Source of the DNA: Prolixibacteraceae bacterium
Lineage (GTDB): Bacteria; Bacteroidota; Bacteroidia; Bacteroidales; Prolixibacteraceae
Assembly: GCA_029975525.1 (NCBI GenBank)
Contig: JARKOX010000128.1
Location: forward strand, 1-64,000
Length of the DNA: 64,000 bases
Direction of reading: 5' to 3'
Part shown: positions 1 to 64,000 of the stretch, piece by piece
Layout: each line of letters opens with the position of its first letter
How positions within the stretch are numbered: the stretch's first letter is position 1
The notes under the pieces: model-generated
Told to the model about the DNA's origin: nothing
Databases searched by the model: none
The model's input: the letters and a program-made list of their open reading frames with translations, nothing else
Position numbers and translations under genes: made by a program

Positions 1-1
1 C

Positions 2-718
2 GCCAACATTTACAAAAACGAGGTACAATTCAGCGAAGAGCGGCTGGGGAAAATATTAAAATCGCGCCGCAGCCAGGTTTTCCTCTCCACAAAAGTTTCC
101 GAACGCTCCGGCGAGAAGGCCAAAGCGGCGATCGAGGCGAGCCTGAAAAGATTGCAGACCGACTATGTTGACCTTTACCAGGTGCACAGTGTCGTGGATG
201 AAGAGGAGGTGCGCCAGTTCGGACAAAAAGAGGGCATTCTGCCTGTATTGAAAAAGCTGCAGGAAGAGGGAGTGATCAAACACATCGGATTTACCGGGCA
301 TACCTCGGCCAAAGCCATGAAACTGGCGGCCGAAATGTATGATTTCGACACGATGCTGATTGCCCTCAACCATCACCAGAAAGGGAAAGAACCTTTTGAA
401 GAGCAGCCAGTTCCCTATGCGGCAGGCAAAGGAATGGGCGTGCTGGCCATGAAACTGATCCGTCCGCGCGAAACCGTGGCTGGCCTCCGTCCGGAAGAGC
501 TGATCCGCTACGGACTCACCCTGGACCATTTTACCGCAGCAATTATTGGGATAGACAGTCTGGAGGTGCTGAAAGCCAATATCGATCTTTTACGGAATTT
601 CAAGCCGTTGTCGCCCGAGCGGATGAAAGAGCTGCACGGCTCGCTGCAACCTTTCTACCGCGGCACACACCTGCCCTGGATGCAACCCGGCTACATCGAC
701 GGAAGAAACTGGGGGTAA
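2..718 (+). CDS. Aldo/keto reductase family protein, 5' end missing (window edge)
   Basis: The reading frame is open from base 2, so the ORF-track start at 152 is internal and the true start lies left of the window. The visible 238 residues are the C-terminal part of an NADPH-dependent aldo/keto reductase. An FLSTKV segment supplies the conserved barrel lysine, and YVDLYQVHS supplies the active-site histidine after the DYVDLY strand. Later strands (HIGFTGHTS, GVLAMKLIRP) fit the TIM barrel. The C-terminal extension resembles the larger AKRs that carry an extra C-terminal segment, but no CxxC ferredoxin motif is visible here. The substrate cannot be read from the sequence. It converges on the DUF1015 gene with a shared hairpin terminator between them. 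Confidence 0.88.
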   Translation, partial: ANIYKNEVQFSEERLGKILKSRRSQVFLSTKVSERSGEKAKAAIEASLKRLQTDYVDLYQVHSVVDEEEVRQFGQKEGILPVLKKLQEEGVIKHIGFTGHTSAKAMKLAAEMYDFDTMLIALNHHQKGKEPFEEQPVPYAAGKGMGVLAMKLIRPRETVAGLRPEELIRYGLTLDHFTAAIIGIDSLEVLKANIDLLRNFKPLSPERMKELHGSLQPFYRGTHLPWMQPGYIDGRNWG

Positions 719-730
719 CCCGTCAGTAAA

Positions 731-774
731 AAAAAGCAGGGTCTCCGGAGTTTTCCGGGCAGCCCTGCTTTTTT
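731..774. terminator. Bidirectional rho-independent terminator
   Basis: AAAAAGCAGGG pairs with CCCTGCTTTTTT around a loop of about 21 bases. The A-run and T-run let it work on both strands. It sits exactly between the converging aldo/keto reductase and DUF1015 genes. Confidence 0.85.
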
Positions 775-781
775 ATGCGAA

Positions 782-2032
782 TTAGCCGAGTGTGTGGATC
801 ACCAGCCCCGAACGCAATTTGGGTTCAAACCAGGTGGTTTTGGGCGGCATAATATTTCCCGAGTCGGCAATCCGGATCAGCTGCGACATCGAAACCGGGA
901 AAAGGGCAAAGGCAACCTGCATTTCTCCCGTGTCAACCCGTTTCTTCAGCTCGCCCAGTCCGCGGATCCCGCCGACAAAATCGATACGCTGCGAAGTGCG
1001 CAGATCGGCAATCCCCAGCACCGGCTCCAGAATCTGCTCCGAGAGGATCGTCACATCCAGGCCGCCAATCGGGTCGCTGTCGTTGTACGTTTTGCTGCGG
1101 GCAGTCAGTTTGTACCAGTTTCCGGAGAGGTACATGCTGAATTCGTGCAGACGGGCAGGTTTGTAGATTTCGGCTCCCTGCTTTTCCACTTCAAAGCCTT
1201 TCTGCAGGGCGGTCAGAAACTCCTCTTCCGTGAGGCCGTTCAAATCTTTCACCACCCGGTTGTAGTCAATGATCTGGAGCTGGTTGTCGGGGAAATGCAC
1301 CGCCATAAAAAAGTTATACTCCTCATTTCCGGTGTGATTGGGATTCCGGGCCTGCCGTTCAGCGCCAATCCGCGCAGCAGCGGCCGTGCGGTGATGTCCG
1401 TCGGCCACGTAGGTAAACGGAACTTTTTCAGCAAACAGACGTTCCAGCTCGCCGTTAACGGCAGCCTCCTTCACCGGCCAGAAGTGATGGCCGAATCCGT
1501 CTTCTGCCACAAAATCATACTCCGGCTCCTGGTTCCTGACAATATTTTCGACAATGGCATCAATTTCGGGAACCGCCTTGTAGGAAAAGAATACCGGCTC
1601 GATGTTGGCATTCAGGTAACGGGTGAGGATCATCCGGTCTTCCTCTTTGTCGGGACGGGTCAACTCGTGTTTGCGGATGATGCCGTTTTCGTAATCGGCG
1701 CAGGCGGCGCAGCCTACCAGGCCATACTGGGTGCGCCCGTTCATGGTTTGGGCGTAAATATAAAAACGGGGTTCCTCGTCTTCCACCAGCCAGCCGTTGT
1801 GCTGAAATTTCTGAAAATTTTCCACCGCCTTGTTGTACACCGTTTCGGAATGGATATCGGTTTCGGGCGGACAGTCAATTTCGGCGCGGGTAACATGCAA
1901 CAGCGAACACTCTTTTCCGGCGGCCATGCGGGCTGCCTCTTCACTGTTCATTACATCGTAGGGCAGGCAGGCCAGTTCTTTAACAATTTCTTTGGGCGGT
2001 CTGAGACCTTTAAATGATTTTACGGTTGCCAT
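782..2032 (-). CDS. DUF1015 family protein
   Basis: This 416-residue protein matches the DUF1015 family in length and in motifs: KSFKGLRPP near the N-terminus, LPYDVMN, the LLHVTRAEID segment, and YVADGHHRTAAAAR near residue 210. The family has no established biochemical function. It is a soluble protein with no signal peptide. The gene lies about 200 bp downstream of serA, the last of three co-directional genes serC-serA-DUF1015, an order I recall from other Bacteroidales. A link to serine metabolism is therefore inferred from synteny only. The long antisense ORF 794-2017 is a shadow of this gene. Confidence 0.9.
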   Translation of the reverse strand: MATVKSFKGLRPPKEIVKELACLPYDVMNSEEAARMAAGKECSLLHVTRAEIDCPPETDIHSETVYNKAVENFQKFQHNGWLVEDEEPRFYIYAQTMNGRTQYGLVGCAACADYENGIIRKHELTRPDKEEDRMILTRYLNANIEPVFFSYKAVPEIDAIVENIVRNQEPEYDFVAEDGFGHHFWPVKEAAVNGELERLFAEKVPFTYVADGHHRTAAAARIGAERQARNPNHTGNEEYNFFMAVHFPDNQLQIIDYNRVVKDLNGLTEEEFLTALQKGFEVEKQGAEIYKPARLHEFSMYLSGNWYKLTARSKTYNDSDPIGGLDVTILSEQILEPVLGIADLRTSQRIDFVGGIRGLGELKKRVDTGEMQVAFALFPVSMSQLIRIADSGNIMPPKTTWFEPKLRSGLVIHTLG

Positions 2033-2230
2033 ATCAGTTTTTTATGAGATTGGTGACGATTTTTTTCACACAACAAATAGGACTTGTCGCCAACTTCAGC
2101 CTTTGGCGGCAAAAAACCGCTAAGGAAAGCAAAAATCAGCACAAGGAGATACAAAAATACCCGAAGAAGTGGAAATATGAAAAATTGATGAAGCCTGGTA
2201 CCAACTTCTCCGGTCCTGCCCGGAGCGCGG

Positions 2231-3151
2231 TTATTTGTTCACCTGAAACTCGACGTTGCCTTTTTCAAAGAAAGCCACAATCTGTTCAGCGGCAGCCACA
2301 CCGGCATTGGTATTGGCTTCAGCAGTTTGAGCCCCCATTTTTTTCGGTGTAAAATAGTACCGTCCGCTGAATTTTTCTGCAAAAACAGCCTTGCAGTCCG
2401 GCTCGATATCCGACAGGTAACGAATATCGGGGCGCTCTTCCATGATCCGGCACAGGTCGGCTTCGTTGACCACCTCTTTGCGGGCGGTGTTGATAACGAT
2501 AGCCCCTTTTTTGAGTTCCTGGAGGACGGAATAACTAACCGACCGGAGGTGTTCGCCGCGGGCCGGCACATGGATCGATACCACGTCGCTTTTGCGATAC
2601 AGCTCTTCGAGCGAGTCGGTAACTTTCAGGCCGATGGCAGCGGCCGCCGATTTGCTGTAACGGGTGAAGACGATCACCTTCATCCCCAGCGCACGGGCAA
2701 TGCGGAAAACATTGCGGGCCACGTACCCGAACCCATGCAGCCCGAGGGTACGTCCGCGAAGCTCCCCGCCCGATTTGCCGCTAAAAAACTCGCGAATGCC
2801 GTAAATCGCCAGCCCGATTGCCAGCTCGGCCACCGCGTTGGCGTTTTGCCCGGGGGTGTTCATCACCACAATGCCGCGCTCCCTGGCTGCCTGGCAATCA
2901 ACATTATCGTAACCCGATCCGGCCCGGACCACGATCTTCGCATTTTGGGCAGCTTCCAGCACTTCGGCATCGACGATGTCGCTGCGCACTATGATGGCAT
3001 CAACATCGGCCACGGCAGCGATAAATTCGCTTTTTGACGTGTAGCTTTCGAGCGTTGTAAACTGGTAACCTGCCTTGCGGATTACTTTTTCAATTTTGTT
3101 TTTTGCTTCAGGAGCAAATGGCTTGTCGGTCGCAACTAAAACTTTTTTCAT
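2231..3151 (-). CDS. serA: D-3-phosphoglycerate dehydrogenase, short form
   Basis: This 306-residue NAD-dependent D-2-hydroxyacid dehydrogenase catalyses the first step of serine synthesis, 3-phosphoglycerate to 3-phosphohydroxypyruvate. The substrate-binding half carries VRAGSGYDNVD, and the Rossmann nucleotide loop is LGLHGFGYVARN. The catalytic Arg is in INTARKEVV and the Glu in the LSDIEPD region. At the place of the usual histidine the sequence reads TPKKMGAQTAEA, a lysine variant I associate with Bacteroidales SerA. There is no C-terminal ACT domain, so feedback by serine through ACT is not expected. The start at 3151 follows a purine-rich AAAGAAAGGG. It is preceded by serC and a terminator, so the pair is partly uncoupled. 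Confidence 0.92.
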   Translation of the reverse strand: MKKVLVATDKPFAPEAKNKIEKVIRKAGYQFTTLESYTSKSEFIAAVADVDAIIVRSDIVDAEVLEAAQNAKIVVRAGSGYDNVDCQAARERGIVVMNTPGQNANAVAELAIGLAIYGIREFFSGKSGGELRGRTLGLHGFGYVARNVFRIARALGMKVIVFTRYSKSAAAAIGLKVTDSLEELYRKSDVVSIHVPARGEHLRSVSYSVLQELKKGAIVINTARKEVVNEADLCRIMEERPDIRYLSDIEPDCKAVFAEKFSGRYYFTPKKMGAQTAEANTNAGVAAAEQIVAFFEKGNVEFQVNK

Positions 3152-3165
3152 CCCTTTCTTTGATT
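3151..3165 (-). promoter_or_regulatory. serA ribosome-binding region, complementary to the serC leader
   Basis: On the minus strand AATCAAAGAAAGGGA runs directly into the serA ATG. It is a strong purine-rich ribosome-binding site in a genome where most genes lack one. Its exact reverse complement occurs in the serC leader at 4344-4358. Confidence 0.5.
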
Positions 3166-3182
3166 AAAGTTTTAACTTCTGA

Positions 3183-3213
3183 ATAAAAAAACAGAGCAGG
3201 ACCCGCTGGCCCT
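3183..3213 (-). terminator. Rho-independent terminator between serC and serA
   Basis: On the minus strand GAGCAGGG and CCTGCTC form a stem followed by TGTTTTTTTATTC. It lies in the 75-bp gap after serC, so part of the transcription should stop before serA. Confidence 0.8.
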
Positions 3214-3226
3214 GCTCCTGACTTAT

Positions 3227-4297
3227 TTAGTTGTTTTTTTCAAACTCCTTCATCACGTCAACCAACGCCTGGACACTTTCGATCGGCATGGCATTGTACA
3301 GCGATGCACGGAAGCCGCCCACCGAACGGTGACCTTTCAACCCAATCATTCCACGCGAGGTGGCGAAATCGTTGAATGCTTTTTCCAGCTCGGCATATTC
3401 GGGTGCCATCACAAAAATGACATTCATGCGGGAGCGGTCGGCCGGATCGGGAATGGTTGAGGCGAACATTTTGTTGCGTTCAATTTCCGCGTAAAGCAGT
3501 TCGGCTTTTGCCTTGTTGATTTTTTCTATTGCTTCAACCCCACCCTGCTCTTTCAGCCAGATCAGCGTTTGCAGGCAGCCGAACACCGGCACGGTTCCGG
3601 GCGTGTTAAACATCGAATCGTTTTCGATATGCACGCGGTAGTCGAGCATCGTCGGAATCGGACGCGAAACTTTGCCCAGCAGGTCGTTTTTGACAATCAC
3701 CAGCGTAGCGGCCGAGGGGCCCAGGTTTTTCTGTGCGCCGGCATAAATGAGGGCATATTTGGACACATCGATCGGGCGGCTGAAAATGTCGGACGACATG
3801 TCGGATACCAGCGGCACCGGCGAAACCGGGTCAACCAGGATCTCGGTTCCGTAGATCGTATTGTTCGAGGTGTAGTGGAAATAGTCCACATCGGCCGGAA
3901 CCTGGTAATTTTTCGGAATGTAGCTGAAGTTTTTGTCTTTCGACGAAGCCACTTCAACCACTTCGCCCAGGAAGCGGGCTTCTTTGATTGCTTTGGAAGC
4001 CCACGAACCGGTGTTCAGGTAAGCGGCTTTGGTTTCGAGCAGGTTGTAGGGAGCCATCAAAAACTGAAGGCTGGCGCCGCCCTGCAGAAACAGAACCGAA
4101 TATCCGTCGGGAACCTGGAGCAGCTCTTTTACCAGATCCATGGCTTGGGTAATCACCGCCACAAACTCTTTGCTCCGGTGTGAAACCTCCATCACCGACA
4201 GACCCGTGCCGGCGAAATTGAGGATCGCTTCCGCGGTTTTTTCCTTGGTGAACTCGGGCAATATCGATGGCCCGGCGTAAAAATTGTGTTTCTTCAT
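3227..4297 (-). CDS. serC: Phosphoserine aminotransferase
   Basis: This PLP enzyme converts 3-phosphohydroxypyruvate and glutamate to phosphoserine, the second step of serine synthesis, and can serve PLP synthesis too. It begins [14 protein letters not shown], the classic SerC N-terminus, so I use the ATG at 4297 (356 aa) rather than the ORF-track start at 4345, which would add 16 non-conserved residues. The PLP lysine lies in [11 protein letters not shown], and HRSKEF and [16 protein letters not shown] are conserved substrate-binding segments. It is the first gene of the serC-serA-DUF1015 series and is followed by a terminator. Confidence 0.95.
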
Positions 4298-4343
4298 TTG
4301 TTCAGTATTTTTTGAGTTAATAACTATTTTTTTCGGCAACCTC

Positions 4344-4358
4344 AATCAAAGAAAGGGA
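4344..4358 (-). promoter_or_regulatory. serC leader element, antisense to the serA ribosome-binding site
   Basis: In the serC transcript this reads UCCCUUUCUUUGAUU, 46 nt before the serC ATG. It is a perfect 15-base complement of the serA ribosome-binding region at 3151-3165, extendable by about three further pairs if G-U is allowed. A regulatory role is inference. Confidence 0.4.
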
Positions 4359-4542
4359 AAAGTTGAGGCAAGACCGATGAGAAAAATCAAGGTATGCTGC
4401 ACGTTTGCAGGTTTTACAACAAGATTATAAAACACAAATATTCCTGACAAATATCAGAAAAAATAGAGATAAAATATTCCATCAGGCAGAAAAGCGCCCG
4501 TAAATCCTGATTTTTTAAACCTGGCGACACATCGTCCGGGGT

Positions 4543-4587
4543 GTTAAAAAACAGCAGGCGCCATTCCCGGAGGAGAAGCGCCTGCTG
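4543..4587 (-). terminator. Rho-independent terminator of gcvT
   Basis: On the minus strand CAGCAGGCGC and GCGCCTGCTG form a ten-pair stem followed by TTTTTTAACACC, about 30 bp after the gcvT stop. Confidence 0.85.
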
Positions 4588-4614
4588 CCCGCTGATAATT
4601 CGCTATCCGAAGGA

Positions 4615-5697
4615 TCAGATAAAGGGGAGTTTTACGATTTCTGCCGGAACTTTTTTATCACGGATTCCGACAAACAGCGTGGTGCCAATAGCCGAATACT
4701 CTTTGGAAACATACCCCATGCCGATTCCCTGGTTCATCACCGGCGACATGGTTCCGGAGGTTACCCGCCCGATCACGGTCCCTTCCGAATTATACAAAAG
4801 GTAGTCGTGGCGCGGAATACCCCGTTCGAGCATCACAAACCCGCGCAGTTTGCGGCTGACCCCCTCTTTTTGCTGCATGGCCAGGAACTCGCGGTCGATA
4901 AACAGGCGGCCGTTATTAAATTTGGTGATCCATCCCAGCCCGGCTTCAATGGGCGAAGTGGTGTCGTCGATATCATTTCCGTAGAGGCAGAACCCTTTTT
5001 CGAGGCGCAGGGTGTCGCGTGCCCCCAGCCCGATGGGTTTGATGCCAAATTCAGCGCCGGCCTCAAAAATGGCCTTCCAGAGTTTCTCCCCGTCTTCATT
5101 GTAAAAATAGAGTTCGAAACCGCCCGCCCCGGTGTATCCGGTTGCCGATACAATTACATTACTGACGCCGGCTACCTCTCCCGTAAAAAAGGTGTAATTT
5201 TTCTGGGCTGAAAGATTTACCGGGGTGAGCTTCTGAAGGGTGTCGACAGCTTTCGGGCCCTGAATGGCCAACAGGCTGATGCGGTCGGAGGCATTTTCCA
5301 GTTCAGCCCCGGCGCTGTTCTGGCTCACCAGCCAGTTCCAGTCTTTTTCGATATTGGAGGCGTTGACCACCAGCAGGTATTTCTCCGGCTCGTAGCAGTA
5401 TAACAGCAAATCGTCCACAATGCCCCCTTTCCCGTTGGGAAAGCAGGAGTATTGAGCCTGACCCGGCACCAAAACCGTCGGATCGTTGGAGCAGACTTTT
5501 TTAAGCAGTTCGAGGGCCTGGGGGCCTTTTACCCATATTTCACCCATATGCGAAACATCGAAAACTCCCACCCCGTTGCGTACGGTCATATGCTCATCTT
5601 TAATGCCGGAGAACTCCAGCGGCATCTCAAATCCGCCAAATTCTACCATCTTGCCGCCGTTTGCTTTATGAAGGCTATTGAATACAGTTTTCTTCAT
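4615..5697 (-). CDS. gcvT: Aminomethyltransferase, glycine cleavage system T protein
   Basis: This 360-residue tetrahydrofolate-dependent T protein releases ammonia from the aminomethyl-lipoyl H protein and makes 5,10-methylene-THF. The family is clear from [11 protein letters not shown] near residue 45, the [10 protein letters not shown] segment, the [14 protein letters not shown] folate-binding region, and [20 protein letters not shown]. Length is normal. The gene is monocistronic with its own terminator; the P and H proteins are not in the window. Its nearness to the serC-serA cluster is consistent with serine-glycine-C1 metabolism. Confidence 0.95.
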
Positions 5698-5850
5698 GAA
5701 TTATATTATTTTCGAATGCTCAAAATTATAGATTGCATGCAGGGGAAATTATGAATTTAATCAGCAAACCTGCAGGGCATGCTGATCCTCCTCCTGAACA
5801 CAAAAAATGAAGCGCAAAGGTATAATTTAAAACCTTAAATTTGACAAATT

Positions 5851-6207
5851 ATGAATTCGTTGACCGATCTCCGTTATCTGGAAGAAGTTGCCTCTGGCGA
5901 TGCTGCTTTCGTCCGCGAGATAGCCGAAACATTCTTCCGTCAGATTCCTGATTTTGTTCAGAACATGCAGCGCTTCCTCGCCAACCGGGAATATGGGCTG
6001 CTGGCCAAAGAAGCCCACACCGCCAAATCGTCGGTACTGCTTTTTGGCCTCTCTCACCTGGCCGACCGGTTGAAAGAGCTGCAATTGCTGGCCGAAAAAT
6101 CAGAGCAGGTGGAACGTTATTCCGAAATTATCGAAGAATTTGAAACCACCTGCCGGCTGGCAACCGACGAAATTAAAGTGAAACTCGGCTTAACCGAACC
6201 GATGTGA
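5851..6207 (+). CDS. Orphan HPt (histidine phosphotransfer) domain protein
   Basis: This 118-residue, all-helical protein has the HPt signature EAHTAKSS with the phospho-accepting His at residue 56 (HxxKSS; the usual form is HxxKGSS). It should relay phosphate between a hybrid sensor kinase and a response regulator, neither of which is in the window. The gene overlaps the next one by four bases at ATGTGA/GTGA, so translation is probably coupled. It has no signal peptide or membrane segment. Confidence 0.85.
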   Translation: MNSLTDLRYLEEVASGDAAFVREIAETFFRQIPDFVQNMQRFLANREYGLLAKEAHTAKSSVLLFGLSHLADRLKELQLLAEKSEQVERYSEIIEEFETTCRLATDEIKVKLGLTEPM

Positions 6208-6497
6208 TGATCGAGACCATCGGCTGGACCGGAAATATCCTCTTTGCGGTCTGCGGCATTCCGCAGGCGGTTAAGACGTGGCGTACCAAACGCGCCGAGG
6301 ACCTGAGCGCGCTCTTTCTCTGGCTCTGGCTCACCGCCGAACTCCTCACCTTCTTTTACATCGTCGCCCTCGACCTGCAAACCCGCACTTTTCATTTCCC
6401 GCTCTACTTCAACTACACTTTCAACACCATCCTGGCCACCTACCTGCTCTACGCCAAATATTTCTACAAGGCTCCTGCAAACAGGAAAGGCAACTGA
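6204..6497 (+). CDS. SemiSWEET-like PQ-loop small membrane transporter
   Basis: This 97-residue protein has three predicted membrane helices: 1-20 with GNILFAVCGIPQ, about 36-57 with LFLWLWLTAELLTFFYI, and about 65-86. The PQ motif lies in GIPQAVKTWRTKRAEDLS, the arrangement of bacterial SemiSWEET half-transporters, which work as dimers and move small sugars. Other PQ-loop proteins move amino acids, so the substrate is open. Translation starts at GTG 6204 (overlapping the HPt stop) or ATG 6207. Confidence 0.75.
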   Translation: MMIETIGWTGNILFAVCGIPQAVKTWRTKRAEDLSALFLWLWLTAELLTFFYIVALDLQTRTFHFPLYFNYTFNTILATYLLYAKYFYKAPANRKGN

Positions 6498-6549
6498 AGC
6501 GCCTTAACTTCAATTGCCTTTCTGTCAAAATATTGCCTTGCCGGCGTAA

Positions 6550-7773
6550 TCAAAATCCCATTTCGCTGAATGTCTTTTTGATCCGTCCGATGGCATCCAT
6601 CAGCTGTTCTTCGGTGATCACCAGCGGAGGGGTAAACCGGATGATGTGTTCGTGGGTAGGTTTGGCGATGACGCCGTTCTCCTTCATGCCGAGGCAAAGA
6701 TCCCAGGCCGATTTGCCCCGAACGGGTTTAATGGCAACGGCATTGAGCAGCCCTTTCCCACGGACGGTCTGGATCATCTCCGAGCGAATGCCTTTCATCT
6801 CTTCGCGGAAGATGGCGCCCAGTCTTTCGGCATTTTCAGCCAGTTTCTCTTCCTGCAGCACCTCCAGGGCGGTCATGGCCACCCGGCAGGCGATCGGATT
6901 TCCGCCGTAAGTGCTGCCATGTTCTCCGGGTTTAATCGTCAGCATCACTTCATCGTCGGCCAGTACGCACGAAACCGGGAACATACCGCCCGAAAGGGCT
7001 TTCCCGAGGATCAGAATGTCGGGACGGACATTTTCGTGGTCGCAGGCCAGCATGCGGCCGGTGCGTCCCAGACCGGTCTGCACTTCGTCGGCCATAAACA
7101 GTACCCGGTATTTTTTACACAGCGCGGCTGCTTTGGCCAGGAAACCATCTTCGGGAACATAAACGCCGGCTTCGGCCTGGATCGGTTCTACCAGAAAACC
7201 AGCCACGTTGGGATCCTGCAGCGCCTTTTCCAGCGCCTTCAGGTCGTTGTACGGAATATTAATAAAACCAGGTGTGTAGGGACCATATTCGTTGTAGGCA
7301 TCCGGATCAGACGACATGGAGATGATGGTGATGGTACGCCCGTGAAAATTGCCGTTGCAAACCACAATTTTCGCTTCGTTGCGCGGAATTCCCTTCACCT
7401 TGTATGCCCATTTGCGGCAAAGTTTCAGGGCGGTTTCATCGGCTTCGGCGCCCGAGTTCATCGGCAACATGCGGTCGTAGCCAAACAGCCGGGTCATGTA
7501 TTCTTCCCATTCGCCCAGCAAATTGTTGTAAAAAGCCCGTGAGGTGAGCGCCAGTTTCGAAGCCTGATCGGCAAGCGCTTTTACAATTTTCGGATGGCAG
7601 TGGCCTTGGTTAACGGCAGAATAGGCCGCCAGAAAATCATAATAACGACGTCCTTCCACATCCCACACAAAAACGCCTTCGCCACGTTCGAGCACTACCG
7701 GCAGCGGGTGGTAGTTGTGCGCCCCAAACCGGTCTTCCCGGTCCATATATTCCTGAGAAGTCATTTTACCCAT
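6550..7773 (-). CDS. rocD: Ornithine aminotransferase (ornithine-oxo-acid transaminase)
   Basis: This class-III PLP aminotransferase converts ornithine and 2-oxoglutarate to glutamate semialdehyde and glutamate. The diagnostic N-terminus [13 protein letters not shown] (here [13 protein letters not shown]) separates OAT from acetylornithine aminotransferases. [14 protein letters not shown], the [14 protein letters not shown] cofactor region and the PLP lysine in [14 protein letters not shown] are all present. The ORF track starts at 7926, but the first 51 residues are not family-like and overlap the upstream gene. I use the ATG at 7773 (407 aa); 7764 is equally possible. The gene follows the BatA-type gene on the same strand. 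Confidence 0.93.
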
Positions 7774-7906
7774 AAAATACTGCAATTTTAAATTTCTTGC
7801 AGATTTACAACATTCGTCCCTGATTTCAAAATTCAAAAAGCTGTTAAATAAAAGCTTTTTCTTTTCTGAAGGGAAAAAACATCGATCGCCGGGAGGCGGC
7901 CCAGTC

Positions 7907-9976
7907 CTATTTGAGCAGACGGGCAATCAGCGCTTCGGCCAGCAGGAAAAGGAGCGCTGACACCAGGAACCATTTCCACAGCTTTTTCCCGTTCCGGATT
8001 TCGTCGAAAAGCGCTGAAAAACTCCTGTCGCCGGCACTGATCAGGGATACCTTTTTCAGGTTGTGCTTTTCGATTTCGGTTTGCAGCGCGTTGGTGTCCC
8101 AGTAGCGCAGATCCGACTCGGCGCGGTCGTAATTCATCGAAATGGGCGGCAGCACTTTTTCTCCGGCTTCTACCCGGTAGTGGCCGGCCTGATCGAAATA
8201 TTCCGAAAGGTTAACCCGGAGCATATTGCCTTCGGAAAAGAGCACTTCGGGCATAAACTGCCGGCCCGTTTCGGCATGGGTGACCGTCAGCGGATCGGTG
8301 GAGGAGATTTCCGGAGATTTGGGCAGTGTGGCCCAGCTTTCGCGGCCGATCATCCACGAACTTTTTTGCTGCGGAAGACTATTCAGCACCAGGCTGTAGA
8401 TGGTGGGCACAAACAGCACATTCCGGGCAAAACTTTCGGTTTTGGCAGAAAGCGGAAAACTGAAGACCACAAAATTACCATCTCCAACCGGCTGCGTCGA
8501 CAACGCTTTGTGACCGCTCCGGAACCAGAGCAGCGGCGTTTCGGTAACCTGGATGTGGCGGGCGAAGGTAAAATGCCCGTCCACCTCGGGCAGGGAGATG
8601 TCGTCGTCCCGGCTGCTGAACGCTTCGGCAAATACCGGATGTTTCCATTCGATACCGGAAATGGGAAGTTTGGCGGGATCGATGCCCGAAACCGGGTTGG
8701 CTCCCATCCGGCTGAGCAGCTGGTTGTAATTTTCCGGGTCGCCGTCAAATTCCGGGAAGAAGATCACGCTGCTTCCGTTTTGGGCCGTTTTGACCAGCTC
8801 ATTGATGAGCCCGGTAGAAAAGCTGTTGCTATTCAGCAAAAAGATGGCATGGTACGCAGCCAGCTTGCTCACAGGCAGGTTTTCGAGCGCCATCTCGTCA
8901 AACTGCACATAATCGTCGCCGGCAAACAAGGCCCGCAGGTAGGGCAATCCCTGGTTTTCGCGGGGCGCCGTGCCGCTGTAAAGGGCCAGCGCCTTTAAAA
9001 AGGGCTGCACGGTGTAACTCAGAAACCAGGTGTTGTCGTGGGTAAACGGGTAGTCGGAGATTTCGGCGTAACCGGATTGGTTTCCGGCCGAAAAATTGAG
9101 GTATTTCAGCTGCACCACCTCCTCTTTTTGCGGGCCGATATCAAAATTGGCCAGCGCCTTCAGCGAGTCGTTCAGGAAAAATTTCAGTGGAAGTTTCTGG
9201 TATCCTTCGTCGGAACGGTTGACAATCCGCACGTTGAGTACCTCTTCCTGTCCCAGTTTATGGGCCGGCGTTTCCATCCAGCAGGAGTCGATGTACAGGT
9301 TGCTCACTTTTTCGGGACGCAGGGGGAGCAGGTAGGTGAACAGGCTTGAGTCGGCGCGGAATTCGCCCAAATCGACGGTTTGCTGCTGGAAGTCGCTCAA
9401 CAGGTAGAGCGTTTTTCCGATCCGTTCTCCCTGTTCCGATAAATTGCCGGCGGTTCGGTTGTAAACCTGCGAAAGGGGAATCGAACGCGCCGAGCCCTTC
9501 ACTTCACTCACCTGCCGGATGAACTGATCTTTGTTGAAAAGATGACGGTGCCGGGGGTCAAGATCGTTGGTGATCAGCTGAAAACGGGTAGTGGAGGGAT
9601 AAACGCCGGCAATTTCAACGGCTTTGTTGCGGGCCACTTCCAGCAGTTGTCCCTGCGACGAAAGGGCGTTCATGCTGAAGGAGTTGTCGATGTAAACCGC
9701 CACCACCTGTTCGGGTTGACGGCTTTGCTGGTTGTCGGACGGCAGGTAGGGCTGGGAAAAAACAAAAACCAGGCTCACAATGGCCAAAACCCGCGCCAGC
9801 AGCATCAGCAGTTGCCGGAGCTGCGACTTTTTCTGCGACTCCTTCCGGATATTTTTCAGGTAGTTCACATTGCTGAACCAAACCGTTTTGTACCTCCTGA
9901 AGCTGAACAGATGAATCAGGATGGGGATGGCCACCGTCAGCAGTGCAAATAAAAAGGCAGGGTACAAAAATTTCAT
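7907..9976 (-). CDS. BatA-type membrane protein with vWA domain
   Basis: This 689-residue protein starts with the BatA/aerotolerance N-terminal module: a first membrane helix ([17 protein letters not shown]), the [14 protein letters not shown] segment, and a second helix near residues 55-77. A von Willebrand A fold follows with the metal-site motif DNSFSMN (DxSxS) at about residue 93. A long periplasmic part and a C-terminal helix ([20 protein letters not shown]) complete it. Such proteins in Bacteroidota are envelope proteins of poorly known role. It stands alone without the MoxR, DUF58 or BatB-E genes usually seen with Bat operons. Its stop lies 133 bp before the ornithine aminotransferase start. 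Confidence 0.85.
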
Positions 9977-10138
9977 TCGTAAAAATTTTCAAAGTTATTG
10001 CTTACCACTCCGCATCAACGTCAACCTTTTCAGCCATTCCCCACGGAACTGAGCAGCTATTTTTTCTTTTTCGGCAGGGATAGCCTTCAACACTGCTGGC
10101 TATTTTATTTCTTCTAAAAGTTAACATCAGCCGGCCGT

Positions 10139-11125
10139 TCAGTCCGTAAAAATAGCAATTTCTTTCTCTCCTGCCGAGGAGACGAAACCACGGAACATCC
10201 CCGAAGTGTTGAAGGGCAGCACCACGTTACCGGCGGCATCCACCGCTACAAAACCACCGGTCCCGCCCAGGTTGGTCAGTTTTGCCATCACCCTGTCGGA
10301 GGCCTGTTGAAGGCTCATTTGCCGGTATTCCATCAGCGCGGCCACATCGCGGGCTACGGTCAGCCGGATGAAATATTCGCCATGGCCGGTGCACGAAACC
10401 GCACAGGTTTTGTTGTCGGCATAGGTGCCAGCCCCGATAATAGGCGAGTCGCCGATCCGCCCGTATTTTTTGCCGGTCATGCCCCCGGTGGAGGTGCCGG
10501 CGCACAGGTTCCCGTAGATGTCGACCGCCACACAGCCTACCGTACCGTGGTTGTCAGCTTCCTGCCGGCGGCGTTGCTGTTTCTGCAGTTTTTTCAGCGA
10601 TTCCTTGCGTTCGCGGGTAGAAAAATAGCGGTTCGGGACCAGCGTCAGTCCCTGTTCGCGGGCAAACTGAGTGGTTCCTTTTCCGCTCAGCAGCACATGT
10701 TCCGAGTGGTCCATCACGGCGCGGGCGGCAACAATCGGATTTTTAATCCGGGTAGCGCCGGCCACTGCCCCGGCTTTCAGCGTGGCGCCATCCATAATGG
10801 AGGCATCCAGCTCATTTTTTCCGCTGTGGGTAAAAACAGCGCCCCGCCCGGCGTTAAACAACGGGCAATCCTCCAGGTAGCTGATCACCGAAACCACTGC
10901 ATCGGCCGAAGTTCCGCCCTGTCGCAGCACCGAGTCGCCAAGGGTTAACGCCCGGTCCAGATGACGAAGATACTCCTGCTGCCGCCCGGCTGGCATGCGT
11001 TCTTTCGACAACACCCCCGCCCCGCCGTGAATAGCCAGCGTATATTTCTGCTGGGCAGCGGCTCCCATCGTACATAAAACCAGCAGGACACCCCCTATCC
11101 ATGCGGACAATTCTGATCTCTTCAT
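10139..11125 (-). CDS. Isoaspartyl peptidase / L-asparaginase (Ntn-hydrolase)
   Basis: This 328-residue type III asparaginase-family enzyme is made as a precursor that cleaves itself before the nucleophile threonine, here in DNHGTVGCVAVD. AIHGGAGVL near the N-terminus, GGMTGKKYGRIGDSPIIGAGTYAD (substrate loop) and CTGHGEYFIR are conserved. The first 24 residues (LLVLCTMGAAAQQ) form a signal peptide, so it should act in the periplasm on beta-aspartyl dipeptides or asparagine. It appears monocistronic. Confidence 0.92.
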   Translation of the reverse strand: MKRSELSAWIGGVLLVLCTMGAAAQQKYTLAIHGGAGVLSKERMPAGRQQEYLRHLDRALTLGDSVLRQGGTSADAVVSVISYLEDCPLFNAGRGAVFTHSGKNELDASIMDGATLKAGAVAGATRIKNPIVAARAVMDHSEHVLLSGKGTTQFAREQGLTLVPNRYFSTRERKESLKKLQKQQRRRQEADNHGTVGCVAVDIYGNLCAGTSTGGMTGKKYGRIGDSPIIGAGTYADNKTCAVSCTGHGEYFIRLTVARDVAALMEYRQMSLQQASDRVMAKLTNLGGTGGFVAVDAAGNVVLPFNTSGMFRGFVSSAGEKEIAIFTD

Positions 11126-11338
11126 GGCCTCAACTTTTTTGAACTGTTGAAATTAGGCTTTTCCCGCTAAAAAAGAGCGCCGCCCTGAAATAATTTGACC
11201 GGCTGCCTGCCCGGGTGATTCTGTTTAGATTATAGTTTAAAAACCCTGAACAAAAGGCAACACCTTTCGTTATATTGGATAAATTTTCAACAGGTTAAAT
11301 TCCTGTGTGATTAGCATTTTCACCTTTTACATCAAATC

Positions 11339-12217
11339 ATGAAAGAGACTGTTTACTCCATTAAAGATCTGGAACTGCTATCGGGGATTAAAGCACACAC
11401 CATCCGTATCTGGGAGAAGCGTTACGGGGTTTTTTCGCCCGACCGGACCGAAACCAACATCCGTTTGTACAGCGACAACGATCTGCGCAAACTACTCAAC
11501 ATCACCCTGCTCCTCAAACACGGGTTTCGTATCTCCACGATTTCGCAGTGGGACGAAGAAAAGGTCTGCGCCATGATTGTTTCGCTGGAGAAAAAGAGCG
11601 AAAAGAACCCCGATTACCTGGAGCGGCTCACCATATACATGATCAATTTTGACACCGTTGCCTTTTCCGGGCTCATCGACGAGATCATCCGGAAGCATGG
11701 ATTTGAGGAGGCGGTCAGCGATGTTTTTTTCCCGTTTTTCAACAAAATCGGGACCTACTGGCAGGTCGGCTCCATTTTTCCGGCGCAGGAGCATTACGTC
11801 TCCAATGTGTTCCGGCAGAAACTGATTGCCGAAATCGACCAGCTGGGGCCCGGAACCCCGCAACAGGAGACGATCCTTTTTTTCCTTCACGAAAAAGAGC
11901 AGCACGAGCTGAGCCTGCTCTTCTACAGCTACCTGGCCAAAAAACACGGCCTGCAGGTTTACTACCTGGGGCAGCGTGTGCCGTTTGACGACCTGAGAAA
12001 ACTGGGACACCTGCCGGCAATTAAATATCTTTTCACCGCCTTCATCAATTCGATTGAAGCCGACGAGCTGGAGGATTACCTGCGTGCCCTGAAGAACGCC
12101 TTCCCGGGCCGGAAATTTTTTCTGACCGGCCGGCAACTCCAACAGCACAATCCTCACCTGCCGCGAGGTTTTAAGGTGATTGAAACCTGGAAGGATTTCT
12201 GTAAATATTTCGGATAA
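11339..12217 (+). CDS. MerR-family regulator with CarH/LitR-like cobalamin-binding region
   Basis: This 292-residue protein has a MerR winged-helix DNA-binding domain at residues 5-72 (YSIKDLELLSGIKAHTIRIWEKRYG). A four-helix and Rossmann-like region follows. W141 is followed after nine residues by E151-H152, the Wx9EH motif of CarH adenosylcobalamin photoreceptors. A later EQHELS (E187-x-H189) matches the ExHxxG lower-ligand motif except that the final Gly is Ser. If these ligands work, the protein would be a B12-dependent light-responsive repressor. No carotenoid or photolyase gene is adjacent. The start follows a 213-bp intergenic region that could hold its operators. Confidence 0.8.
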   Translation: MKETVYSIKDLELLSGIKAHTIRIWEKRYGVFSPDRTETNIRLYSDNDLRKLLNITLLLKHGFRISTISQWDEEKVCAMIVSLEKKSEKNPDYLERLTIYMINFDTVAFSGLIDEIIRKHGFEEAVSDVFFPFFNKIGTYWQVGSIFPAQEHYVSNVFRQKLIAEIDQLGPGTPQQETILFFLHEKEQHELSLLFYSYLAKKHGLQVYYLGQRVPFDDLRKLGHLPAIKYLFTAFINSIEADELEDYLRALKNAFPGRKFFLTGRQLQQHNPHLPRGFKVIETWKDFCKYFG

Positions 12218-12235
12218 GATACCGCCGCTGGCAGA

Positions 12236-13018
12236 TCAGATAAAAAGAGTCCCGATACTGTAAGTAACCGCCGTGCCGCCAATCTGCACCCGGTCGCCGG
12301 CCAGGCGGCAAAAGAGCGAGCCGCCCCGTTGCGAAACCTGCCGGGCAACCAGCGCCTCTTTCCCGAGCCGTCGGGCCCAATACGGAATGAGCGCTGTGTG
12401 CGCCGAGCCGGTCACCGGATCTTCGGCAACTCCCACTGCCGGAGCAAAAAACCGGGAGACAAAATCGGCCTCCACCCCCGGCGCCGTCACAATAATACCC
12501 CGGTAGGGCAGTTTCCCCAGTCTGGCAAAATCAGGGGCCATCTTCTGAATCTCTTTTTCATCTTCAAAAACCACCATCAAATCTTCGCCTCCCCGCCAGC
12601 AGCCAAGCGGTTTTTGGCCAAGCGCCCGGGCCACTCCTTCCGGAATCTCCACCGGTTCCACGCAGGCCACCGGAAAGTCGAGAAAAAGCAGATGGCTTTC
12701 ACGGCTCACCGTCAGCAAGCCGCTGCGCGACTGAAACTGCAGTTTGCCGCCCTGAAAACCCAAATGGCTAAAAAGGACGTGCGCCGTTGCCAACGTAGCG
12801 TGTCCGCAAAGATTAACCTCGGTTTTCGGGGTAAACCAACGCAGGTGAAACCCCTCCTCTTCCGGAATAAAAAAGGCCGTCTCCGACAAGTTATTCTCCA
12901 TCGCAATATTTTGCAGGAGGTTGTCCGGAAGCCACTCCGTAAGCGGGATAACAGCAGCGGGATTTCCGCGGAAAAGGGTTCCCGCAAAAGCATCCACTTG
13001 AAAGATTGACAATTCCAT
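12236..13018 (-). CDS. PhzF family isomerase-like protein
   Basis: This 260-residue protein has the two-lobed PhzF/diaminopimelate-epimerase fold. FQVDAFAGTLFRGNPAAV at the N-terminus, NLSETAFF with the catalytic Glu at residue 46, and the LCGHATLATAHVL and EDPVTGSAHTAL motifs are all intact. Family members isomerise small metabolites, but only a few have known substrates. There are no phenazine genes nearby, so a role in phenazine synthesis is unlikely. It is convergent with the MerR gene, separated by 18 bp. Confidence 0.9.
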   Translation of the reverse strand: MELSIFQVDAFAGTLFRGNPAAVIPLTEWLPDNLLQNIAMENNLSETAFFIPEEEGFHLRWFTPKTEVNLCGHATLATAHVLFSHLGFQGGKLQFQSRSGLLTVSRESHLLFLDFPVACVEPVEIPEGVARALGQKPLGCWRGGEDLMVVFEDEKEIQKMAPDFARLGKLPYRGIIVTAPGVEADFVSRFFAPAVGVAEDPVTGSAHTALIPYWARRLGKEALVARQVSQRGGSLFCRLAGDRVQIGGTAVTYSIGTLFI

Positions 13019-13046
13019 TTTCTACAGATAATCTTTTTGACGACAG

Positions 13047-15464
13047 TTAAAAGTTGACAGACAGTTTCAGGTTTATTTTCCGGCCGGTGAGGTAGTTGGG
13101 AACGGCAAACATATCGCCGTAGCTGCTCGACACCCAAAAATAAGATATGGTATTGTTGATATTCAGCAGGTTAAATATTTCGAGGCTGATCCACATATCT
13201 TTGATCAGGCTGAGGTGGCGGTTTGACAGCGGATTGTTTTCGCTGACAAGCACCTTTGAAAAGCCCAGGTCAACCCGTCGGTAGGGTGGCATCCGGAACA
13301 CATCCTGCCACCGTTCGGAGTTGGGCGGGCCGGCTGGCAGCCGGGCCCCGTAAAAGGCGCCCAGGTGCATTTTGTAGGTGGGATTGCCCGGCAGGTAATC
13401 CTGAAAAAAGAGGCTGAAGTTCATCCACTGGTCGGTGGGGCGCGGAATGTAACCATGCCCGTCGTTGAGCACATCTTCTTTGGTTTGCATAAACGACAGG
13501 CTGGCCCACGACTGGATCCCGCTCACAAATTCGCCGTTGATCTTCATATCAAGGCCGGTGGCGTAACCTTTCGATTCCTGGTCGGAAAGATAGCGGATCC
13601 GCACATTGTCGACCTGGTAAGGCACCAGACGGGTCATGTGTTTGTAGTAGGCTTCCGAAGTAAAGCGAAAAGGACGGTTCCAGGCGGTGAAAATGTAATC
13701 GGTGCCGGCCACCACCTGAAACGAACGCTGTGCCCGGGCATGGTAATTGATTTCGCCCGAGCGGTTGCGCAGCTCCTTGAAAAACGGCGGCTGGTGGTAC
13801 ATCCCCAACGAGAGTTTAAAGGCCATATTTTGCTCCCACTCCGGAAAATAGCTCAGGTTCACCCGCGGACTGATCACCAGTTCCCGGTTAAAATCCCAGT
13901 AGTGCGCGCGGATTCCGCCGGTCAGGTAGAGATCGCCGCGGCTGGACAAAACCTGCCAGGTATCCTGCAGGTAGCCGGTAATCCGGTTGGTCGAAAGTTT
14001 GGCTTTTCCGTTGGCCGTGTACCAGAGCCGCACCTCGCTGTCGGAATAGGGCAGCGAATAGCCGGTTGAGTCGCGGTAGATCCATTCGTTGATGCGGTCG
14101 TCGATATTTTCGTGCTGCAACTGGATGCCCCAGTTCAGCAGGTGGTTTTCCGAGTTCCAGGCGCCGCGGTGGGCGATGCTCGTCACCTTTGCCTTCAGGT
14201 AGTTGCGGGCATGATTCAGAAAGGTCCCTACCCCCAGGTTCAAAACGCTGTCGCCAAACTCTTCCGACGACATATTACGCTCCAGCTCATTCAGGTAGTA
14301 CTGTCCCATGATGTCGTAAGTCTCTTTTTCTGAGGCATAATAAGCCGAAGCGATAAACTTCAGGTTCAGGTTTGAATTGGGATGGTAATTGGCGCTCAGG
14401 GCGCCGAGGTAAGTTGAAAAGTCGTCCACTTCGTTGCCGTCAAAATAGATTTTGGTGTTGAGCGGGGTGGTCCAGGTTCCGAAGGTGGTTTCGCGGGTTT
14501 GTGGGACAAAATGGTAACGGTTTTGGGCAATATTTCCCAGGAAAGAGAGGTCGAATTTTCCGGAAGGCTGCCAAGTGATAAACGACTGCAGGTCCACAAA
14601 GCGGGGATCGTACTCCCCTTTTTCGTCGAGGCTGCCCAGCAGGTAACGGTTGGTTTTATAACGAATTCCGGTGATATGCGACAATTTGCCTTTCAACGCC
14701 AGGTCTTCCACATGGGCCGTAACTCCCAGCAGGCTGGCCGAAGCCGATCCCCGGAGCTCGGTCGGACGCCGGTATTTGATATCGAGTACGCTCGACATCT
14801 TGTCGCCATATTTGGCGCTAAATCCGCCGGCGGAAAATTCGATCGACGAAACCAGGTCGCTGTTGACAAAGCTGAGCCCCTCCTGCTGGCCTGAACGGAT
14901 CAGAAACGGGCGGTAAATCTCAATGTCGTTCACATACACCAGGTTTTCGTCGAAATTGCCGCCCCGCACCGAATATTGCGAGCTGAGTTCGTTATTCGAC
15001 GAAACCCCCGGCAGGGTTTTGATCAGCGCCTCTACCCCACCCGACGAAGCTCCCGGCAGCGAGCTGACCAGCTTCGGGTCGATACGCACAGCGGTGCCGC
15101 CGTTTTTGCGGGTTTCGGTCACCTGCACCTCGGCCAGTTTCTGGTCGGTAGTCGCCAGCACCACGTTGAAGGAGATCCGCTCTTCGGGGCCGGCATTGAA
15201 CCTCTTTTCGACAGGGGCGTAACCAACCGAAGAAAAAACCACCGTTATTTCGCGCCGCGCCGGAATACGCAGCAGGTATTCGCCTTTGCGGTTGGTGACG
15301 GTTCCCACGGGAAAATCGCGCAGCGAAACGCTGACCAGCTCAAGCGGACTGCCGTCTTCACCGGTTACTTTACCGCTGAGGGTGGCGTTGTTGCTCTGGC
15401 CGGCCGCTCTCATCCCGGCGCCCCACATCAAAAAAAACAGAAATAAGGTAAAGGCTTTTTTCAC
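13047..15464 (-). CDS. TonB-dependent receptor with N-terminal carboxypeptidase-regulatory-like domain
   Basis: This outer-membrane beta-barrel takes up a ligand with TonB energy. After a signal peptide (KKAFTLFLFFLMWGAG) comes a CarboxypepD_reg-like domain (TLSGKVTGEDGSPLELVSV), a plug (GVEALIKTLPGVSSNNELSSQYSVRGGNFDENLVYVND) and a barrel ending in an aromatic residue (NLKLSVNF). No SusD partner follows, so it is not a SusC pair; ligands could be metal chelates or peptides. The ORF track uses ATG 15530, but the signal peptide begins at a Val codon. I prefer GTG 15464 (805 aa); the longer start cannot be excluded. Confidence 0.88.
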   Translation of the reverse strand: MKKAFTLFLFFLMWGAGMRAAGQSNNATLSGKVTGEDGSPLELVSVSLRDFPVGTVTNRKGEYLLRIPARREITVVFSSVGYAPVEKRFNAGPEERISFNVVLATTDQKLAEVQVTETRKNGGTAVRIDPKLVSSLPGASSGGVEALIKTLPGVSSNNELSSQYSVRGGNFDENLVYVNDIEIYRPFLIRSGQQEGLSFVNSDLVSSIEFSAGGFSAKYGDKMSSVLDIKYRRPTELRGSASASLLGVTAHVEDLALKGKLSHITGIRYKTNRYLLGSLDEKGEYDPRFVDLQSFITWQPSGKFDLSFLGNIAQNRYHFVPQTRETTFGTWTTPLNTKIYFDGNEVDDFSTYLGALSANYHPNSNLNLKFIASAYYASEKETYDIMGQYYLNELERNMSSEEFGDSVLNLGVGTFLNHARNYLKAKVTSIAHRGAWNSENHLLNWGIQLQHENIDDRINEWIYRDSTGYSLPYSDSEVRLWYTANGKAKLSTNRITGYLQDTWQVLSSRGDLYLTGGIRAHYWDFNRELVISPRVNLSYFPEWEQNMAFKLSLGMYHQPPFFKELRNRSGEINYHARAQRSFQVVAGTDYIFTAWNRPFRFTSEAYYKHMTRLVPYQVDNVRIRYLSDQESKGYATGLDMKINGEFVSGIQSWASLSFMQTKEDVLNDGHGYIPRPTDQWMNFSLFFQDYLPGNPTYKMHLGAFYGARLPAGPPNSERWQDVFRMPPYRRVDLGFSKVLVSENNPLSNRHLSLIKDMWISLEIFNLLNINNTISYFWVSSSYGDMFAVPNYLTGRKINLKLSVNF

Positions 15465-15755
15465 CTGTTTGCTTTTTAGAAAATTACTGAATCTCCCTTC
15501 CGCCTCCGTGCAATCCTGTCCAACGGTCAACGTTGTGACAGTGAGCCGGCGGCGCAGGCGTTCACCTGTTGTTTACGGAAGCTCCCCACTTCGCCGGCGC
15601 AAATCTAAAAACACCTCTTCAATAAACCATTATTCCGGCCATATATTGTTCATACAGCAGGGAAAATCACCGCAGCAGGTTGTTTTTCTGCGGTTTTTAA
15701 TGTAAAATCAAACTTTGAAAAAAATCAAATCATCAATAAACTTAACACTGAAATT

Positions 15756-16619
15756 ATGAGGAAACATTGCCTGTCCGTCCTGTTTTTGTTTCTGCCGGCC
15801 CTGCTTTGGGCCCAGTCAGGAAAAGTGTTCGACAACCTGTCGCTGAGCAGTAAAATCCTGCAATCGGAACGCAAATTTGCCATCTACCTTCCTCCCGATT
15901 ATGAAAGTTCGCAGCGCAGTTACCCGGTTTTATACCTGCTGCACGGCGCCGGCGACGACCAGACCGGCTGGGTGCAGTTCGGCGAGGTGTTGCATATCGC
16001 CGATAACGCCATCCGCCAGGGAACTGCCACGCCCATGATTATCGTGATGCCGGATGCCAACACCGGACGCCGCGGCTATTTTAACGACATGAAAGGGGAA
16101 TGGCGGTACGAAGATTTTTTCTTTGAAGAGTTGATGCCTTACGTGGAACAGACTTTCCGCATTAAAAAAGAGAAACGTTACCGGGCAGTGGCAGGCCTTT
16201 CGATGGGCGGCGAAGGAACTTTTGTTTATGCCCTGCGCCACCCCGAACTCTTTTCATCGGCCTGTCCGCTGAGCGCCGCCACCGGCCCGCTCTCGATGGA
16301 CGACATGAAGAATTACCTGCAGCGGCGCGGACTTGCCGATGCTTCGCCTGCCGAAATGGAAGCGTACTACAAACGGCACAGCGTGCTGGAACTGATCAGC
16401 GCCATGCCCAATGACCAGAAGAGGGCTGTCCGTTGGTATATCGACTGCGGCGACGACGACTTTTTGTATGAAGGAAATTCACTGGTTCACATTGCCATGC
16501 GCAAGAAGGAGATCCCGCATGAGTTCCGCATCCGCGACGGCGGCCACACCTGGAGCTACTGGCGCACGTCGCTGCCGGCCGTCCTCTCCTTTGTGTCAGA
16601 TGCTTTCCATCAATACTGA
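15756..16619 (+). CDS. Exported alpha/beta-hydrolase esterase (CE1/esterase D-like)
   Basis: This 287-residue protein has a signal peptide (LSVLFLFLPALLWAQ) and the esterase D/CE1 fold. VLYLLHGAGDDQTGW forms the oxyanion region, the nucleophile Ser149 is in GLSMGGEGT, an Asp lies in YIDCGDDDFLYEG, and the catalytic His is in DGGHTWSYW. The family includes feruloyl and acetyl-xylan esterases and S-formylglutathione hydrolases. Secretion and the neighbouring GH95 fucosidase suggest removal of acyl groups from plant or algal glycans, but that is inference. A hairpin plus T-run (15670-15698) in its leader might be an attenuator. Confidence 0.88.
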   Translation: MRKHCLSVLFLFLPALLWAQSGKVFDNLSLSSKILQSERKFAIYLPPDYESSQRSYPVLYLLHGAGDDQTGWVQFGEVLHIADNAIRQGTATPMIIVMPDANTGRRGYFNDMKGEWRYEDFFFEELMPYVEQTFRIKKEKRYRAVAGLSMGGEGTFVYALRHPELFSSACPLSAATGPLSMDDMKNYLQRRGLADASPAEMEAYYKRHSVLELISAMPNDQKRAVRWYIDCGDDDFLYEGNSLVHIAMRKKEIPHEFRIRDGGHTWSYWRTSLPAVLSFVSDAFHQY

Positions 16620-16641
16620 TTGTTATCCCCCCGGATAAACC

Positions 16642-16675
16642 AAAAGGCTGTTCGCACAAATCCGAACAGCCTTTT
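16642..16675. terminator. Bidirectional rho-independent terminator
   Basis: AAAAGGCTGTTCG and CGAACAGCCTTTT form a near-perfect 13-pair stem with an 8-base loop between the converging esterase and GH95 genes. Confidence 0.88.
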
Positions 16676-16705
16676 GTCTTTCCTACCGGAACCAGCTCCA
16701 ACGTA

Positions 16706-19027
16706 TTAAATCTGCTGCAGCTCTCCGTTGAGGATCATTTCACGATTTGCCGGCAGTTCAAACTCCCTGACCTTTCCGTTGTAAAATATTTTCAGCGGTT
16801 TACCCAGCAGCGATTTGACTTTTGTCTTCACCAGCCGTCCATTTTCCCAATAAAGGTCCACTTCGAAGCCGCCGCGGGCACGCAAGCCGGTGATTTTTCC
16901 CGACGGCCAGCCCGGAGGCAGCGCCGGCAGCAGCTGTAGCACCTGGTTGTGACTTTGCAGAAGGGCTTCGGCAATTCCGGCAGTGGCGCCGAAATTTCCA
17001 TCAATCTGGAAAGGCGGATGGTTGTCGAACAGGTTGGGCAGCGTCGATTTGGCCAGCAACGCCTGGAAGTTCTCTTCCACTTTGGCGCCATCTTTCAGCC
17101 GTGCAAAAAAGTTGATGATCCAGGCGCGACTCCAGCCGGTGTGCCCGCCTCCGTGCGACAGGCGGTAGTCGATCACCTTCCGGGATGCTTCCATCCATTT
17201 CGGATCGGCCGGGTTGGTGAACTCCTCGCCCGGGTGCAGGGCATACAAATGCGAAATGTGGCGGTGTCCCGGCTCCCATTCGGGCAACTCCTCCGACCAC
17301 TCCAGAATCCGGCTGTCGGAGCCGATTTGCGAAGGCGTCAGCTGCGTCAGCAGGGTCCGCAGGGTATCGGAAAAGGCCTGGTCCTGCCCGGTAATTTCGC
17401 TGGTACGGATACAATTATTAAAAAGCTCCCGGATGATCTGGTGGTCCATTGCCGGCCCCATACAAACCGTCCCGCGTTTGCCGGTTTTGGTGATAAAACC
17501 GTTTTCGGGCGAGATACTCGGACCGGAGACCAGCAATCCGGTTTCCGGATTTGGGGTCAGATAATCGACAAAGAAGAGCGCCGCCTCTTTTAAAACGGGA
17601 TACGCTCTTTTTTCCAGGAAAACCGTGTCGCCGGTGTATTCAAAATGTTCCCAGAAATGGTCGGAACACCAGGCGGCGCCCAGGGGCCACAATCCCCAGC
17701 CGGTGCGACCAATCACGTCGGTAAATTTCCAGGCGTCGGTGGTGTGGTGGGCGGTAAACCCCCGGCATCCGTAAGTTTCACGGGCGGTTTTCTGTCCGGA
17801 GGGGACCAGCTTCTCCACAAAATCGAAAAAGGGCTGGTGCAGCTCCGAAAGGTTGGTAACCTCGGCCGGCCAGTAGTTCATCTGGATATTGATATTGATG
17901 TGGTAGTCGGCATTCCACGGCGGCGCCAGCGTGCCGTCCCAGATTCCCTGCAGGTTGGCAGGCAGTCCGCCCGGTCGCGAGGAGCTGATGAGCAGGTAGC
18001 GTCCAAACTGAAAGTAGAGCTCGGCCAGGTGCGTGTCGGCGCCCCCGGCTTTGACCTGTTCGAGACGCTGGTCGGTCGGGAGATTGAGTGTGTCGGGACC
18101 GCCAATTGCCAGTTCCACCCGTTTAAAGAGGGAGCGGTAGTCCTGTTCGTGGGCCTGTTTCAGCTTGTTGAATCCCAGTGTGGCGGCGCGGGAGAGGTCG
18201 TCACCGGCTTTCAACACCGGGTCGTCGCCCCAGTAATCGGTTCTTCCGGCCACCAGCAGTAAAACTTCGTCGGCATCCTTCACAATCAGCGAGGTGTCGG
18301 CAGCGACCCTGGTTCCGCCTTTTGCCACCATTTGCACCATCCCCGAAAAGTAGGTGCCCATTCCCTGGCATTCGGCAAAGCCGTACATCTCAAGCCGGTT
18401 GTCGTTTACCTCAACCGCCTCGGCATCGCCCGGACGGTTCAGCCAGGTTTCCAGTGATATTTTATTTTTTTCGGAAGCCGAAATACGGATGGCCAGCACC
18501 TGGTCGGGGAAGGAGGAGAAAACTTCGCGGGTGTAGGTTACGCCCGCTTTGGTGAACGAGGTGGTGGCCACGGCACGGTTCAGATCGAGGCTGCGCCGGT
18601 AGTTTTCAGCGCCCTCCATCCCGTCCATCCGGATAAAAAGATCGCCCAGCGTTTGGTAGGTATGCATACCGCCGTCGAGGTGCAGTCCCATGATCTTTTC
18701 CTGGGCCATCTTCTCGGCCTCTTCATATTTCTTTTCAAAAAGCAGCTGGCGCACTTTGCCAAGATGCTGCAAGGCCTCGGGGTTGGCGCGCGGAATCGGG
18801 CCACCCGACCAGAGCGACTCTTCATTCAACTGGATTCGCTCCTGTTCCACGCCGCCAAAAACCATCGCTCCCAGCCGGCCATTTCCCACCGGCAGCGCTT
18901 CGACCCACCGGGTGGCCGGCTGGCGGTACCAGAGTTCAAGGGCGCGTTCGGTTTTTCCGGAATCGGGCTGACAGGAGAAAAAAGTTATGACTGCTAAAAA
19001 GCTTAGAAAAAAAGTTCGGTTATTCAT
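16706..19027 (-). CDS. GH95 family alpha-L-fucosidase, lipoprotein
   Basis: This 773-residue glycoside hydrolase removes alpha-1,2-linked fucose (some GH95 members take galactose). The N-terminal beta domain starts LELWYRQPATRWVEALPVGNGRLGAMVFGG. The helical barrel contains INIQMNYWPAEVTNLSEL, which carries the conserved asparagines, then GPSISPENGF, WEPGHRHISHLYALHPG, and HTGWSRAWIINFFARL with FQIDGNFGATAGIAEALL. The N-terminus FFLSFLAVITFFSCQPD is a lipoprotein signal, so the enzyme is envelope-anchored. A FucP transporter lies 2.8 kb further on the same strand, with unrelated genes between. Confidence 0.93.
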   Translation of the reverse strand: MNNRTFFLSFLAVITFFSCQPDSGKTERALELWYRQPATRWVEALPVGNGRLGAMVFGGVEQERIQLNEESLWSGGPIPRANPEALQHLGKVRQLLFEKKYEEAEKMAQEKIMGLHLDGGMHTYQTLGDLFIRMDGMEGAENYRRSLDLNRAVATTSFTKAGVTYTREVFSSFPDQVLAIRISASEKNKISLETWLNRPGDAEAVEVNDNRLEMYGFAECQGMGTYFSGMVQMVAKGGTRVAADTSLIVKDADEVLLLVAGRTDYWGDDPVLKAGDDLSRAATLGFNKLKQAHEQDYRSLFKRVELAIGGPDTLNLPTDQRLEQVKAGGADTHLAELYFQFGRYLLISSSRPGGLPANLQGIWDGTLAPPWNADYHININIQMNYWPAEVTNLSELHQPFFDFVEKLVPSGQKTARETYGCRGFTAHHTTDAWKFTDVIGRTGWGLWPLGAAWCSDHFWEHFEYTGDTVFLEKRAYPVLKEAALFFVDYLTPNPETGLLVSGPSISPENGFITKTGKRGTVCMGPAMDHQIIRELFNNCIRTSEITGQDQAFSDTLRTLLTQLTPSQIGSDSRILEWSEELPEWEPGHRHISHLYALHPGEEFTNPADPKWMEASRKVIDYRLSHGGGHTGWSRAWIINFFARLKDGAKVEENFQALLAKSTLPNLFDNHPPFQIDGNFGATAGIAEALLQSHNQVLQLLPALPPGWPSGKITGLRARGGFEVDLYWENGRLVKTKVKSLLGKPLKIFYNGKVREFELPANREMILNGELQQI

Positions 19028-19141
19028 ATAAGTTCAGATTCAATTTCACGGGTTAAAATAACCAATCTGTTCCGGATGAAAAAGAAATCGGCCGGAAAAA
19101 AAGCTAAGGCTGAGCGGCCGGCTGACGCCAGCCAGAAGCGG

Positions 19142-20047
19142 TTATTTAAAACAGCTCAGGAATTTGCGGGGCACGGGAGTTTCAAAACGCATCTCCTTGC
19201 CTGTTACCGGATGCCGGAACGCCAGGATCATGGCATGCAGCCCCACCCTTCCGATCGGATTTTGCGTCGATCCGTACTTTTTGTCCCCAACAATGCAGTG
19301 TCCGATGTCGCTCAAATGGACGCGGATCTGGTTTTTGCGGCCACTTTCCAGGGTTACCTTCAGCAGTGAAAACCGGTCGTTGGTTTTAAGGGTTTTGTAA
19401 CGGGTGACGGCCGGTTTTCCGTCGCCGGGTTCCTGACTCGAATAGACCATCATCGCTTTGTTCTCCCGGAGCCATGAAGAGATAACTCCTTCGGGCTGCT
19501 TTACCGTTCCTTCGGTCAGCGCGGCGTAACTGCGCTCGATGATAACCGAATACCACGCCTCCTGCAGCATTTTCTGCACTTTGGCGCTTTTGGCAAACAT
19601 CATCAATCCCGAGGTTTCGCGGTCGAGCCGGTGAACCACAAAAATTTTTCCGCCCGGATTTTTGGTTTTCACATGGTCGCGCAGCATGCTGTAGGCCGTA
19701 AAGGTTTCCTTGTCGTCGGTAGCGACCGAAAGAACCCCAGCGTGTTTGTCGATTACAATCAGGTCGCGGTCTTCGTAAACCACGGTGATTCCGCGGTAGG
19801 TTTTGGGTTTGGGGATTTTGAAACGGCTGATGGTCACCTGCTGGCCGGGGCGAAGCGGATGGTTAAACTGGCTGATGATTTCATCATCGACCAAGACCTG
19901 CCGGTCGCGCAGCAGTGTTTTGATGTTGTCGCGGTTTTTGTGCGGCATCTGCTTCAGCAGAAACTCCATCAACGCAGCGCTTTCTGCCACCCGGAAAGTG
20001 GTCTCGGCTTTCCGGGGCGTATTTCTTTTTTCGGGTTTATTTACCAT
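19142..20047 (-). CDS. RluA-family RNA pseudouridine synthase
   Basis: This 301-residue enzyme has an N-terminal S4-like RNA-binding region (residues 28-85, KTLLRDRQVLVDDEIISQFNHPLRPGQQV). The pseudouridine synthase domain carries the catalytic Asp in HRLDRETSGLMMF and also LLKVTLESGRKNQIRVHL. It makes pseudouridine in rRNA or tRNA; the exact target is not evident. The next gene upstream on this strand is ywbE (12 bp gap), so the two are probably co-transcribed. Confidence 0.93.
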   Translation of the reverse strand: MVNKPEKRNTPRKAETTFRVAESAALMEFLLKQMPHKNRDNIKTLLRDRQVLVDDEIISQFNHPLRPGQQVTISRFKIPKPKTYRGITVVYEDRDLIVIDKHAGVLSVATDDKETFTAYSMLRDHVKTKNPGGKIFVVHRLDRETSGLMMFAKSAKVQKMLQEAWYSVIIERSYAALTEGTVKQPEGVISSWLRENKAMMVYSSQEPGDGKPAVTRYKTLKTNDRFSLLKVTLESGRKNQIRVHLSDIGHCIVGDKKYGSTQNPIGRVGLHAMILAFRHPVTGKEMRFETPVPRKFLSCFK

Positions 20048-20059
20048 TTAATATACGAA

Positions 20060-20254
20060 TTAACCGATTATCTCTTTGACGCGGCCAACCAGTCCGTTGG
20101 TCAGCCTGACCTTGATTCCGTGCGGGTGCTGGGGAGAGTTGGTCAGGATATCCCGGACAATCCCTTCGGTGAGCTTCCCGGTGCGCTGATCTTCTTTCAG
20201 CACCACACGAACCGCCAACCCGATTTTTATCTCCTTGCGCAATGTTCCTTTCAT
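20060..20254 (-). CDS. ywbE: YwbE family small protein
   Basis: This 64-residue protein matches the YwbE family (DUF2196) along its whole length: KIGLAVRVVLKEDQRTGKLTEGIVRDIL followed by HPHGIKVRLTNGLVGRVKEI. The function is unknown. The KOW-like beta fold and the conserved H-P-H-G-I-K-V segment fit nucleic-acid or ribosome binding, which is inference. It shares an operon with the RluA-type pseudouridine synthase. The ORF track also lists a longer out-of-frame ORF here, which is a shadow. Confidence 0.88.
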   Translation of the reverse strand: MKGTLRKEIKIGLAVRVVLKEDQRTGKLTEGIVRDILTNSPQHPHGIKVRLTNGLVGRVKEIIG

Positions 20255-20507
20255 GCCGCAAATGTATCGTATTTTTCGGGGTTGAAGAGCCAGATTGGGG
20301 GATAGGTCACCAAATAATCATTTTTTTGGAAAAATAAAATAGCCGCCATAATTTATTTTGAATAAAATCATTATCATTGCGCAAGAATTGAGTCATTGAT
20401 TTCAGAACGTCATTTTTTTCAACTTTCCGTTCATTGTGTAAGTGAAGTTTTGCCCGCCTGGTTTCAACCTCATTAACTTATTTAAAATCACTTAATTTTT
20501 AGTTTTA

Positions 20508-20906
20508 ATGAACATTTACATTTCAAACTTAAGCTACGATGTCAACGACGCCGACTTAAGAGAGTTATTTGAAGAGTACGGAGCAGTATCTTCAGCACGC
20601 GTGATTACAGACAAATTTTCGGGCCGGTCAAGAGGATTCGGATTTGTTGAAATGGACAACGACGAAGAAGCACAAAAAGCGATTGAGGAATTGAACCAAG
20701 CAGAATATGATGGCAAAACCATCAGCGTTTCTGTAGCCAAACCCAGAGAAGAGCGCCCGGAAAGAAGGCCTTACTCAGGTGGTGGCGATCGTCGTGGCGG
20801 CAGCTTCCACGGAGGCGAACGCCGTAGCGGCGGTGATTTCCGCGGTGGCGACCGTCGTGGTGGCAGCGGTGGCGGATTCAATTCCGGCAGAGGAAACAGG
20901 TACTAA
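20508..20906 (+). CDS. RRM-domain RNA-binding protein with Gly/Arg-rich tail
   Basis: This 132-residue protein has one RRM at residues 1-80 with RNP2 (IYISNL) and RNP1 (RGFGFVEM). A flexible tail of repeated GGDRRGG/GGERRSGG units makes up the rest. Such small RRM proteins are abundant in Bacteroidota and cyanobacteria and probably act as RNA chaperones in place of Hfq-type proteins. Upstream lies an A+T-rich region of about 250 bp, which could be a long regulated 5' leader. A strong terminator follows directly. Confidence 0.92.
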   Translation: MNIYISNLSYDVNDADLRELFEEYGAVSSARVITDKFSGRSRGFGFVEMDNDEEAQKAIEELNQAEYDGKTISVSVAKPREERPERRPYSGGGDRRGGSFHGGERRSGGDFRGGDRRGGSGGGFNSGRGNRY

Positions 20907-20921
20907 TAACTATCTGAATAT

Positions 20922-20950
20922 AAAAAAGGCATCCGAGGATGCCTTTTTTT
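20922..20950. terminator. Rho-independent terminator of the RRM gene
   Basis: AAAAAAGGCATCC and the GATGCCTTTTTTT arm form a tight hairpin with a short loop 15 bp after the RRM stop. The A-run makes it usable from the ThuA side as well. Confidence 0.9.
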
Positions 20951-20975
20951 GTGTCTGCTATTTGACGAATCGAAC

Positions 20976-21743
20976 TTAATTAATCCGTTTACCTGCCCAG
21001 TTAATGGCTGCGGCGATGTGTTCCACAATCTTCGGATCGCGGAAAGATTCGTGCGTGTGGCCAAAACCGGTATAAAAACTGCGGGCCCCTTTAACTTCAT
21101 GCCACCAAACCAGCGGGTGATCGCCCATCTTCCAGTCGTTGTTGCTGAATTTTTTAACCGACGATTCATCGAGGCTCATCAACACGTTAACCTTTGAACG
21201 GGGATTTTCCTTGAAGGTGTACCATTCATCGAAGGTGGTGTAGGTTTTCATCCCTTCAAAAGGTTTCATGGCCGGATGGTTGGTGTTTTCGATGATGACG
21301 GTAGCCTCCTGTGCCGGCGGATGGGTTTTGAAGAATCCTCCGTTCAGTTCGCCATACCAGGGCCACTCGTATTCGCAGTCGGCCGAGGCGTGCACCCCGA
21401 CAAACCCTTTCCCCGATCCGATAAATCTTTCGAATGCCTTTTGCTGGGCATCGTCAAGCACATCCTGCGTGGGATTCAGAAAAACGGCCACGTCGAAGTT
21501 TTTCAGCAGTTCATCGGTAAAGAGCGAAGCATCTTCCGTGCAGGTGAGCACCCAGGTCTGCGCCTTGCTGAGGTCGTAAAGCATTTTTACGCCCGAACTG
21601 ATCGACTCGTGCCGGAATCCTTTGGTCTTTGAAAAAACCAGCACATTCAGCGGCTTTTGTTCTTTTTCCTTCGGTTTCTCCTGTGCTTGCCCGGCAACAG
21701 CCGAAAACAGCACCGTGAGAGCAATCAAAATGGTTTGTTTCAT
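20976..21743 (-). CDS. ThuA-domain protein, exported
   Basis: This 255-residue ThuA-like (glutamine-amidotransferase-fold) protein has LNVLVFSKTKGFRHESI at the start of the fold, GKGFVGVHASADCEYEWPWYGELNGG in the middle and GDHPLVWWHEVKGARSFYTGFGHT near the end. The family is tied to disaccharide or sugar metabolism without a defined reaction. The ORF-track start at 21830 overlaps fucP. I choose ATG 21743, which begins a clean signal peptide (KQTILIALTVLFSAVAGQAQ). It follows fucP on the same strand by 70 bp and is likely co-transcribed. Confidence 0.9.
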   Translation of the reverse strand: MKQTILIALTVLFSAVAGQAQEKPKEKEQKPLNVLVFSKTKGFRHESISSGVKMLYDLSKAQTWVLTCTEDASLFTDELLKNFDVAVFLNPTQDVLDDAQQKAFERFIGSGKGFVGVHASADCEYEWPWYGELNGGFFKTHPPAQEATVIIENTNHPAMKPFEGMKTYTTFDEWYTFKENPRSKVNVLMSLDESSVKKFSNNDWKMGDHPLVWWHEVKGARSFYTGFGHTHESFRDPKIVEHIAAAINWAGKRIN

Positions 21744-21813
21744 CTGATAACGATTTAGGTTATTTTCTACAATGTTAGCAAAAAACCGACAATCCTCCTC
21801 CGGCTGCTTCCCG

Positions 21814-23115
21814 CTAATTAGCGGCAGCAATCCGCGAATGATGAATCGTGTAGGTCCGGTAACCGTAAATGGTGATCACCACAAAGCAGATGAACGGGAG
21901 GAAAAACGAAGCCCGGACTGCCGAGAAGGAGAAAATCACTCCCATATCAATCACACTTCCCATCAGGGGCGGCATGATTGAACCACCGAGAATGGCCATA
22001 ATCAGGCCGGCGGCCCCGATTTTGGCATCGTCGCCCATTCCACGAAGGGCAATCCCGTAAATGGTGGGGAACATCAGCGACATGCAGGCTGAAATTCCGA
22101 CCAGCGCATACAGCCCGGTCATTCCCTGGATGAAGATTGTACCCAACGTGAAGGCCATCCCGCCAATGGCCAGGAACATCAGCAACCTGCCGGGCGAAAT
22201 ATATTTCAGCAAAAAGGTGCAGATAAACCGGCTGACCACAAAAATTGCCATGGCAACCATATTGTAACCCTGCGCTTCGGCTTCCGACAGTCCCAGCTCC
22301 ATGGTGGCATAATGGATAATGAAAGTCCACACCATAATCTGGGCGCCCACATAAAACATCTGGGTAATCACTCCTTCGTAATATCTTTTGGTTTTCAGCA
22401 GCCGTTTAATGGTTTCCGAAAAGTGGACATTGTGGTTCTGATCCTGGTTTCCGGGCAGTTTGGCCAGGGCGATGATCACCAGCACCACCAGGATTACGAA
22501 GGCAATGCCAACATAAGGAAAGCGGATGGCAGCCAGATCTTTCGACGTAACTTCCTGCAGAAACGCGGGGTCCATGGCGACTCTTTCATCGGCCGATGCC
22601 GGATGCAGCCGGGCCAGAATAAGCTGTTGCGCCGCCAGCATTCCCACCAGCGAACCGATGGGATTAAATGCCTGTGCCAGGTTGAGCCTGCGCGTAGCCG
22701 TATCTTCGGGCCCCATTGAAAGGATATAAGGATTGGCGCTGGTTTCGAGAAACGACAGGCCGCAAGTCATGACAAAATAGGCAACCAAAAAGGGCCAGAA
22801 AACCATACTGATACTGGCCGGAATAAACAACAGGGCGCCGCCGGCATACAAGCCCAGTCCGACCAAAATGCCCGCTTTGTATGAAAAACGTTTGATGAAC
22901 AGCGCCGCCGGGAAGGCCATCGCAAAATAACCGCCGTAAAAGGCAAACTGAACCAGTGAACCTTCGAAATTGCTCATCATCAAAATCCGGGAAAAAGCTT
23001 TTACCATCGGGTTGGTAATGTCATTGGCAAACCCCCACAAAGCAAAACAGGAGGTAATCAGAATAAACGGCAATACCAGCTTTTTAGGTACCACCACATG
23101 TTTTTGTCTTTCCAT
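21814..23115 (-). CDS. fucP: L-fucose:H+ symporter family MFS permease
   Basis: This 433-residue major facilitator protein has twelve predicted helices. It matches FucP: LPFILITSCFALWGFANDITNPMVKAF in helix 1, FYGGYFAMAFPAALFIKRFSYKAG in helices 2-3, and TCGLSFLETSANPYILSMGP. The D46-equivalent acid is in FANDITNP and the E135-equivalent in FLETSANPY. Related permeases also carry glucose/galactose or N-acetylglucosamine, so fucose is likely but not certain. The gene heads a small unit with the ThuA gene. The GH95 fucosidase 2.8 kb away supports fucose. Confidence 0.85.
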   Translation of the reverse strand: MERQKHVVVPKKLVLPFILITSCFALWGFANDITNPMVKAFSRILMMSNFEGSLVQFAFYGGYFAMAFPAALFIKRFSYKAGILVGLGLYAGGALLFIPASISMVFWPFLVAYFVMTCGLSFLETSANPYILSMGPEDTATRRLNLAQAFNPIGSLVGMLAAQQLILARLHPASADERVAMDPAFLQEVTSKDLAAIRFPYVGIAFVILVVLVIIALAKLPGNQDQNHNVHFSETIKRLLKTKRYYEGVITQMFYVGAQIMVWTFIIHYATMELGLSEAEAQGYNMVAMAIFVVSRFICTFLLKYISPGRLLMFLAIGGMAFTLGTIFIQGMTGLYALVGISACMSLMFPTIYGIALRGMGDDAKIGAAGLIMAILGGSIMPPLMGSVIDMGVIFSFSAVRASFFLPFICFVVITIYGYRTYTIHHSRIAAAN

Positions 23116-23345
23116 AGGTTACAAACAATAGGTTTTAAAATTGAGTTTCACGTTTTTTCAAAACTCAAAAATGAAAAAAATATTCACAGCAGGTAACCTG
23201 CACTACCCTGCCCGATTCCGGTAAAAAGCAAAAAATCAGGAAGAAATTGCCTCCTCAAAATGGAGGAGAGCAGATCGGCCGGGCACAATCCGGGATATTC
23301 TGTTTAATTTTTTTTCGGAAGGCGTGTCGCGATTCAGAATTTTTA

Positions 23346-23353
23346 TATATTTG
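23346..23353 (+). promoter_or_regulatory. Bacteroidota -7 promoter box upstream of tRNA-Leu
   Basis: TATATTTG matches the Bacteroidota primary-sigma -7 consensus TAnnTTTG exactly, 55 bp before the tRNA. A convincing -33 TTTG box is not visible, so this is a partial promoter call. Confidence 0.45.
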
Positions 23354-23408
23354 CATCGCTTTTGAAGGCGCGCCAGCCGCGCAGAAAGAGTAAAAAGTTC
23401 TCACAAAA

Positions 23409-23495
23409 GCCCAGGTGGCGGAATTGGTAGACGCGCTAGTTTCAGGGACTAGTGTTCGAAAGGATGTGCAGGTTCGAGTCCTGTCCTGGGCACCA
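23409..23495 (+). tRNA. tRNA-Leu (anticodon CAG)
   Basis: This 87-nt class II tRNA has acceptor stem GCCCAGG/CCTGGGC, discriminator A and an encoded CCA end. The anticodon arm is CTAGT-TTCAGGG-ACTAG, giving anticodon CAG (codon CUG). A long variable arm and the T arm with GGTTCGAGTCC are present. It stands alone with its own terminator. Confidence 0.96.
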
Positions 23496-23507
23496 ATCCA
23501 AAAACAG

Positions 23508-23541
23508 AAGCCTTACAGATAAAACTGTGAGGCTTTTTTCT
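23508..23541 (+). terminator. Terminator after tRNA-Leu
   Basis: AAGCCTTACAG and CTGTGAGGCTT pair (one G-U) around a six-base loop, followed by TTTTCTTTT, 12 bp after the tRNA. Confidence 0.85.
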
Positions 23542-23572
23542 TTTAATATCCCTGCTCCACGCCGGTGTGTGC

Positions 23573-23601
23573 AAAAAAAGAACCCCGCCGTCAGGCAGGG
23601 T
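23573..23601 (-). terminator. Terminator of the susC1-susD1 transcript
   Basis: On the minus strand ACCCTGCC and GGCGGGGT form an eight-pair stem with a four-base loop, followed by TCTTTTTTTG, about 55 bp beyond the susD1 stop. Confidence 0.8.
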
Positions 23602-23654
23602 CCCCTCTCAATTGGCAGTACAAAAACAGCCAACCTTTTTCAGTTGCTCTGGTA

Positions 23655-25337
23655 TCAGTATGGTTTGCCGGTTCCCTGAATAACCCAGATTTTCGACATC
23701 ACATGGTCTTTGGACTGTCCGGCCGGGACAAAAACGGTCGCTTCGAGCCGGCCGACAGCCTCGTTGTAATTGACCATGTATTTTTCATCAGAATTGGGTA
23801 CCGGGTAGGCCATCCGGATGGGGATCGCCGGGCCGTAGGAGGCTACCGGGCCGGGTTTCAGATCGGGAAAGCCGGTGCGCCGCCAGTCAAACCACGGCTC
23901 AACGTTCAGCCATCCGGCAAGCCACTTTTGCTCCATAATCCGCTCCAGCTTATTGGCTGCTGCGGCATAATCCACGCCCGGATTGCTGTAATAGGCATTA
24001 AAACTGAAGCCGTTTTTGCCATCGATAATTCCCCACCGGGTCATTGAAGCTTCAATACCCTTCCGGTAGTGGCTTTCGGCTGTACCGGCTACCGAAAATC
24101 CGCCCCTGAAGGCTGCTTCGGCCAGCAGGAACTCCACTTCGCTGTAATCCATGATATCGAGCCGGAGAAGAGGGTCGGTATTCTCGCGGTACCGGCCGTG
24201 CATGTAGGAGATAAAAGGACTTCTTTCGGCATTGAAAGTTTGCGAATAAGAGCCTTTGTTGTAGTTCATCGCATCCTGCACCGCCAGTCCCATGGGAAGC
24301 CCCACATACAGCGAAGTATCGAGGCTGGTGTTGGTAGTGGGCAGATATTTGACGGTGTAGCTATCGCCAAACATGGTGGTGACGGTTTTGTCGGTTTCGG
24401 CGGCAATGTTCAGGTCCCACTTGATCGCAACGGGCATCACCCAGCGGTAGAGCCGGGGATCGCTGATCGATTGCAGCTTGTCGACCAGGGTTGCACAGGG
24501 TTTGGTGGCAAACGGAGGATTCGACGAGTTGAGTTTTCCGCCGGGCGCTGAGTTTTCGGGGGTGGTCCCGATGTACTTCACCAGGGCGTCATCGTCGACA
24601 GCGGTAAACGCCTTGCCAGCCGCGTCGTTAAAAATAGCGATGATATCAACCCCCAGGGCCGACATGTCGTTCTTTTTGTCATACAATCGCATGGCATAAC
24701 GCAGGCGGAGCGAGTTGCAGAATTTACGCCATTTGGCGGCGTTCCCGGCATACATCAGGTCGGCGGCAGGCGTCACTTTGTAAGTTGCAATGTCGGGTTG
24801 TGCCAGCAACGTTTCCGCTTTGTTGAGATCTTCCAAAATACCTTTGTAGATATATTTCTGCTCGTCATATTTCGGAAAGTAAAGCCCTTCTTTGGCTTTC
24901 AGGCTTTCAGCATATGGAATATCCCCGAAAACATCCGTGGTAACCCCAAAAACTGCGGCACGGAAAATCAGCGAAATGGCTTCAAAAAACGGATTTTTAC
25001 TTTCCAGCGCATAGCCGTTAATCATCTGGATGTTGCGTAAGACATCGTAAAAGCCGTCCCACGATCCTTTGTCCCAGTTGTAATGATTTATTTTCCAGGA
25101 GCTTTCGTTGGTACCCACCTGTACATACTGCATGGCCCCGGCAACCTGCGAATTGTAGTTGCCCAGCGATTTGTAGTAGAGGGCCGTTTTGGAAAGCACA
25201 TACGGCAATATGTAGTTGGAGGAGACTTTTACCGGATTGTTGGGATCTTCGTTCAGTTTATCCAGATCGAGACATGAAAAAAGCGGCATAAACAGCGTGA
25301 TGGCCAAGAGGATGACGCCTATTTTGATCGTTTTCAT
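23655..25337 (-). CDS. SusD/RagB-family glycan-binding lipoprotein (first pair)
   Basis: This 560-residue surface lipoprotein has the lipobox LFMPLFSC followed by LDLDKLNEDPNNP, which is the start of the SusD-like group often found in peptide and glycan loci. Tetratricopeptide-like helices include FRAAVFGVTTDVFGDIPYAES and WRKFCNSLRLRYAMRL. The C-terminus has the usual FLLAEAAFRG and QKWLAGWLNVEPWFDWRRTGFP. It should bind substrate over the SusC1 pore. The gene follows susC1 by 12 bp, and a terminator follows it. It is a paralogue of the susD at 52.6 kb (shared VAGxMQYVQ). Confidence 0.93.
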   Translation of the reverse strand: MKTIKIGVILLAITLFMPLFSCLDLDKLNEDPNNPVKVSSNYILPYVLSKTALYYKSLGNYNSQVAGAMQYVQVGTNESSWKINHYNWDKGSWDGFYDVLRNIQMINGYALESKNPFFEAISLIFRAAVFGVTTDVFGDIPYAESLKAKEGLYFPKYDEQKYIYKGILEDLNKAETLLAQPDIATYKVTPAADLMYAGNAAKWRKFCNSLRLRYAMRLYDKKNDMSALGVDIIAIFNDAAGKAFTAVDDDALVKYIGTTPENSAPGGKLNSSNPPFATKPCATLVDKLQSISDPRLYRWVMPVAIKWDLNIAAETDKTVTTMFGDSYTVKYLPTTNTSLDTSLYVGLPMGLAVQDAMNYNKGSYSQTFNAERSPFISYMHGRYRENTDPLLRLDIMDYSEVEFLLAEAAFRGGFSVAGTAESHYRKGIEASMTRWGIIDGKNGFSFNAYYSNPGVDYAAAANKLERIMEQKWLAGWLNVEPWFDWRRTGFPDLKPGPVASYGPAIPIRMAYPVPNSDEKYMVNYNEAVGRLEATVFVPAGQSKDHVMSKIWVIQGTGKPY

Positions 25338-25349
25338 AATCGTAAATTT

Positions 25350-28300
25350 TTAAAATTCTAAACTAAGTTTTACACCCAAAGTTCCCGTCCATGGCATGGT
25401 ATTGTAATACTCGAGGCCGTTATTCCAGGCGCCGCCATTGGGTTTGAAAGCTCTTTCCGGGTCGATGTCCACGCCGGCCTTGGTCCATTCCAGCATGTTG
25501 GAAGCGACCAGGGAGATGCTGGAGTTCTGCAGGTGCAACTGCTGGTTGATCTTCCGGGGAAGATGGTAGGTCAGGGCAAGTTCCCTCAGTTTGACAAATG
25601 TGGCGTCGTAGGTGTTCCGGTAAGGAAATGGCCGGTTGGCGTAGCGGTTGGCATTGAAGGGGTCGAGCCATTTGGTTGTTGACCCGCCCAGATTTTCGAC
25701 ATAGGTTTTTACCCCATTCACCACCACTTCACGAACCCCGACATTGAAGCTGGCGTCCTGTTTACGTCCGGCGCCGCTCCCGGCAGGCCACGGAAAACCG
25801 CCGTATTCGGCCGTACGTCCGCCCACCCATTCTCCGAAGAAATATTGCGGGTTCTCTTTGATCTGTTCTTCAATACTCCGGTTGGGATCGTAGGCAATGC
25901 CCGAGAAGGTGTCTTCGCGCATCCCGTTATTTTGCATAAACATCATGGTTTTGGAGTAAAACTTCCCGCCCTGGTTCCAGTCGATATTGGCATAAACCGA
26001 AAAAGAGCCGTACCGGAAGGTGGGTTGAATCCCCAGGTTAAAATCGGGATTTGCATTTCCGATCTTCTTAATGTGATCGGGGTTGTTGTCGACCTGGTAC
26101 TGCCCGTTGGAATTGAGCAGCGGATAGCCGTAATAGGGCGACGATTTATCGGCAACGGTCAGCATGGGCTGGCAGTAGAAATCGCCGATCAGCCCTCCTT
26201 CGTAGGTGCGGAAATAGCATCCGTCGGATTCGGTCCACTGGGCATAGGCCATCCCCTCGGCCAGTTCAACCAGCCAGGTGCGGTTGCGGGTGAAATGAAG
26301 CCCCAGATCCCACCGGAATTTACCGGCAATCACCGGCGTGGTATTCAGGCTGACCTCCCATCCTTTACTTTCGATCAGGCCGGTGTTGATCTTTTTGCTG
26401 GTGGCTCCCGACTCAACAGGAACCGAAATGCTCAGCACCTGGTTTTCGTTCCGGACCCGGTACCAGGTTGCCTCCAGTCCGATCCTGTTTTTCACAAACC
26501 GTAAATCGGCGCCCACCTCCAGCGAAGTAGCCTTTTCGGGCACCAGATTGGGGTTTTGAAGCCCTCCGGCCATGTAAATTCTTTTTACCGATCCCCAGTC
26601 TGAGGCAATTGAAAAATTCTGACTGAGGCTGTAGGGACTGGTGTCGTTCCCCACCTGGGCAATCCCGGAACGCAGTTTGGCAAAGGTGATCCACTGCGGC
26701 AGCGCCACCATTTCGGAGAGCAGGATGCTCAGCGAAGCGGAGGGATAGAAATAGGAACGGTTTTCGGGCGGCAAAGTGCTCGACCAGTCGTTGCGGGCAG
26801 TCAGGTCGAGATAGAGCATGTCGTTGTAGCCCAGTGAGGCCATTCCGTAAACGCTGTAGATCGCTTTTTCAGACCAGTAGCTGCTGTAAACCACTGTTCC
26901 GGGTACGCCGTTGGAAATGGTGTACAAACCGGGGATCACCAGCTGTCCGGCCTGGTTGTAAATCGATTTGGCATAGGAATACATCCGGTTTCCGGCAATA
27001 AAAGCATTGAGATTCCATTTTTCATTCAAATCTTTCTGAAACGAAAGGTTGAGTTCCATGTTGGTCTCTTTCCGGCTGATGTCATACAGGGTGTACTGTC
27101 CGTTTGGCTCTGAATAGGAACTGAACGCCCTTTTGGATTCCCGGTTTTCGATATTGCCATCCCGCATGAAACGCCCCATGAGGGTGAGGTCATCGTTGAT
27201 TTTGTAATCAAACTGCACTTTGCTGGTCAGCCTTTCGCGTTTGAAGGCATTGGTATTTTCATAGGCCAGGAACCAGGCGTTATTCTGTTTCTCCTTGTAT
27301 TTCAGCTGCTGGAGCCCCTCCTGTCCTTTCACCCAGTAATCTTTCAGGTCGAGGATATTCACCTGCGCCCCGGTTTCGGTAAGGCTCCTGACGATATCGT
27401 TGCGGTCGTCGCCATTCACATTCGGCCGGTTGCCCGAACCCGATTCCGCCCAGTTGAACATGGCCGAAACCGAAAGTTTGCTGGTGAGATTGTAACCCGA
27501 ATTGAGTGAAATGGTGGAGCGGTTCAGATCAACATTCGGAATGATTCCCTGGTTTCGCATGTCGCCAACCGACAACCGGAAAAATCCTTTCTCGTAGTTG
27601 CCTTCCACACCAATATTATTGGTGGTGGTAAACCCGGTCTGAAAAAAATCCTTAAACCGGTTGGGGTAGGAAACCAGAGGAACTTTCTGGCCGTTCGAGT
27701 TCCACAACACCCACATCTCTCCCACATCGAGCTGGGCGCCCCAGGTTTCATTTTCAGGTTCTTCCAGTAAATGGGCCCCGGCTTTTCCGGAGCCAAATTT
27801 ATTTTGTACCGGAAAATAGTGATAGGGAATTTCAAAAACATTGGTTGTGCTGAAAGTTATCCCGATCCCTTTCCGGCCGGCAGCGCCCGACCGGGTGGTG
27901 ATCAGCACCACGCCGTTACCGGCGCGGGAACCGTACAGGGCGGCAGCGCTCGCCCCTTTCAGCACCGACACACTTTCAATGTCGTCGGGGTTGAGGTCGC
28001 TGATCTGGTTCCCGAAATCAGCCCCCTGGAAATAGTTGTTCAGCTGATTTTTAACCGGAATACCATCGATAACAAACAGGGGCTGGTTGTCATTGTTCAG
28101 CGAAGTGGCCCCGCGAATGATCATACTCACCGACGAACCGGAAGTACCATCCATCTGGTTGATTTTCACCCCGGAGACCTTACCCTGCAGTGCATTCAGT
28201 ACGTTCGTCTGGCTGGTCTCCGTCAGGTTGTCGCCTTTGACTTCCCCAACAGAATATCCCAGCGCTTTTTTGTCGCGCTTCAACCCCAGCGCCGTAACCA

Positions 28301-28619
28301 CCACTTCATCTACTCCAATGGTGGAAGCGCGCATCGTAACATCGATTGCGGACCTTCCGTCAACCGGAATTTCCTGCTTTTCCATTCCCACGAAAGAAAA
28401 AACCAGGATGTCTTTAAGGTTGTCGGCTGAGATGGAGTATTTCCCGTCAATATCAGTAATGGTACCTTTCGAGGTGCCCTTGACCAGGATACTAACTCCG
28501 GGAAGCAGTTCGCCCGAATTGCTTTTGACGACACCGCTTACCGGATGCTGTGCATACATGCGACCTGTCAACAGAACCAAAGTCCCCAACAGGAGCATCC
28601 GTAAAAACTTTTTTTTCAT
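25350..28619 (-). CDS. SusC/RagA-family TonB-linked outer membrane transporter (first pair)
   Basis: This 1089-residue SusC-type transporter starts at ATG 28619, which opens a signal peptide (RMLLLGTLVLLTGRMYAQ); the ORF-track start 45 bp upstream adds non-conserved residues. A carboxypeptidase-regulatory domain (GVVKSNSGELLPGVSILVKGTS) is followed by the plug with DEVVVTALGLKRDKKALGYSVGEV, a TonB-box-like region, and LKGASAAALYGSRAGNGVVLITT. The beta-barrel ends in LGVKLSLEF. It imports large ligands with SusD1. No enzyme gene follows it. The gene upstream on the same strand is the unknown gene ending at 28902. Confidence 0.95.
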   Translation of the reverse strand: MKKKFLRMLLLGTLVLLTGRMYAQHPVSGVVKSNSGELLPGVSILVKGTSKGTITDIDGKYSISADNLKDILVFSFVGMEKQEIPVDGRSAIDVTMRASTIGVDEVVVTALGLKRDKKALGYSVGEVKGDNLTETSQTNVLNALQGKVSGVKINQMDGTSGSSVSMIIRGATSLNNDNQPLFVIDGIPVKNQLNNYFQGADFGNQISDLNPDDIESVSVLKGASAAALYGSRAGNGVVLITTRSGAAGRKGIGITFSTTNVFEIPYHYFPVQNKFGSGKAGAHLLEEPENETWGAQLDVGEMWVLWNSNGQKVPLVSYPNRFKDFFQTGFTTTNNIGVEGNYEKGFFRLSVGDMRNQGIIPNVDLNRSTISLNSGYNLTSKLSVSAMFNWAESGSGNRPNVNGDDRNDIVRSLTETGAQVNILDLKDYWVKGQEGLQQLKYKEKQNNAWFLAYENTNAFKRERLTSKVQFDYKINDDLTLMGRFMRDGNIENRESKRAFSSYSEPNGQYTLYDISRKETNMELNLSFQKDLNEKWNLNAFIAGNRMYSYAKSIYNQAGQLVIPGLYTISNGVPGTVVYSSYWSEKAIYSVYGMASLGYNDMLYLDLTARNDWSSTLPPENRSYFYPSASLSILLSEMVALPQWITFAKLRSGIAQVGNDTSPYSLSQNFSIASDWGSVKRIYMAGGLQNPNLVPEKATSLEVGADLRFVKNRIGLEATWYRVRNENQVLSISVPVESGATSKKINTGLIESKGWEVSLNTTPVIAGKFRWDLGLHFTRNRTWLVELAEGMAYAQWTESDGCYFRTYEGGLIGDFYCQPMLTVADKSSPYYGYPLLNSNGQYQVDNNPDHIKKIGNANPDFNLGIQPTFRYGSFSVYANIDWNQGGKFYSKTMMFMQNNGMREDTFSGIAYDPNRSIEEQIKENPQYFFGEWVGGRTAEYGGFPWPAGSGAGRKQDASFNVGVREVVVNGVKTYVENLGGSTTKWLDPFNANRYANRPFPYRNTYDATFVKLRELALTYHLPRKINQQLHLQNSSISLVASNMLEWTKAGVDIDPERAFKPNGGAWNNGLEYYNTMPWTGTLGVKLSLEF

Positions 28620-28901
28620 AATTAGAGATTTTTGGTTAATTAATTCTGAAAAGCTTTGAGCCAAACGCCTGTGTAATTCTTATACAAAGTTTATCTAATA
28701 ATCAAGAACTTACTAATAGAATTTTATTGCGATTGCATTACATTTTGACCTGTTTGTTTTATAAAGGAAAAATTCATCGTAACATGTGGTCAAAAAACCA
28801 TTACCTCAGATCAATATTTTTTATAAAAATCCCTTCTTTTAAAAAAGATAAAAAAGTTTCTTATCTGTCCGGATCGCCAAACCCCTGATGGGGCCTGTCT
28901 T

Positions 28902-30011
28902 CTATTTTCCGGAGAGACTTTGATAAACAGCCAGCAGAAAATCGCGGTTGTCGGCCGTCAGATAATCCATCTCCCCTCCCATCCGGCTGAAAGTTTTACA
29001 GTAGCGCAGGTAATAGGCCGGATTGTCCATCGGCGGCTCGCCCGCTTTCTGCCAGTCCCAGTCGGCCTGGGCCAAATCGACCACCAGCATGTAGTGGTGA
29101 TCGATGTGCCTCCCGTGCTGGAGGTGCAGGTTTTGCGCCATCGACAGCGCTTTTTCAAAAATCATGGGCGACATCACCGCCGATCCGATCGACAGGTAAA
29201 CGCCATTTTCGAGGTTGTACACACTCTGGGCAAAGCTGAGGAAATCGTTCAGGGCGACACGTCCCAGGGCAGCGCCGTGGTTCATCGGGTGGTTGTAGAT
29301 GATGTCGTGTCCGATCATCGGGTGACCGGTAAACGGGATTCCCAGCTCGAAAGCACGCGCCTGTGCCGAATATTTTTTGTAGGGATGCGGGATCGACCGG
29401 AAATCGGGTTTCAGGTTAAACTTCCGGATCACTTCGGCCAGGTCGATGGCTGCGGCAGCCCGGGCGTGGTCGGTTTGCATTTTTTCTGCCGCCTCGTGGT
29501 ACAAAGCCGAAACTTCGGGGATATGAAGGCCTTCCTGTGCAATCATTTTCCCCACCGATTCGCCGTATCCCAGCCCCTCGTAAGCTCCCACCACCAGCGC
29601 CAGATTGATGTTGAACCCCGTGTGGTCCCAGATTCCAAACTGTCCCAGGTTGACATTTTCGCGCACATCTTCGCTCGATTTTCCCTGAAAAGCAAACTCC
29701 CAGTCGTGAATAATGCCGGCGCCATTGGTGGCCAGATGGGTCACCCAGCCCTCTTCCAGGAGGGCAATCAACGTGGGCGACATCCCGTTTTTGATGGTGT
29801 GGGCGCCAAATGTGAGCATTACCGGGCGTTCTTCCCGGCGGGCCTGCCTGATCCGCGCAACCGCTTTTTCGATCAGCTTCCACCCGGCTTCCGAAATATT
29901 TTCGGGAAGGCGCGTTAACGGTACGTGGTCCCTTTCAATGCAAATCTTGTTCTTCCGGTCATTCAGTTTTTTGATATCCAGCAGGCTTCTATCCAGTTTT
30001 AAATAAGGCAT
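28902..30011 (-). CDS. Protein of unknown function, possible DHS-like Rossmann fold
   Basis: I do not recognise this 369-residue soluble protein with certainty. Its clearest motif is THLATNGAGIIHDWEFAFQG (about residues 90-110), which resembles the nucleotide-binding strand of deoxyhypusine-synthase-like folds and the N-A-x-x-x-H-D-x-E motif of COG1915-type proteins. The catalytic lysine segment of true deoxyhypusine synthases is not visible. Other conserved-looking stretches are RPVMLTFGAHTIKNGMSPTL, FTGHPMIGHDIIYNHPMNHGAA and LQHGRHIDHHYMLVVDL. The gene follows the PfkB-HAD fusion by 7 bp, so it is very probably in the same operon and acts on the same sugar. Confidence 0.6.
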   Translation of the reverse strand: MPYLKLDRSLLDIKKLNDRKNKICIERDHVPLTRLPENISEAGWKLIEKAVARIRQARREERPVMLTFGAHTIKNGMSPTLIALLEEGWVTHLATNGAGIIHDWEFAFQGKSSEDVRENVNLGQFGIWDHTGFNINLALVVGAYEGLGYGESVGKMIAQEGLHIPEVSALYHEAAEKMQTDHARAAAAIDLAEVIRKFNLKPDFRSIPHPYKKYSAQARAFELGIPFTGHPMIGHDIIYNHPMNHGAALGRVALNDFLSFAQSVYNLENGVYLSIGSAVMSPMIFEKALSMAQNLHLQHGRHIDHHYMLVVDLAQADWDWQKAGEPPMDNPAYYLRYCKTFSRMGGEMDYLTADNRDFLLAVYQSLSGK

Positions 30012-30018
30012 GGCAGGG

Positions 30019-31920
30019 TTATTTAATATTCAACAAGCTGAGCAGCTGCTCCATTTGCGAAAAGTCGGGAATAATCACATCGGCTCCGGCTTTGATCAGG
30101 CGGGTGCGTTTATTTTCATTCAGGCTGAACCGTTTCACCTCATTGCTGGCAATTCCGATTGAAAGTCCGCCCCTTTTGCGGGTTTCGCGTATTTCAACAG
30201 GTCCGTCGCCAAATGTGACCAGCTTGCCGAATGATGATTCGCCAATCGCACTTAAAATGCGGTCGAGGACAATTTTTTTGGCTTCTTTGTTCACATCGCC
30301 CACGGCGCCGTAGATCCGGCCTTCAAAAAGATGGGCATAACCGAGCGCTTCCGCCTCTTTTTTTACATCTTCCTCGTCGGTGCCGCTGGCCAGGTAAAGT
30401 TTTACACCGGCACGGTAAAGCGCCTGGAGGAACGGAACCGCATTTTTAATGGTAAAATCTTCCAGCGACAGTTCCCCTTTCCAGTATTTGTCTTCGCGGA
30501 TGCTCACCATTTGCAGCAACTCGTCGTTGTAAATTTTTTTGTATCCAAATTCGTCGAGCATCTCCTCTTTGGGGATGCAGCTAAATTCGCGGATGATCTC
30601 CAGCAGGCCCTTCATCTGGACCAGCGTCTGGATTCCGGTGGTTTTGTCAATGTATTCATTCACCCGGCCGAGCACTTTCTGGTAGAGCGCTTCGTCGGCA
30701 ACGTGGTATTTCTTTCCCAGCACGGCTTTCACCATCATCGGTCCCATGATCAGCTCCCAGCCTTCGCGCAGGGTGGAGATGGTTCCGTCGTGGTCAAAAA
30801 TGGCATGTTCGATCTGTAGTTTGCCGCTCCAGGGGTTGACCACTTCAATTTCCGTGTCGGGCAGGCAGGAGGCGTGGCGGATATCTTCGGCCAATTCGGG
30901 GGCGTAAACGTAGTCTGGGTCACTGCCAATGGCCAGGATCTCTTCGGGGGTGGCTGTTCCGGTCTGAAAGAGTTTCTGGATGGTTACGCCGGCCACAAAC
31001 GTCCCGATCCGGGCGGCCGTTCCCATGTCGTATCCGGCAGCCAGAGCTGTTGCCGCGCCGGCCAGGTAGCTGTCGCCCGCCCCCACCGTGTCGACCCGCG
31101 AAATGATCATCAGCCCGGGAATATCCGAAATCCCCTTTTCGCTGATAGCGAGCGACCCTTTTTTGCCGCGTGTGATAAACAACGGCTTCTGAAACCGGCG
31201 GTACAACTCTTCGGCGCAGGCGACCACTTCCGAATAGAGCACCACGTCGTCGGGCGCTTTGTCCAACCCGCACAGGCGGGCAGCCTCGGTATCGTTCATC
31301 TTGCGGATGGCGCCCGCAAAAAAATCGTTGTAATGGCGGCTGTCAACGATGAACATTTTCTCCGGAAAACGTTGAATTACCCCCAGCAATTCCTCTCTGA
31401 AATAGCGGGTGTGAATCCCCGACAGCACCTGCTGGTTGATCAGGATCACATCGACCTCCGGAATCTCCCGCACCAGGTTGGCAATAAGCCGGTCAGCGGT
31501 GTTTTCGGAGAGGAGGTTGTAATTGCCGAAATCAATGCGGCTCAGCTCGGCGTCGTCAAGATAAGGTTTTGAGTAGGTGTGCGTACACCACTCCTCTTCC
31601 TGCACCAGCAGGTTATTGGTTTTGATGCCCGTCTGGTTCATGATCCGCACCATTTCGGTACCAAACGGGTCGGTCCCGATCACGCCAAACGCCCGGATAT
31701 CCCCGACTCCCATAGCAGCCAGGTTGTTGGTCACATTCCCGGCGCCTCCCAGCGAGTAGCGTTGCTGGCGGACAGGCCGGGTGGGCAGGTTGGTTTCTAT
31801 TGAAATTTCACTCATCGCTTCATCAATAAACCAATAGGAATCGAGACAAAAATCGCCGACTACCGCAATCTTCACCTGCTGAATAGCCTCCAGGATTTTT
31901 TTGAGTTCTTCTTTTTTCAC
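30019..31920 (-). CDS. Fusion of HldA/RfaE1-like PfkB sugar kinase and HAD phosphatase
   Basis: This 633-residue two-domain protein opens like the kinase half of HldE (VVGDFCLDSYWF, SLGGAGNVTNNLAAMG, FGVIGTDPFG). The PfkB signature DTVGAGDSYLAG is at residues 277-288. From about residue 370 a HAD hydrolase follows: motif I FDHDGTIS at 375, motif II LYLASGTDEED, a lysine in NKEAKKIVLDR and motif IV VTFGDGPVEI. The kinase would phosphorylate a sugar or sugar phosphate and the HAD would remove a phosphate. HldE instead carries a nucleotidyltransferase, so this pairing differs. No signal peptide. It sits between the MFS and unknown genes in the same operon. Confidence 0.88.
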   Translation of the reverse strand: MKKEELKKILEAIQQVKIAVVGDFCLDSYWFIDEAMSEISIETNLPTRPVRQQRYSLGGAGNVTNNLAAMGVGDIRAFGVIGTDPFGTEMVRIMNQTGIKTNNLLVQEEEWCTHTYSKPYLDDAELSRIDFGNYNLLSENTADRLIANLVREIPEVDVILINQQVLSGIHTRYFREELLGVIQRFPEKMFIVDSRHYNDFFAGAIRKMNDTEAARLCGLDKAPDDVVLYSEVVACAEELYRRFQKPLFITRGKKGSLAISEKGISDIPGLMIISRVDTVGAGDSYLAGAATALAAGYDMGTAARIGTFVAGVTIQKLFQTGTATPEEILAIGSDPDYVYAPELAEDIRHASCLPDTEIEVVNPWSGKLQIEHAIFDHDGTISTLREGWELIMGPMMVKAVLGKKYHVADEALYQKVLGRVNEYIDKTTGIQTLVQMKGLLEIIREFSCIPKEEMLDEFGYKKIYNDELLQMVSIREDKYWKGELSLEDFTIKNAVPFLQALYRAGVKLYLASGTDEEDVKKEAEALGYAHLFEGRIYGAVGDVNKEAKKIVLDRILSAIGESSFGKLVTFGDGPVEIRETRKRGGLSIGIASNEVKRFSLNENKRTRLIKAGADVIIPDFSQMEQLLSLLNIK

Positions 31921-32011
31921 ACCTGTAATTTTTAAAAGTTAATCAATGTCAATCTTCTGTCTGTTGAATCTTTTTCAGGCCGGAAACGGGCCGGCAGCCC
32001 GGGAAGTCCGG

Positions 32012-33163
32012 TTAGTTTTTACGCACATAGAGCGATACCCAAAGGATGTAGAGCATGCAGGCGCCCACAACCGACAGGCTGGCAACCGGCCCCACGGTGG
32101 TGCTCACCAGTCCCATCACCAGGGGGATGACAGCGCCACCGGATACGGCCATAATGAGCAGCCCGGAAATTTCATTGGCCCGTTCGGGCATTTTCTCCAG
32201 GGCCAGCGAGAAAATGAGCGGAAACATATTACCGGCGCCCAGTCCGATGAGGAAAATGGCTGCAAACGCAACACCATTCGACGGGGCGAAAAAGATCCCC
32301 ACAATGCCCAGCAGCGCCAGCAAAACGATCAGCAAAAGGAAGAGGCGCGGCTGGATCACATTCAGGATAATAGCTCCCAGAAAGCGGGAGATGGTTTCAC
32401 CGGCAAAGAAAAAGCTGATTCCGATCGCGGCCGTTTCCAGCGGCACGCCATATTTGGCAATCAGTACATTGGCAATATTGGTATTGATCGCCACTTCGGC
32501 CCCCACAATCAGAAAAATCGACAAGGCCATCAGGGCAACAAACCGATTTTTCAGCAAACCGAAACACGAGGCAAAGGAAGCCGGTTTCCGGTCGGGTTTG
32601 GTCTCCGGAATAGGAGTCAACGAAAGCCACAAAGCCGCCAGCAGCGAGGTGATTCCGTAAACGGCAAACACCAGCTTCCAGTTTCCCAGGCGGGCAGCCA
32701 TAAAAGTGGCAAGGAGGGGACCGGAAAAGGAGATAATCGCTTTGACAAACTGCGAGGTGCTCATAAAACTGGCCAGTTTGTCGGACGGGGTGACATCCTG
32801 CAGCAGCGGGTTGGCCGAAACCTGGATAACGGTATTCCCGATTCCCAGCAAAATAAACGAGGCAAACATCATGGCAAACGAGTAGTGAACGAACGGAAGC
32901 CCCAGGCCGATCGCCTGAATGAGCATGCCCACATTCAGCATGTTACGCTTGCCAAATTTATCCTGTAAAACGCCTGCCGGAACCGACAGGACAAAAAACC
33001 ACAGCAGCACCATCATGGGTAAAAACTGGGCGATAAAATCGGTCAGGGCAAAATCTTGTTTGACATATCCGGTGGCCACACCGATGATGTCCACAAATCC
33101 CATCACGATAAATGAAAAAAGTACCGGAAATATCTTCCGTAGATTGATTTTTGGTTGGTTCAT
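32012..33163 (-). CDS. MFS sugar permease, FucP/GlcP-like
   Basis: This 383-residue major facilitator has about twelve helices. FVDIIGVATGYVKQDFALTD in helix 1, VPAGVLQDKFGKRNMLNVG in the helix 2-3 loop, and LLGIGNTVIQVSANPLLQDV resemble the fucose/glucose H+ symporter group. It is shorter than FucP. It lies between the GH38 gene (60 bp upstream) and the kinase-phosphatase fusion (91 bp downstream), so it probably brings in the monosaccharide or oligosaccharide released by the GH38 enzyme. Confidence 0.88.
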   Translation of the reverse strand: MNQPKINLRKIFPVLFSFIVMGFVDIIGVATGYVKQDFALTDFIAQFLPMMVLLWFFVLSVPAGVLQDKFGKRNMLNVGMLIQAIGLGLPFVHYSFAMMFASFILLGIGNTVIQVSANPLLQDVTPSDKLASFMSTSQFVKAIISFSGPLLATFMAARLGNWKLVFAVYGITSLLAALWLSLTPIPETKPDRKPASFASCFGLLKNRFVALMALSIFLIVGAEVAINTNIANVLIAKYGVPLETAAIGISFFFAGETISRFLGAIILNVIQPRLFLLLIVLLALLGIVGIFFAPSNGVAFAAIFLIGLGAGNMFPLIFSLALEKMPERANEISGLLIMAVSGGAVIPLVMGLVSTTVGPVASLSVVGACMLYILWVSLYVRKN

Positions 33164-33223
33164 ACGTATAGATTTTTTTTAGTAATTATCTATTTTTCAG
33201 TTTTTTGCAAGGATTGTTTTAAC

Positions 33224-35791
33224 CTATTCCTCGAGCAGGTTAACCTCTTTGGTTGCTCCTGATTTGGGGTTGATCCGCAACGTTTTGATCTCGAAAGGCG
33301 TAAAGCGGCCCCTCCACTGGCGACCGTTAAATCCAACGTGCAGGGTTGCCGTACCGTCGCGGCCGGCCAGCTCCACACAACGGACGATGAGATCGCTCCC
33401 GCTTTCGGCCTGTTTGACAGCCGTCACAATCACATTGGGCGAATCGACCGAAAGGAAAGAGCCGGATTTGGGCAGCGTTCCGCCATGAATGCCCTGGTAA
33501 ATGGCCAGCGGCGGGGCGCTGAACGCTTCGGCAATCCGCAGAATACCGCTCTCCTGCCAGCTTCCGCGGTGCGGCACCACCATCATCCGGAAGGTTTGGA
33601 TTCCCTGGTCCATCCAGAGGTATTCATTTTTCATATCGAGAACTTTCGGATTGTGGTGGGCAAAAACCGCTGCCCGGGCTACCGAAATCCGCAGGTCGTT
33701 CCCCTGCACGCTGTAACCGTATTTGGCGTCGTTGATAACGGTCAGTCCGAAAACCCCGCTGGTGCGCCGGCCGGTAACATCGATCCAGCGTTGCCCCGGA
33801 TCTTCCTTTCCGTTGGCTTCGCGAACGATAAACCCGTAAGGAGTTTCGTAGGTCGGCACCGGCGCCTCCACATCAACCGGGAAGGAAAATTTCAACATTT
33901 TCAAACGTTCGTGCCAGTCGAGCATCACCCTGGCCTCCAGGTTGCGCGAACCGGCATACAGGGTCCAGTCGATGGTCAGCGTCGAGGCGCCGTAGGTGGT
34001 CATTACCCGCATGGTGGCCCGGAGCGGTCCGTTTTCCAGTATCTTCAGGGTGGCATTTCCGAAAGCGCCAATCTCTTTTGAAAAACGTTGGATGTCGTGG
34101 CTCCAGGTGTCGCTCGGATCATCAATCACAATAGCCCGGCAACCGCTGTTTCCTCCGGCAAAAACCTCTTCTCCGGTCGTTTTGTCTGCCATCCCGAACG
34201 AACCGTCGTAAGAAAAAGTAACTCGGACCAGTTCGTTCTCCAGGCTGTTTTCAGCAGCAGTGGCCGTGACCTGGTGGTGGTAATCGCCACCGTCCCAAAG
34301 CCTGAGCTGCCGGTATCCCATCGCCGGAATTGCCGTTTCCACAACCAGCTTGCGGCGGGTACCGGTTTCCGACGATCCACCGGTCCACTGATGCGGCAGC
34401 GGATCCCCGTTTTCATCATCCACCCGCGAAGTTTTATGGTACTGCGTTCCCCAGTTAAAATCATATTCCACCTGAGCCCGTATATCCCAGGCATGCGGGT
34501 TGAACACCACCAGGTATTGCGAATCGGGATCTTCGGCGGCAATCTGCCACTCCAGCTTCTGAATGGCCAGGTAGGCGGCCTGGTGGGCCACATCCAGGGC
34601 AAACCCGTAACCTTCGCGGGCGGTTTGCGAATGGTCAAAAAGGGAGGTGCCGGCCAGGCTGTCGTGGAACTGGAGAAAGAGCACCCGCTGCCAGGCCGCA
34701 GTCAGCTCCTGCCGGGGATAATGGGCGCCCCACGCCAGGACTCCAAGGGCCGCGACCTTTTCGGCCGTAACCAGCGCAGTTTCTGCCTGCCGGTTTCCTT
34801 TTTTGATCTCCCACTCAGCCGTGTAACATCCTACGGCATGGTGCTGAAGATCGTCTTTGACTACTTCGAGCGACAGGTTTTTATCAGCCCTGATCTCTTC
34901 AAAATAGCGTTCGGGAGTACTGTAGAATACAACCGGAGCGCCTTTTTCTGCCTTTAATGCTTCGATTGACCGGATATTTTCCCGAGTAGCTCCTCCGCCA
35001 TGGTCACCTGCTCCGAAATAGTACATAAAACTCTTCACGGGCTGGTTCTGTACCTGTGCCAAAACCCGCTCCAGGCGATTTCGCACCACGCCGCTGTCGT
35101 TGTAGCTCTGCTGGATGCGGTAAGTCAACACGCGGGTTCCATCGGCGCCTTCCCACCAGAAGAGATCGGCAGGCAGCTCTTTTTCGTGGGGAGCGGGCCG
35201 CATGAAGATGTAGCTCTCCATCCCCTGTTTTTTGAGGATCTGTGGCAAAGTTCCAGCGTGTCCGAAAGAGTCGGGATTGAAAGCGATGAGAGCTTTCCGC
35301 CCAAACAGTTTCTGAAAGGTGAGCTGTCCGTACAACCCCTGTCTGACCAGCGCTTCGCCGCCGGGGATGTTTACGTCGGGCTCCACCCACCAGCCGCCCA
35401 TGAGGCACCAGCGCCCCTCTTCCACCCGTTGGCGGATCTTCTTCATCAGGCCGGGATCATTTTGAGCCACCCAGTGATAAAACTGCGCCGAGCTGCTGAT
35501 AAAACAGAAGTCCGGGGTTTCGTTCATGCGGTCGAGTGCCGACTGAAAAGTGCTGTGTACAATTGAAACCCCCTCGGTCCACGGCCAGAGCCACACCGGG
35601 TCGATATGCGCGTGGCCGATCATGTGAAACCGGAAAGCGGAAGCGTTGGCCGGCCAGGGCGTGGCCTGCCTGAGATCACCGGCCAGCAGTTTCGGGACCG
35701 GGGTGACAGCTAAAAAAGCCGCGCCGGCAGCAGTCTGGCGGATAAAGGTTCGTCTGGAGATCCGGGGGCTGAAATTGGTTTTACGGTTCAT
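33224..35791 (-). CDS. GH38 alpha-mannosidase, Tat-exported
   Basis: This 855-residue GH38 enzyme has the zinc site HMIGHAHIDPVWLWPW, the WWVEPDVNIPGGEALVRQ segment and the nucleophile Asp in FNPDSFGHAGTLPQ. The C-terminal beta domains carry FKIETLRI-like ends. It should cleave alpha-linked mannose with retention. The N-terminus has a twin-arginine signal (SRRTFIRQTAAGAAFLAV), so it is exported folded, presumably with its metal. It is placed between the SIS isomerase (25 bp) and the MFS gene. Related GH38 members can act on other alpha-mannosides, so the exact linkage is open. Confidence 0.92.
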   Translation of the reverse strand: MNRKTNFSPRISRRTFIRQTAAGAAFLAVTPVPKLLAGDLRQATPWPANASAFRFHMIGHAHIDPVWLWPWTEGVSIVHSTFQSALDRMNETPDFCFISSSAQFYHWVAQNDPGLMKKIRQRVEEGRWCLMGGWWVEPDVNIPGGEALVRQGLYGQLTFQKLFGRKALIAFNPDSFGHAGTLPQILKKQGMESYIFMRPAPHEKELPADLFWWEGADGTRVLTYRIQQSYNDSGVVRNRLERVLAQVQNQPVKSFMYYFGAGDHGGGATRENIRSIEALKAEKGAPVVFYSTPERYFEEIRADKNLSLEVVKDDLQHHAVGCYTAEWEIKKGNRQAETALVTAEKVAALGVLAWGAHYPRQELTAAWQRVLFLQFHDSLAGTSLFDHSQTAREGYGFALDVAHQAAYLAIQKLEWQIAAEDPDSQYLVVFNPHAWDIRAQVEYDFNWGTQYHKTSRVDDENGDPLPHQWTGGSSETGTRRKLVVETAIPAMGYRQLRLWDGGDYHHQVTATAAENSLENELVRVTFSYDGSFGMADKTTGEEVFAGGNSGCRAIVIDDPSDTWSHDIQRFSKEIGAFGNATLKILENGPLRATMRVMTTYGASTLTIDWTLYAGSRNLEARVMLDWHERLKMLKFSFPVDVEAPVPTYETPYGFIVREANGKEDPGQRWIDVTGRRTSGVFGLTVINDAKYGYSVQGNDLRISVARAAVFAHHNPKVLDMKNEYLWMDQGIQTFRMMVVPHRGSWQESGILRIAEAFSAPPLAIYQGIHGGTLPKSGSFLSVDSPNVIVTAVKQAESGSDLIVRCVELAGRDGTATLHVGFNGRQWRGRFTPFEIKTLRINPKSGATKEVNLLEE

Positions 35792-35816
35792 AACTGATGG
35801 TTTAGTCGGTTGGTTT

Positions 35817-36473
35817 TTAGGAGGAATGGAGATCGCTGTTTCCGAAGAAATGGGCTTCCACCATCATACAAAGCGCATGATAAACCGGAAGCTGCAACTC
35901 CTGAACCCGCGCTGTTCTTTTCTCCGGAACATTAATCAGGAGGTCGCAGCGGTTTTTCATCTGCCCGCCTGTTTCGCCGGTGAGGCCAATTACCGTGAGA
36001 CCAAAAGCTTTGGCGGCAATGATGGCATCCACCACATTTTGGGAATTACCGGAAGTGCTGAGGGCAATTAAAATATCCCCGGCTTTTCCGTAGCCAGCCA
36101 CCTGCTGGGCAAAGACGAGGCTGGGATCGGTATCGTTGGCCACCGCCGTAACCAGCGCGCTGTGGGCCGCCAGGGAAATGGCCGGCAACCCCTGCTGCAA
36201 TTTCTCCGCCAGGTAGCTGCCCCGTTCGCCGCCGGATTTTATCAACGCCGCTTTCAACGGCTGGCTCAACGGCCGGTGGTGTTCGAATCCTTTCATCAGT
36301 TCACCCACGAGGTGGTCTGCGTCGGAACAGCTCCCGCCGTTGCCGCAAACCAACACTTTTCCTCCCTGTTCATAACAGCGGATCAGGCAACCGGCGGCTT
36401 CCAGCATGACTGCTTCCAGAGGGGCCAGCTGCGGAAATCTGGCTGACAATTCATTTAAAATTGCTGTTTTCAT
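35817..36473 (-). CDS. SIS-domain phosphosugar isomerase, GmhA-like
   Basis: This 218-residue single SIS domain has GKVLVCGNGGSCSDADHLVGELMKGF, which matches the GmhA (sedoheptulose-7-phosphate isomerase) signature. Also present are IALSTSGNSQNVVDAI and TVIGLTGETGG. The ORF track begins at 36647, but that part overlaps the ROK gene; ATG 36473, 10 bp after the ROK stop, gives a GmhA-like length. It should convert a keto-sugar phosphate to an aldo-sugar phosphate. With the HldA-like kinase and HAD domains in the same operon it echoes the heptose pathway. Confidence 0.88.
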   Translation of the reverse strand: MKTAILNELSARFPQLAPLEAVMLEAAGCLIRCYEQGGKVLVCGNGGSCSDADHLVGELMKGFEHHRPLSQPLKAALIKSGGERGSYLAEKLQQGLPAISLAAHSALVTAVANDTDPSLVFAQQVAGYGKAGDILIALSTSGNSQNVVDAIIAAKAFGLTVIGLTGETGGQMKNRCDLLINVPEKRTARVQELQLPVYHALCMMVEAHFFGNSDLHSS

Positions 36474-36483
36474 GTCCGGCGTA

Positions 36484-37473
36484 TTAAAATTTGTTTTCAT
36501 AGACCGCCACGCACAATGCGGCATAATCGCCAATCGAATCGCCCAGCTCGGCGGGTTTGATCTGACACACCTCCCGCGCTGCCGGAATCGCTTCCTGCCG
36601 GAGCACCTCTTCCACAACGGGTTGAAACAATTCCACATTCCGCGCATAAATACTGCCGATGACGATACATTCCGGGTTGAGGATATCGATCAGAACGGAG
36701 AGTCCCCTCCCAAGATATCCGGCTGAAATCCGGATAATTTCGAGGGCTGTCGAGTCGCCGGCACGGGCAGCCAGCGCCACGGCTTTGGCGTCAATTTCCC
36801 CGATTTTATCGGGTGAAGGGCAAAAATCAACCGGCTGGTTCTTTTGCCATTTTGCGGTTATCACCGACCGGGCGAGCTGGGCAATGCCGCCGCCGCTGCA
36901 AAAACCTTCGAACGAGCCGGCTTTTCCAAATCCGACCGGTCCGTCGGGGGCCAGCCGGATATGGCCCACTTCGCCGCCCAGGTCGTTGGTTCCGCTGTAG
37001 AGTTTTCCGCCCAGAATCAGTCCCGAGCCCATTCCGGTGCCGAAAGTGAGAAAGACCATGTTGCGGGTCCCTCTTCCGGCGCCCATCATCCACTCGGCCA
37101 GCGCGCAGGCGTTGGCGTCGTTCTGAAGCGCGGTTTCCACGCCATATTTTTGGCTGAAAATCTCCACAACCGGCACCCCGTCCCACCCCGGAAGGTTAGG
37201 CGGCGAATAGATCATCCCCCGGGCCGAATCGAGCGGTCCGCCACAACTGATGCCAATCCGCATCAGTTTGCTGTTGCCGAACTCTGCCAGCAGCCTGCCG
37301 ATATGCAGGTGAAATTCCGCCAGAATAGCCTGGTATCCCCTTTCAACACGGGTTTCAAAAAACACTTTTCTCCAGATGTGAAAGGACGCATCGCCAATTA
37401 CCACCGCACATTTGGTTCCGCCAATGTCCAGTCCAAGATATATTTCCCGGGGAAGCTCTTTTGCTTTGTTCAT
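36484..37473 (-). CDS. ROK-family sugar kinase lacking the usual zinc cysteines
   Basis: This 329-residue ASKHA-fold kinase has the ATP phosphate loop LGLDIGGTKCAVVIG, the catalytic Asp in LQNDANACALAEW, FGTGMGSGLILGGKLYSG, and GEVGHIRL with the conserved histidine. Where ROK proteins normally carry CxCGxxGCxE the sequence reads GFGKAGSFEGF, so the zinc cysteines are gone. It probably phosphorylates a hexose or N-acetylhexosamine at O6. I start at ATG 37473 because the upstream ATG at 37491 sits nearly on the operator palindrome. It is the first gene after lacI and overlaps nothing. Confidence 0.88.
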   Translation of the reverse strand: MNKAKELPREIYLGLDIGGTKCAVVIGDASFHIWRKVFFETRVERGYQAILAEFHLHIGRLLAEFGNSKLMRIGISCGGPLDSARGMIYSPPNLPGWDGVPVVEIFSQKYGVETALQNDANACALAEWMMGAGRGTRNMVFLTFGTGMGSGLILGGKLYSGTNDLGGEVGHIRLAPDGPVGFGKAGSFEGFCSGGGIAQLARSVITAKWQKNQPVDFCPSPDKIGEIDAKAVALAARAGDSTALEIIRISAGYLGRGLSVLIDILNPECIVIGSIYARNVELFQPVVEEVLRQEAIPAAREVCQIKPAELGDSIGDYAALCVAVYENKF

Positions 37474-37494
37474 ATTAGTTGGTTTATCCATTCA

Positions 37495-37508
37495 CTAAAT
37501 CGATTTAG
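37495..37508. promoter_or_regulatory. LacI-type operator, site 1 (upstream of the ROK gene)
   Basis: CTAAATCGATTTAG is a perfect 14-bp palindrome with a central CG, typical of LacI-family operators. It lies in the short gap between the lacI stop and the ROK start. Closely similar sites precede the DapA-type gene and the second susC. Confidence 0.7.
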
Positions 37509-37527
37509 CCTTGTGAGCAAAAAAAAA

Positions 37528-38559
37528 TTAAGCTCCGCACGATTTCCGCACGATGAACTCGGTTTTCAGTTTTATCTGCTGAAGTTTTGGTGCATTCTTG
37601 CGGGAAGGGTTGATTTCATTGAGCAGGACCTGAACCGCTTTTTTCCCGATTTCTGAAAGCGGCTGTCCGATAACGGTCACCGGGCTGACGCAAATTTTGT
37701 AGGCATCCACATTGTCGAAACTGACGACGGCCACATCCTCCGGAATCCGGAGCCCCAGCGCCGAAATACATTCAATTCCCATCACCCCGATTTTGCTGGT
37801 GGAAAAGAGAATGGCATCGGCTTTCCGGTCATTTTGGTCTCCGACCAGTTCGAGAATCGCCTTGTTGACATCGGTATTGTCGTGCGAAAAAGGTAAAATT
37901 TTGATCAGCTTTTCGTCGACCTGCAGCCCGTTATCGAGGAGGGCCTTTTGGTACCCCTCCGTACGCTCTTTCATGTTGACCAAGTCGAGGTTCAGCGTGA
38001 TATTGGCGATTTTTTTACGGCCCCGTGCAAGCAGATGGGTAGTGGCCCGGTAAGCGGCGTCCAGATTATCGACCACAATATAGCTGCACTCGATATCGGG
38101 AAAATAGCGATCGATCAGCACCACCGGGAGATGGGCCCGGAGGAGGGCGCGGATCTGCTCTTCGCTGTCGATCGTGGGCGAAATAATATACCCGTCCACC
38201 TGGCTCTGCTGCAGCATGGCAATCTGCTGTTTCGATTTTTCAGGGTTTTCATCAGAGCTGCAAAAGATGATCCGGTAACCGTAGCGCGCCGCTTCCTTCT
38301 CAATTTCGCGGCCCAGCTTCCCAAAAAACGGATTGGCAATATCGGCAATTATCAACCCGATGGTTTTGGTTTTGCCGGTACGCAACCCCTGGGCAATCCG
38401 GTTGGGCTGGTAATTCATCTCTTTGGCTGTTTCCAGCACTTTCCGACAAACTTCATCGCTGATCCGGAACTCTTTGCCCCGCCCGTTAAGAACAAACGAA
38501 ACCAGGGTTTTGGAAACCCCGAGCTGCTTCGCAATGTCATTAAGAGAGGTTTTTTTCAT
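37528..38559 (-). CDS. LacI-family transcriptional regulator
   Basis: This 343-residue regulator begins MKKTSLNDIAKQLGVSKTLVSFVLNGRG, the LacI helix-turn-helix, and continues with the hinge YQPNRIAQGLRTGKTKTIGLI and a periplasmic-binding-type sensor domain (IADIANPFFGKLGREIEKEA, VVSFDNVDAY). I use ATG 38559; the ORF-track start adds 26 residues not seen in the family. It precedes the ROK-SIS-GH38-MFS cluster on the same strand, and the palindrome at 37495 is the most likely operator. The inducer is presumably a sugar phosphate or sugar from that pathway. Confidence 0.93.
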   Translation of the reverse strand: MKKTSLNDIAKQLGVSKTLVSFVLNGRGKEFRISDEVCRKVLETAKEMNYQPNRIAQGLRTGKTKTIGLIIADIANPFFGKLGREIEKEAARYGYRIIFCSSDENPEKSKQQIAMLQQSQVDGYIISPTIDSEEQIRALLRAHLPVVLIDRYFPDIECSYIVVDNLDAAYRATTHLLARGRKKIANITLNLDLVNMKERTEGYQKALLDNGLQVDEKLIKILPFSHDNTDVNKAILELVGDQNDRKADAILFSTSKIGVMGIECISALGLRIPEDVAVVSFDNVDAYKICVSPVTVIGQPLSEIGKKAVQVLLNEINPSRKNAPKLQQIKLKTEFIVRKSCGA

Positions 38560-38858
38560 GTCTGTAGAACTGATTTTTTGTCTGGATCGATACATGGGTT
38601 TACCCAGCTTTTTCAAACAGGTTTCCATGTCATTCAAAATTAAGCGATCCGGCCGGGTTGCTTAAATAATAAATTGCCCTAAACTGATAACATTTTAACG
38701 GAAGTTTGCTTTGAATGCAACGTGATGAAATGGGGCATGCGTTTCACAACACCTGCTGACAGGTAAAAACCGCTATCCGACAGGATAAAAGTTTTTGACC
38801 GGCCTGCCTCGGAAAGGTTTAGAAAAGAGAAGAAAAAAAAGCTCGATTATCCTGGTGG

Positions 38859-39710
38859 TTACCTGAAATCTTTGCGGTAATCCGAAGGGGTTTTTCCCAT
38901 GATCACCTTAAAATAATGGTTAAAATTTGCGAGGTTGTTGTATCCGCACTCGTAACAAATCTGGGTGATCTGCTTGTCGGTTTCGGCCAGCAATTTGGCT
39001 GCAATCCCGATTCTGACGCTTTTCACGTAGTCCATGAAGGTTTGTTTGGTCTTCTTCTTAAAATAGCGGCAAAAGGAGCTGGGTTCCATGCAAACCAGCG
39101 ACGAGGCCTCACGCAGGTTAATTCCCTCCTGGATATTCTGAAATACGTACTCGTAAATTTTGTTGATCTGCTCGTAATCCTTGTCATACGAGTGGGGCAG
39201 CGAGGAGGGCAGCGCCAGGTATTCGCGGTCTTCAATCTGGATCAGGTAGCTGAATACTTTCAGCAGTTCGATGTACTGTTCCAGCCCTCTCAGGCTGACC
39301 ATTCTGCGGAGAATGTTGGCCGATTTTTCGGCCAGCGGCCCGTGAAAGAGGATGCCGCCGTCGGCGCTGTGCAGCAGGTCGGCAACCGGTTCCAGTTCGG
39401 GCATCTTAAAATAATCGGAAACAATCAGATTTTCGTAAAAGTGGGTTACAATACACTCCGGCTCCATCCCATCTTCAGTTTCGAGCACCTCCCAGCAGTG
39501 CATGATGTTTGGCCCCAGCAGCACCAGGTCGCCTTTGGTGTAACTCGAGATGTTGTTTCCCACAATACGACGGCCATATCCGGAAGTAATCAGGTTCAAT
39601 TCAAAATTTTTGTGTGAATGTACTTTGTCGGAATGAGGGTCCATCTTTAACCTTCGCGTGATAAACGAATGCTTTTGCGGCACAAAAATCTTTTCATAAA
39701 CGAACTCCAT
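38859..39710 (-). CDS. AraC-family regulator with N-terminal cupin
   Basis: This 283-residue protein has a cupin-like ligand domain (VHSHKNFELNLITSGYGRRIVG, about residues 30-100) and a C-terminal double helix-turn-helix at about 185-283. Diagnostic are LREASSLVCMEPSSFCRYFKKKTKQTFMDYVKSVRI and YECGYNNLANFNHYFKVIMGKTPSDYR. It is divergent from the DapA-type gene across 208 bp, so it is a likely activator of that operon. The ligand is probably a sugar or organic acid. Confidence 0.9.
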   Translation of the reverse strand: MEFVYEKIFVPQKHSFITRRLKMDPHSDKVHSHKNFELNLITSGYGRRIVGNNISSYTKGDLVLLGPNIMHCWEVLETEDGMEPECIVTHFYENLIVSDYFKMPELEPVADLLHSADGGILFHGPLAEKSANILRRMVSLRGLEQYIELLKVFSYLIQIEDREYLALPSSLPHSYDKDYEQINKIYEYVFQNIQEGINLREASSLVCMEPSSFCRYFKKKTKQTFMDYVKSVRIGIAAKLLAETDKQITQICYECGYNNLANFNHYFKVIMGKTPSDYRKDFR

Positions 39711-39855
39711 ACCTCTCCAGTTTAATCAGACAAAAATTTTAACCGAAAAATATAAATATATAAGCGAAATTCAAAGATCAAGTCAAATTTCAATGTAAAA
39801 CGAACAATATACAACAAAAAAGATGCGGTCTATTGATTTTTCTTTGTTGTACCCG

Positions 39856-39869
39856 TTAAATCGGTTTAG
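39856..39869. promoter_or_regulatory. LacI-type operator, site 2 (upstream of the DapA-type gene)
   Basis: TTAAATCGGTTTAG matches site 1 at 12 of 14 positions with the same central CG, 49 bp before the DapA-type ATG. It lies just after a CTTTG box that could be part of a -7 element. Confidence 0.65.
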
Positions 39870-39918
39870 CAAACCGGTTGAGAACGGCATAAACAGACAC
39901 TTATCAATCAAAAATAGT

Positions 39919-40833
39919 ATGAGAGCTTTATTTCACGGAATTATTCCACCAGTGGTTACTCCATTGCTCAGTAACGATGCACTTGATGAAGCGGGCCTCA
40001 GCAGGCTGATCGAACACATGCTTGCGGGCGGTGTTCACGGATTATTTCTGCTCGGCACGACCGGCGAGGCGACCAGTCTGAGTTACAAATTACGCGAGAA
40101 ATTTGTAAAGCTGGCCTGCAACCAGATCGGGAAAAGGGTACCGGTAATAGTAGGGATTACCGACACCTGCATTGAAGATTCGCTGAACATGGCCTCCTGC
40201 TACAAAGAGGCCGGCGCTGATGCCGTGGTTATTGCCCCCCCCTATTACATCCCCATTTCGCAGAGCGAAATGATGCAGTACCTGGAAGGCCTGGTACCGC
40301 AGTTGCCCCTCCCCTTTTTCCTTTACAACATGCCCGGCTACACCAAGCTGCACATGTCGGTTGAAACCGTCAACTTCGCCCGGGAGCTGGGGGCCCTCGG
40401 AATCAAAGACAGTTCGGGCGACCTGATGTATTTGTATACGCTGATTGATAAATTCAAAGACACTCCGGAATTTTCCATCTTCACGGGCACCGAGATCTTC
40501 ATTCCCGAGACCATTATGCACGGCGGCCACGGCGCGGTTGCCGGCGGCGCCAATATGTTCCCCCGCCTGTTTGTCGATTACTATGAAGCCGCCGTCCGTA
40601 AAGACTTCGAGCAGATCAGCCTGCTGCGCCAGATGGTGATGCAGATCTACAACACCGTTTACAATGTCGGCAAACACACGTCGAAGTACACCCTGGGCAC
40701 CAAGTGCGCCCTCTCGGTGATGGAAATCTGCAACGACTACGCCGCCCTGCCATTGCGCAAATTCGACGATGAAAAACGGGCCCGGATGCAACAATATATC
40801 CAGGAACTGAAAGAGAAATTGGTCTATATTTAA
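39919..40833 (+). CDS. DapA/NanA-superfamily lyase (2-keto acid aldolase type)
   Basis: This 304-residue class I aldolase has FLLGTTGEATSL (GTTGE phosphate/carboxylate loop), Tyr in FFLYNMPGY, and the Schiff-base lysine in ALGIKDSSGD. The family includes N-acetylneuraminate lyase, dihydrodipicolinate synthase and 2-keto-3-deoxygluconate aldolase. Specificity is not resolved by motifs I can see. I start at ATG 39919, which opens MRALFHGIIPPVVTPL; the ORF-track start adds 32 residues and includes the operator. Its neighbours are BNR exoproteins, which would suit a sialic-acid-like or 2-keto-3-deoxy acid substrate, but NanE is missing. Confidence 0.88.
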   Translation: MRALFHGIIPPVVTPLLSNDALDEAGLSRLIEHMLAGGVHGLFLLGTTGEATSLSYKLREKFVKLACNQIGKRVPVIVGITDTCIEDSLNMASCYKEAGADAVVIAPPYYIPISQSEMMQYLEGLVPQLPLPFFLYNMPGYTKLHMSVETVNFARELGALGIKDSSGDLMYLYTLIDKFKDTPEFSIFTGTEIFIPETIMHGGHGAVAGGANMFPRLFVDYYEAAVRKDFEQISLLRQMVMQIYNTVYNVGKHTSKYTLGTKCALSVMEICNDYAALPLRKFDDEKRARMQQYIQELKEKLVYI

Positions 40834-40847
40834 TGTTCTCCAACAAA

Positions 40848-40888
40848 AACCGGAACAGCCGGCACCACTTTCGGCTTTTGTTCCGGTT
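40848..40888 (+). terminator. Probable terminator after the DapA-type gene
   Basis: AACCGGAACA and TGTTCCGGTT pair with an inner GCCG/CGGC, 15 bp after the stop. The following ATTGCTATTTTG is only weakly T-rich, so termination may be partial. Confidence 0.5.
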
Positions 40889-41082
40889 ATTGCTATTTTG
40901 CTGACACCGGGAAATGTTTTTTCCGGCGCGTGACGGTCCAAAAGTCTTTTTTGCCGCAGCCAGCGAATTTTTTCGCAACTCCGGCTATCTTTAAGGCTGA
41001 GGAGTGCCATGAAAAGCTTCAGGCAGGAATTTCCCTGCCTGCTTCCTTCAACAAAATATTCAATTAACGATCAACTAATTCT

Positions 41083-42168
41083 ATGAAAGCATTTACCACC
41101 CTTCTGCTGATAACCCTTTCAGCCATCCTTTTGCAGGCCCAACCCTACCGGGGCGACCAGGCTATTGTAAAATCCGAATTCATTTACCGATCCGAAGATG
41201 TCAAATTTCCAAGTTGCCATGCTTCAACAATTGCCGAAACCCAGGAGGGACTCCTGGCTGCCTGGTTTGGAGGAACTGCCGAAAAGGATCCGGACGTGGG
41301 CATTTGGATCAGCCGGTTCTCAAACGGAAAATGGTCGGTTCCCACGGAAGTAGCCAACGGCGTTCAAAATGAAAGTTTAAGGTATCCGACCTGGAATCCG
41401 GTGCTTTTTAACGCCGGCAAAGAGATCATCCTGTTCTACAAAGTGGGGCCCAACTGTTCCGACTGGTGGGGCGAATACATTACCTCGTCCGACAACGGAC
41501 ACACCTGGAGCAAGCCGGTGCGCCTGCCCGACGATATCTGGGGCCCTATCAAAAACAAACCGGTGTTGCTGCCCAACGGCGAACTGCTCTGCCCGTCGAG
41601 TACCGAAAAAACAGGCTGGCAGGTTCACCTGGAAAGCACCGCCGACTGGGGCAAAACATGGAAAAGAACCCCTTCGATAAATGACGGGAAAGAGGTCGGG
41701 GCCATCCAGCCTACCGTCCTGATACATTCGGGCAACAAACTCCAGATTTTATGCCGGAGCACCAATAAAATGATCCTCTCGTCCTGGTCCAGCGACCTGG
41801 GCAAAACCTGGAGCAAACTGGAGCCGATCCAGCTCCCCAATCCCAACTCCGGCATCGACGGTGTTGCCCTGCAGGATGGCCGTCATGCCTTGGTTTACAA
41901 CCACGTCAAACCAGCCGAAAAATGGGGCGACCGTAACATTTTGAACCTGGCCCTTTCCAGCAACGGAAAAAAGTGGAAAGCTGCCCTCCTGCTTGAAAAT
42001 GACCCGGATGCCGACACCGAATACTCCTACCCGGCGATTATCCAGGCCAGCAACGGGCTGCTCCACATCACCTACACCTGGAACCGGAAGCTGATCAAAC
42101 ACGTGGTGGTGGATCCCTCCAAACTGACGACCAGGCCGATGGTGAAAGGTTCGTGGCCGACGGAATAG
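41083..42168 (+). CDS. Exported BNR-repeat (sialidase-like) protein
   Basis: This 361-residue protein has a signal peptide (TLLLITLSAILLQAQ) and a six-bladed BNR/sialidase-like propeller with Asp-boxes SSDNGHTWSKP, TADWGKTWKRT and SSDLGKTWSKL. The N-terminal strand HASTIAETQEGLLAAWFGGTAEKDPDVGIWISR is typical of the BNR_2 (PF13088) group. A sialidase FRIP motif is not visible, so true sialidase activity should not be assumed; other glycan lyases and hydrolases share this fold. It follows the DapA-type gene by 249 bp. Confidence 0.85.
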   Translation: MKAFTTLLLITLSAILLQAQPYRGDQAIVKSEFIYRSEDVKFPSCHASTIAETQEGLLAAWFGGTAEKDPDVGIWISRFSNGKWSVPTEVANGVQNESLRYPTWNPVLFNAGKEIILFYKVGPNCSDWWGEYITSSDNGHTWSKPVRLPDDIWGPIKNKPVLLPNGELLCPSSTEKTGWQVHLESTADWGKTWKRTPSINDGKEVGAIQPTVLIHSGNKLQILCRSTNKMILSSWSSDLGKTWSKLEPIQLPNPNSGIDGVALQDGRHALVYNHVKPAEKWGDRNILNLALSSNGKKWKAALLLENDPDADTEYSYPAIIQASNGLLHITYTWNRKLIKHVVVDPSKLTTRPMVKGSWPTE

Positions 42169-42237
42169 TCCGCGCTTTTTTTGGGACCGGTTAGCTGCGA
42201 GGACCGGATGACTGTTTTGACTTTTAATTCCAAAAAA

Positions 42238-44211
42238 ATGATCAGAAAAAAAATATTCCGGATACCCCTCCTGATAGCGGCTGGAATAATGATATCCGCC
42301 CTGGGGGTTTCCCTCCGGGCCAATGAACCCCTCAGACTGAAGTACAACCATCCCGGGCTCCTGACCGACCTGGGGGTTGGTTTGTGGGCCTGGCCGTTCC
42401 CGGTCGATTATGACCACGACGGCGATTACGATCTGGTGGTGAACTGTCCGGATGTCCCCTACAACGGCATCTGGTATTTCGAAAATTCAGGGGGAAAGGC
42501 GAACCCGGTTTTTAAAGCGCCGGTCTGGCTGGCTCCTGCCGTGAAAAACATTCAGTTTTCGGACGTGAATGGCAAACTGGTGGTTATGACGCCCGGCGTA
42601 GTTTACAGCGATTTTCTGAAGTTGTTTGCCCAATCGCCCGACACAGTGTTCCATCCCGCTTTTTACAAAGAGCTGAGTGAAAAATCGAGGTTCAATTTAT
42701 GGCGGATGGTGGATTACGAAGGCGACGGCGACCAGGATTTTATTGTGGCCATCGACGACTGGTCGGATTATGGCTGGGACAATGCCTTTGACGAAAAGGG
42801 AACCTGGAAAAACGGTCCGATTCATGGGTACATCTACCTCATTGAACAAACCGCTCCGAACGAATATGCACCTCCCCGGCACCTCAAAGCCGGCGGCAAA
42901 AAAATCGACCTCTACGGAGTTTCCGGTGCCAACTTCTTCGATTTCGACAACGACGGCGACCTGGATATCATCATGGGAGAATTTGTCGACCGGATCACCT
43001 GGTTCGAAAACATCGGGAGCCGGACCCAACCAGTTTATGCCGAAGGCAGGTTTTTGAAAGTGGAAGGCAAAACCTTCCGGGTCGACCTGGAAATGTTTAT
43101 TTCCAATGCGGTGGACTGGGATCACGACGGTTATATCGACCTGATTATTGGCGAAGAGGATGGCCGGGTTTTCTGGTTAAAAAACAGCGGAAAGAAAACC
43201 CCGGACGGACCAGTCTTTGAAAAGCCGGTCTATTTTCAGCAGGAAGCCGGCGACCTGAAATTTGGCGCATTGGTTACCCCGTACAGTATTGATTGGGATA
43301 ACGACGGCGACGAAGATCTGATCTGTGGAAATACGGCCGGCTACATCGGTTTTATTGAAAACCTCGACGGAGGGAATCCGCCCCAATGGGCCAATCCGGT
43401 TTACCTCAAAGCCGAAGGAAAAACCATCCGCATCATGGCCGGAGAGAACGGCTCCATTCAGGGACCGGCCGAAAAAAAATGGGGCTACACTACCCTGTCG
43501 GTCGTTGACTGGAACTGTGACGGCTTGCCGGATATTGTTGCCAACTCCATTTGGGGAAAAATCGAATGGTATGAAAACAAGGGAACCCGGTCGAAACCCC
43601 GGCTGGCGGCCGCCCAACCCGTTGAAGTGGAATGGTCCGGCGTCAATCCCAAACCCGCCTGGAACTGGTGGAACCCGCCGGGAAAAAACCTCGTGACCCT
43701 TTGGCGCACCACTCCGCTGGTCTACGACTGGAACCAGGATGGCCTGCCCGACCTGGTGATGCCTGACCACGAAGGCTACCTGGCGTTCTGGGAACGGGTC
43801 CGGGAAAACAAAACGCTGAAACTGCTGCCCGGCAAACGGATTTTTACGGCCGAAGAGCACACCACTCCGACCGACCAGTTTACCAACGACGAGGAAGGCC
43901 GGTTACGCCTCAGCACCAAAACCGCCGGTGGATCGGGCCGGAGAAATTACTGCATTGCCGACTGGGACGGTGATGGTCTGCCCGATCTGCTGGTAAACAG
44001 TGTAAACATCTCCTTCCTGAAAAACAAAGGAGTCCGGAACGGAAAAGTTGTCCTAGAAAACAAAGGCCCGCTGCTAACCAAAAAAATGGCCGGCCATTCC
44101 ACCTCGCCTACGGTGGTTGACTGGGACCGGAACGGAATTCCCGACCTGCTCTTCGGAGCCGAAGACGGGCATCTTTATTATTACCCCAACGACCAGTTTA
44201 AGAAGAAGTAA
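42238..44211 (+). CDS. FG-GAP/VCBS-repeat exported protein
   Basis: After a signal peptide (RIPLLIAAGIMISALGV) this 657-residue protein has nine D-x-D-x-D-G calcium-loop repeats, such as DYDHDGDYDLVV, DFDNDGDLDIIMGE, DWDNDGDEDLICGN, DWNQDGLPDLVMPD and DWDGDGLPDLLVN. They should build one or more integrin-like beta-propellers. No catalytic motif is visible. I choose ATG 42238, not the TTG at 42181. It lies between two BNR genes with gaps of about 70 bp, so it probably binds or presents the same polymer. Confidence 0.85.
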   Translation: MIRKKIFRIPLLIAAGIMISALGVSLRANEPLRLKYNHPGLLTDLGVGLWAWPFPVDYDHDGDYDLVVNCPDVPYNGIWYFENSGGKANPVFKAPVWLAPAVKNIQFSDVNGKLVVMTPGVVYSDFLKLFAQSPDTVFHPAFYKELSEKSRFNLWRMVDYEGDGDQDFIVAIDDWSDYGWDNAFDEKGTWKNGPIHGYIYLIEQTAPNEYAPPRHLKAGGKKIDLYGVSGANFFDFDNDGDLDIIMGEFVDRITWFENIGSRTQPVYAEGRFLKVEGKTFRVDLEMFISNAVDWDHDGYIDLIIGEEDGRVFWLKNSGKKTPDGPVFEKPVYFQQEAGDLKFGALVTPYSIDWDNDGDEDLICGNTAGYIGFIENLDGGNPPQWANPVYLKAEGKTIRIMAGENGSIQGPAEKKWGYTTLSVVDWNCDGLPDIVANSIWGKIEWYENKGTRSKPRLAAAQPVEVEWSGVNPKPAWNWWNPPGKNLVTLWRTTPLVYDWNQDGLPDLVMPDHEGYLAFWERVRENKTLKLLPGKRIFTAEEHTTPTDQFTNDEEGRLRLSTKTAGGSGRRNYCIADWDGDGLPDLLVNSVNISFLKNKGVRNGKVVLENKGPLLTKKMAGHSTSPTVVDWDRNGIPDLLFGAEDGHLYYYPNDQFKKK

Positions 44212-44284
44212 AGAGGACGCTTCCGTCAAAATCACGGAACAGCTCCGTCAACAAACAGTGATTTGACCAGTAAAAATCAACCAT

Positions 44285-46426
44285 ATGCAACACCATTTCA
44301 GAAATAACACCGGGCAGCTTCTCCGCCTTAAAACGGCCGGAATAGCTGTCCTGCTGCTTTTGACCGGCTCCGCAGCTTTCGGACAAAAGAAAAAAGCGGC
44401 AACAACCAGCCCAAAAGCCACTTTTCAGGCTGAATATATTTTTCCTTTCCAGACGCAGCATGTGCATAGCAGTTCGGTGGTCGAACTGCCCAACGGCGAC
44501 TTGCTGTGCTGCTGGTTCCAGGGGTCGGGCGAACGAAGCGCCAATGATGTGGCCATCAAAGGCGCCCGGCTGAAAAAAGGGGAAACCCGGTGGAGCGAAC
44601 CTTTTGTTTTGGCCGACACCCCCGACAATCCCGACTGCAACCCGGTGCTGTTCCTCGACAACAGCAACCGGCTGCATCTCACCTGGATTGTGGTGATGGC
44701 CAACCAATGGGAATCGTCGCTGCTGAAAACACGCATTTCGACCGATTACCTGGGGGCCGGCGCTCCGAAGTGGAACTGGCAGGATGTCATCCTGCTGAAA
44801 CCCGGTGAAGAGTTTGCCCGAAGTATCCCGGAACAGTTTAAAAAACTCCCGACGCCGGAGCTGGCCTGGGGCGGTTATGCTCCCAAATACGAAGCGCAAA
44901 TTGCCGCTGCAGCCAAAGATCCGGTCAAACGTGAAACGGGCTGGATGGGACGCATCAAACCGACGATTTTGTCGGGCGGACGAATCCTGTTGCCGCTCTA
45001 TTCCGACGGCTACAACCTCTCGCTGGTCGCCATTTCCGACGACAATGCCGAAACCTGGAAACCCAGTCTGCCCATTGTGGGCCGCGGAAATATCCAGCCC
45101 GCCATCCTGCGCAAAAAAGATGGCAGCCTGGTTGCCTACATGCGCGACAACGGCGATGCCCCGGGGCGCATCCAGAAAAGTATTTCTACCGACAACGGCT
45201 ACACCTGGACACCGTGCGAAAAAACCACGCTCCCCAATCCGGGCGCCAGCGTGGATGCCCTGGCGCTGAACGATGGCCGCTGGGTTATGATTTACAACGA
45301 CCTGGAAGAGGGCCGTTACCGGCTGGCCGTCAGCCTTTCGGAAGATGAAGGCGCCACCTGGAAATACACCCGGTATCTCGAAAACAACCGGGAAGGCGGT
45401 TTTTCATATCCATCCATTATTCAGTCACGGGACGGAAAAATTCACGCCACCTACTCTTATCACGTTAAAAATGAGAAAACCATCAAACAGGTCAGTTTTC
45501 CGGCCGACTGGGTCATGGAACAGCCCGCCGCTACGACCAATGCCGAAAAACTGGGATTTCCGAAGGGGAAAAAGGTCATCCTGCTCCACATGGACGACCT
45601 GGGGATGTGCGACGAGGCTAACCAATCGGGAGAGTTTTACATGCAGAACGGCTTTGTCAACTCCGGCGCGGTGATGATGCCCTGTCCATATGCCAAACCG
45701 TTTATCGACTGGGCCAAAAAGAACCCGAAAGCCGATGTCGGCGTGCACCTCACCCTCACCAGCGAATGGAAAACCTACCGCTGGCCCTCGGTTACCAGTC
45801 CCGCCCAAGTTCCGGGTTTAATTGACCCCGAAGGGAAGCTCTGGCGCGATGTTCCGGAGGTGGTGGCCCACGCCACGGCCGCCGAGGTGGAAACCGAAAT
45901 CCGTGCCCAGATTGATCAGATGATCGCCCTGGGTCACCGTCCCACGCATATGGACACCCACATGGGAACCCTCTACGGATCGCCCGAATATGTCAAAGTA
46001 TTCCTGAAAGTGGCCGAAGAATATGGGATACCCGCCAACGCCATCGATTTGTCGGACCCCAAAGTGGCAAACAAATTCAAAGCGATGGGATATCCCATTT
46101 CTGAAGCGATGACCGCCCTGATGGACCGCTATTCGCTGCCCAAACTCGACGATTTCGGCAGTGTTCCGAACGGAAAAACCTATGCCGAGAAGAAGGAAAA
46201 CTTCATCAAACTGGTCAATTCTCTTGAAAACGGACTGACCGAAATCATCTTCCACCCGTCGGTCGAGACGGAAAACCTCAAAAGTATCACCGGGTCATGG
46301 CAGCAGCGGGTTTGGGAGGCCCAAATGTTTTCCGATCCCGAAATCCGGAAGTTTTTGGCCGGCCAGAATATTATCCTGACCGACTGGAAAGATATTATGA
46401 ACCGCTTTAACCAACAAAAAAGATAG
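44285..46426 (+). CDS. BNR (sialidase-like) propeller fused to a ChbG/YdjC-like deacetylase
   Basis: This single 713-residue frame holds two enzymes. Residues about 45-410 form a BNR propeller with Asp-boxes ISDDNAETWKP, STDNGYTWTP and SEDEGATWKYT. Residues about 425-713 form a YdjC/ChbG carbohydrate deacetylase domain with the metal pair in LLHMDDLGMCDEAN, GVHLTLTSEW, THMDTHMGTLY and EIIFHPSVE. A signal peptide (VLLLLTGSAAFGQ) exports it. ChbG removes acetyl from chitooligosaccharides, so the fusion may deacetylate and cut an acetylated sugar. The first half is paralogous to the gene at 41083. Confidence 0.88.
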   Translation: MQHHFRNNTGQLLRLKTAGIAVLLLLTGSAAFGQKKKAATTSPKATFQAEYIFPFQTQHVHSSSVVELPNGDLLCCWFQGSGERSANDVAIKGARLKKGETRWSEPFVLADTPDNPDCNPVLFLDNSNRLHLTWIVVMANQWESSLLKTRISTDYLGAGAPKWNWQDVILLKPGEEFARSIPEQFKKLPTPELAWGGYAPKYEAQIAAAAKDPVKRETGWMGRIKPTILSGGRILLPLYSDGYNLSLVAISDDNAETWKPSLPIVGRGNIQPAILRKKDGSLVAYMRDNGDAPGRIQKSISTDNGYTWTPCEKTTLPNPGASVDALALNDGRWVMIYNDLEEGRYRLAVSLSEDEGATWKYTRYLENNREGGFSYPSIIQSRDGKIHATYSYHVKNEKTIKQVSFPADWVMEQPAATTNAEKLGFPKGKKVILLHMDDLGMCDEANQSGEFYMQNGFVNSGAVMMPCPYAKPFIDWAKKNPKADVGVHLTLTSEWKTYRWPSVTSPAQVPGLIDPEGKLWRDVPEVVAHATAAEVETEIRAQIDQMIALGHRPTHMDTHMGTLYGSPEYVKVFLKVAEEYGIPANAIDLSDPKVANKFKAMGYPISEAMTALMDRYSLPKLDDFGSVPNGKTYAEKKENFIKLVNSLENGLTEIIFHPSVETENLKSITGSWQQRVWEAQMFSDPEIRKFLAGQNIILTDWKDIMNRFNQQKR

Positions 46427-46759
46427 AATACGGAGCCTGACACCGTAAAAAAATTCCGGGAGGCACAGGTACCCTGCCACTATCGGGCAGCAAGGTGCGG
46501 TTGACAGCTTTCAGTTGAAAAACGTCCGGTTTTCCGGAGGGAAAAGATGAAGAAAAAACCGCAGCACCACCATCCCGGCCCAACACAAAGTCGATTCTTC
46601 TGACAAAAACCGATCAACTTACTTTGCCAGATCAGAAAAGAGGCTGCCTGAAAATCGGGCAGCCTCAGTTTTTGGGTTTTGTCCAGACTGAAATGAAGGC
46701 AATAGAGCAGATTTGCAGAACAAATCGTCAACCTGCCGCACCGGCGGCAAATAGCCTTC
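46427..46759. other. Intergenic region between converging genes
   Basis: This 333-bp region contains a bidirectional hairpin at 46640-46666. Nothing else coding or structural is recognised. Confidence 0.5.
46640..46671. terminator. Bidirectional terminator between the BNR-ChbG and metallophosphoesterase genes
   Basis: GAGGCTGCC and GGCAGCCTC pair over nine bases with a nine-base loop. AGTTTTTGGG follows on the plus strand and TTTTCTGATC on the minus strand. Confidence 0.8.
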
Positions 46760-48547
46760 CTATTTTTTCAGGCGGAAAGAGTCAACCAGGTGATTTTGGG
46801 CATCCAACGTCTGCGACACCAGCTCATTTCCGTTGATCTGCACATGCTGGTAGAGATGCCCCTTAAAATTCCGGACGGCAGCATAAGGTTCCGGGGTTCG
46901 TTCCCCTTCGCGGCTCGGAATGCCAACCGACACCATGTAGGTGGTTCCATGAGTGCCTTCCGGCACTACTTTTCCGCCTTTCATCGGTTTGGAGCGCATG
47001 TAGTAGTGAATGTGTCCTCCCAGCACCAGGTCGACCTGGTATTTATCGAACAGAGGCACCCACGCTTCCTGGATATTCAGATACGGCTCTTCCCAGTTGT
47101 AGGGCGGAAAGTGAAACATGGCAATTTTCCAGGTCGCCTTACTTTCAGCCAGCTGTTTTTCAATCCAGGCGGTGTGCGGTTCCAGGGGCGAGGTGGCGTC
47201 GATCATCAGAAACAGGGCGTTTTTGTATTGAAAGGCGTAGGTTTGCTCGGCCGGCACCCCTTCGGGAGCGTTGAGCGGGTAGCTGAACTGATCGCGGAAC
47301 AACTGTGCGCCCCGTCCGGCGCGGTTGTCGTGGTTGCCGGGAACGGCCATCAACGGAATCTGGTTGGCCACCCCGCGGGAATAGGCCCAAAGCTCATCCC
47401 ACTGGTCGCGGAACAGGCCATCGCTCACCAGGTCGCCCGCAATGGAGAAGAAAGCCACTTCGGGCCTGGTTTGGTAAGCCAGCTGCAGGATTTCGCCAAA
47501 CAGCGGGGAGTTGTGGGTGTCGCCAAACCAAAGGAAAGAGAAAACATCGTCGGAAGCAGCCGTGGTAAAAGCGTCCCCTTCCGCCCAACCGTCTCCGGCC
47601 GAATATTCGTAGGTTGTGCCGGGAGTCAGGTCTTTCAGCCGGGCGGTAAAATGGTGCACATAACGGTCGTTCATCAGCAGCCGGTCTTCCATCCGGAGTT
47701 TTTCAGCAGGTACGGTCTGTTCTTCGGCAGTTCCCTTCACCCGGTATTTCAACTGACCGGTTGCCACCGACGTATCGGTCCGCCACAACACATCGATGGT
47801 GGTTGAGGGATCGGAGCTCCAGCTCAGGTGAAACTGGTCGGGCGAGGCGGAAGCGGGAAATTTGCTTTCGCGGAAGGCCCCGATCAGGTGAGACTCGGCC
47901 GCGCGTCCCCGCACCGTGGGAAGCAGTTGTTGCCCTTTCATTTCGTCGGGGACATCGGTCAGCACCAGCTCGTCCCAGTCGTGGTAGGTAAATGCCCCGT
48001 CATCGAGGATCCCGACATACTGGCTGGCGGGGAAAAAATTGCTCAGTACCAGCCGGTCGTTTTTATTTTGCGGCGCCACGGTTACAAAATAGTGCATGCC
48101 CAGATTCTGGTCGAACCCGTTAATTCCGAGTCCTACGGTTCCGGCATCAAATTTTTTCTGCCACACTTCGTAGGTGGTCTGTTCGTTTTTCATGGTCAGC
48201 CCGGTTTTCTGAAAACCATATTCCGGCAACCAAAAGGGCACAATTTTCTGGTTTACACTGCGCATCACCGAAACGACCACGGGCACACTGGCCTCAAAAC
48301 TCCAGTGCCGGGTTCCGAGCACTTGTCGCTCCTCCTGGTCAAACAGCTTCATCACGGCGTCGTAGTCCAGTTTTCGCAAATCGTCGGGCTGAAAATTGCG
48401 GTACAAAAAGGTCACTTTGTCGTCCATCACCTCGCTGACAGACCTTCCGGTCCCGGCAGGCTGGCAGGCTGTCATCCCGGTCAGCAGTCCGGCAGTCAAC
48501 AGTATTGAGATCAATCGTTTCACTTTTTCTCGTTTTTGAATTTGCAT
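46760..48547 (-). CDS. Lipoprotein metallophosphoesterase with FnIII-like domain
   Basis: This 595-residue lipoprotein (LLTAGLLTGMTACQPA) has a fibronectin-like strand domain (WSSDPSTTIDVLWRTDTSVATGQLKYRV) near residues 240-300 and a calcineurin-like phosphoesterase after residue 330. The metal motifs are GDTHNS, AGDLVSDG, VPGNHDNRAG, FHFPPYNWEE and GGHIHYYM. A distinct N-terminal region of about 220 residues is unknown to me. It should hydrolyse a phosphate ester outside the cytoplasm. It is the last gene of the phosphoesterase-rich unit; a terminator separates it from the gene before. Confidence 0.88.
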   Translation of the reverse strand: MQIQKREKVKRLISILLTAGLLTGMTACQPAGTGRSVSEVMDDKVTFLYRNFQPDDLRKLDYDAVMKLFDQEERQVLGTRHWSFEASVPVVVSVMRSVNQKIVPFWLPEYGFQKTGLTMKNEQTTYEVWQKKFDAGTVGLGINGFDQNLGMHYFVTVAPQNKNDRLVLSNFFPASQYVGILDDGAFTYHDWDELVLTDVPDEMKGQQLLPTVRGRAAESHLIGAFRESKFPASASPDQFHLSWSSDPSTTIDVLWRTDTSVATGQLKYRVKGTAEEQTVPAEKLRMEDRLLMNDRYVHHFTARLKDLTPGTTYEYSAGDGWAEGDAFTTAASDDVFSFLWFGDTHNSPLFGEILQLAYQTRPEVAFFSIAGDLVSDGLFRDQWDELWAYSRGVANQIPLMAVPGNHDNRAGRGAQLFRDQFSYPLNAPEGVPAEQTYAFQYKNALFLMIDATSPLEPHTAWIEKQLAESKATWKIAMFHFPPYNWEEPYLNIQEAWVPLFDKYQVDLVLGGHIHYYMRSKPMKGGKVVPEGTHGTTYMVSVGIPSREGERTPEPYAAVRNFKGHLYQHVQINGNELVSQTLDAQNHLVDSFRLKK

Positions 48548-48564
48548 GTTGCCAATAGTTGTTA

Positions 48565-48608
48565 AAAAAACAGGCGCACCTGCAGACCGTAGATCTGTCG
48601 GGTGCGCC
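48565..48608 (-). terminator. Internal terminator between the propeller protein and metallophosphoesterase genes
   Basis: On the minus strand GGCGCACC and GGTGCGCC form the stem with an inner CAGA/TCTG, followed by TGTTTTTTTAAC. Confidence 0.8.
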
Positions 48609-48654
48609 CTACCTAATCACCTAAAACTACCTATGATGTCGAAGCGTTGTTGTT

Positions 48655-50883
48655 TCATTTTTGCGATTCAGGTTCGCCGATCACGCCGAGGTAACGGCCA
48701 ATCCAGTAAGGCAGCAGCCAGATGTCGCCGGCGCTGTTTTCTTCCCGTCCGCCGCCGCGGCTATCCAGGTCGAAGCGGTTGGCGTTGTGTCTCGAAATCC
48801 GGAGTTCGCCCGGAGGCAGAACCTCTTTGACACTCTGTTTTCTGAAATTCGGCGCCAGCAGTTCGATGTCTTTGCGGTGGCTGTTCGAAACCGACCAGTT
48901 GATCAGGTCGATCGGATAGAGCTGCAAATACCACAACGCTTCGTCGAAATCATAATCTTCGTCGCCCACCAACGCGGTCATGATATTCCACAAGCCTTCC
49001 TTCTCCGGACGCTCGGCCTCCCAATGATCCACAATGGCTGCCTTGAATTTTGCTTTCAGCGTATCGTTAAACGCGTAGCGATACAATCCCCAGTAGCCGC
49101 AATAGTACATTTCGTCATCCGAATGGTTCCAGCCGTCCGACAGCTCTTTGCTCATTTCATCGGCATCAGCGGGCGCCATCCCGATTTCGCTCATCGGCCG
49201 CATCAGGTTTTCAAGATAGCCGTGTTCGTTCATCAGATAGAAAGCAGCCTCGCGGTATTTCTCTTTTTGGGTGAAATGATAGGCCGTTTGCAGCATCCCG
49301 ATGATATTGGAGGAGTTGATCTTGCGGTCGCCCACCATCAGCGGGAAGGAGTTGACATATTCGGGGTTCCAGCGTCCCCAGCGGGTAGGTTTGCCGTCCC
49401 AGTCGATCATATAAAAATCATTTTTCACGATGTGCGACATGAGCGTGTCGATCAGCATAACCGCTTTTGCTTTGAGCTCGGGCACCTCTACCAGCTCGGC
49501 GATGGCGCCGAAAGCAAAAATGTGGCCGATCGCCTCGTCGCTGCTGGTTGTCGATTTCCAGTCCCACTCCGGATCTTCGGCGCGGCGCCAGGGTTCGTCG
49601 TGAAATTTATATCCGGTGCGCATGTAAGAACGCGACGGGAAACCGGAGTTCAGGCCGTTGACCGTGTACAAACGTTCCATGGCATCGAGTGATTCGCGGA
49701 TGTTCTGCAGCGCTTCGGGCGATTGGGTGACGGCGTAGCGGAACGTCTGCGAAGCCAGATACATCGAGGTCCACAACCCGTCGTTGTCCGAATCTTCCAT
49801 GCTGCCGGTGGTTACATCGCCCTCCTGCATGCTGGAAACGGTGGCGTTAAACCCGTTGCGGATGTGCCGGTCGCGCACCTGCTTTTCAAAAAACAGGGCT
49901 TTGTCGTGCAGGGTCATCTCGTCGAAACAGATTTTCCCCAATCCGGCGTTGGTGAGGATCAAAACTGAATTCTCGGGACCTTTGGCAATATGCACCACCG
50001 TATCAGACGGGATCCATCTCTTGGAAGCGTAGTAGCTGAACTTGCCGTCTTCGCGGAGCTGCATCGCTCCCCAGGTCGATCCAAACCAGATGTTGCCGTT
50101 AATCTCGGCCACGGTGGTCAGTTCGGTCCAGGGCATTTTTTGCTGAATTTCGCCGATCTGCTTTTTCGTTTGGGTATCGACCAGGTAGTAGCCGTTGTTG
50201 GTTCCCACCACCAGTTTGCCGGCGGCAAGCTCCATACAGGTCACCCGGTCGTCGTTGACCACCGGGGTCAGTTCGTTTTTCGCGGGGTCAAACGTATAAA
50301 TCGATTGCTTGCCCAGGATCCAGAAGAGGTTTTGCGGTTCGTCAAATTTGATCGCCTTCACCTCGTCGCCGGGCAGCGCCCCCTCCCAGAGATTTTTTGA
50401 ATCTTTCAGCAAATGCAGCGCTTTGCCATCCGAAATCAGGAAGGAGAAATCTTTCCCGCCGGCAAAAACCGTGGCGTTGGGCAAAGTGTGGCGGGAATAG
50501 AGTTTGGCGGCCCAGGCGTTGCTGAACACCGCCTTGTCATCGAGGTAGACAAACTGGTCGTGGTAAATACCTATTCCGGCGATTTTTTTGTCAGAGGTTT
50601 GTTTGTCCTGCACATCGGTAACCAGGGTTCCGGGGAAAAGGAACTGTCCGGCACGCGGCCGCAGCAACCCTTTCGACGAATAGACCTGGATGTATCCGTT
50701 GCGGTCGGCGGCTACCGTTTTTAGCTCCGTGTCGGATGTTTCGCGGTTAAACTTGATGCTGTAGTCCTGCAAAAATGGTTTATCGGGACGGGCGGCCACT
50801 TCTTTCCGCTGCTTTTGCGCGGTACACGAGGCCATGGCAAATACTAAGCAAAGCAAGGCAAGCTGAAGTATTGTCTTTTTCAT
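48655..50883 (-). CDS. Lipoprotein with N-terminal propeller and helical C-terminal domain, function unknown
   Basis: I do not recognise this 742-residue lipoprotein (LLCLVFAMASCTAQ). Residues about 40-340 read as a beta-propeller: short repeated strands such as NGYIQVYSSKGLL, GKLVVGTNNGYYLV and INGNIWFGSTWGAM resemble two-component-regulator propellers. From residue about 370 it becomes helical with LWTSMYLASQTFRYAVTQSPEAL, YMIDWDGKPTRWGRWNPEYVN, YYCGYWGLYRYAF and LLPYWIGRYLGVI. This resembles an alpha/alpha toroid as in some glycoside hydrolases and lyases. I start at ATG 50883; the upstream extension is not signal-like. Confidence 0.7.
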   Translation of the reverse strand: MKKTILQLALLCLVFAMASCTAQKQRKEVAARPDKPFLQDYSIKFNRETSDTELKTVAADRNGYIQVYSSKGLLRPRAGQFLFPGTLVTDVQDKQTSDKKIAGIGIYHDQFVYLDDKAVFSNAWAAKLYSRHTLPNATVFAGGKDFSFLISDGKALHLLKDSKNLWEGALPGDEVKAIKFDEPQNLFWILGKQSIYTFDPAKNELTPVVNDDRVTCMELAAGKLVVGTNNGYYLVDTQTKKQIGEIQQKMPWTELTTVAEINGNIWFGSTWGAMQLREDGKFSYYASKRWIPSDTVVHIAKGPENSVLILTNAGLGKICFDEMTLHDKALFFEKQVRDRHIRNGFNATVSSMQEGDVTTGSMEDSDNDGLWTSMYLASQTFRYAVTQSPEALQNIRESLDAMERLYTVNGLNSGFPSRSYMRTGYKFHDEPWRRAEDPEWDWKSTTSSDEAIGHIFAFGAIAELVEVPELKAKAVMLIDTLMSHIVKNDFYMIDWDGKPTRWGRWNPEYVNSFPLMVGDRKINSSNIIGMLQTAYHFTQKEKYREAAFYLMNEHGYLENLMRPMSEIGMAPADADEMSKELSDGWNHSDDEMYYCGYWGLYRYAFNDTLKAKFKAAIVDHWEAERPEKEGLWNIMTALVGDEDYDFDEALWYLQLYPIDLINWSVSNSHRKDIELLAPNFRKQSVKEVLPPGELRISRHNANRFDLDSRGGGREENSAGDIWLLPYWIGRYLGVIGEPESQK

Positions 50884-50944
50884 TTCTATTGATTTTTGTT
50901 GATTTATAGTATTTTTCAACCCGTTTAAGGCTGATCGTCTTGTT

Positions 50945-52474
50945 TTACAATTTAGCTGAAATTCTGAAAACCCTGGCAGAAGTCCAGGTTTGGCCAAACA
51001 GGTCAGTGGTCCTGACCTTCAGGGTGTAGGTTCCGGGAAGCAGGTTTTGGGGCAGCTCCCCGCGCCAGATATGTCTTGAAATGCTGGGTTCGTCCATCAG
51101 GTAGCCCAACACCTCTTCCAGCACTTTTCCGTTCACTTTTTCCTGCAGAAACGGGTTCAGTGCATGCATCCGGGCACATTCCGGATCGGGCACTTCCGCC
51201 GGCTCCATTTTCAGCCACGTCCCCTCCCCGCTCAGCTGCATCTCCACCACCGAACGCGGTGAGCCGGCAAACACATTGACCAGCACCTGACGCGACTGGC
51301 GGTCGGAAAGGACCACATCGTCGGCAAGGTAAATGTTCATCTGGTAATTTTCGGGACGGCGGGCGGCCTTAAACCGGACCCGGTAGGAGTTTCCGCTGAA
51401 ATGGATAACCGAATACCCGTTGGGCGTTCCGTCGTTCATGGTGGCATGCGGAATGTTTACCTCGTCGAGTGCGCCGCACCACCAGCTGCCGCACACCGCT
51501 CCGTTGACCAGGTGATGATGGTCGCCGGCTCCCTTCCAGCCCATTGCGGGCCCCACAAACAGGTTGATCTGTTCATGGGCGTGGCCGGAGACCGAAAAGG
51601 TATGCTCCCGGTTGCTGATCAGCGCCAGCAGCTGGTCGCGGTTTTCGCACACCACCACCGGCACGTGCATCATCAAAACCACCAGTTTGCCGGCGGGAAC
51701 AAATGCGAGATAGTTTTTAACGAAGTTAAGCTGCCGTTCGGAGAAGCGGGAGGTGTAACGTCCGTTGGGGGTAAAGTGGATGTTGTTGAGATCGATAAAG
51801 ACCACCTCGCCGTATTCAAAAGCATAGGTCGATGGCCCGTAAACCTGCTCGTAGGTAGCTGTTTTCTCTCCGTCAGTTGGGGCGTCCCGGTCGTAATCGT
51901 GATTTCCGAAGGTGTTGTACCACGGAATCCCGATCTGGGCAATTCCCTGGTTAATGGCCTGAAAAAGGGCGGGGCCGTCGGCTGTGATATCGCCCAGCGA
52001 AACGCCAAAGAGGGCATCGGTCCCGATCAGCTCTTCCACCACATCGTGGTTGATGTAGTTCACCTCTTTTAATCCGCGGGCTTGCGGATCGCCAAAAAAA
52101 AGGGCCGTAAACTCCCTGTTTTCGGCAGTGGCAATGAGCGGAAAGTTGATTCCGTGCTCCGGCGTTTCCCCTTTCTGCCGGAAAAAATGCTGCGGAATCA
52201 TCTCCCGGTTGACCGGAACCCGGTAACCAGCCGGCTTGATGACAAAAAGCGCTGAACTTCCGGAATCTTCCAGCGCCCATTTTCCATCGGCTCCGGAACG
52301 GACCACCACCTCGCCGTTTGACACGCAAACGCCGCCAACACCGGGCTCGCCGGCATCTTTGATCCCGTTTTGGTTGATGTCGTGGAAAACATATCCCCCA
52401 ACATTTTTTCCGGCAGAAAAAACAACCGGGCCCCCAAACAGCATCAACAGGAAGAAAACACGGAGCGATTTCAT
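50945..52474 (-). CDS. Exported calcineurin-like phosphoesterase with flanking beta domains
   Basis: This 509-residue protein has a signal peptide, an N-terminal SpaA/SdrD-like beta domain (YVFHDINQNGIKDAGEPGVGG, about residues 20-110) and a metallophosphoesterase core: LFFGDPQARG, SLGDITADG, TFGNHDYDRD, LMMHVPVVV and VSGHAHEQIN. A C-terminal beta domain follows (about 330-509, ISRHIWRGELPQNLLPGTY). The first motif has Gln where the usual GDxH has His. The architecture fits the MetallophosN/C group. It follows susD2 across a hairpin terminator. Confidence 0.88.
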   Translation of the reverse strand: MKSLRVFFLLMLFGGPVVFSAGKNVGGYVFHDINQNGIKDAGEPGVGGVCVSNGEVVVRSGADGKWALEDSGSSALFVIKPAGYRVPVNREMIPQHFFRQKGETPEHGINFPLIATAENREFTALFFGDPQARGLKEVNYINHDVVEELIGTDALFGVSLGDITADGPALFQAINQGIAQIGIPWYNTFGNHDYDRDAPTDGEKTATYEQVYGPSTYAFEYGEVVFIDLNNIHFTPNGRYTSRFSERQLNFVKNYLAFVPAGKLVVLMMHVPVVVCENRDQLLALISNREHTFSVSGHAHEQINLFVGPAMGWKGAGDHHHLVNGAVCGSWWCGALDEVNIPHATMNDGTPNGYSVIHFSGNSYRVRFKAARRPENYQMNIYLADDVVLSDRQSRQVLVNVFAGSPRSVVEMQLSGEGTWLKMEPAEVPDPECARMHALNPFLQEKVNGKVLEEVLGYLMDEPSISRHIWRGELPQNLLPGTYTLKVRTTDLFGQTWTSARVFRISAKL

Positions 52475-52508
52475 GTGAGATAATATTACAGAAATTTTTA
52501 ACTGGAAG

Positions 52509-52544
52509 AAAAGGGTGCTGCATCAAAAGTTACCGCACCCTTTT
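52509..52544 (-). terminator. Attenuating terminator between susD2 and the phosphoesterase gene
   Basis: AAAAGGGTGC and GCACCCTTTT pair perfectly around a 16-base loop in the gap after susD2, so susC2-susD2 should be transcribed more than the genes that follow. Confidence 0.8.
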
Positions 52545-52583
52545 CAAATTTTCTGAAAGCTATCTTCTTTCAGAAGGATTGTA

Positions 52584-54272
52584 TTACTGCAAGAGCCAGA
52601 ATTTTGACCAGGAGCTGTCTTTGCCGTCGGTGGCGGTAAAGGGTGTTTCCACCAGTCGTTCAATCGCTACCTTGTAATTGGCGTTGTTGCGGCCTTTTTC
52701 ATTGGGGCCATATTCAAACCGCAGGGGCATCGCGTCGCGTAACGCTTTGGGGCCAATGGCCAGGGTCGGGAAACCGGTTCTTCTCCAATCGCACCACGCT
52801 TCGTGGGCAACGGTCCAGTTGGCGATCCATTTCTGGGTGATGATTTGGGCCAGCGTGCCATCGAAAGCAACCCCCGGCTGGGCAATGTAGGCTGCATACG
52901 CGCTGCCAACTCCCCAGGTATCCATAGAAGCTTTAACTCCTTTTTCATACCACTCTTTTTGTGTGCCACCCACCGACCATCCTTTGCGGGAAGCTTCGGC
53001 CATGATGAAACAGACTTCGGCATAAGAGATCATGCGGGCTTTCAGAAGCGTTCCTTTGGCAGCTTTGTAAATATCGTCGAGCGCTGAATTGTGGACATTG
53101 GGACCTCCCTGAACCGGGTTCGGGTTGAGGTTGTAGCTCGATCCGTCGCCCGTGCTTGAGGCAATGGGCATACCGACAAAGCGGGCAGTGTCTACCAGTG
53201 TTTTTCCGGCTTTTACATCTTCCACCCAGGTGCTGGGGTTGTAGATGACCATATTTTTGGCGGCCAGATATTCCGGGCGCAGGTAACGGACATTATTCAC
53301 GACAATATCATTTTCGGGATATTGGGTGGAAACTTTGATTTGGGTTCTGGCTTTGTTGAACCAAACCTCGAGCCGCGGGTCGTTGAATTTCACCAGCACA
53401 TCGCGGAAACCGGCACACAGCTGAATACGGTCGAAACCACTCATGCTGACATCCTGCACGGTATTGGCCGGCCAGGAGTCGTTTTTGGTGGTACCGATGT
53501 AGGACATCGTTGCATCGTCTTCGATTCCGGTAAAAATCGGATACTGGGCCGGATTGGAAGTAATCTCCTGGATTCCGGCTTTGGCAAAATCAGGCAGTTT
53601 CCCCGACAATCTCATATAATAACGCAGCGCCAGTGAGTTGGCCAGTTTGCGCCATTTCAGCGGATTGCCGCCATACATCACGTCGGCCGACTGGCTGATC
53701 TCTTTGTAGTCGCCCACCGGTTTGGAGAGTAAGGTGTTGGCATTTTTCAACTCCTGAAGAATTCCTTTGTAGATGCTCTCCTGGGTGTCAAATACCGGGA
53801 AGAGATCTTCCTGTCCGCCATTGGGGGCATTGAGTGCGGCCGTGTAAGGTGCATCGCCCCAGGAGTCGGCAATGTAGGCAAACTGAAAAGCCCTGATGAC
53901 GGTTGCCACTCCCTGGTGAAACTCCATTTTTTCGGCTACCGCACGATTGTAAAGATGTTTGGCATCTCTCAGCACACTGTAGTTGGAAGCCCAGTCGCGC
54001 TCGGTATTCCAATCCAGCTTGTTAAGGCCGTTTCCCCAGCCGCTCTTCTGCACATACTGCATCACCCCGGCCACATCTCCCTGGTAATTGTTTTCGAGAT
54101 ATTCGGTCATGGTAGCCGTGATAATAGTCGGAATCAACAGGTTCGGATTGACGGTTGACGGGTCAACGCCATTGGGGTTCACGTTGAATTCCGTAAGCTT
54201 ATCCTGGCAGGAGGTGAAGGCAATCACGGTAAGCACCAGGAATATTTTAGCTAATGTTTTCATTCTTTTCAT
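52584..54272 (-). CDS. SusD/RagB-family glycan-binding lipoprotein (second pair)
   Basis: This 562-residue lipoprotein (LVLTVIAFTSCQDKLTEFNVNPNG) has the SusD features FAYIADSWGDAPYTAAL, WRKLANSLALRYYMRL, CFIMAEASRKG and QKWIANWTVAHEAWCDWRRTGFP. It is related to SusD1 at 23.7 kb in both order and motif (VAGVMQYVQ). It binds ligand at the surface over SusC2, whose gene lies 16 bp upstream. A hairpin follows its stop. Confidence 0.94.
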   Translation of the reverse strand: MKRMKTLAKIFLVLTVIAFTSCQDKLTEFNVNPNGVDPSTVNPNLLIPTIITATMTEYLENNYQGDVAGVMQYVQKSGWGNGLNKLDWNTERDWASNYSVLRDAKHLYNRAVAEKMEFHQGVATVIRAFQFAYIADSWGDAPYTAALNAPNGGQEDLFPVFDTQESIYKGILQELKNANTLLSKPVGDYKEISQSADVMYGGNPLKWRKLANSLALRYYMRLSGKLPDFAKAGIQEITSNPAQYPIFTGIEDDATMSYIGTTKNDSWPANTVQDVSMSGFDRIQLCAGFRDVLVKFNDPRLEVWFNKARTQIKVSTQYPENDIVVNNVRYLRPEYLAAKNMVIYNPSTWVEDVKAGKTLVDTARFVGMPIASSTGDGSSYNLNPNPVQGGPNVHNSALDDIYKAAKGTLLKARMISYAEVCFIMAEASRKGWSVGGTQKEWYEKGVKASMDTWGVGSAYAAYIAQPGVAFDGTLAQIITQKWIANWTVAHEAWCDWRRTGFPTLAIGPKALRDAMPLRFEYGPNEKGRNNANYKVAIERLVETPFTATDGKDSSWSKFWLLQ

Positions 54273-54288
54273 ATTTTACGATTCAACA

Positions 54289-57200
54289 TTAAAAGTTAAA
54301 ATTCAATTTAAAGCCAACGGGGATGGTCCACGGTGAGACGTTGTACCTTTCAATTCCCTGTTTAAACTGAATCCCACTTTTTTGAACACCGCTGGATGCC
54401 TGGAATGCAGTTTCCGGATCGATGCCAATGCCGGCCTTTGTCCAGAGGATCAGGTTACGGCTGTAAACAGAAATCGAAGCATTCTTGAAGCCGATTGATT
54501 TTATGGTAGGCAGCTGATAGGAGATTGAGATTTCTCGCAATTTGATGAAGTCGGCATCAAAAGTTGCCGTCCGGGTAAAATCCCAACCGTAGAAATCCTG
54601 GTATCTGATCAGCGGGGTTCCGTTCTTTTTACCCAGGTTTTCACCCAGATGTTCGGCAACCATGATAAAATTACCATTGTCGTCGTAGTATCCTTCAACG
54701 CCGGGCATAAATACGCCATCATTTAAGGTGATGCCCCCTTCGGTGTGCGGGAAGCCTCCGGTCGCAGCCGTCGGACCACCGACCACCACGTAGAATTCAC
54801 CTCCGGGCAACAAATATTTGTCGGCATTGTCTTTGAGGAATTTGGCAATTTCTGCTCCACTCATATTGTTGACTTTCAACGTTCTGTTGATCCAGCGTTC
54901 GGAGTGCAGGTCGGATTCGCCGTAGCGGAAAGTCTGTGAAACAAACTGTCCTCCCACCCGCCAGTCGAGGCTGGCATTCAGCGTCCATTTTTTATAGGAA
55001 AGCCCGGTTTGAACCCCGATGGTAAAGTCCGGGTTAAAGTTTCCGATGACGTTGGGTTTTCCTTCGTTGATTTTGGTTTGCCACCCTTTTACGTCGTTCC
55101 AGCCTTCGTCATCCAGAATTGGCCAGCCAAAGTACGGAGAGTTCGGATCTTCCACCCGCACCATTTCGGCATCTACAATCTGGCCGATTTCGTCGCCCAC
55201 CCGGGTAACGGCGCCGCCTTTTGCATCGGTCCACAAATCGATATAGTTGAATCCTTCTGCCAGCTCTTCAATCCGGGTTCTGTTGCGCGAGAAGTTTACA
55301 TTTACATCCCAGTTCCATTTATTGTTGCTGACCGGGGTACCTCCCACCGCCAACTCAATCCCTTTGCTGGAGATCAAACCGGCATTGATCTGTTTGGAGT
55401 TATACCCGGTTGAGGGCGGAAGACCAATATTCAAAATCTGGTTTTCATTTTCAGCGGCATAGTATGTCCCTTCAAACCTGAGGCGACTGTTGAACAGCGC
55501 CAGGTCGGCACCTACCTCCCACGAAGTTTTGATCTCCGGCTTCAAATTCGGCAACAACATATTTCCCGAAGTGGTGAGGCGGATTTCATTCCCCCAGGCT
55601 CCGGCGTCGCCCATCAGCGGAAGCAGTTTGTACGGATCGGTATCGTTACCTACCATTGCCCAGCCTCCCCGCAATTTAGCCAGAGAAATTCTTGAATCCA
55701 TCTCGAACAGGTTGTTCAGCAGCATGCTTAAAGAAGCGGAGGGATAGAAGTAGGAACGGTTTTCGGCCGGAAGTGTACTCGACCAGTCGTTACGTGCCGT
55801 CAGATCAAGATAGATGGCATCTTTCCAGCCCAGTGAGGCCAGTCCGTACAAGCTGTAAATTGCTTTTTGGTATGAACTGGAGCCGTACTGAATATTTGAC
55901 GGCGCAATATTTCCGAGCGTGTAAACACCGGGAACCGTCAAACCGGCGCCGGGTTTGCTCTGGGCGCTGTTGTTGTCGCCATACTGGTACATGTAGTTTC
56001 CACCAGCCGAAGCATTGATATTGAAATCCTTGAGTGATTTTTTATACGCCAGCAGGAAGTCTGCATTCTGCTCCCTGCGGTAGAGGTTTACCAAACCATA
56101 TACTCCATTGGCATCGCCGGTGTAACTTTTGGCAATTTTGGTTTCCCGCTTTTCACTAAACTGGTCGTGGTTGTACCGCAACATCAGCGACAAATCCGAC
56201 GTCAGGTCGATATCAAGTTTGGCGTTTCCATACACCCTGTCGCGACGAAAACTGTTGTTTACCTCGTAGGCCAGGAAATACGGGTTGTCAATCCGGTTGC
56301 TGATTTTGTAGGTTCCGTCGGGTTTCAGGTTCAGATTATACGGGCTGTTCTGCTGAATGCCGACCTTTCCGGGTTCCCAGATGGTTTTCAGGTCATTAAT
56401 ATCAATATGGGAATTGATATTGTACAAAGCCTGCAACGGGTTGGCGCCACGTTCAGAGGTTGCAGGGCGGTTATCTGCGCCTGAATTGTTAAAATTAAAG
56501 CTTGAACTGAAAACGACCCCTTTGGCAATTTTGTATTCCGAATTAACCCCGATGCTGTTTTTGTGCAAGTCGCTGTTGGGAATAATACCTCGGTTGAGCA
56601 TGTTTTCATACGAGACCCGGTAATTGAGTTTTTCGTTGGCATCGGTCAGGGCGAAACCGTTTGTTGAGGTAACCCCGGTCCGGAAAAAATCTTTGTAATT
56701 ATCGGGGTGAGCAACCAGCGGCCGGGCTGCAATCTCTCCGGCGGCATTAAAATAGGGCCACTGGTAGGCCATCATACCTTTGTCGAGTTCCGGGCCAACC
56801 CAGTAAGAGTTTCCGGCCGGTACTTCGTAATAAGGCAGGCCATTGGTCGGACGGTTATCCTGTGTAAATGGCCGCTGTCCGTTGGCAAAACGGGTGTGCT
56901 TTTCGAGAAATTTGTACGGAGTTTCAACCACCGTGTTTGAAGTGACCGATACGCCAAGTCCTTTGCTCTTTTTTCCTGATTTGGTGGTAATCAGCACCAC
57001 GCCGTTCCCTGCCCGGGAACCGTATAACGCAGCGGCGCTGGGACCTTTCAGCACAGAAACACTTTCGATGTTTTCGGCGCTGAGGTCGGAGATGGCATTT
57101 CCATAGTCGGCCAGGTTCCCATTCCCAATCTGGGTAATGTTGTTCAAGGTGTTGTTCATCGGTACGCCATCAATCACAAACAGCGGCTGGTTGTCGCTGG

Positions 57201-57720
57201 TCAATGACGATGCTCCGCGAATAACCATACTTACCGAGGAGCCGGTTCCGCCGGTCGAACTGATGGCAACCCCGGCAACTTTACCGGCCAAAGAGTTCAA
57301 CACGTTTTCCTGGGCAACTTTCTGCAACGCTTCTCCGTTAACTTCGCCAACCGAGTAACCGAGCGATTTTTTCTCCCTCGAAATTCCCAAGGCGGTCACA
57401 ACCACCTCGTCCACCCCGATGGTGGCACTTTTCAGGATGACATCAACCACTGTTCTTCCGCCAACGGCAATCTCCTGCGGGACCATCCCGACAAAAGAGT
57501 AAACCAATACCGATTGCGCATCCTGCACGGTAATGGTGTATTTACCGTCAATATCGGTAATTGTACCACTACTCGTACCTTTTACTACAATAGAAACTCC
57601 CGGGAGCAGCTCACCGCTTTCACTCTTGACCTCCCCGCTTACTTTTTGCTGCGCAAACGAAGAAAGAGTAAAAATGGCAAACAGTCCTGATAATAGCATT
57701 TGCAAGATTCTCTTTTTCAT
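54289..57720 (-). CDS. SusC/RagA-family TonB-linked outer membrane transporter (second pair)
   Basis: This 1143-residue transporter has a signal peptide (MLLSGLFAIFTLSSFAQQ), a carboxypeptidase-regulatory domain (GEVKSESGELLPGVSIVVKGTS), a plug with DEVVVTALGISREKKSLGYSVGEV and LKGPSAAALYGSRAGNGVVLITT, and a barrel ending VGFKLNFNF. Its leader (57721-58045) carries LacI-type site 3 about 164 bp upstream. It should import the ligand that the phosphoesterases and glycosidases of the locus process. Confidence 0.95.
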   Translation of the reverse strand: MKKRILQMLLSGLFAIFTLSSFAQQKVSGEVKSESGELLPGVSIVVKGTSSGTITDIDGKYTITVQDAQSVLVYSFVGMVPQEIAVGGRTVVDVILKSATIGVDEVVVTALGISREKKSLGYSVGEVNGEALQKVAQENVLNSLAGKVAGVAISSTGGTGSSVSMVIRGASSLTSDNQPLFVIDGVPMNNTLNNITQIGNGNLADYGNAISDLSAENIESVSVLKGPSAAALYGSRAGNGVVLITTKSGKKSKGLGVSVTSNTVVETPYKFLEKHTRFANGQRPFTQDNRPTNGLPYYEVPAGNSYWVGPELDKGMMAYQWPYFNAAGEIAARPLVAHPDNYKDFFRTGVTSTNGFALTDANEKLNYRVSYENMLNRGIIPNSDLHKNSIGVNSEYKIAKGVVFSSSFNFNNSGADNRPATSERGANPLQALYNINSHIDINDLKTIWEPGKVGIQQNSPYNLNLKPDGTYKISNRIDNPYFLAYEVNNSFRRDRVYGNAKLDIDLTSDLSLMLRYNHDQFSEKRETKIAKSYTGDANGVYGLVNLYRREQNADFLLAYKKSLKDFNINASAGGNYMYQYGDNNSAQSKPGAGLTVPGVYTLGNIAPSNIQYGSSSYQKAIYSLYGLASLGWKDAIYLDLTARNDWSSTLPAENRSYFYPSASLSMLLNNLFEMDSRISLAKLRGGWAMVGNDTDPYKLLPLMGDAGAWGNEIRLTTSGNMLLPNLKPEIKTSWEVGADLALFNSRLRFEGTYYAAENENQILNIGLPPSTGYNSKQINAGLISSKGIELAVGGTPVSNNKWNWDVNVNFSRNRTRIEELAEGFNYIDLWTDAKGGAVTRVGDEIGQIVDAEMVRVEDPNSPYFGWPILDDEGWNDVKGWQTKINEGKPNVIGNFNPDFTIGVQTGLSYKKWTLNASLDWRVGGQFVSQTFRYGESDLHSERWINRTLKVNNMSGAEIAKFLKDNADKYLLPGGEFYVVVGGPTAATGGFPHTEGGITLNDGVFMPGVEGYYDDNGNFIMVAEHLGENLGKKNGTPLIRYQDFYGWDFTRTATFDADFIKLREISISYQLPTIKSIGFKNASISVYSRNLILWTKAGIGIDPETAFQASSGVQKSGIQFKQGIERYNVSPWTIPVGFKLNFNF

Positions 57721-58045
57721 AAACTAAATAGTTGGTTATTTAATAAAGCTTCTTCTTATCCGGCAAATCCTTCCCTGAAAACACTTTAAGAATTATTCAC
57801 CTTTACAAATATGCTTGGTATATGCCACTAAAATTTATGGAATCTTACTCTCATTGCATTAAATATTAACAGCCACCGAAATACTAAATCGATCCAGCAC
57901 AAAATAACTGTCAATATTTAATCACAATAGAATAACAAAAAGATAATGATTGGGGGGATTTTTTAACGCATTAACAGGCAAACCGCAAAAAAAGTTCAGG
58001 TGTTTGGGGGCTGAACACACTTTTTCCGAAAAAACCGGAACCCCT
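57721..58045. other. susC2 promoter and leader region
   Basis: This 325-bp A+T-rich gap separates the PAP-type gene from susC2. It contains LacI-type site 3 and an ATTGCATTA box also present before susC1. No small gene is recognised. Confidence 0.55.
57884..57897. promoter_or_regulatory. LacI-type operator, site 3 (upstream of susC2)
   Basis: CTAAATCGATCCAG matches site 1 at 12 of 14 positions. On the minus strand it follows a TTATTTTG box by two bases, so bound repressor would cover the start of transcription if that box is the -7. Confidence 0.6.
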
Positions 58046-59302
58046 TCAATCAACAAATTTCTTTCCGCCTCGCTGGTTATTTCTGATCTCAAACGCATCA
58101 AACAATTTTCCGTCGACGGTGTAGGCGTTGTATTTTAAAACATCTCCCCTGATGCTGATTTCCTGGAAAAGCTGGATGTTCGACCCTTTTTTCTGCATCC
58201 AGTTTTTGGAGCCGGCTTCGTAAATTTTGGGGCCGCTGACCGAAACCACATAGACGATGGAAGGTTTTACGGCCGGATTATCAGAAACCGAACCGCGGCC
58301 GTAAGCGTGGTCATGCCCGGTCAGCACAAGATCAACCTTGTACTTCTCCAGGATGGGCTGAAAATTCCTCCGGAGATTGGCGTTGTCGCGGCTATCTTTG
58401 GTTGAATAGAACGGAAGGTGGGTGGTTACAATCACCCACTCTTGGGTATTGGTCCGTAAAACGGAGTCGAGCCAGTTTTTTTGCGCCGTCATCTCATAAC
58501 CGTTTTCATCTTCCAATTCATCTCCGGCTGCCGAATCGACGGATATCAATCTTAAATTCTGGTAGTCAACAAAATAACAACTTCCTTTGAGGCCAGCCGG
58601 ACCGTTTTGCGGAAAGGTAAACTGCAAATTCCAGTGTGGATCAATTTTTCCGTCACGGTAGTCGTGGTTTCCGGGGGTCATCACCTGCGGCACCATCGGA
58701 AAGATAAATCCGCCGGCGTCGAACAGCTGCTGGTACTCATCGTCGCGGCCGGCCCGGTTGATAATATCGCCGGCATAGAGCATAAACCCGCAATCGGGCG
58801 ATTTCCGGTAGGCTTCGCGAACCACCCGCGACCATTGTGACCGCAGATCGGACTGCGGATCGCCGAAATAGATGAACGAGAAACCTCCGTCCAGGGCAGG
58901 AAGCTGAAACTGAAACCATTCACTCCAGTGCTCGCCGTTTCCCACCCGGTAGAGATATTTTCCGCCGGGAGTCAGTCCGGTTAAAATGCAGGCGTGCTGA
59001 TTGACCTCCACCGGCAGCTGTTCGGCCCCGGAGAAGTATCTGACCGGAGTTGTCCGGGCCCGGAACTGCCTGCTGTCGGCAGCATTGATGCGGGTAGCCG
59101 ATGCAGGCTGCAACTCACAAAACCCCTCCTGCACCGCAGTACCGGTCCGCCAGGTTACGGCGACTGACGTGGAGGGATTTTCTGTCAGATTCATCACAAT
59201 CCGCTCGGGTTGTAAACCGGGCTGCCCCAAAATGGCAACCGGACGGCCCAGAACCAATAAAATTGCCAAAAGGCTAACTGACAGGACTGTTTTCATTCGC
59301 AT
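58046..59302 (-). CDS. Purple-acid-phosphatase-like metallophosphoesterase, exported
   Basis: This 418-residue protein has a signal peptide and an N-terminal FnIII-like domain (QPERIVMNLTENPSTSVAVTWRT, residues about 28-130). The metallophosphoesterase domain follows with IYFGDPQSDLR, LYAGDIINRAG, TPGNHDYRDG, VTTHLPFYST and LTGHDHAYGRG. This is the purple-acid-phosphatase plan. The first motif again has Gln after GDP. It probably cuts phosphate monoesters outside the cytoplasm. It lies 74 bp after the ceramidase-like gene and 325 bp before susC2. Confidence 0.9.
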   Translation of the reverse strand: MRMKTVLSVSLLAILLVLGRPVAILGQPGLQPERIVMNLTENPSTSVAVTWRTGTAVQEGFCELQPASATRINAADSRQFRARTTPVRYFSGAEQLPVEVNQHACILTGLTPGGKYLYRVGNGEHWSEWFQFQLPALDGGFSFIYFGDPQSDLRSQWSRVVREAYRKSPDCGFMLYAGDIINRAGRDDEYQQLFDAGGFIFPMVPQVMTPGNHDYRDGKIDPHWNLQFTFPQNGPAGLKGSCYFVDYQNLRLISVDSAAGDELEDENGYEMTAQKNWLDSVLRTNTQEWVIVTTHLPFYSTKDSRDNANLRRNFQPILEKYKVDLVLTGHDHAYGRGSVSDNPAVKPSIVYVVSVSGPKIYEAGSKNWMQKKGSNIQLFQEISIRGDVLKYNAYTVDGKLFDAFEIRNNQRGGKKFVD

Positions 59303-59376
59303 AATAAATCTTTTTTAGGAAAGAGAGAATATTTTTTCAATAGCCGGACCTTTCTGACCGGAACCTTCCCAGACGC

Positions 59377-60654
59377 TTATTTATCCGACGGACGGGGACT
59401 TTCACCGATCAGCCGGATGGCTTCCTGCTCCAGAATTTCTCCGGTCATTTCGCCTAACGAAGTCCGGCTGATATACTGATAACGGTCAAAAGAGCCAAAA
59501 TCCTCTTTGGTCAGGATATACCCGAAGGCGTCGTTGGTCAGTCCAAAAAGAAAAGGCTGGCTGGTATTCATTTTCCGTTTTAAATAGTACCCGATATTGG
59601 GCAACGCCTCGCCCGGAATGGTCAACACCTGCGCTTTTCCGATATTCAGCAAATTGAGCCGTGTGGAAACCGTTGTGAAGTCCATCTCTTTGAAGCGGTT
59701 GCCGGCTACCGGCGAATTTTTGAAGATGTAACGCATCGTTTCATTGTCGACCGGCAATTGGATCATCCGGGACGCACAGTAAAGATCCGGATTTTCGGTA
59801 ACAGGCGCCTTCCCGATAATCCGGAGCGCCTCATCGGCCAGCAAGTTTCCGATCCGGACACACTCCGCCCAGTCGTTGGCCTCCCGGCCGTTTTCAAGCC
59901 GGTTGTCGGCTGTCACCATTCCTCCCTGGGCGCTGTTCAGATAAAGGGCGATGCCGCCAACACGGTTTTCGATCCGGTCGTACAACGGCCCGCAAAAGTC
60001 GGGGCTCATGGTTTTACGCGCGGTCCCCAATATTTCAGGATGCGAGGCGTAGTTAACCAGTGTTGCAATAACTTTTCCCTTGTTCGGTTCGGTAGCTGCC
60101 ACCGCCTGGATCACCCCGCACCGCGGATCGTAGAGTTTCTCGGCATAATAATTATAGGCAATTTTGCCCTGGGCTGCTTCCACAGCTGTTTTGAGCAGAG
60201 CCGGCTCCAGTTTTTCCACAGCTTCGTTTACAGCCTCGGCAATCTGCACCACGCACCAATCCAGATATTCCAGGTCGGCGTCGGTATTTCCTTTTTCGTC
60301 CGGAAAACCGTAAGCATCCGGGGCGCTGTGCACATGGGTGGCGGCAATCAGCACGTTGGCGGCCGGAACTCCCCTGATCAGCCTGCGCGAACGGTCGCCC
60401 AGGTAGGCCGGCCAGCCCAGGTTGTCGATACTCACAATCGCCACCCGCGTCTCATTCTTTTCAAGCACCAGTGCGCGGACAAACAGATCGCCCTGTTTGC
60501 CGACGGGCATCACGGGAGTGCCCATCCCCCCGGAAATGGGCAGCAGTTTGTCGGGAGTTATCTTCCGCAAAGCCGCTCCAGCTTTAAACTGGGCAGCCAC
60601 TTGCATGCCTGCGAGGATAATAAGTCCAGCAATCCACAAACAACGTAGTTTCAT
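59377..60654 (-). CDS. Neutral/alkaline-ceramidase-like exported protein
   Basis: This 425-residue protein has a signal peptide (CLWIAGLIILAGMQVAAQ) and the N-terminal ceramidase fold: FKAGAALRKITPD, VAIVSIDNLGWPAY, the zinc-binding ATHVHSAPDAYGF and VNYASHPEILG. Real ceramidases have a catalytic Ser in GDVSPN; the matching place here reads YLNSAQGGMVTADNR, without that Ser. The C-terminal immunoglobulin-like domain of ceramidases also appears short. It may hydrolyse another amide or be a binding protein. It is 12 bp after the PHP-domain gene. Confidence 0.85.
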   Translation of the reverse strand: MKLRCLWIAGLIILAGMQVAAQFKAGAALRKITPDKLLPISGGMGTPVMPVGKQGDLFVRALVLEKNETRVAIVSIDNLGWPAYLGDRSRRLIRGVPAANVLIAATHVHSAPDAYGFPDEKGNTDADLEYLDWCVVQIAEAVNEAVEKLEPALLKTAVEAAQGKIAYNYYAEKLYDPRCGVIQAVAATEPNKGKVIATLVNYASHPEILGTARKTMSPDFCGPLYDRIENRVGGIALYLNSAQGGMVTADNRLENGREANDWAECVRIGNLLADEALRIIGKAPVTENPDLYCASRMIQLPVDNETMRYIFKNSPVAGNRFKEMDFTTVSTRLNLLNIGKAQVLTIPGEALPNIGYYLKRKMNTSQPFLFGLTNDAFGYILTKEDFGSFDRYQYISRTSLGEMTGEILEQEAIRLIGESPRPSDK

Positions 60655-60666
60655 AGCCGTTCAATT

Positions 60667-61959
60667 TTAATAGATAAATATCGGATTGGAATAGAGCCAC
60701 GGGACCCGTTTCCCGCCAAAAAGGAGGTGAACCTCGACCCGGTAAACTCCTTTACCCGGCTGTTCCCATCGGCAGGCATACTGCGAATCGTCAGAAATAT
60801 ACCCGGTTTGCCCCGAACGGATCAGCCGAAACTGTCCGGGGAAGGGAGAGACCGCCTCCAGGCTGCCCACCTGTTCAACCCGCAGCGAATCGCCCAGAAT
60901 GCCGCTGATTTCGCCCGCATGGTTGCGGGCATAAAAGAGGAACCCCCGGGCATCGGCCAGACTTTTGAAAGCGGTGTAGAGATGTCCTTTTTTCAGATGT
61001 TCGGCCAGCGAGGCCACCGACAAGGTGTCGGCCAACACATAGTTGGTGATATAATTAAACCCTTCCGGATAGGTATCGATCATCCATTTGAAAATCCAAC
61101 CGTTGGCATCGGGTTCGCCAAACATCCATCGGTTCCAGAAGCTGATTTTTACCGTATCGATCGGCTTGGCATTCGGCCCGACCCATTGCACCCGGCCATC
61201 CGGGATCATCCGGGCCCTGAAGTTCTGGTTTTCGTGGGTGTCGACCGCTGAGTAACCAACAATTTTCCGTTGCTGGTTCAGCGAATCCCAGCGGGCCAGA
61301 ATGGTTGTCTGTTCATCAAACATCTCGCGAAAAGCCCAGCGGCGAAACTTCTTTCCGTTCACCGCAAAATTGATGATATGCGGCCAAAGCGACTCGTCTT
61401 TGGTATCGGTGTGGAAATTGTAAATTTCCATTCCCTGGTAGTAAGGATTGGCCCAATTGTGCGGCTCTTCGGTGTGTGCATAGAAAACCAGGCCTCCCCT
61501 TTCGGTCAGGTTTTTGGCTACCGTATCTTTATCCGCTTTCCAGTCGATCACCATGGTATCGAGCGGCCACACGGCAAATCCCTGCTTTTCGCTTCCCGGT
61601 TCAATCCACACCCCTTCATAAAGTCCTTGGTAGCCGCGCGGGAAAGTATCCAGGTTGCCATGCGGGTGATCGGTCAGAAAAATAAAGTCAATCCCGTTTT
61701 GTTGAGCTGCCGGAACCAGGTCGAACAAGGTTCCTTCGCTGTCGTGCGACCAAAAACTGTGAACGTGCATCACCCCGCGGTAGGTATTCAGGCGGGTGAT
61801 CGCCGGAGGTTCCCTCCTCAGCTGCTGAAAAGCCACAGCTGCTTTTTCCAATCCCGGATAGACCACCCAGCGCCGCCAGAGGGCAGGTGCAAGGGCAATC
61901 GCCGCGATCAGCAGCAGCAGCCCCAGAAAAACCAGGAAAGAATATTTAAAGATTCTCAC
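60667..61959 (-). CDS. Membrane-anchored PHP-domain phosphoesterase-like protein
   Basis: This 430-residue protein has one N-terminal membrane helix (FLVFLGLLLLIAAIALAPAL) and then a PHP metal-binding domain. YRGVMHVHSFWSHDSEGT and IDFIFLTDHPHGN supply metal-binding histidines and Asp, FYAHTEEP follows, and VDTHENQNF lies further on. PHP domains often hydrolyse phosphoesters such as histidinol phosphate. A C-terminal beta domain ends LYSNPIFIY. It is the first gene of the minus-strand unit leading to susC2 and downstream. Confidence 0.85.
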   Translation of the reverse strand: MRIFKYSFLVFLGLLLLIAAIALAPALWRRWVVYPGLEKAAVAFQQLRREPPAITRLNTYRGVMHVHSFWSHDSEGTLFDLVPAAQQNGIDFIFLTDHPHGNLDTFPRGYQGLYEGVWIEPGSEKQGFAVWPLDTMVIDWKADKDTVAKNLTERGGLVFYAHTEEPHNWANPYYQGMEIYNFHTDTKDESLWPHIINFAVNGKKFRRWAFREMFDEQTTILARWDSLNQQRKIVGYSAVDTHENQNFRARMIPDGRVQWVGPNAKPIDTVKISFWNRWMFGEPDANGWIFKWMIDTYPEGFNYITNYVLADTLSVASLAEHLKKGHLYTAFKSLADARGFLFYARNHAGEISGILGDSLRVEQVGSLEAVSPFPGQFRLIRSGQTGYISDDSQYACRWEQPGKGVYRVEVHLLFGGKRVPWLYSNPIFIY

Positions 61960-62401
61960 AGACTCCTTTTATAATGACAATCAACGTTACCTCGGCTACA
62001 CCGTTTTCAACAGCCGGACGTATAACCCGGCCAGAGGTGACCACAGATGGCGGCAATTACAAATATGATCATGTGGCGGGGTATTTACCAATAGAAATTT
62101 ATCCGTTTTACATGGGAAATAACCCCTGATCGCCCGACCAAACGTCAAACAACCGTTATTTTAAGTCAAAATAGCATCAGCTTCATTGGGGCGATTCCCG
62201 TAATTTTACAACAGTAGCCTTTCGGTTGAAAACAAGTTAATTATTAAACAAAGCATATCCTGATCTGAAAAATGACCCATTGTCGCCTGAATAAGCCCGA
62301 CCGCGGAAAACATCTTCCGCAAAGTGCTTCGTTCCGGCGCAGGCCGGTAACTCTTTCCGGATCAGAAAAATTCAGTTGTCGAAAATTTACAGAAAAATAT
62401 C
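61960..62401. other. Divergent intergenic region
   Basis: This 442-bp region separates the PHP and aldolase genes and should hold both promoters. It includes an imperfect palindrome TATTTTaagtcAAAATA at 62157-62173 and an A-rich GAAAATTTACA just before the aldolase start. No coding or RNA gene is recognised. Confidence 0.5.
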
Positions 62402-63214
62402 ATGGCTGAAACCTTGCTTCAAAAACTAAAAAACGGCAGCAATGTGTACGGCACCTGCATCGTCTCCACCTCTCCCATCTGGTCGAAAGCAGTGGCCGGC
62501 GCCGGGCTCGATTTTGTTTTTATCGACACCGAGCACATTCCGGTCGACCGCAACGAGATGACCTTCCTGTGCCAGACCTACAAGGCGCTGGGGTTGGATC
62601 CAATTGTACGGATTCCCAGTCCCGATCCCTACCTGGCCTGCATGGCCAAAGATGCCGGAGCGGTCGGCGTACTGGCGCCCTATGTGGAAACCGTTGCCCA
62701 AATCCGGGAGATGGTTGGCGCCACCAAATATCGCCCGCTGAAAGGCGAACGGCTTCGCCAGCTACTTTCCGGAGAAAGGCCGCCGGAGCCGGAACTGCTG
62801 GCTTACCTGGAAAACTACAACGCCGGCAGCCTCTGCCTGGTGAACATCGAAAGTGTGGCTGCTGTCCGCGATCTCGACCTGCTACTTGCGGTCCCCGGAC
62901 TGGATGCGGTCATCATCGGTCCGCACGACCTGTCGGTCAGCATGGGACTTCCCGAGCAGTACGAACATCCGGAATACCAAAAAACAGTCGGAGACATTAT
63001 CCGCCGGACCCGTGCTCACGGAGTGGCTGCCGGCATCCATTTTCCGGCTGACCCCGCGCGGCAGATCAGGTATATGAAAGAAGGGGTCAACATGGTGCTG
63101 CACAGTTCCGACCTGTTTTTATTCAGCCAGAAACTGGCCGAAGACATGACCCGGATCAAAACAGCAGCCGGCGATCTCTCTCAACTTTCTTTTGAAAATG
63201 ACCTGGTCGTTTAA
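62402..63214 (+). CDS. HpcH/HpaI-family 2-keto-3-deoxy acid aldolase
   Basis: This 270-residue class II aldolase has FVFIDTEHIPVDRNEM, GVLAPYVETVAQIREMV, the metal-binding Glu in CLVNIESVAAV and Asp in IIGPHDLSVSMGLP. The family cleaves 2-keto-3-deoxy sugar acids to pyruvate and an aldehyde; RhmA and GarL are members. There is no signal peptide, so it is cytoplasmic. It is a different structural class from the DapA-type lyase at 39919. Together they suggest breakdown of acidic or deoxy sugars, although nothing proves they share a pathway. Confidence 0.9.
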   Translation: MAETLLQKLKNGSNVYGTCIVSTSPIWSKAVAGAGLDFVFIDTEHIPVDRNEMTFLCQTYKALGLDPIVRIPSPDPYLACMAKDAGAVGVLAPYVETVAQIREMVGATKYRPLKGERLRQLLSGERPPEPELLAYLENYNAGSLCLVNIESVAAVRDLDLLLAVPGLDAVIIGPHDLSVSMGLPEQYEHPEYQKTVGDIIRRTRAHGVAAGIHFPADPARQIRYMKEGVNMVLHSSDLFLFSQKLAEDMTRIKTAAGDLSQLSFENDLVV

Positions 63215-63329
63215 CCCGGCAGTCAACATTCAACCTCAAAATCGTTCGCAACAGTAGGGGTAGCATGCCGTTTCCGGTAAAGGGTGGATGGAGCAGCTGA
63301 CGCCAATACGGAGATTGCAGAAAATAACT

Positions 63330-63351
63330 TTGAAAATTTACACGAATGAAA
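63330..63351 (+). repeat. Direct repeat, copy 1
   Basis: TTGAAAATTTACACGAATGAAA is repeated with one mismatch at 63467-63488. Here the ATG is followed by AAA TGA, so this copy opens no gene. Confidence 0.6.
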
Positions 63352-63466
63352 TGAGCATGATTATTCTAAACACAAAATAGTAATGAAAATATTTTCATGC
63401 GAATTCCATCTCGTTGCTAAACTGGCTTGAAATAATTCGCTGATTACGAAAATTATAGAAACAAGA

Positions 63467-63488
63467 TTGAAAATTTATACGAATGAAA
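63467..63488 (+). repeat. Direct repeat, copy 2, covering the start of the last gene
   Basis: TTGAAAATTTATACGAATGAAA includes the ATG of the gene at 63483. Its A+T-rich stretch probably helps translation start in a genome without strong Shine-Dalgarno use. Confidence 0.6.
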
Positions 63489-64000
63489 ATATACGGAAAA
63501 ACCATCGCGCCTTTGGCGCTTCTGCTCCTGCTCCTTTTTCAGGCGGCCGCACAAAAAACAGATCTTTCGAATTATAAAATTCTGTGTGCCGAAAAAAACA
63601 ACCCGCAGGTACTCAAAGCAGTTGCTGTTCTTCAGGAGGAAATTGGCAAACGCAGCCAGTTGCAGCTTCCGGTCATAAAAAGCTGGCCCAAAAAGTCGGC
63701 TGAAAACCTGATTGTTGTCGGCATTGAAAACAACCTGAAATTTCTTCCGGCGGAATACGCGGCCGAACTGGCCCAGCTTCCCGCCACCCGGGCGGAAGGT
63801 TTTAAACTGCTTGCGCTGGAGAAGGCAAAAATAATCGTAATTGCCGGCCACGACTCCCGCGGGGTGTTGTATGGCGCGGGTAAATTTTTGCGGATGCTGG
63901 AGATGGAGCCCGGCCGGATAAAGGGCATTCCTGCCTTAAAAACCTCCTCGTCGCCGCAATACCCGATCCGCGGGCACCAGCTGGGCTACCGTCCCAAAAC
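63483..64000 (+). CDS. Glycoside-hydrolase-like protein, GH67/GH20-type N-terminal domain, 3' end missing
   Basis: The frame opens at ATG 63483 and is still open at the window edge, so it is absent from the ORF track. It has a signal peptide (APLALLLLLLFQAAAQ). An alpha/beta domain follows of the kind that precedes the barrel in alpha-glucuronidases and hexosaminidases: KAVAVLQEEIGKRSQLQLPV, LIVVGIENN, KIIVIAGHDSRGVLYGAGKFLRML. SSPQYPIRGHQLGYRPK is where the catalytic barrel would begin. The enzyme class cannot be settled without the rest. Confidence 0.75.
   Translation, partial: MKIYGKTIAPLALLLLLLFQAAAQKTDLSNYKILCAEKNNPQVLKAVAVLQEEIGKRSQLQLPVIKSWPKKSAENLIVVGIENNLKFLPAEYAAELAQLPATRAEGFKLLALEKAKIIVIAGHDSRGVLYGAGKFLRMLEMEPGRIKGIPALKTSSSPQYPIRGHQLGYRPK

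Follow-up and report, generated by a model that had tools for sequence, protein, structure and literature searches.

Three 14-bp near-palindromes with a central CG in a glycan-utilisation locus of an uncultured Prolixibacteraceae bacterium raise the question of whether a single LacI-type regulator governs all of the genes that they precede. To address it we analysed a window of 64,000 nt of contig JARKOX010000128.1 together with the whole 4.06-Mb genome, for which the statements below are based on pattern and model searches. The 14-mers that a preliminary description had read as the sites of one regulon are all present (Table 1). Its figure of 12/14 identities to site 1 is right for both site 2 and site 3; these two agree with each other at 10/14 positions, and only site 1 is a perfect palindrome, sites 2 and 3 being imperfect.

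Table 1 Predicted regulatory sites, promoter elements and genes of the locus (window coordinates).
Feature	Coordinates	Strand	Likely start codon	Remarks
37-bp element before susC1	28713..28749	-		weakest of the three
Rest of ROK cluster	30019..36473	-		SIS isomerase, GH38, MFS transporter, PfkB/HAD
ROK-family kinase gene	36484..37474	-	37474	first after site 1; start codon placed from relatives
Site 1, CTAAATCGATTTAG	37495..37508	.		predicted ROK-operon operator, 21 nt before likely ROK start codon
lacI	37528..38559	-	38559	LacI-family regulator: N-terminal HTH and sugar-binding domain
-7-like element of lacI, TAATTTTG	38635..38642	-		operator-free
AraC-family regulator gene	38859..39710	-		divergent from dapA
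37-bp element before dapA	39782..39818	+		probable AraC-type activator site; predicted binder
-7-like element of dapA, TTTCTTTG	39839..39846	+		match to Bacteroidota consensus; start site predicted
Site 2, TTAAATCGGTTTAG	39856..39869	.		50-63 nt before dapA start codon
dapA-type gene	39919..40833	+	39919	DHDPS/N-acetylneuraminate lyase superfamily
Hairpin after dapA	40844..40892	+		likely transcript end; -23.5 kcal/mol, z -3.4
susC2	54289..57720	-	57720	
37-bp element before susC2	57834..57870	-		
Site 3, CTAAATCGATCCAG	57884..57897	.		predicted operator, 164-177 nt before susC2 start codon

The degenerate motif YTAAATCGRTYYAG occurs without mismatch three times in the genome, each time at one of sites 1–3, a count that is partly circular since the motif was derived from these sites themselves. 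With up to two mismatches the seed palindrome was found at eight places, four of them in the window. The fourth match in the window, GTAAATCGATTTGG at 26958, lies inside the susC1 coding sequence, the four places outside the window are all coding and the other near-matches retrieved in the genome searches lie in long open frames; sites 1–3 are therefore the sole non-coding places of the seed palindrome. At up to three mismatches the window gave 41 matches against 42.3 expected by chance, and these were set aside. We also ran a matrix trained solely on ROK operators of other genomes over the window and 60 simulated windows. The position 37495 ranked first with 26.0 bits and 39856 second with 21.5 bits, values that none of the 60 simulated windows reached, while 57884 ranked fourth with 12.7 bits (0.2 expected per 64 kb), below the coding match at 26958. 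Site 3 is the worst motif match of the three.

The product of lacI scores 36.3 bits against Pfam LacI (cut-off 27) and 106.6 bits against Peripla_BP_1 (cut-off 22.2), with the LacI HTH at the N-terminus followed by the periplasmic-binding-protein-like domain, as in LacI-family regulators. We fetched 80 relatives of this protein, 18 of which, from Prolixibacteraceae and other Bacteroidia assemblies, share 71–78% identity with it (L014–L031). The site 1 palindrome is present in 17 of these 18 close loci. Twelve have it directly between the two genes, lacI and ROK. L018 and L021, in which inserted DNA sets these genes apart, have a single copy, before ROK; in L017 and L024 both positions carry a copy; and in L016, whose contig gave no ROK match, it follows lacI. 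L019 contains neither ROK nor the site. Among more distant LacI orthologs, seven (G035, G036, G040, G051, G108, G109 and G110) show an operator variant at the same place and two (G042 and G057) show none at two mismatches; overall, the site persists in the majority of orthologous loci, with LacI identities as low as 59%.

Across 24 aligned promoters, that of the window included, the operator carries 1.77 bits per column compared to 0.48 in the 30 nt downstream, and its consensus in the relatives, CTAAANCGNTTTAR, is an even palindrome with central CG. In 140 family genomes CTAAAHCGDTTTAG accompanies the close LacI, being found in 19 of the 20 with a LacI at ≥71% identity versus 14 of the 120 others (Fisher p 1e-13). 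Second palindromes in G083, G088, G092 and G095, which fall within the frame of a YHYH protein or between seryl-tRNA synthetase and potassium-transporter genes, were judged to be chance, and a palindrome-like sequence that recurs early in the SIS gene of some relatives is accounted for by the codons for LL(N/K)RYS. Site 1 is hence a well-supported candidate for the LacI-type operator of the ROK operon, whose co-transcription is suggested by gene orientation and conserved gene order.

The position of site 1 suggests how such an operator would work. The operator is immediately preceded by a TAYTTT(T/A)G box in 18 of 23 relatives, and this box matches the Bacteroidota -7 consensus TAHHTTTG, from which start sites lie 4–5 nt downstream (PMC6847099). 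Because the box abuts the operator, the ROK start site would fall inside it. In the window the -7 box is degenerate at site 1, reading tcacaagg; 9 nt upstream of the site there is instead a run rich in T with a final G. Upstream of lacI itself no palindrome with up to two mismatches was found in this genome, and among the 18 lacI orthologs a single match, CG-less and with two mismatches, precedes lacI (in L028). Autoregulation was rejected because the operator is missing before lacI; the gene is probably not autoregulated and would be transcribed from its own operator-free promoter.

At susC2 the palindrome is conserved as well. Seven relatives carry a palindrome with one mismatch in the inner 12 bp before their susC2 orthologs (G008, G010, G017, G021, G022, G086 and G092), with its 5' edge 173–198 bp before the start codon, compared to 177 bp in the window. 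It is absent upstream of susC2 in G083, G088, G090 and G035, though LacI is present there. Site 3, which lies about 82–96 bp upstream of the predicted susC2 transcription start, is on this conservation a well-supported candidate LacI-type operator.

The preliminary description missed a second shared element, of 37 bp, that is common to the AraC–dapA regions of relatives and stands before dapA, susC1 and susC2. A matrix built from the relatives' dapA copies alone gave 37.8 bits at dapA, 25.9 at susC2 and 24.2 at susC1, the only window positions to exceed 20 bits (next best 5.8). Among 15 simulated windows, one attained 22.7 bits, so the susC1 element by itself is weak evidence. Genome-wide, a model trained on the relatives' dapA and susC2 copies (R1) returned susC2 (E 2e-6), dapA (2.7e-5) and susC1 (0.013) as its top three, followed by a match at 2.4. 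Downstream of the element a TTTG begins, 25 nt away at dapA and susC1 and, across eight genomes, 24–26 nt away at susC2. Ten relatives have both the element and the AraC gene and six congeners have neither, a co-occurrence that is partly expected as the AraC gene adjoins dapA. The element thus adjoins an AraC gene, co-occurs with it and lies just upstream of a promoter, as an AraC-type activator site would, and its most likely binder is the AraC-family protein encoded beside dapA. A repeat inside it, looked for as half-sites about 21 bp apart, was not obvious. The element links dapA, susC1 and susC2 at least as well as the palindrome does. In G036 and G040 it is found before a BNR gene instead (L206 6754–6790, L209 15552–15588).

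A regular spacing connects the two kinds of site at susC2. Palindrome and element are exactly 13 bp apart in four genomes; in the other four the distance is 33 bp, with the first half of the element repeated once more, as a 20-bp unit, between the two, so that all 8 susC2 promoters having both sites show a spacing of 13 or 33 bp; in the window it is exactly 13 bp. A second susC in G092 shows a spacing of 33 bp and an element on contig 275 of G017 a spacing of 13 bp. The sequence of the gap shows little conservation (0.83 bits per column versus 1.72 in the susC2 operator). Invariant spacing over such a gap would fit contact between two proteins, as in CytR–CRP anti-activation. Because the operator is locked at a fixed distance from the AraC-type site at one promoter, the cluster probably answers to two regulators, not one. 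We further propose, tentatively and at somewhat less than even odds, a composite switch in which the two proteins touch on the susC2 DNA at a helically fixed distance and LacI toggles the local AraC-type activator off or on, thereby controlling an outer-membrane glycan importer as a CRP-free counterpart of CytR.

The sign of this effect could also be the opposite one, with LacI helping the AraC-type activator at susC2 by co-activation or cooperative binding; a site located upstream of the activator element rather than over the promoter, at an invariant distance, would suit this arrangement. We regard such help as doubtful, given that the geometry at the ROK operon is of the repressor type, that one regulator acting on import and catabolism of the same sugar is expected to have one sign, and that most LacI-family regulators bind DNA without ligand (PMC4052901). 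Anti-activation by contact with the AraC-type protein, similar to that of CytR and CRP, is thus the most likely mode of LacI action at susC2.

Site 2 follows immediately downstream of the dapA -7-like element, at about +6 to +19 from the predicted transcription start, and its exact 14-mer is the ROK operator of three other genomes (G108, G109 and G040). It is not conserved in about two dozen other AraC–dapA intergenic regions, the nearest being a two-mismatch palindrome elsewhere in the G042 region. Site 2 could therefore be a chance match, with the AraC-type protein alone controlling dapA, and consistent with this, TAAAHCGDTTTA has four copies in the genome, no excess over its reversed control (six). 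This explanation is unlikely: given how rare the sequence is in 4 Mb, chance would hardly place a copy both 2.4 kb away from site 1 and no more than 25 nt past a -7-like box, and the use of the same 14-mer at ROK elsewhere also argues against it. As for the remaining TAAAHCGDTTTA copies in G008, G010, G017 and G022, most are coding and no two of the genes downstream of the intergenic ones are alike. A further CG-centred palindrome, AAACCGGTT, at 39870–39882 directly after site 2 and with its centre 13 bp downstream, is possibly a second weak operator.

We retain site 2 as a probable operator of dapA, at best a lineage-specific one because it is not conserved at other dapA promoters. Comparison with orthologous loci thus upholds the proposed local regulon of LacI-type operators at ROK and susC2, by conservation, and does not extend it to dapA in other lineages. 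The proposal that site 2 also joins the BNR/ChbG genes is not supported: control of the BNR genes from this site is doubtful because of the stable hairpin directly after the dapA stop codon, and 249 nt separate dapA from BNR.

Which protein reads the palindromes cannot be named from the motif alone, because its close orthologs also stand next to different LacI-family genes in relatives (L099, L103, L118, L120 and L123). That our LacI controls the ROK operon only, the susC2 and dapA palindromes being bound by a different LacI-family protein whose motif is similar, or by no protein at all, would accord with these CG-centred neighbours, with the five further LacI-family genes of the genome and with the relatives that have this LacI and lack a site before susC2, but is quite improbable, as the recognition helices of the alignable paralogs are unlike that of the lacI product, the palindromes beside two of the paralogs have different arms (TTGCAATCGATTGCAT and CCGCAAACGTTTGCGG), and the susC2 and dapA sites lie in the same cluster as lacI, with lacI and susC2 also on one contig in G008 and G017. 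The six same-genus genomes searched (G134–G139) gave no close ortholog of LacI, dapA or AraC, and the locus hence looks either gained in this species or lost in these congeners.

From the computed site positions, conservation, spacing and genome rarity we infer the binding protein, the sign of its effect, the start sites and the ligand as follows. The palindromes would be operators of the LacI-family protein encoded at 37528–38559. With the operator overlapping or directly following the predicted start of the ROK operon, LacI bound at site 1 would block RNA polymerase and leave the DNA when its ligand, a sugar or sugar phosphate, binds; in this genome only, LacI at site 2 would block dapA likewise at its start site. 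The AraC-type protein would activate dapA, susC2 and susC1. To this whole model, in which LacI represses the ROK operon and here also dapA and affects susC2 by way of the AraC-type activator, we assign a probability of about 0.7.

The genes of the cluster at 28902–46426 include a GmhA-like SIS gene, an HldE-like PfkB gene fused to a HAD domain, GH38, the N-acetylneuraminate-lyase-type dapA and sialidase-like BNR genes. With all of these assignments below curated cut-offs, the cluster might act on glycans containing heptose or 2-keto-3-deoxy acids. The gene at 28902–30011 belongs to the GSU2086 family (NCBIfam 332 bits, cut-off 250), which has no named function, and in several relatives keeps its place beside the PfkB/HAD gene.

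Local regulons in which a LacI-family protein controls sugar genes are already known (PMC4052901), although few have been worked out in Bacteroidota; about 1–2% of the LacI regulons in that collection are from Bacteroides. The present prediction draws on many relatives and assigns two regulators, with their targets, to a single glycan-utilisation locus. Like the collected regulons, the one predicted here has an even palindrome with central CG, few target operons adjoining the regulator gene, and carbohydrate genes as targets. It differs from them in that no operator precedes lacI, whereas 72% of the regulators in the collection are autoregulated, and in that site 3 lies outside the range of -140 to -30 in which most of their sites fall. 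KdgR, UxaR, UxmR and UxuR of Bacteroides thetaiotaomicron, assigned to uronate pathways (PMC3878776), are likewise LacI-family regulators of monosaccharide pathways in Bacteroidota, but none is listed there with a ROK/GH38 operon. For the fixed LacI/AraC arrangement we found no description in the open-licence papers searched; it would be the new part if contact were demonstrated, and susC2 offers a compact promoter where contact between LacI-type and AraC-type proteins can be tested directly. Its closest parallel is deoP2 of Escherichia coli, where the LacI-family protein CytR acts with CRP (PMC3454398). In both cases a LacI-family site adjoins an activator site, and the distances at given promoters are conserved across genomes. 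The window LacI is not a CytR ortholog (NCBIfam CytR 165 bits, cut-off 436), its predicted partner is a local AraC-type protein rather than CRP, and, in contrast to CytR, its operator is a strong palindrome.
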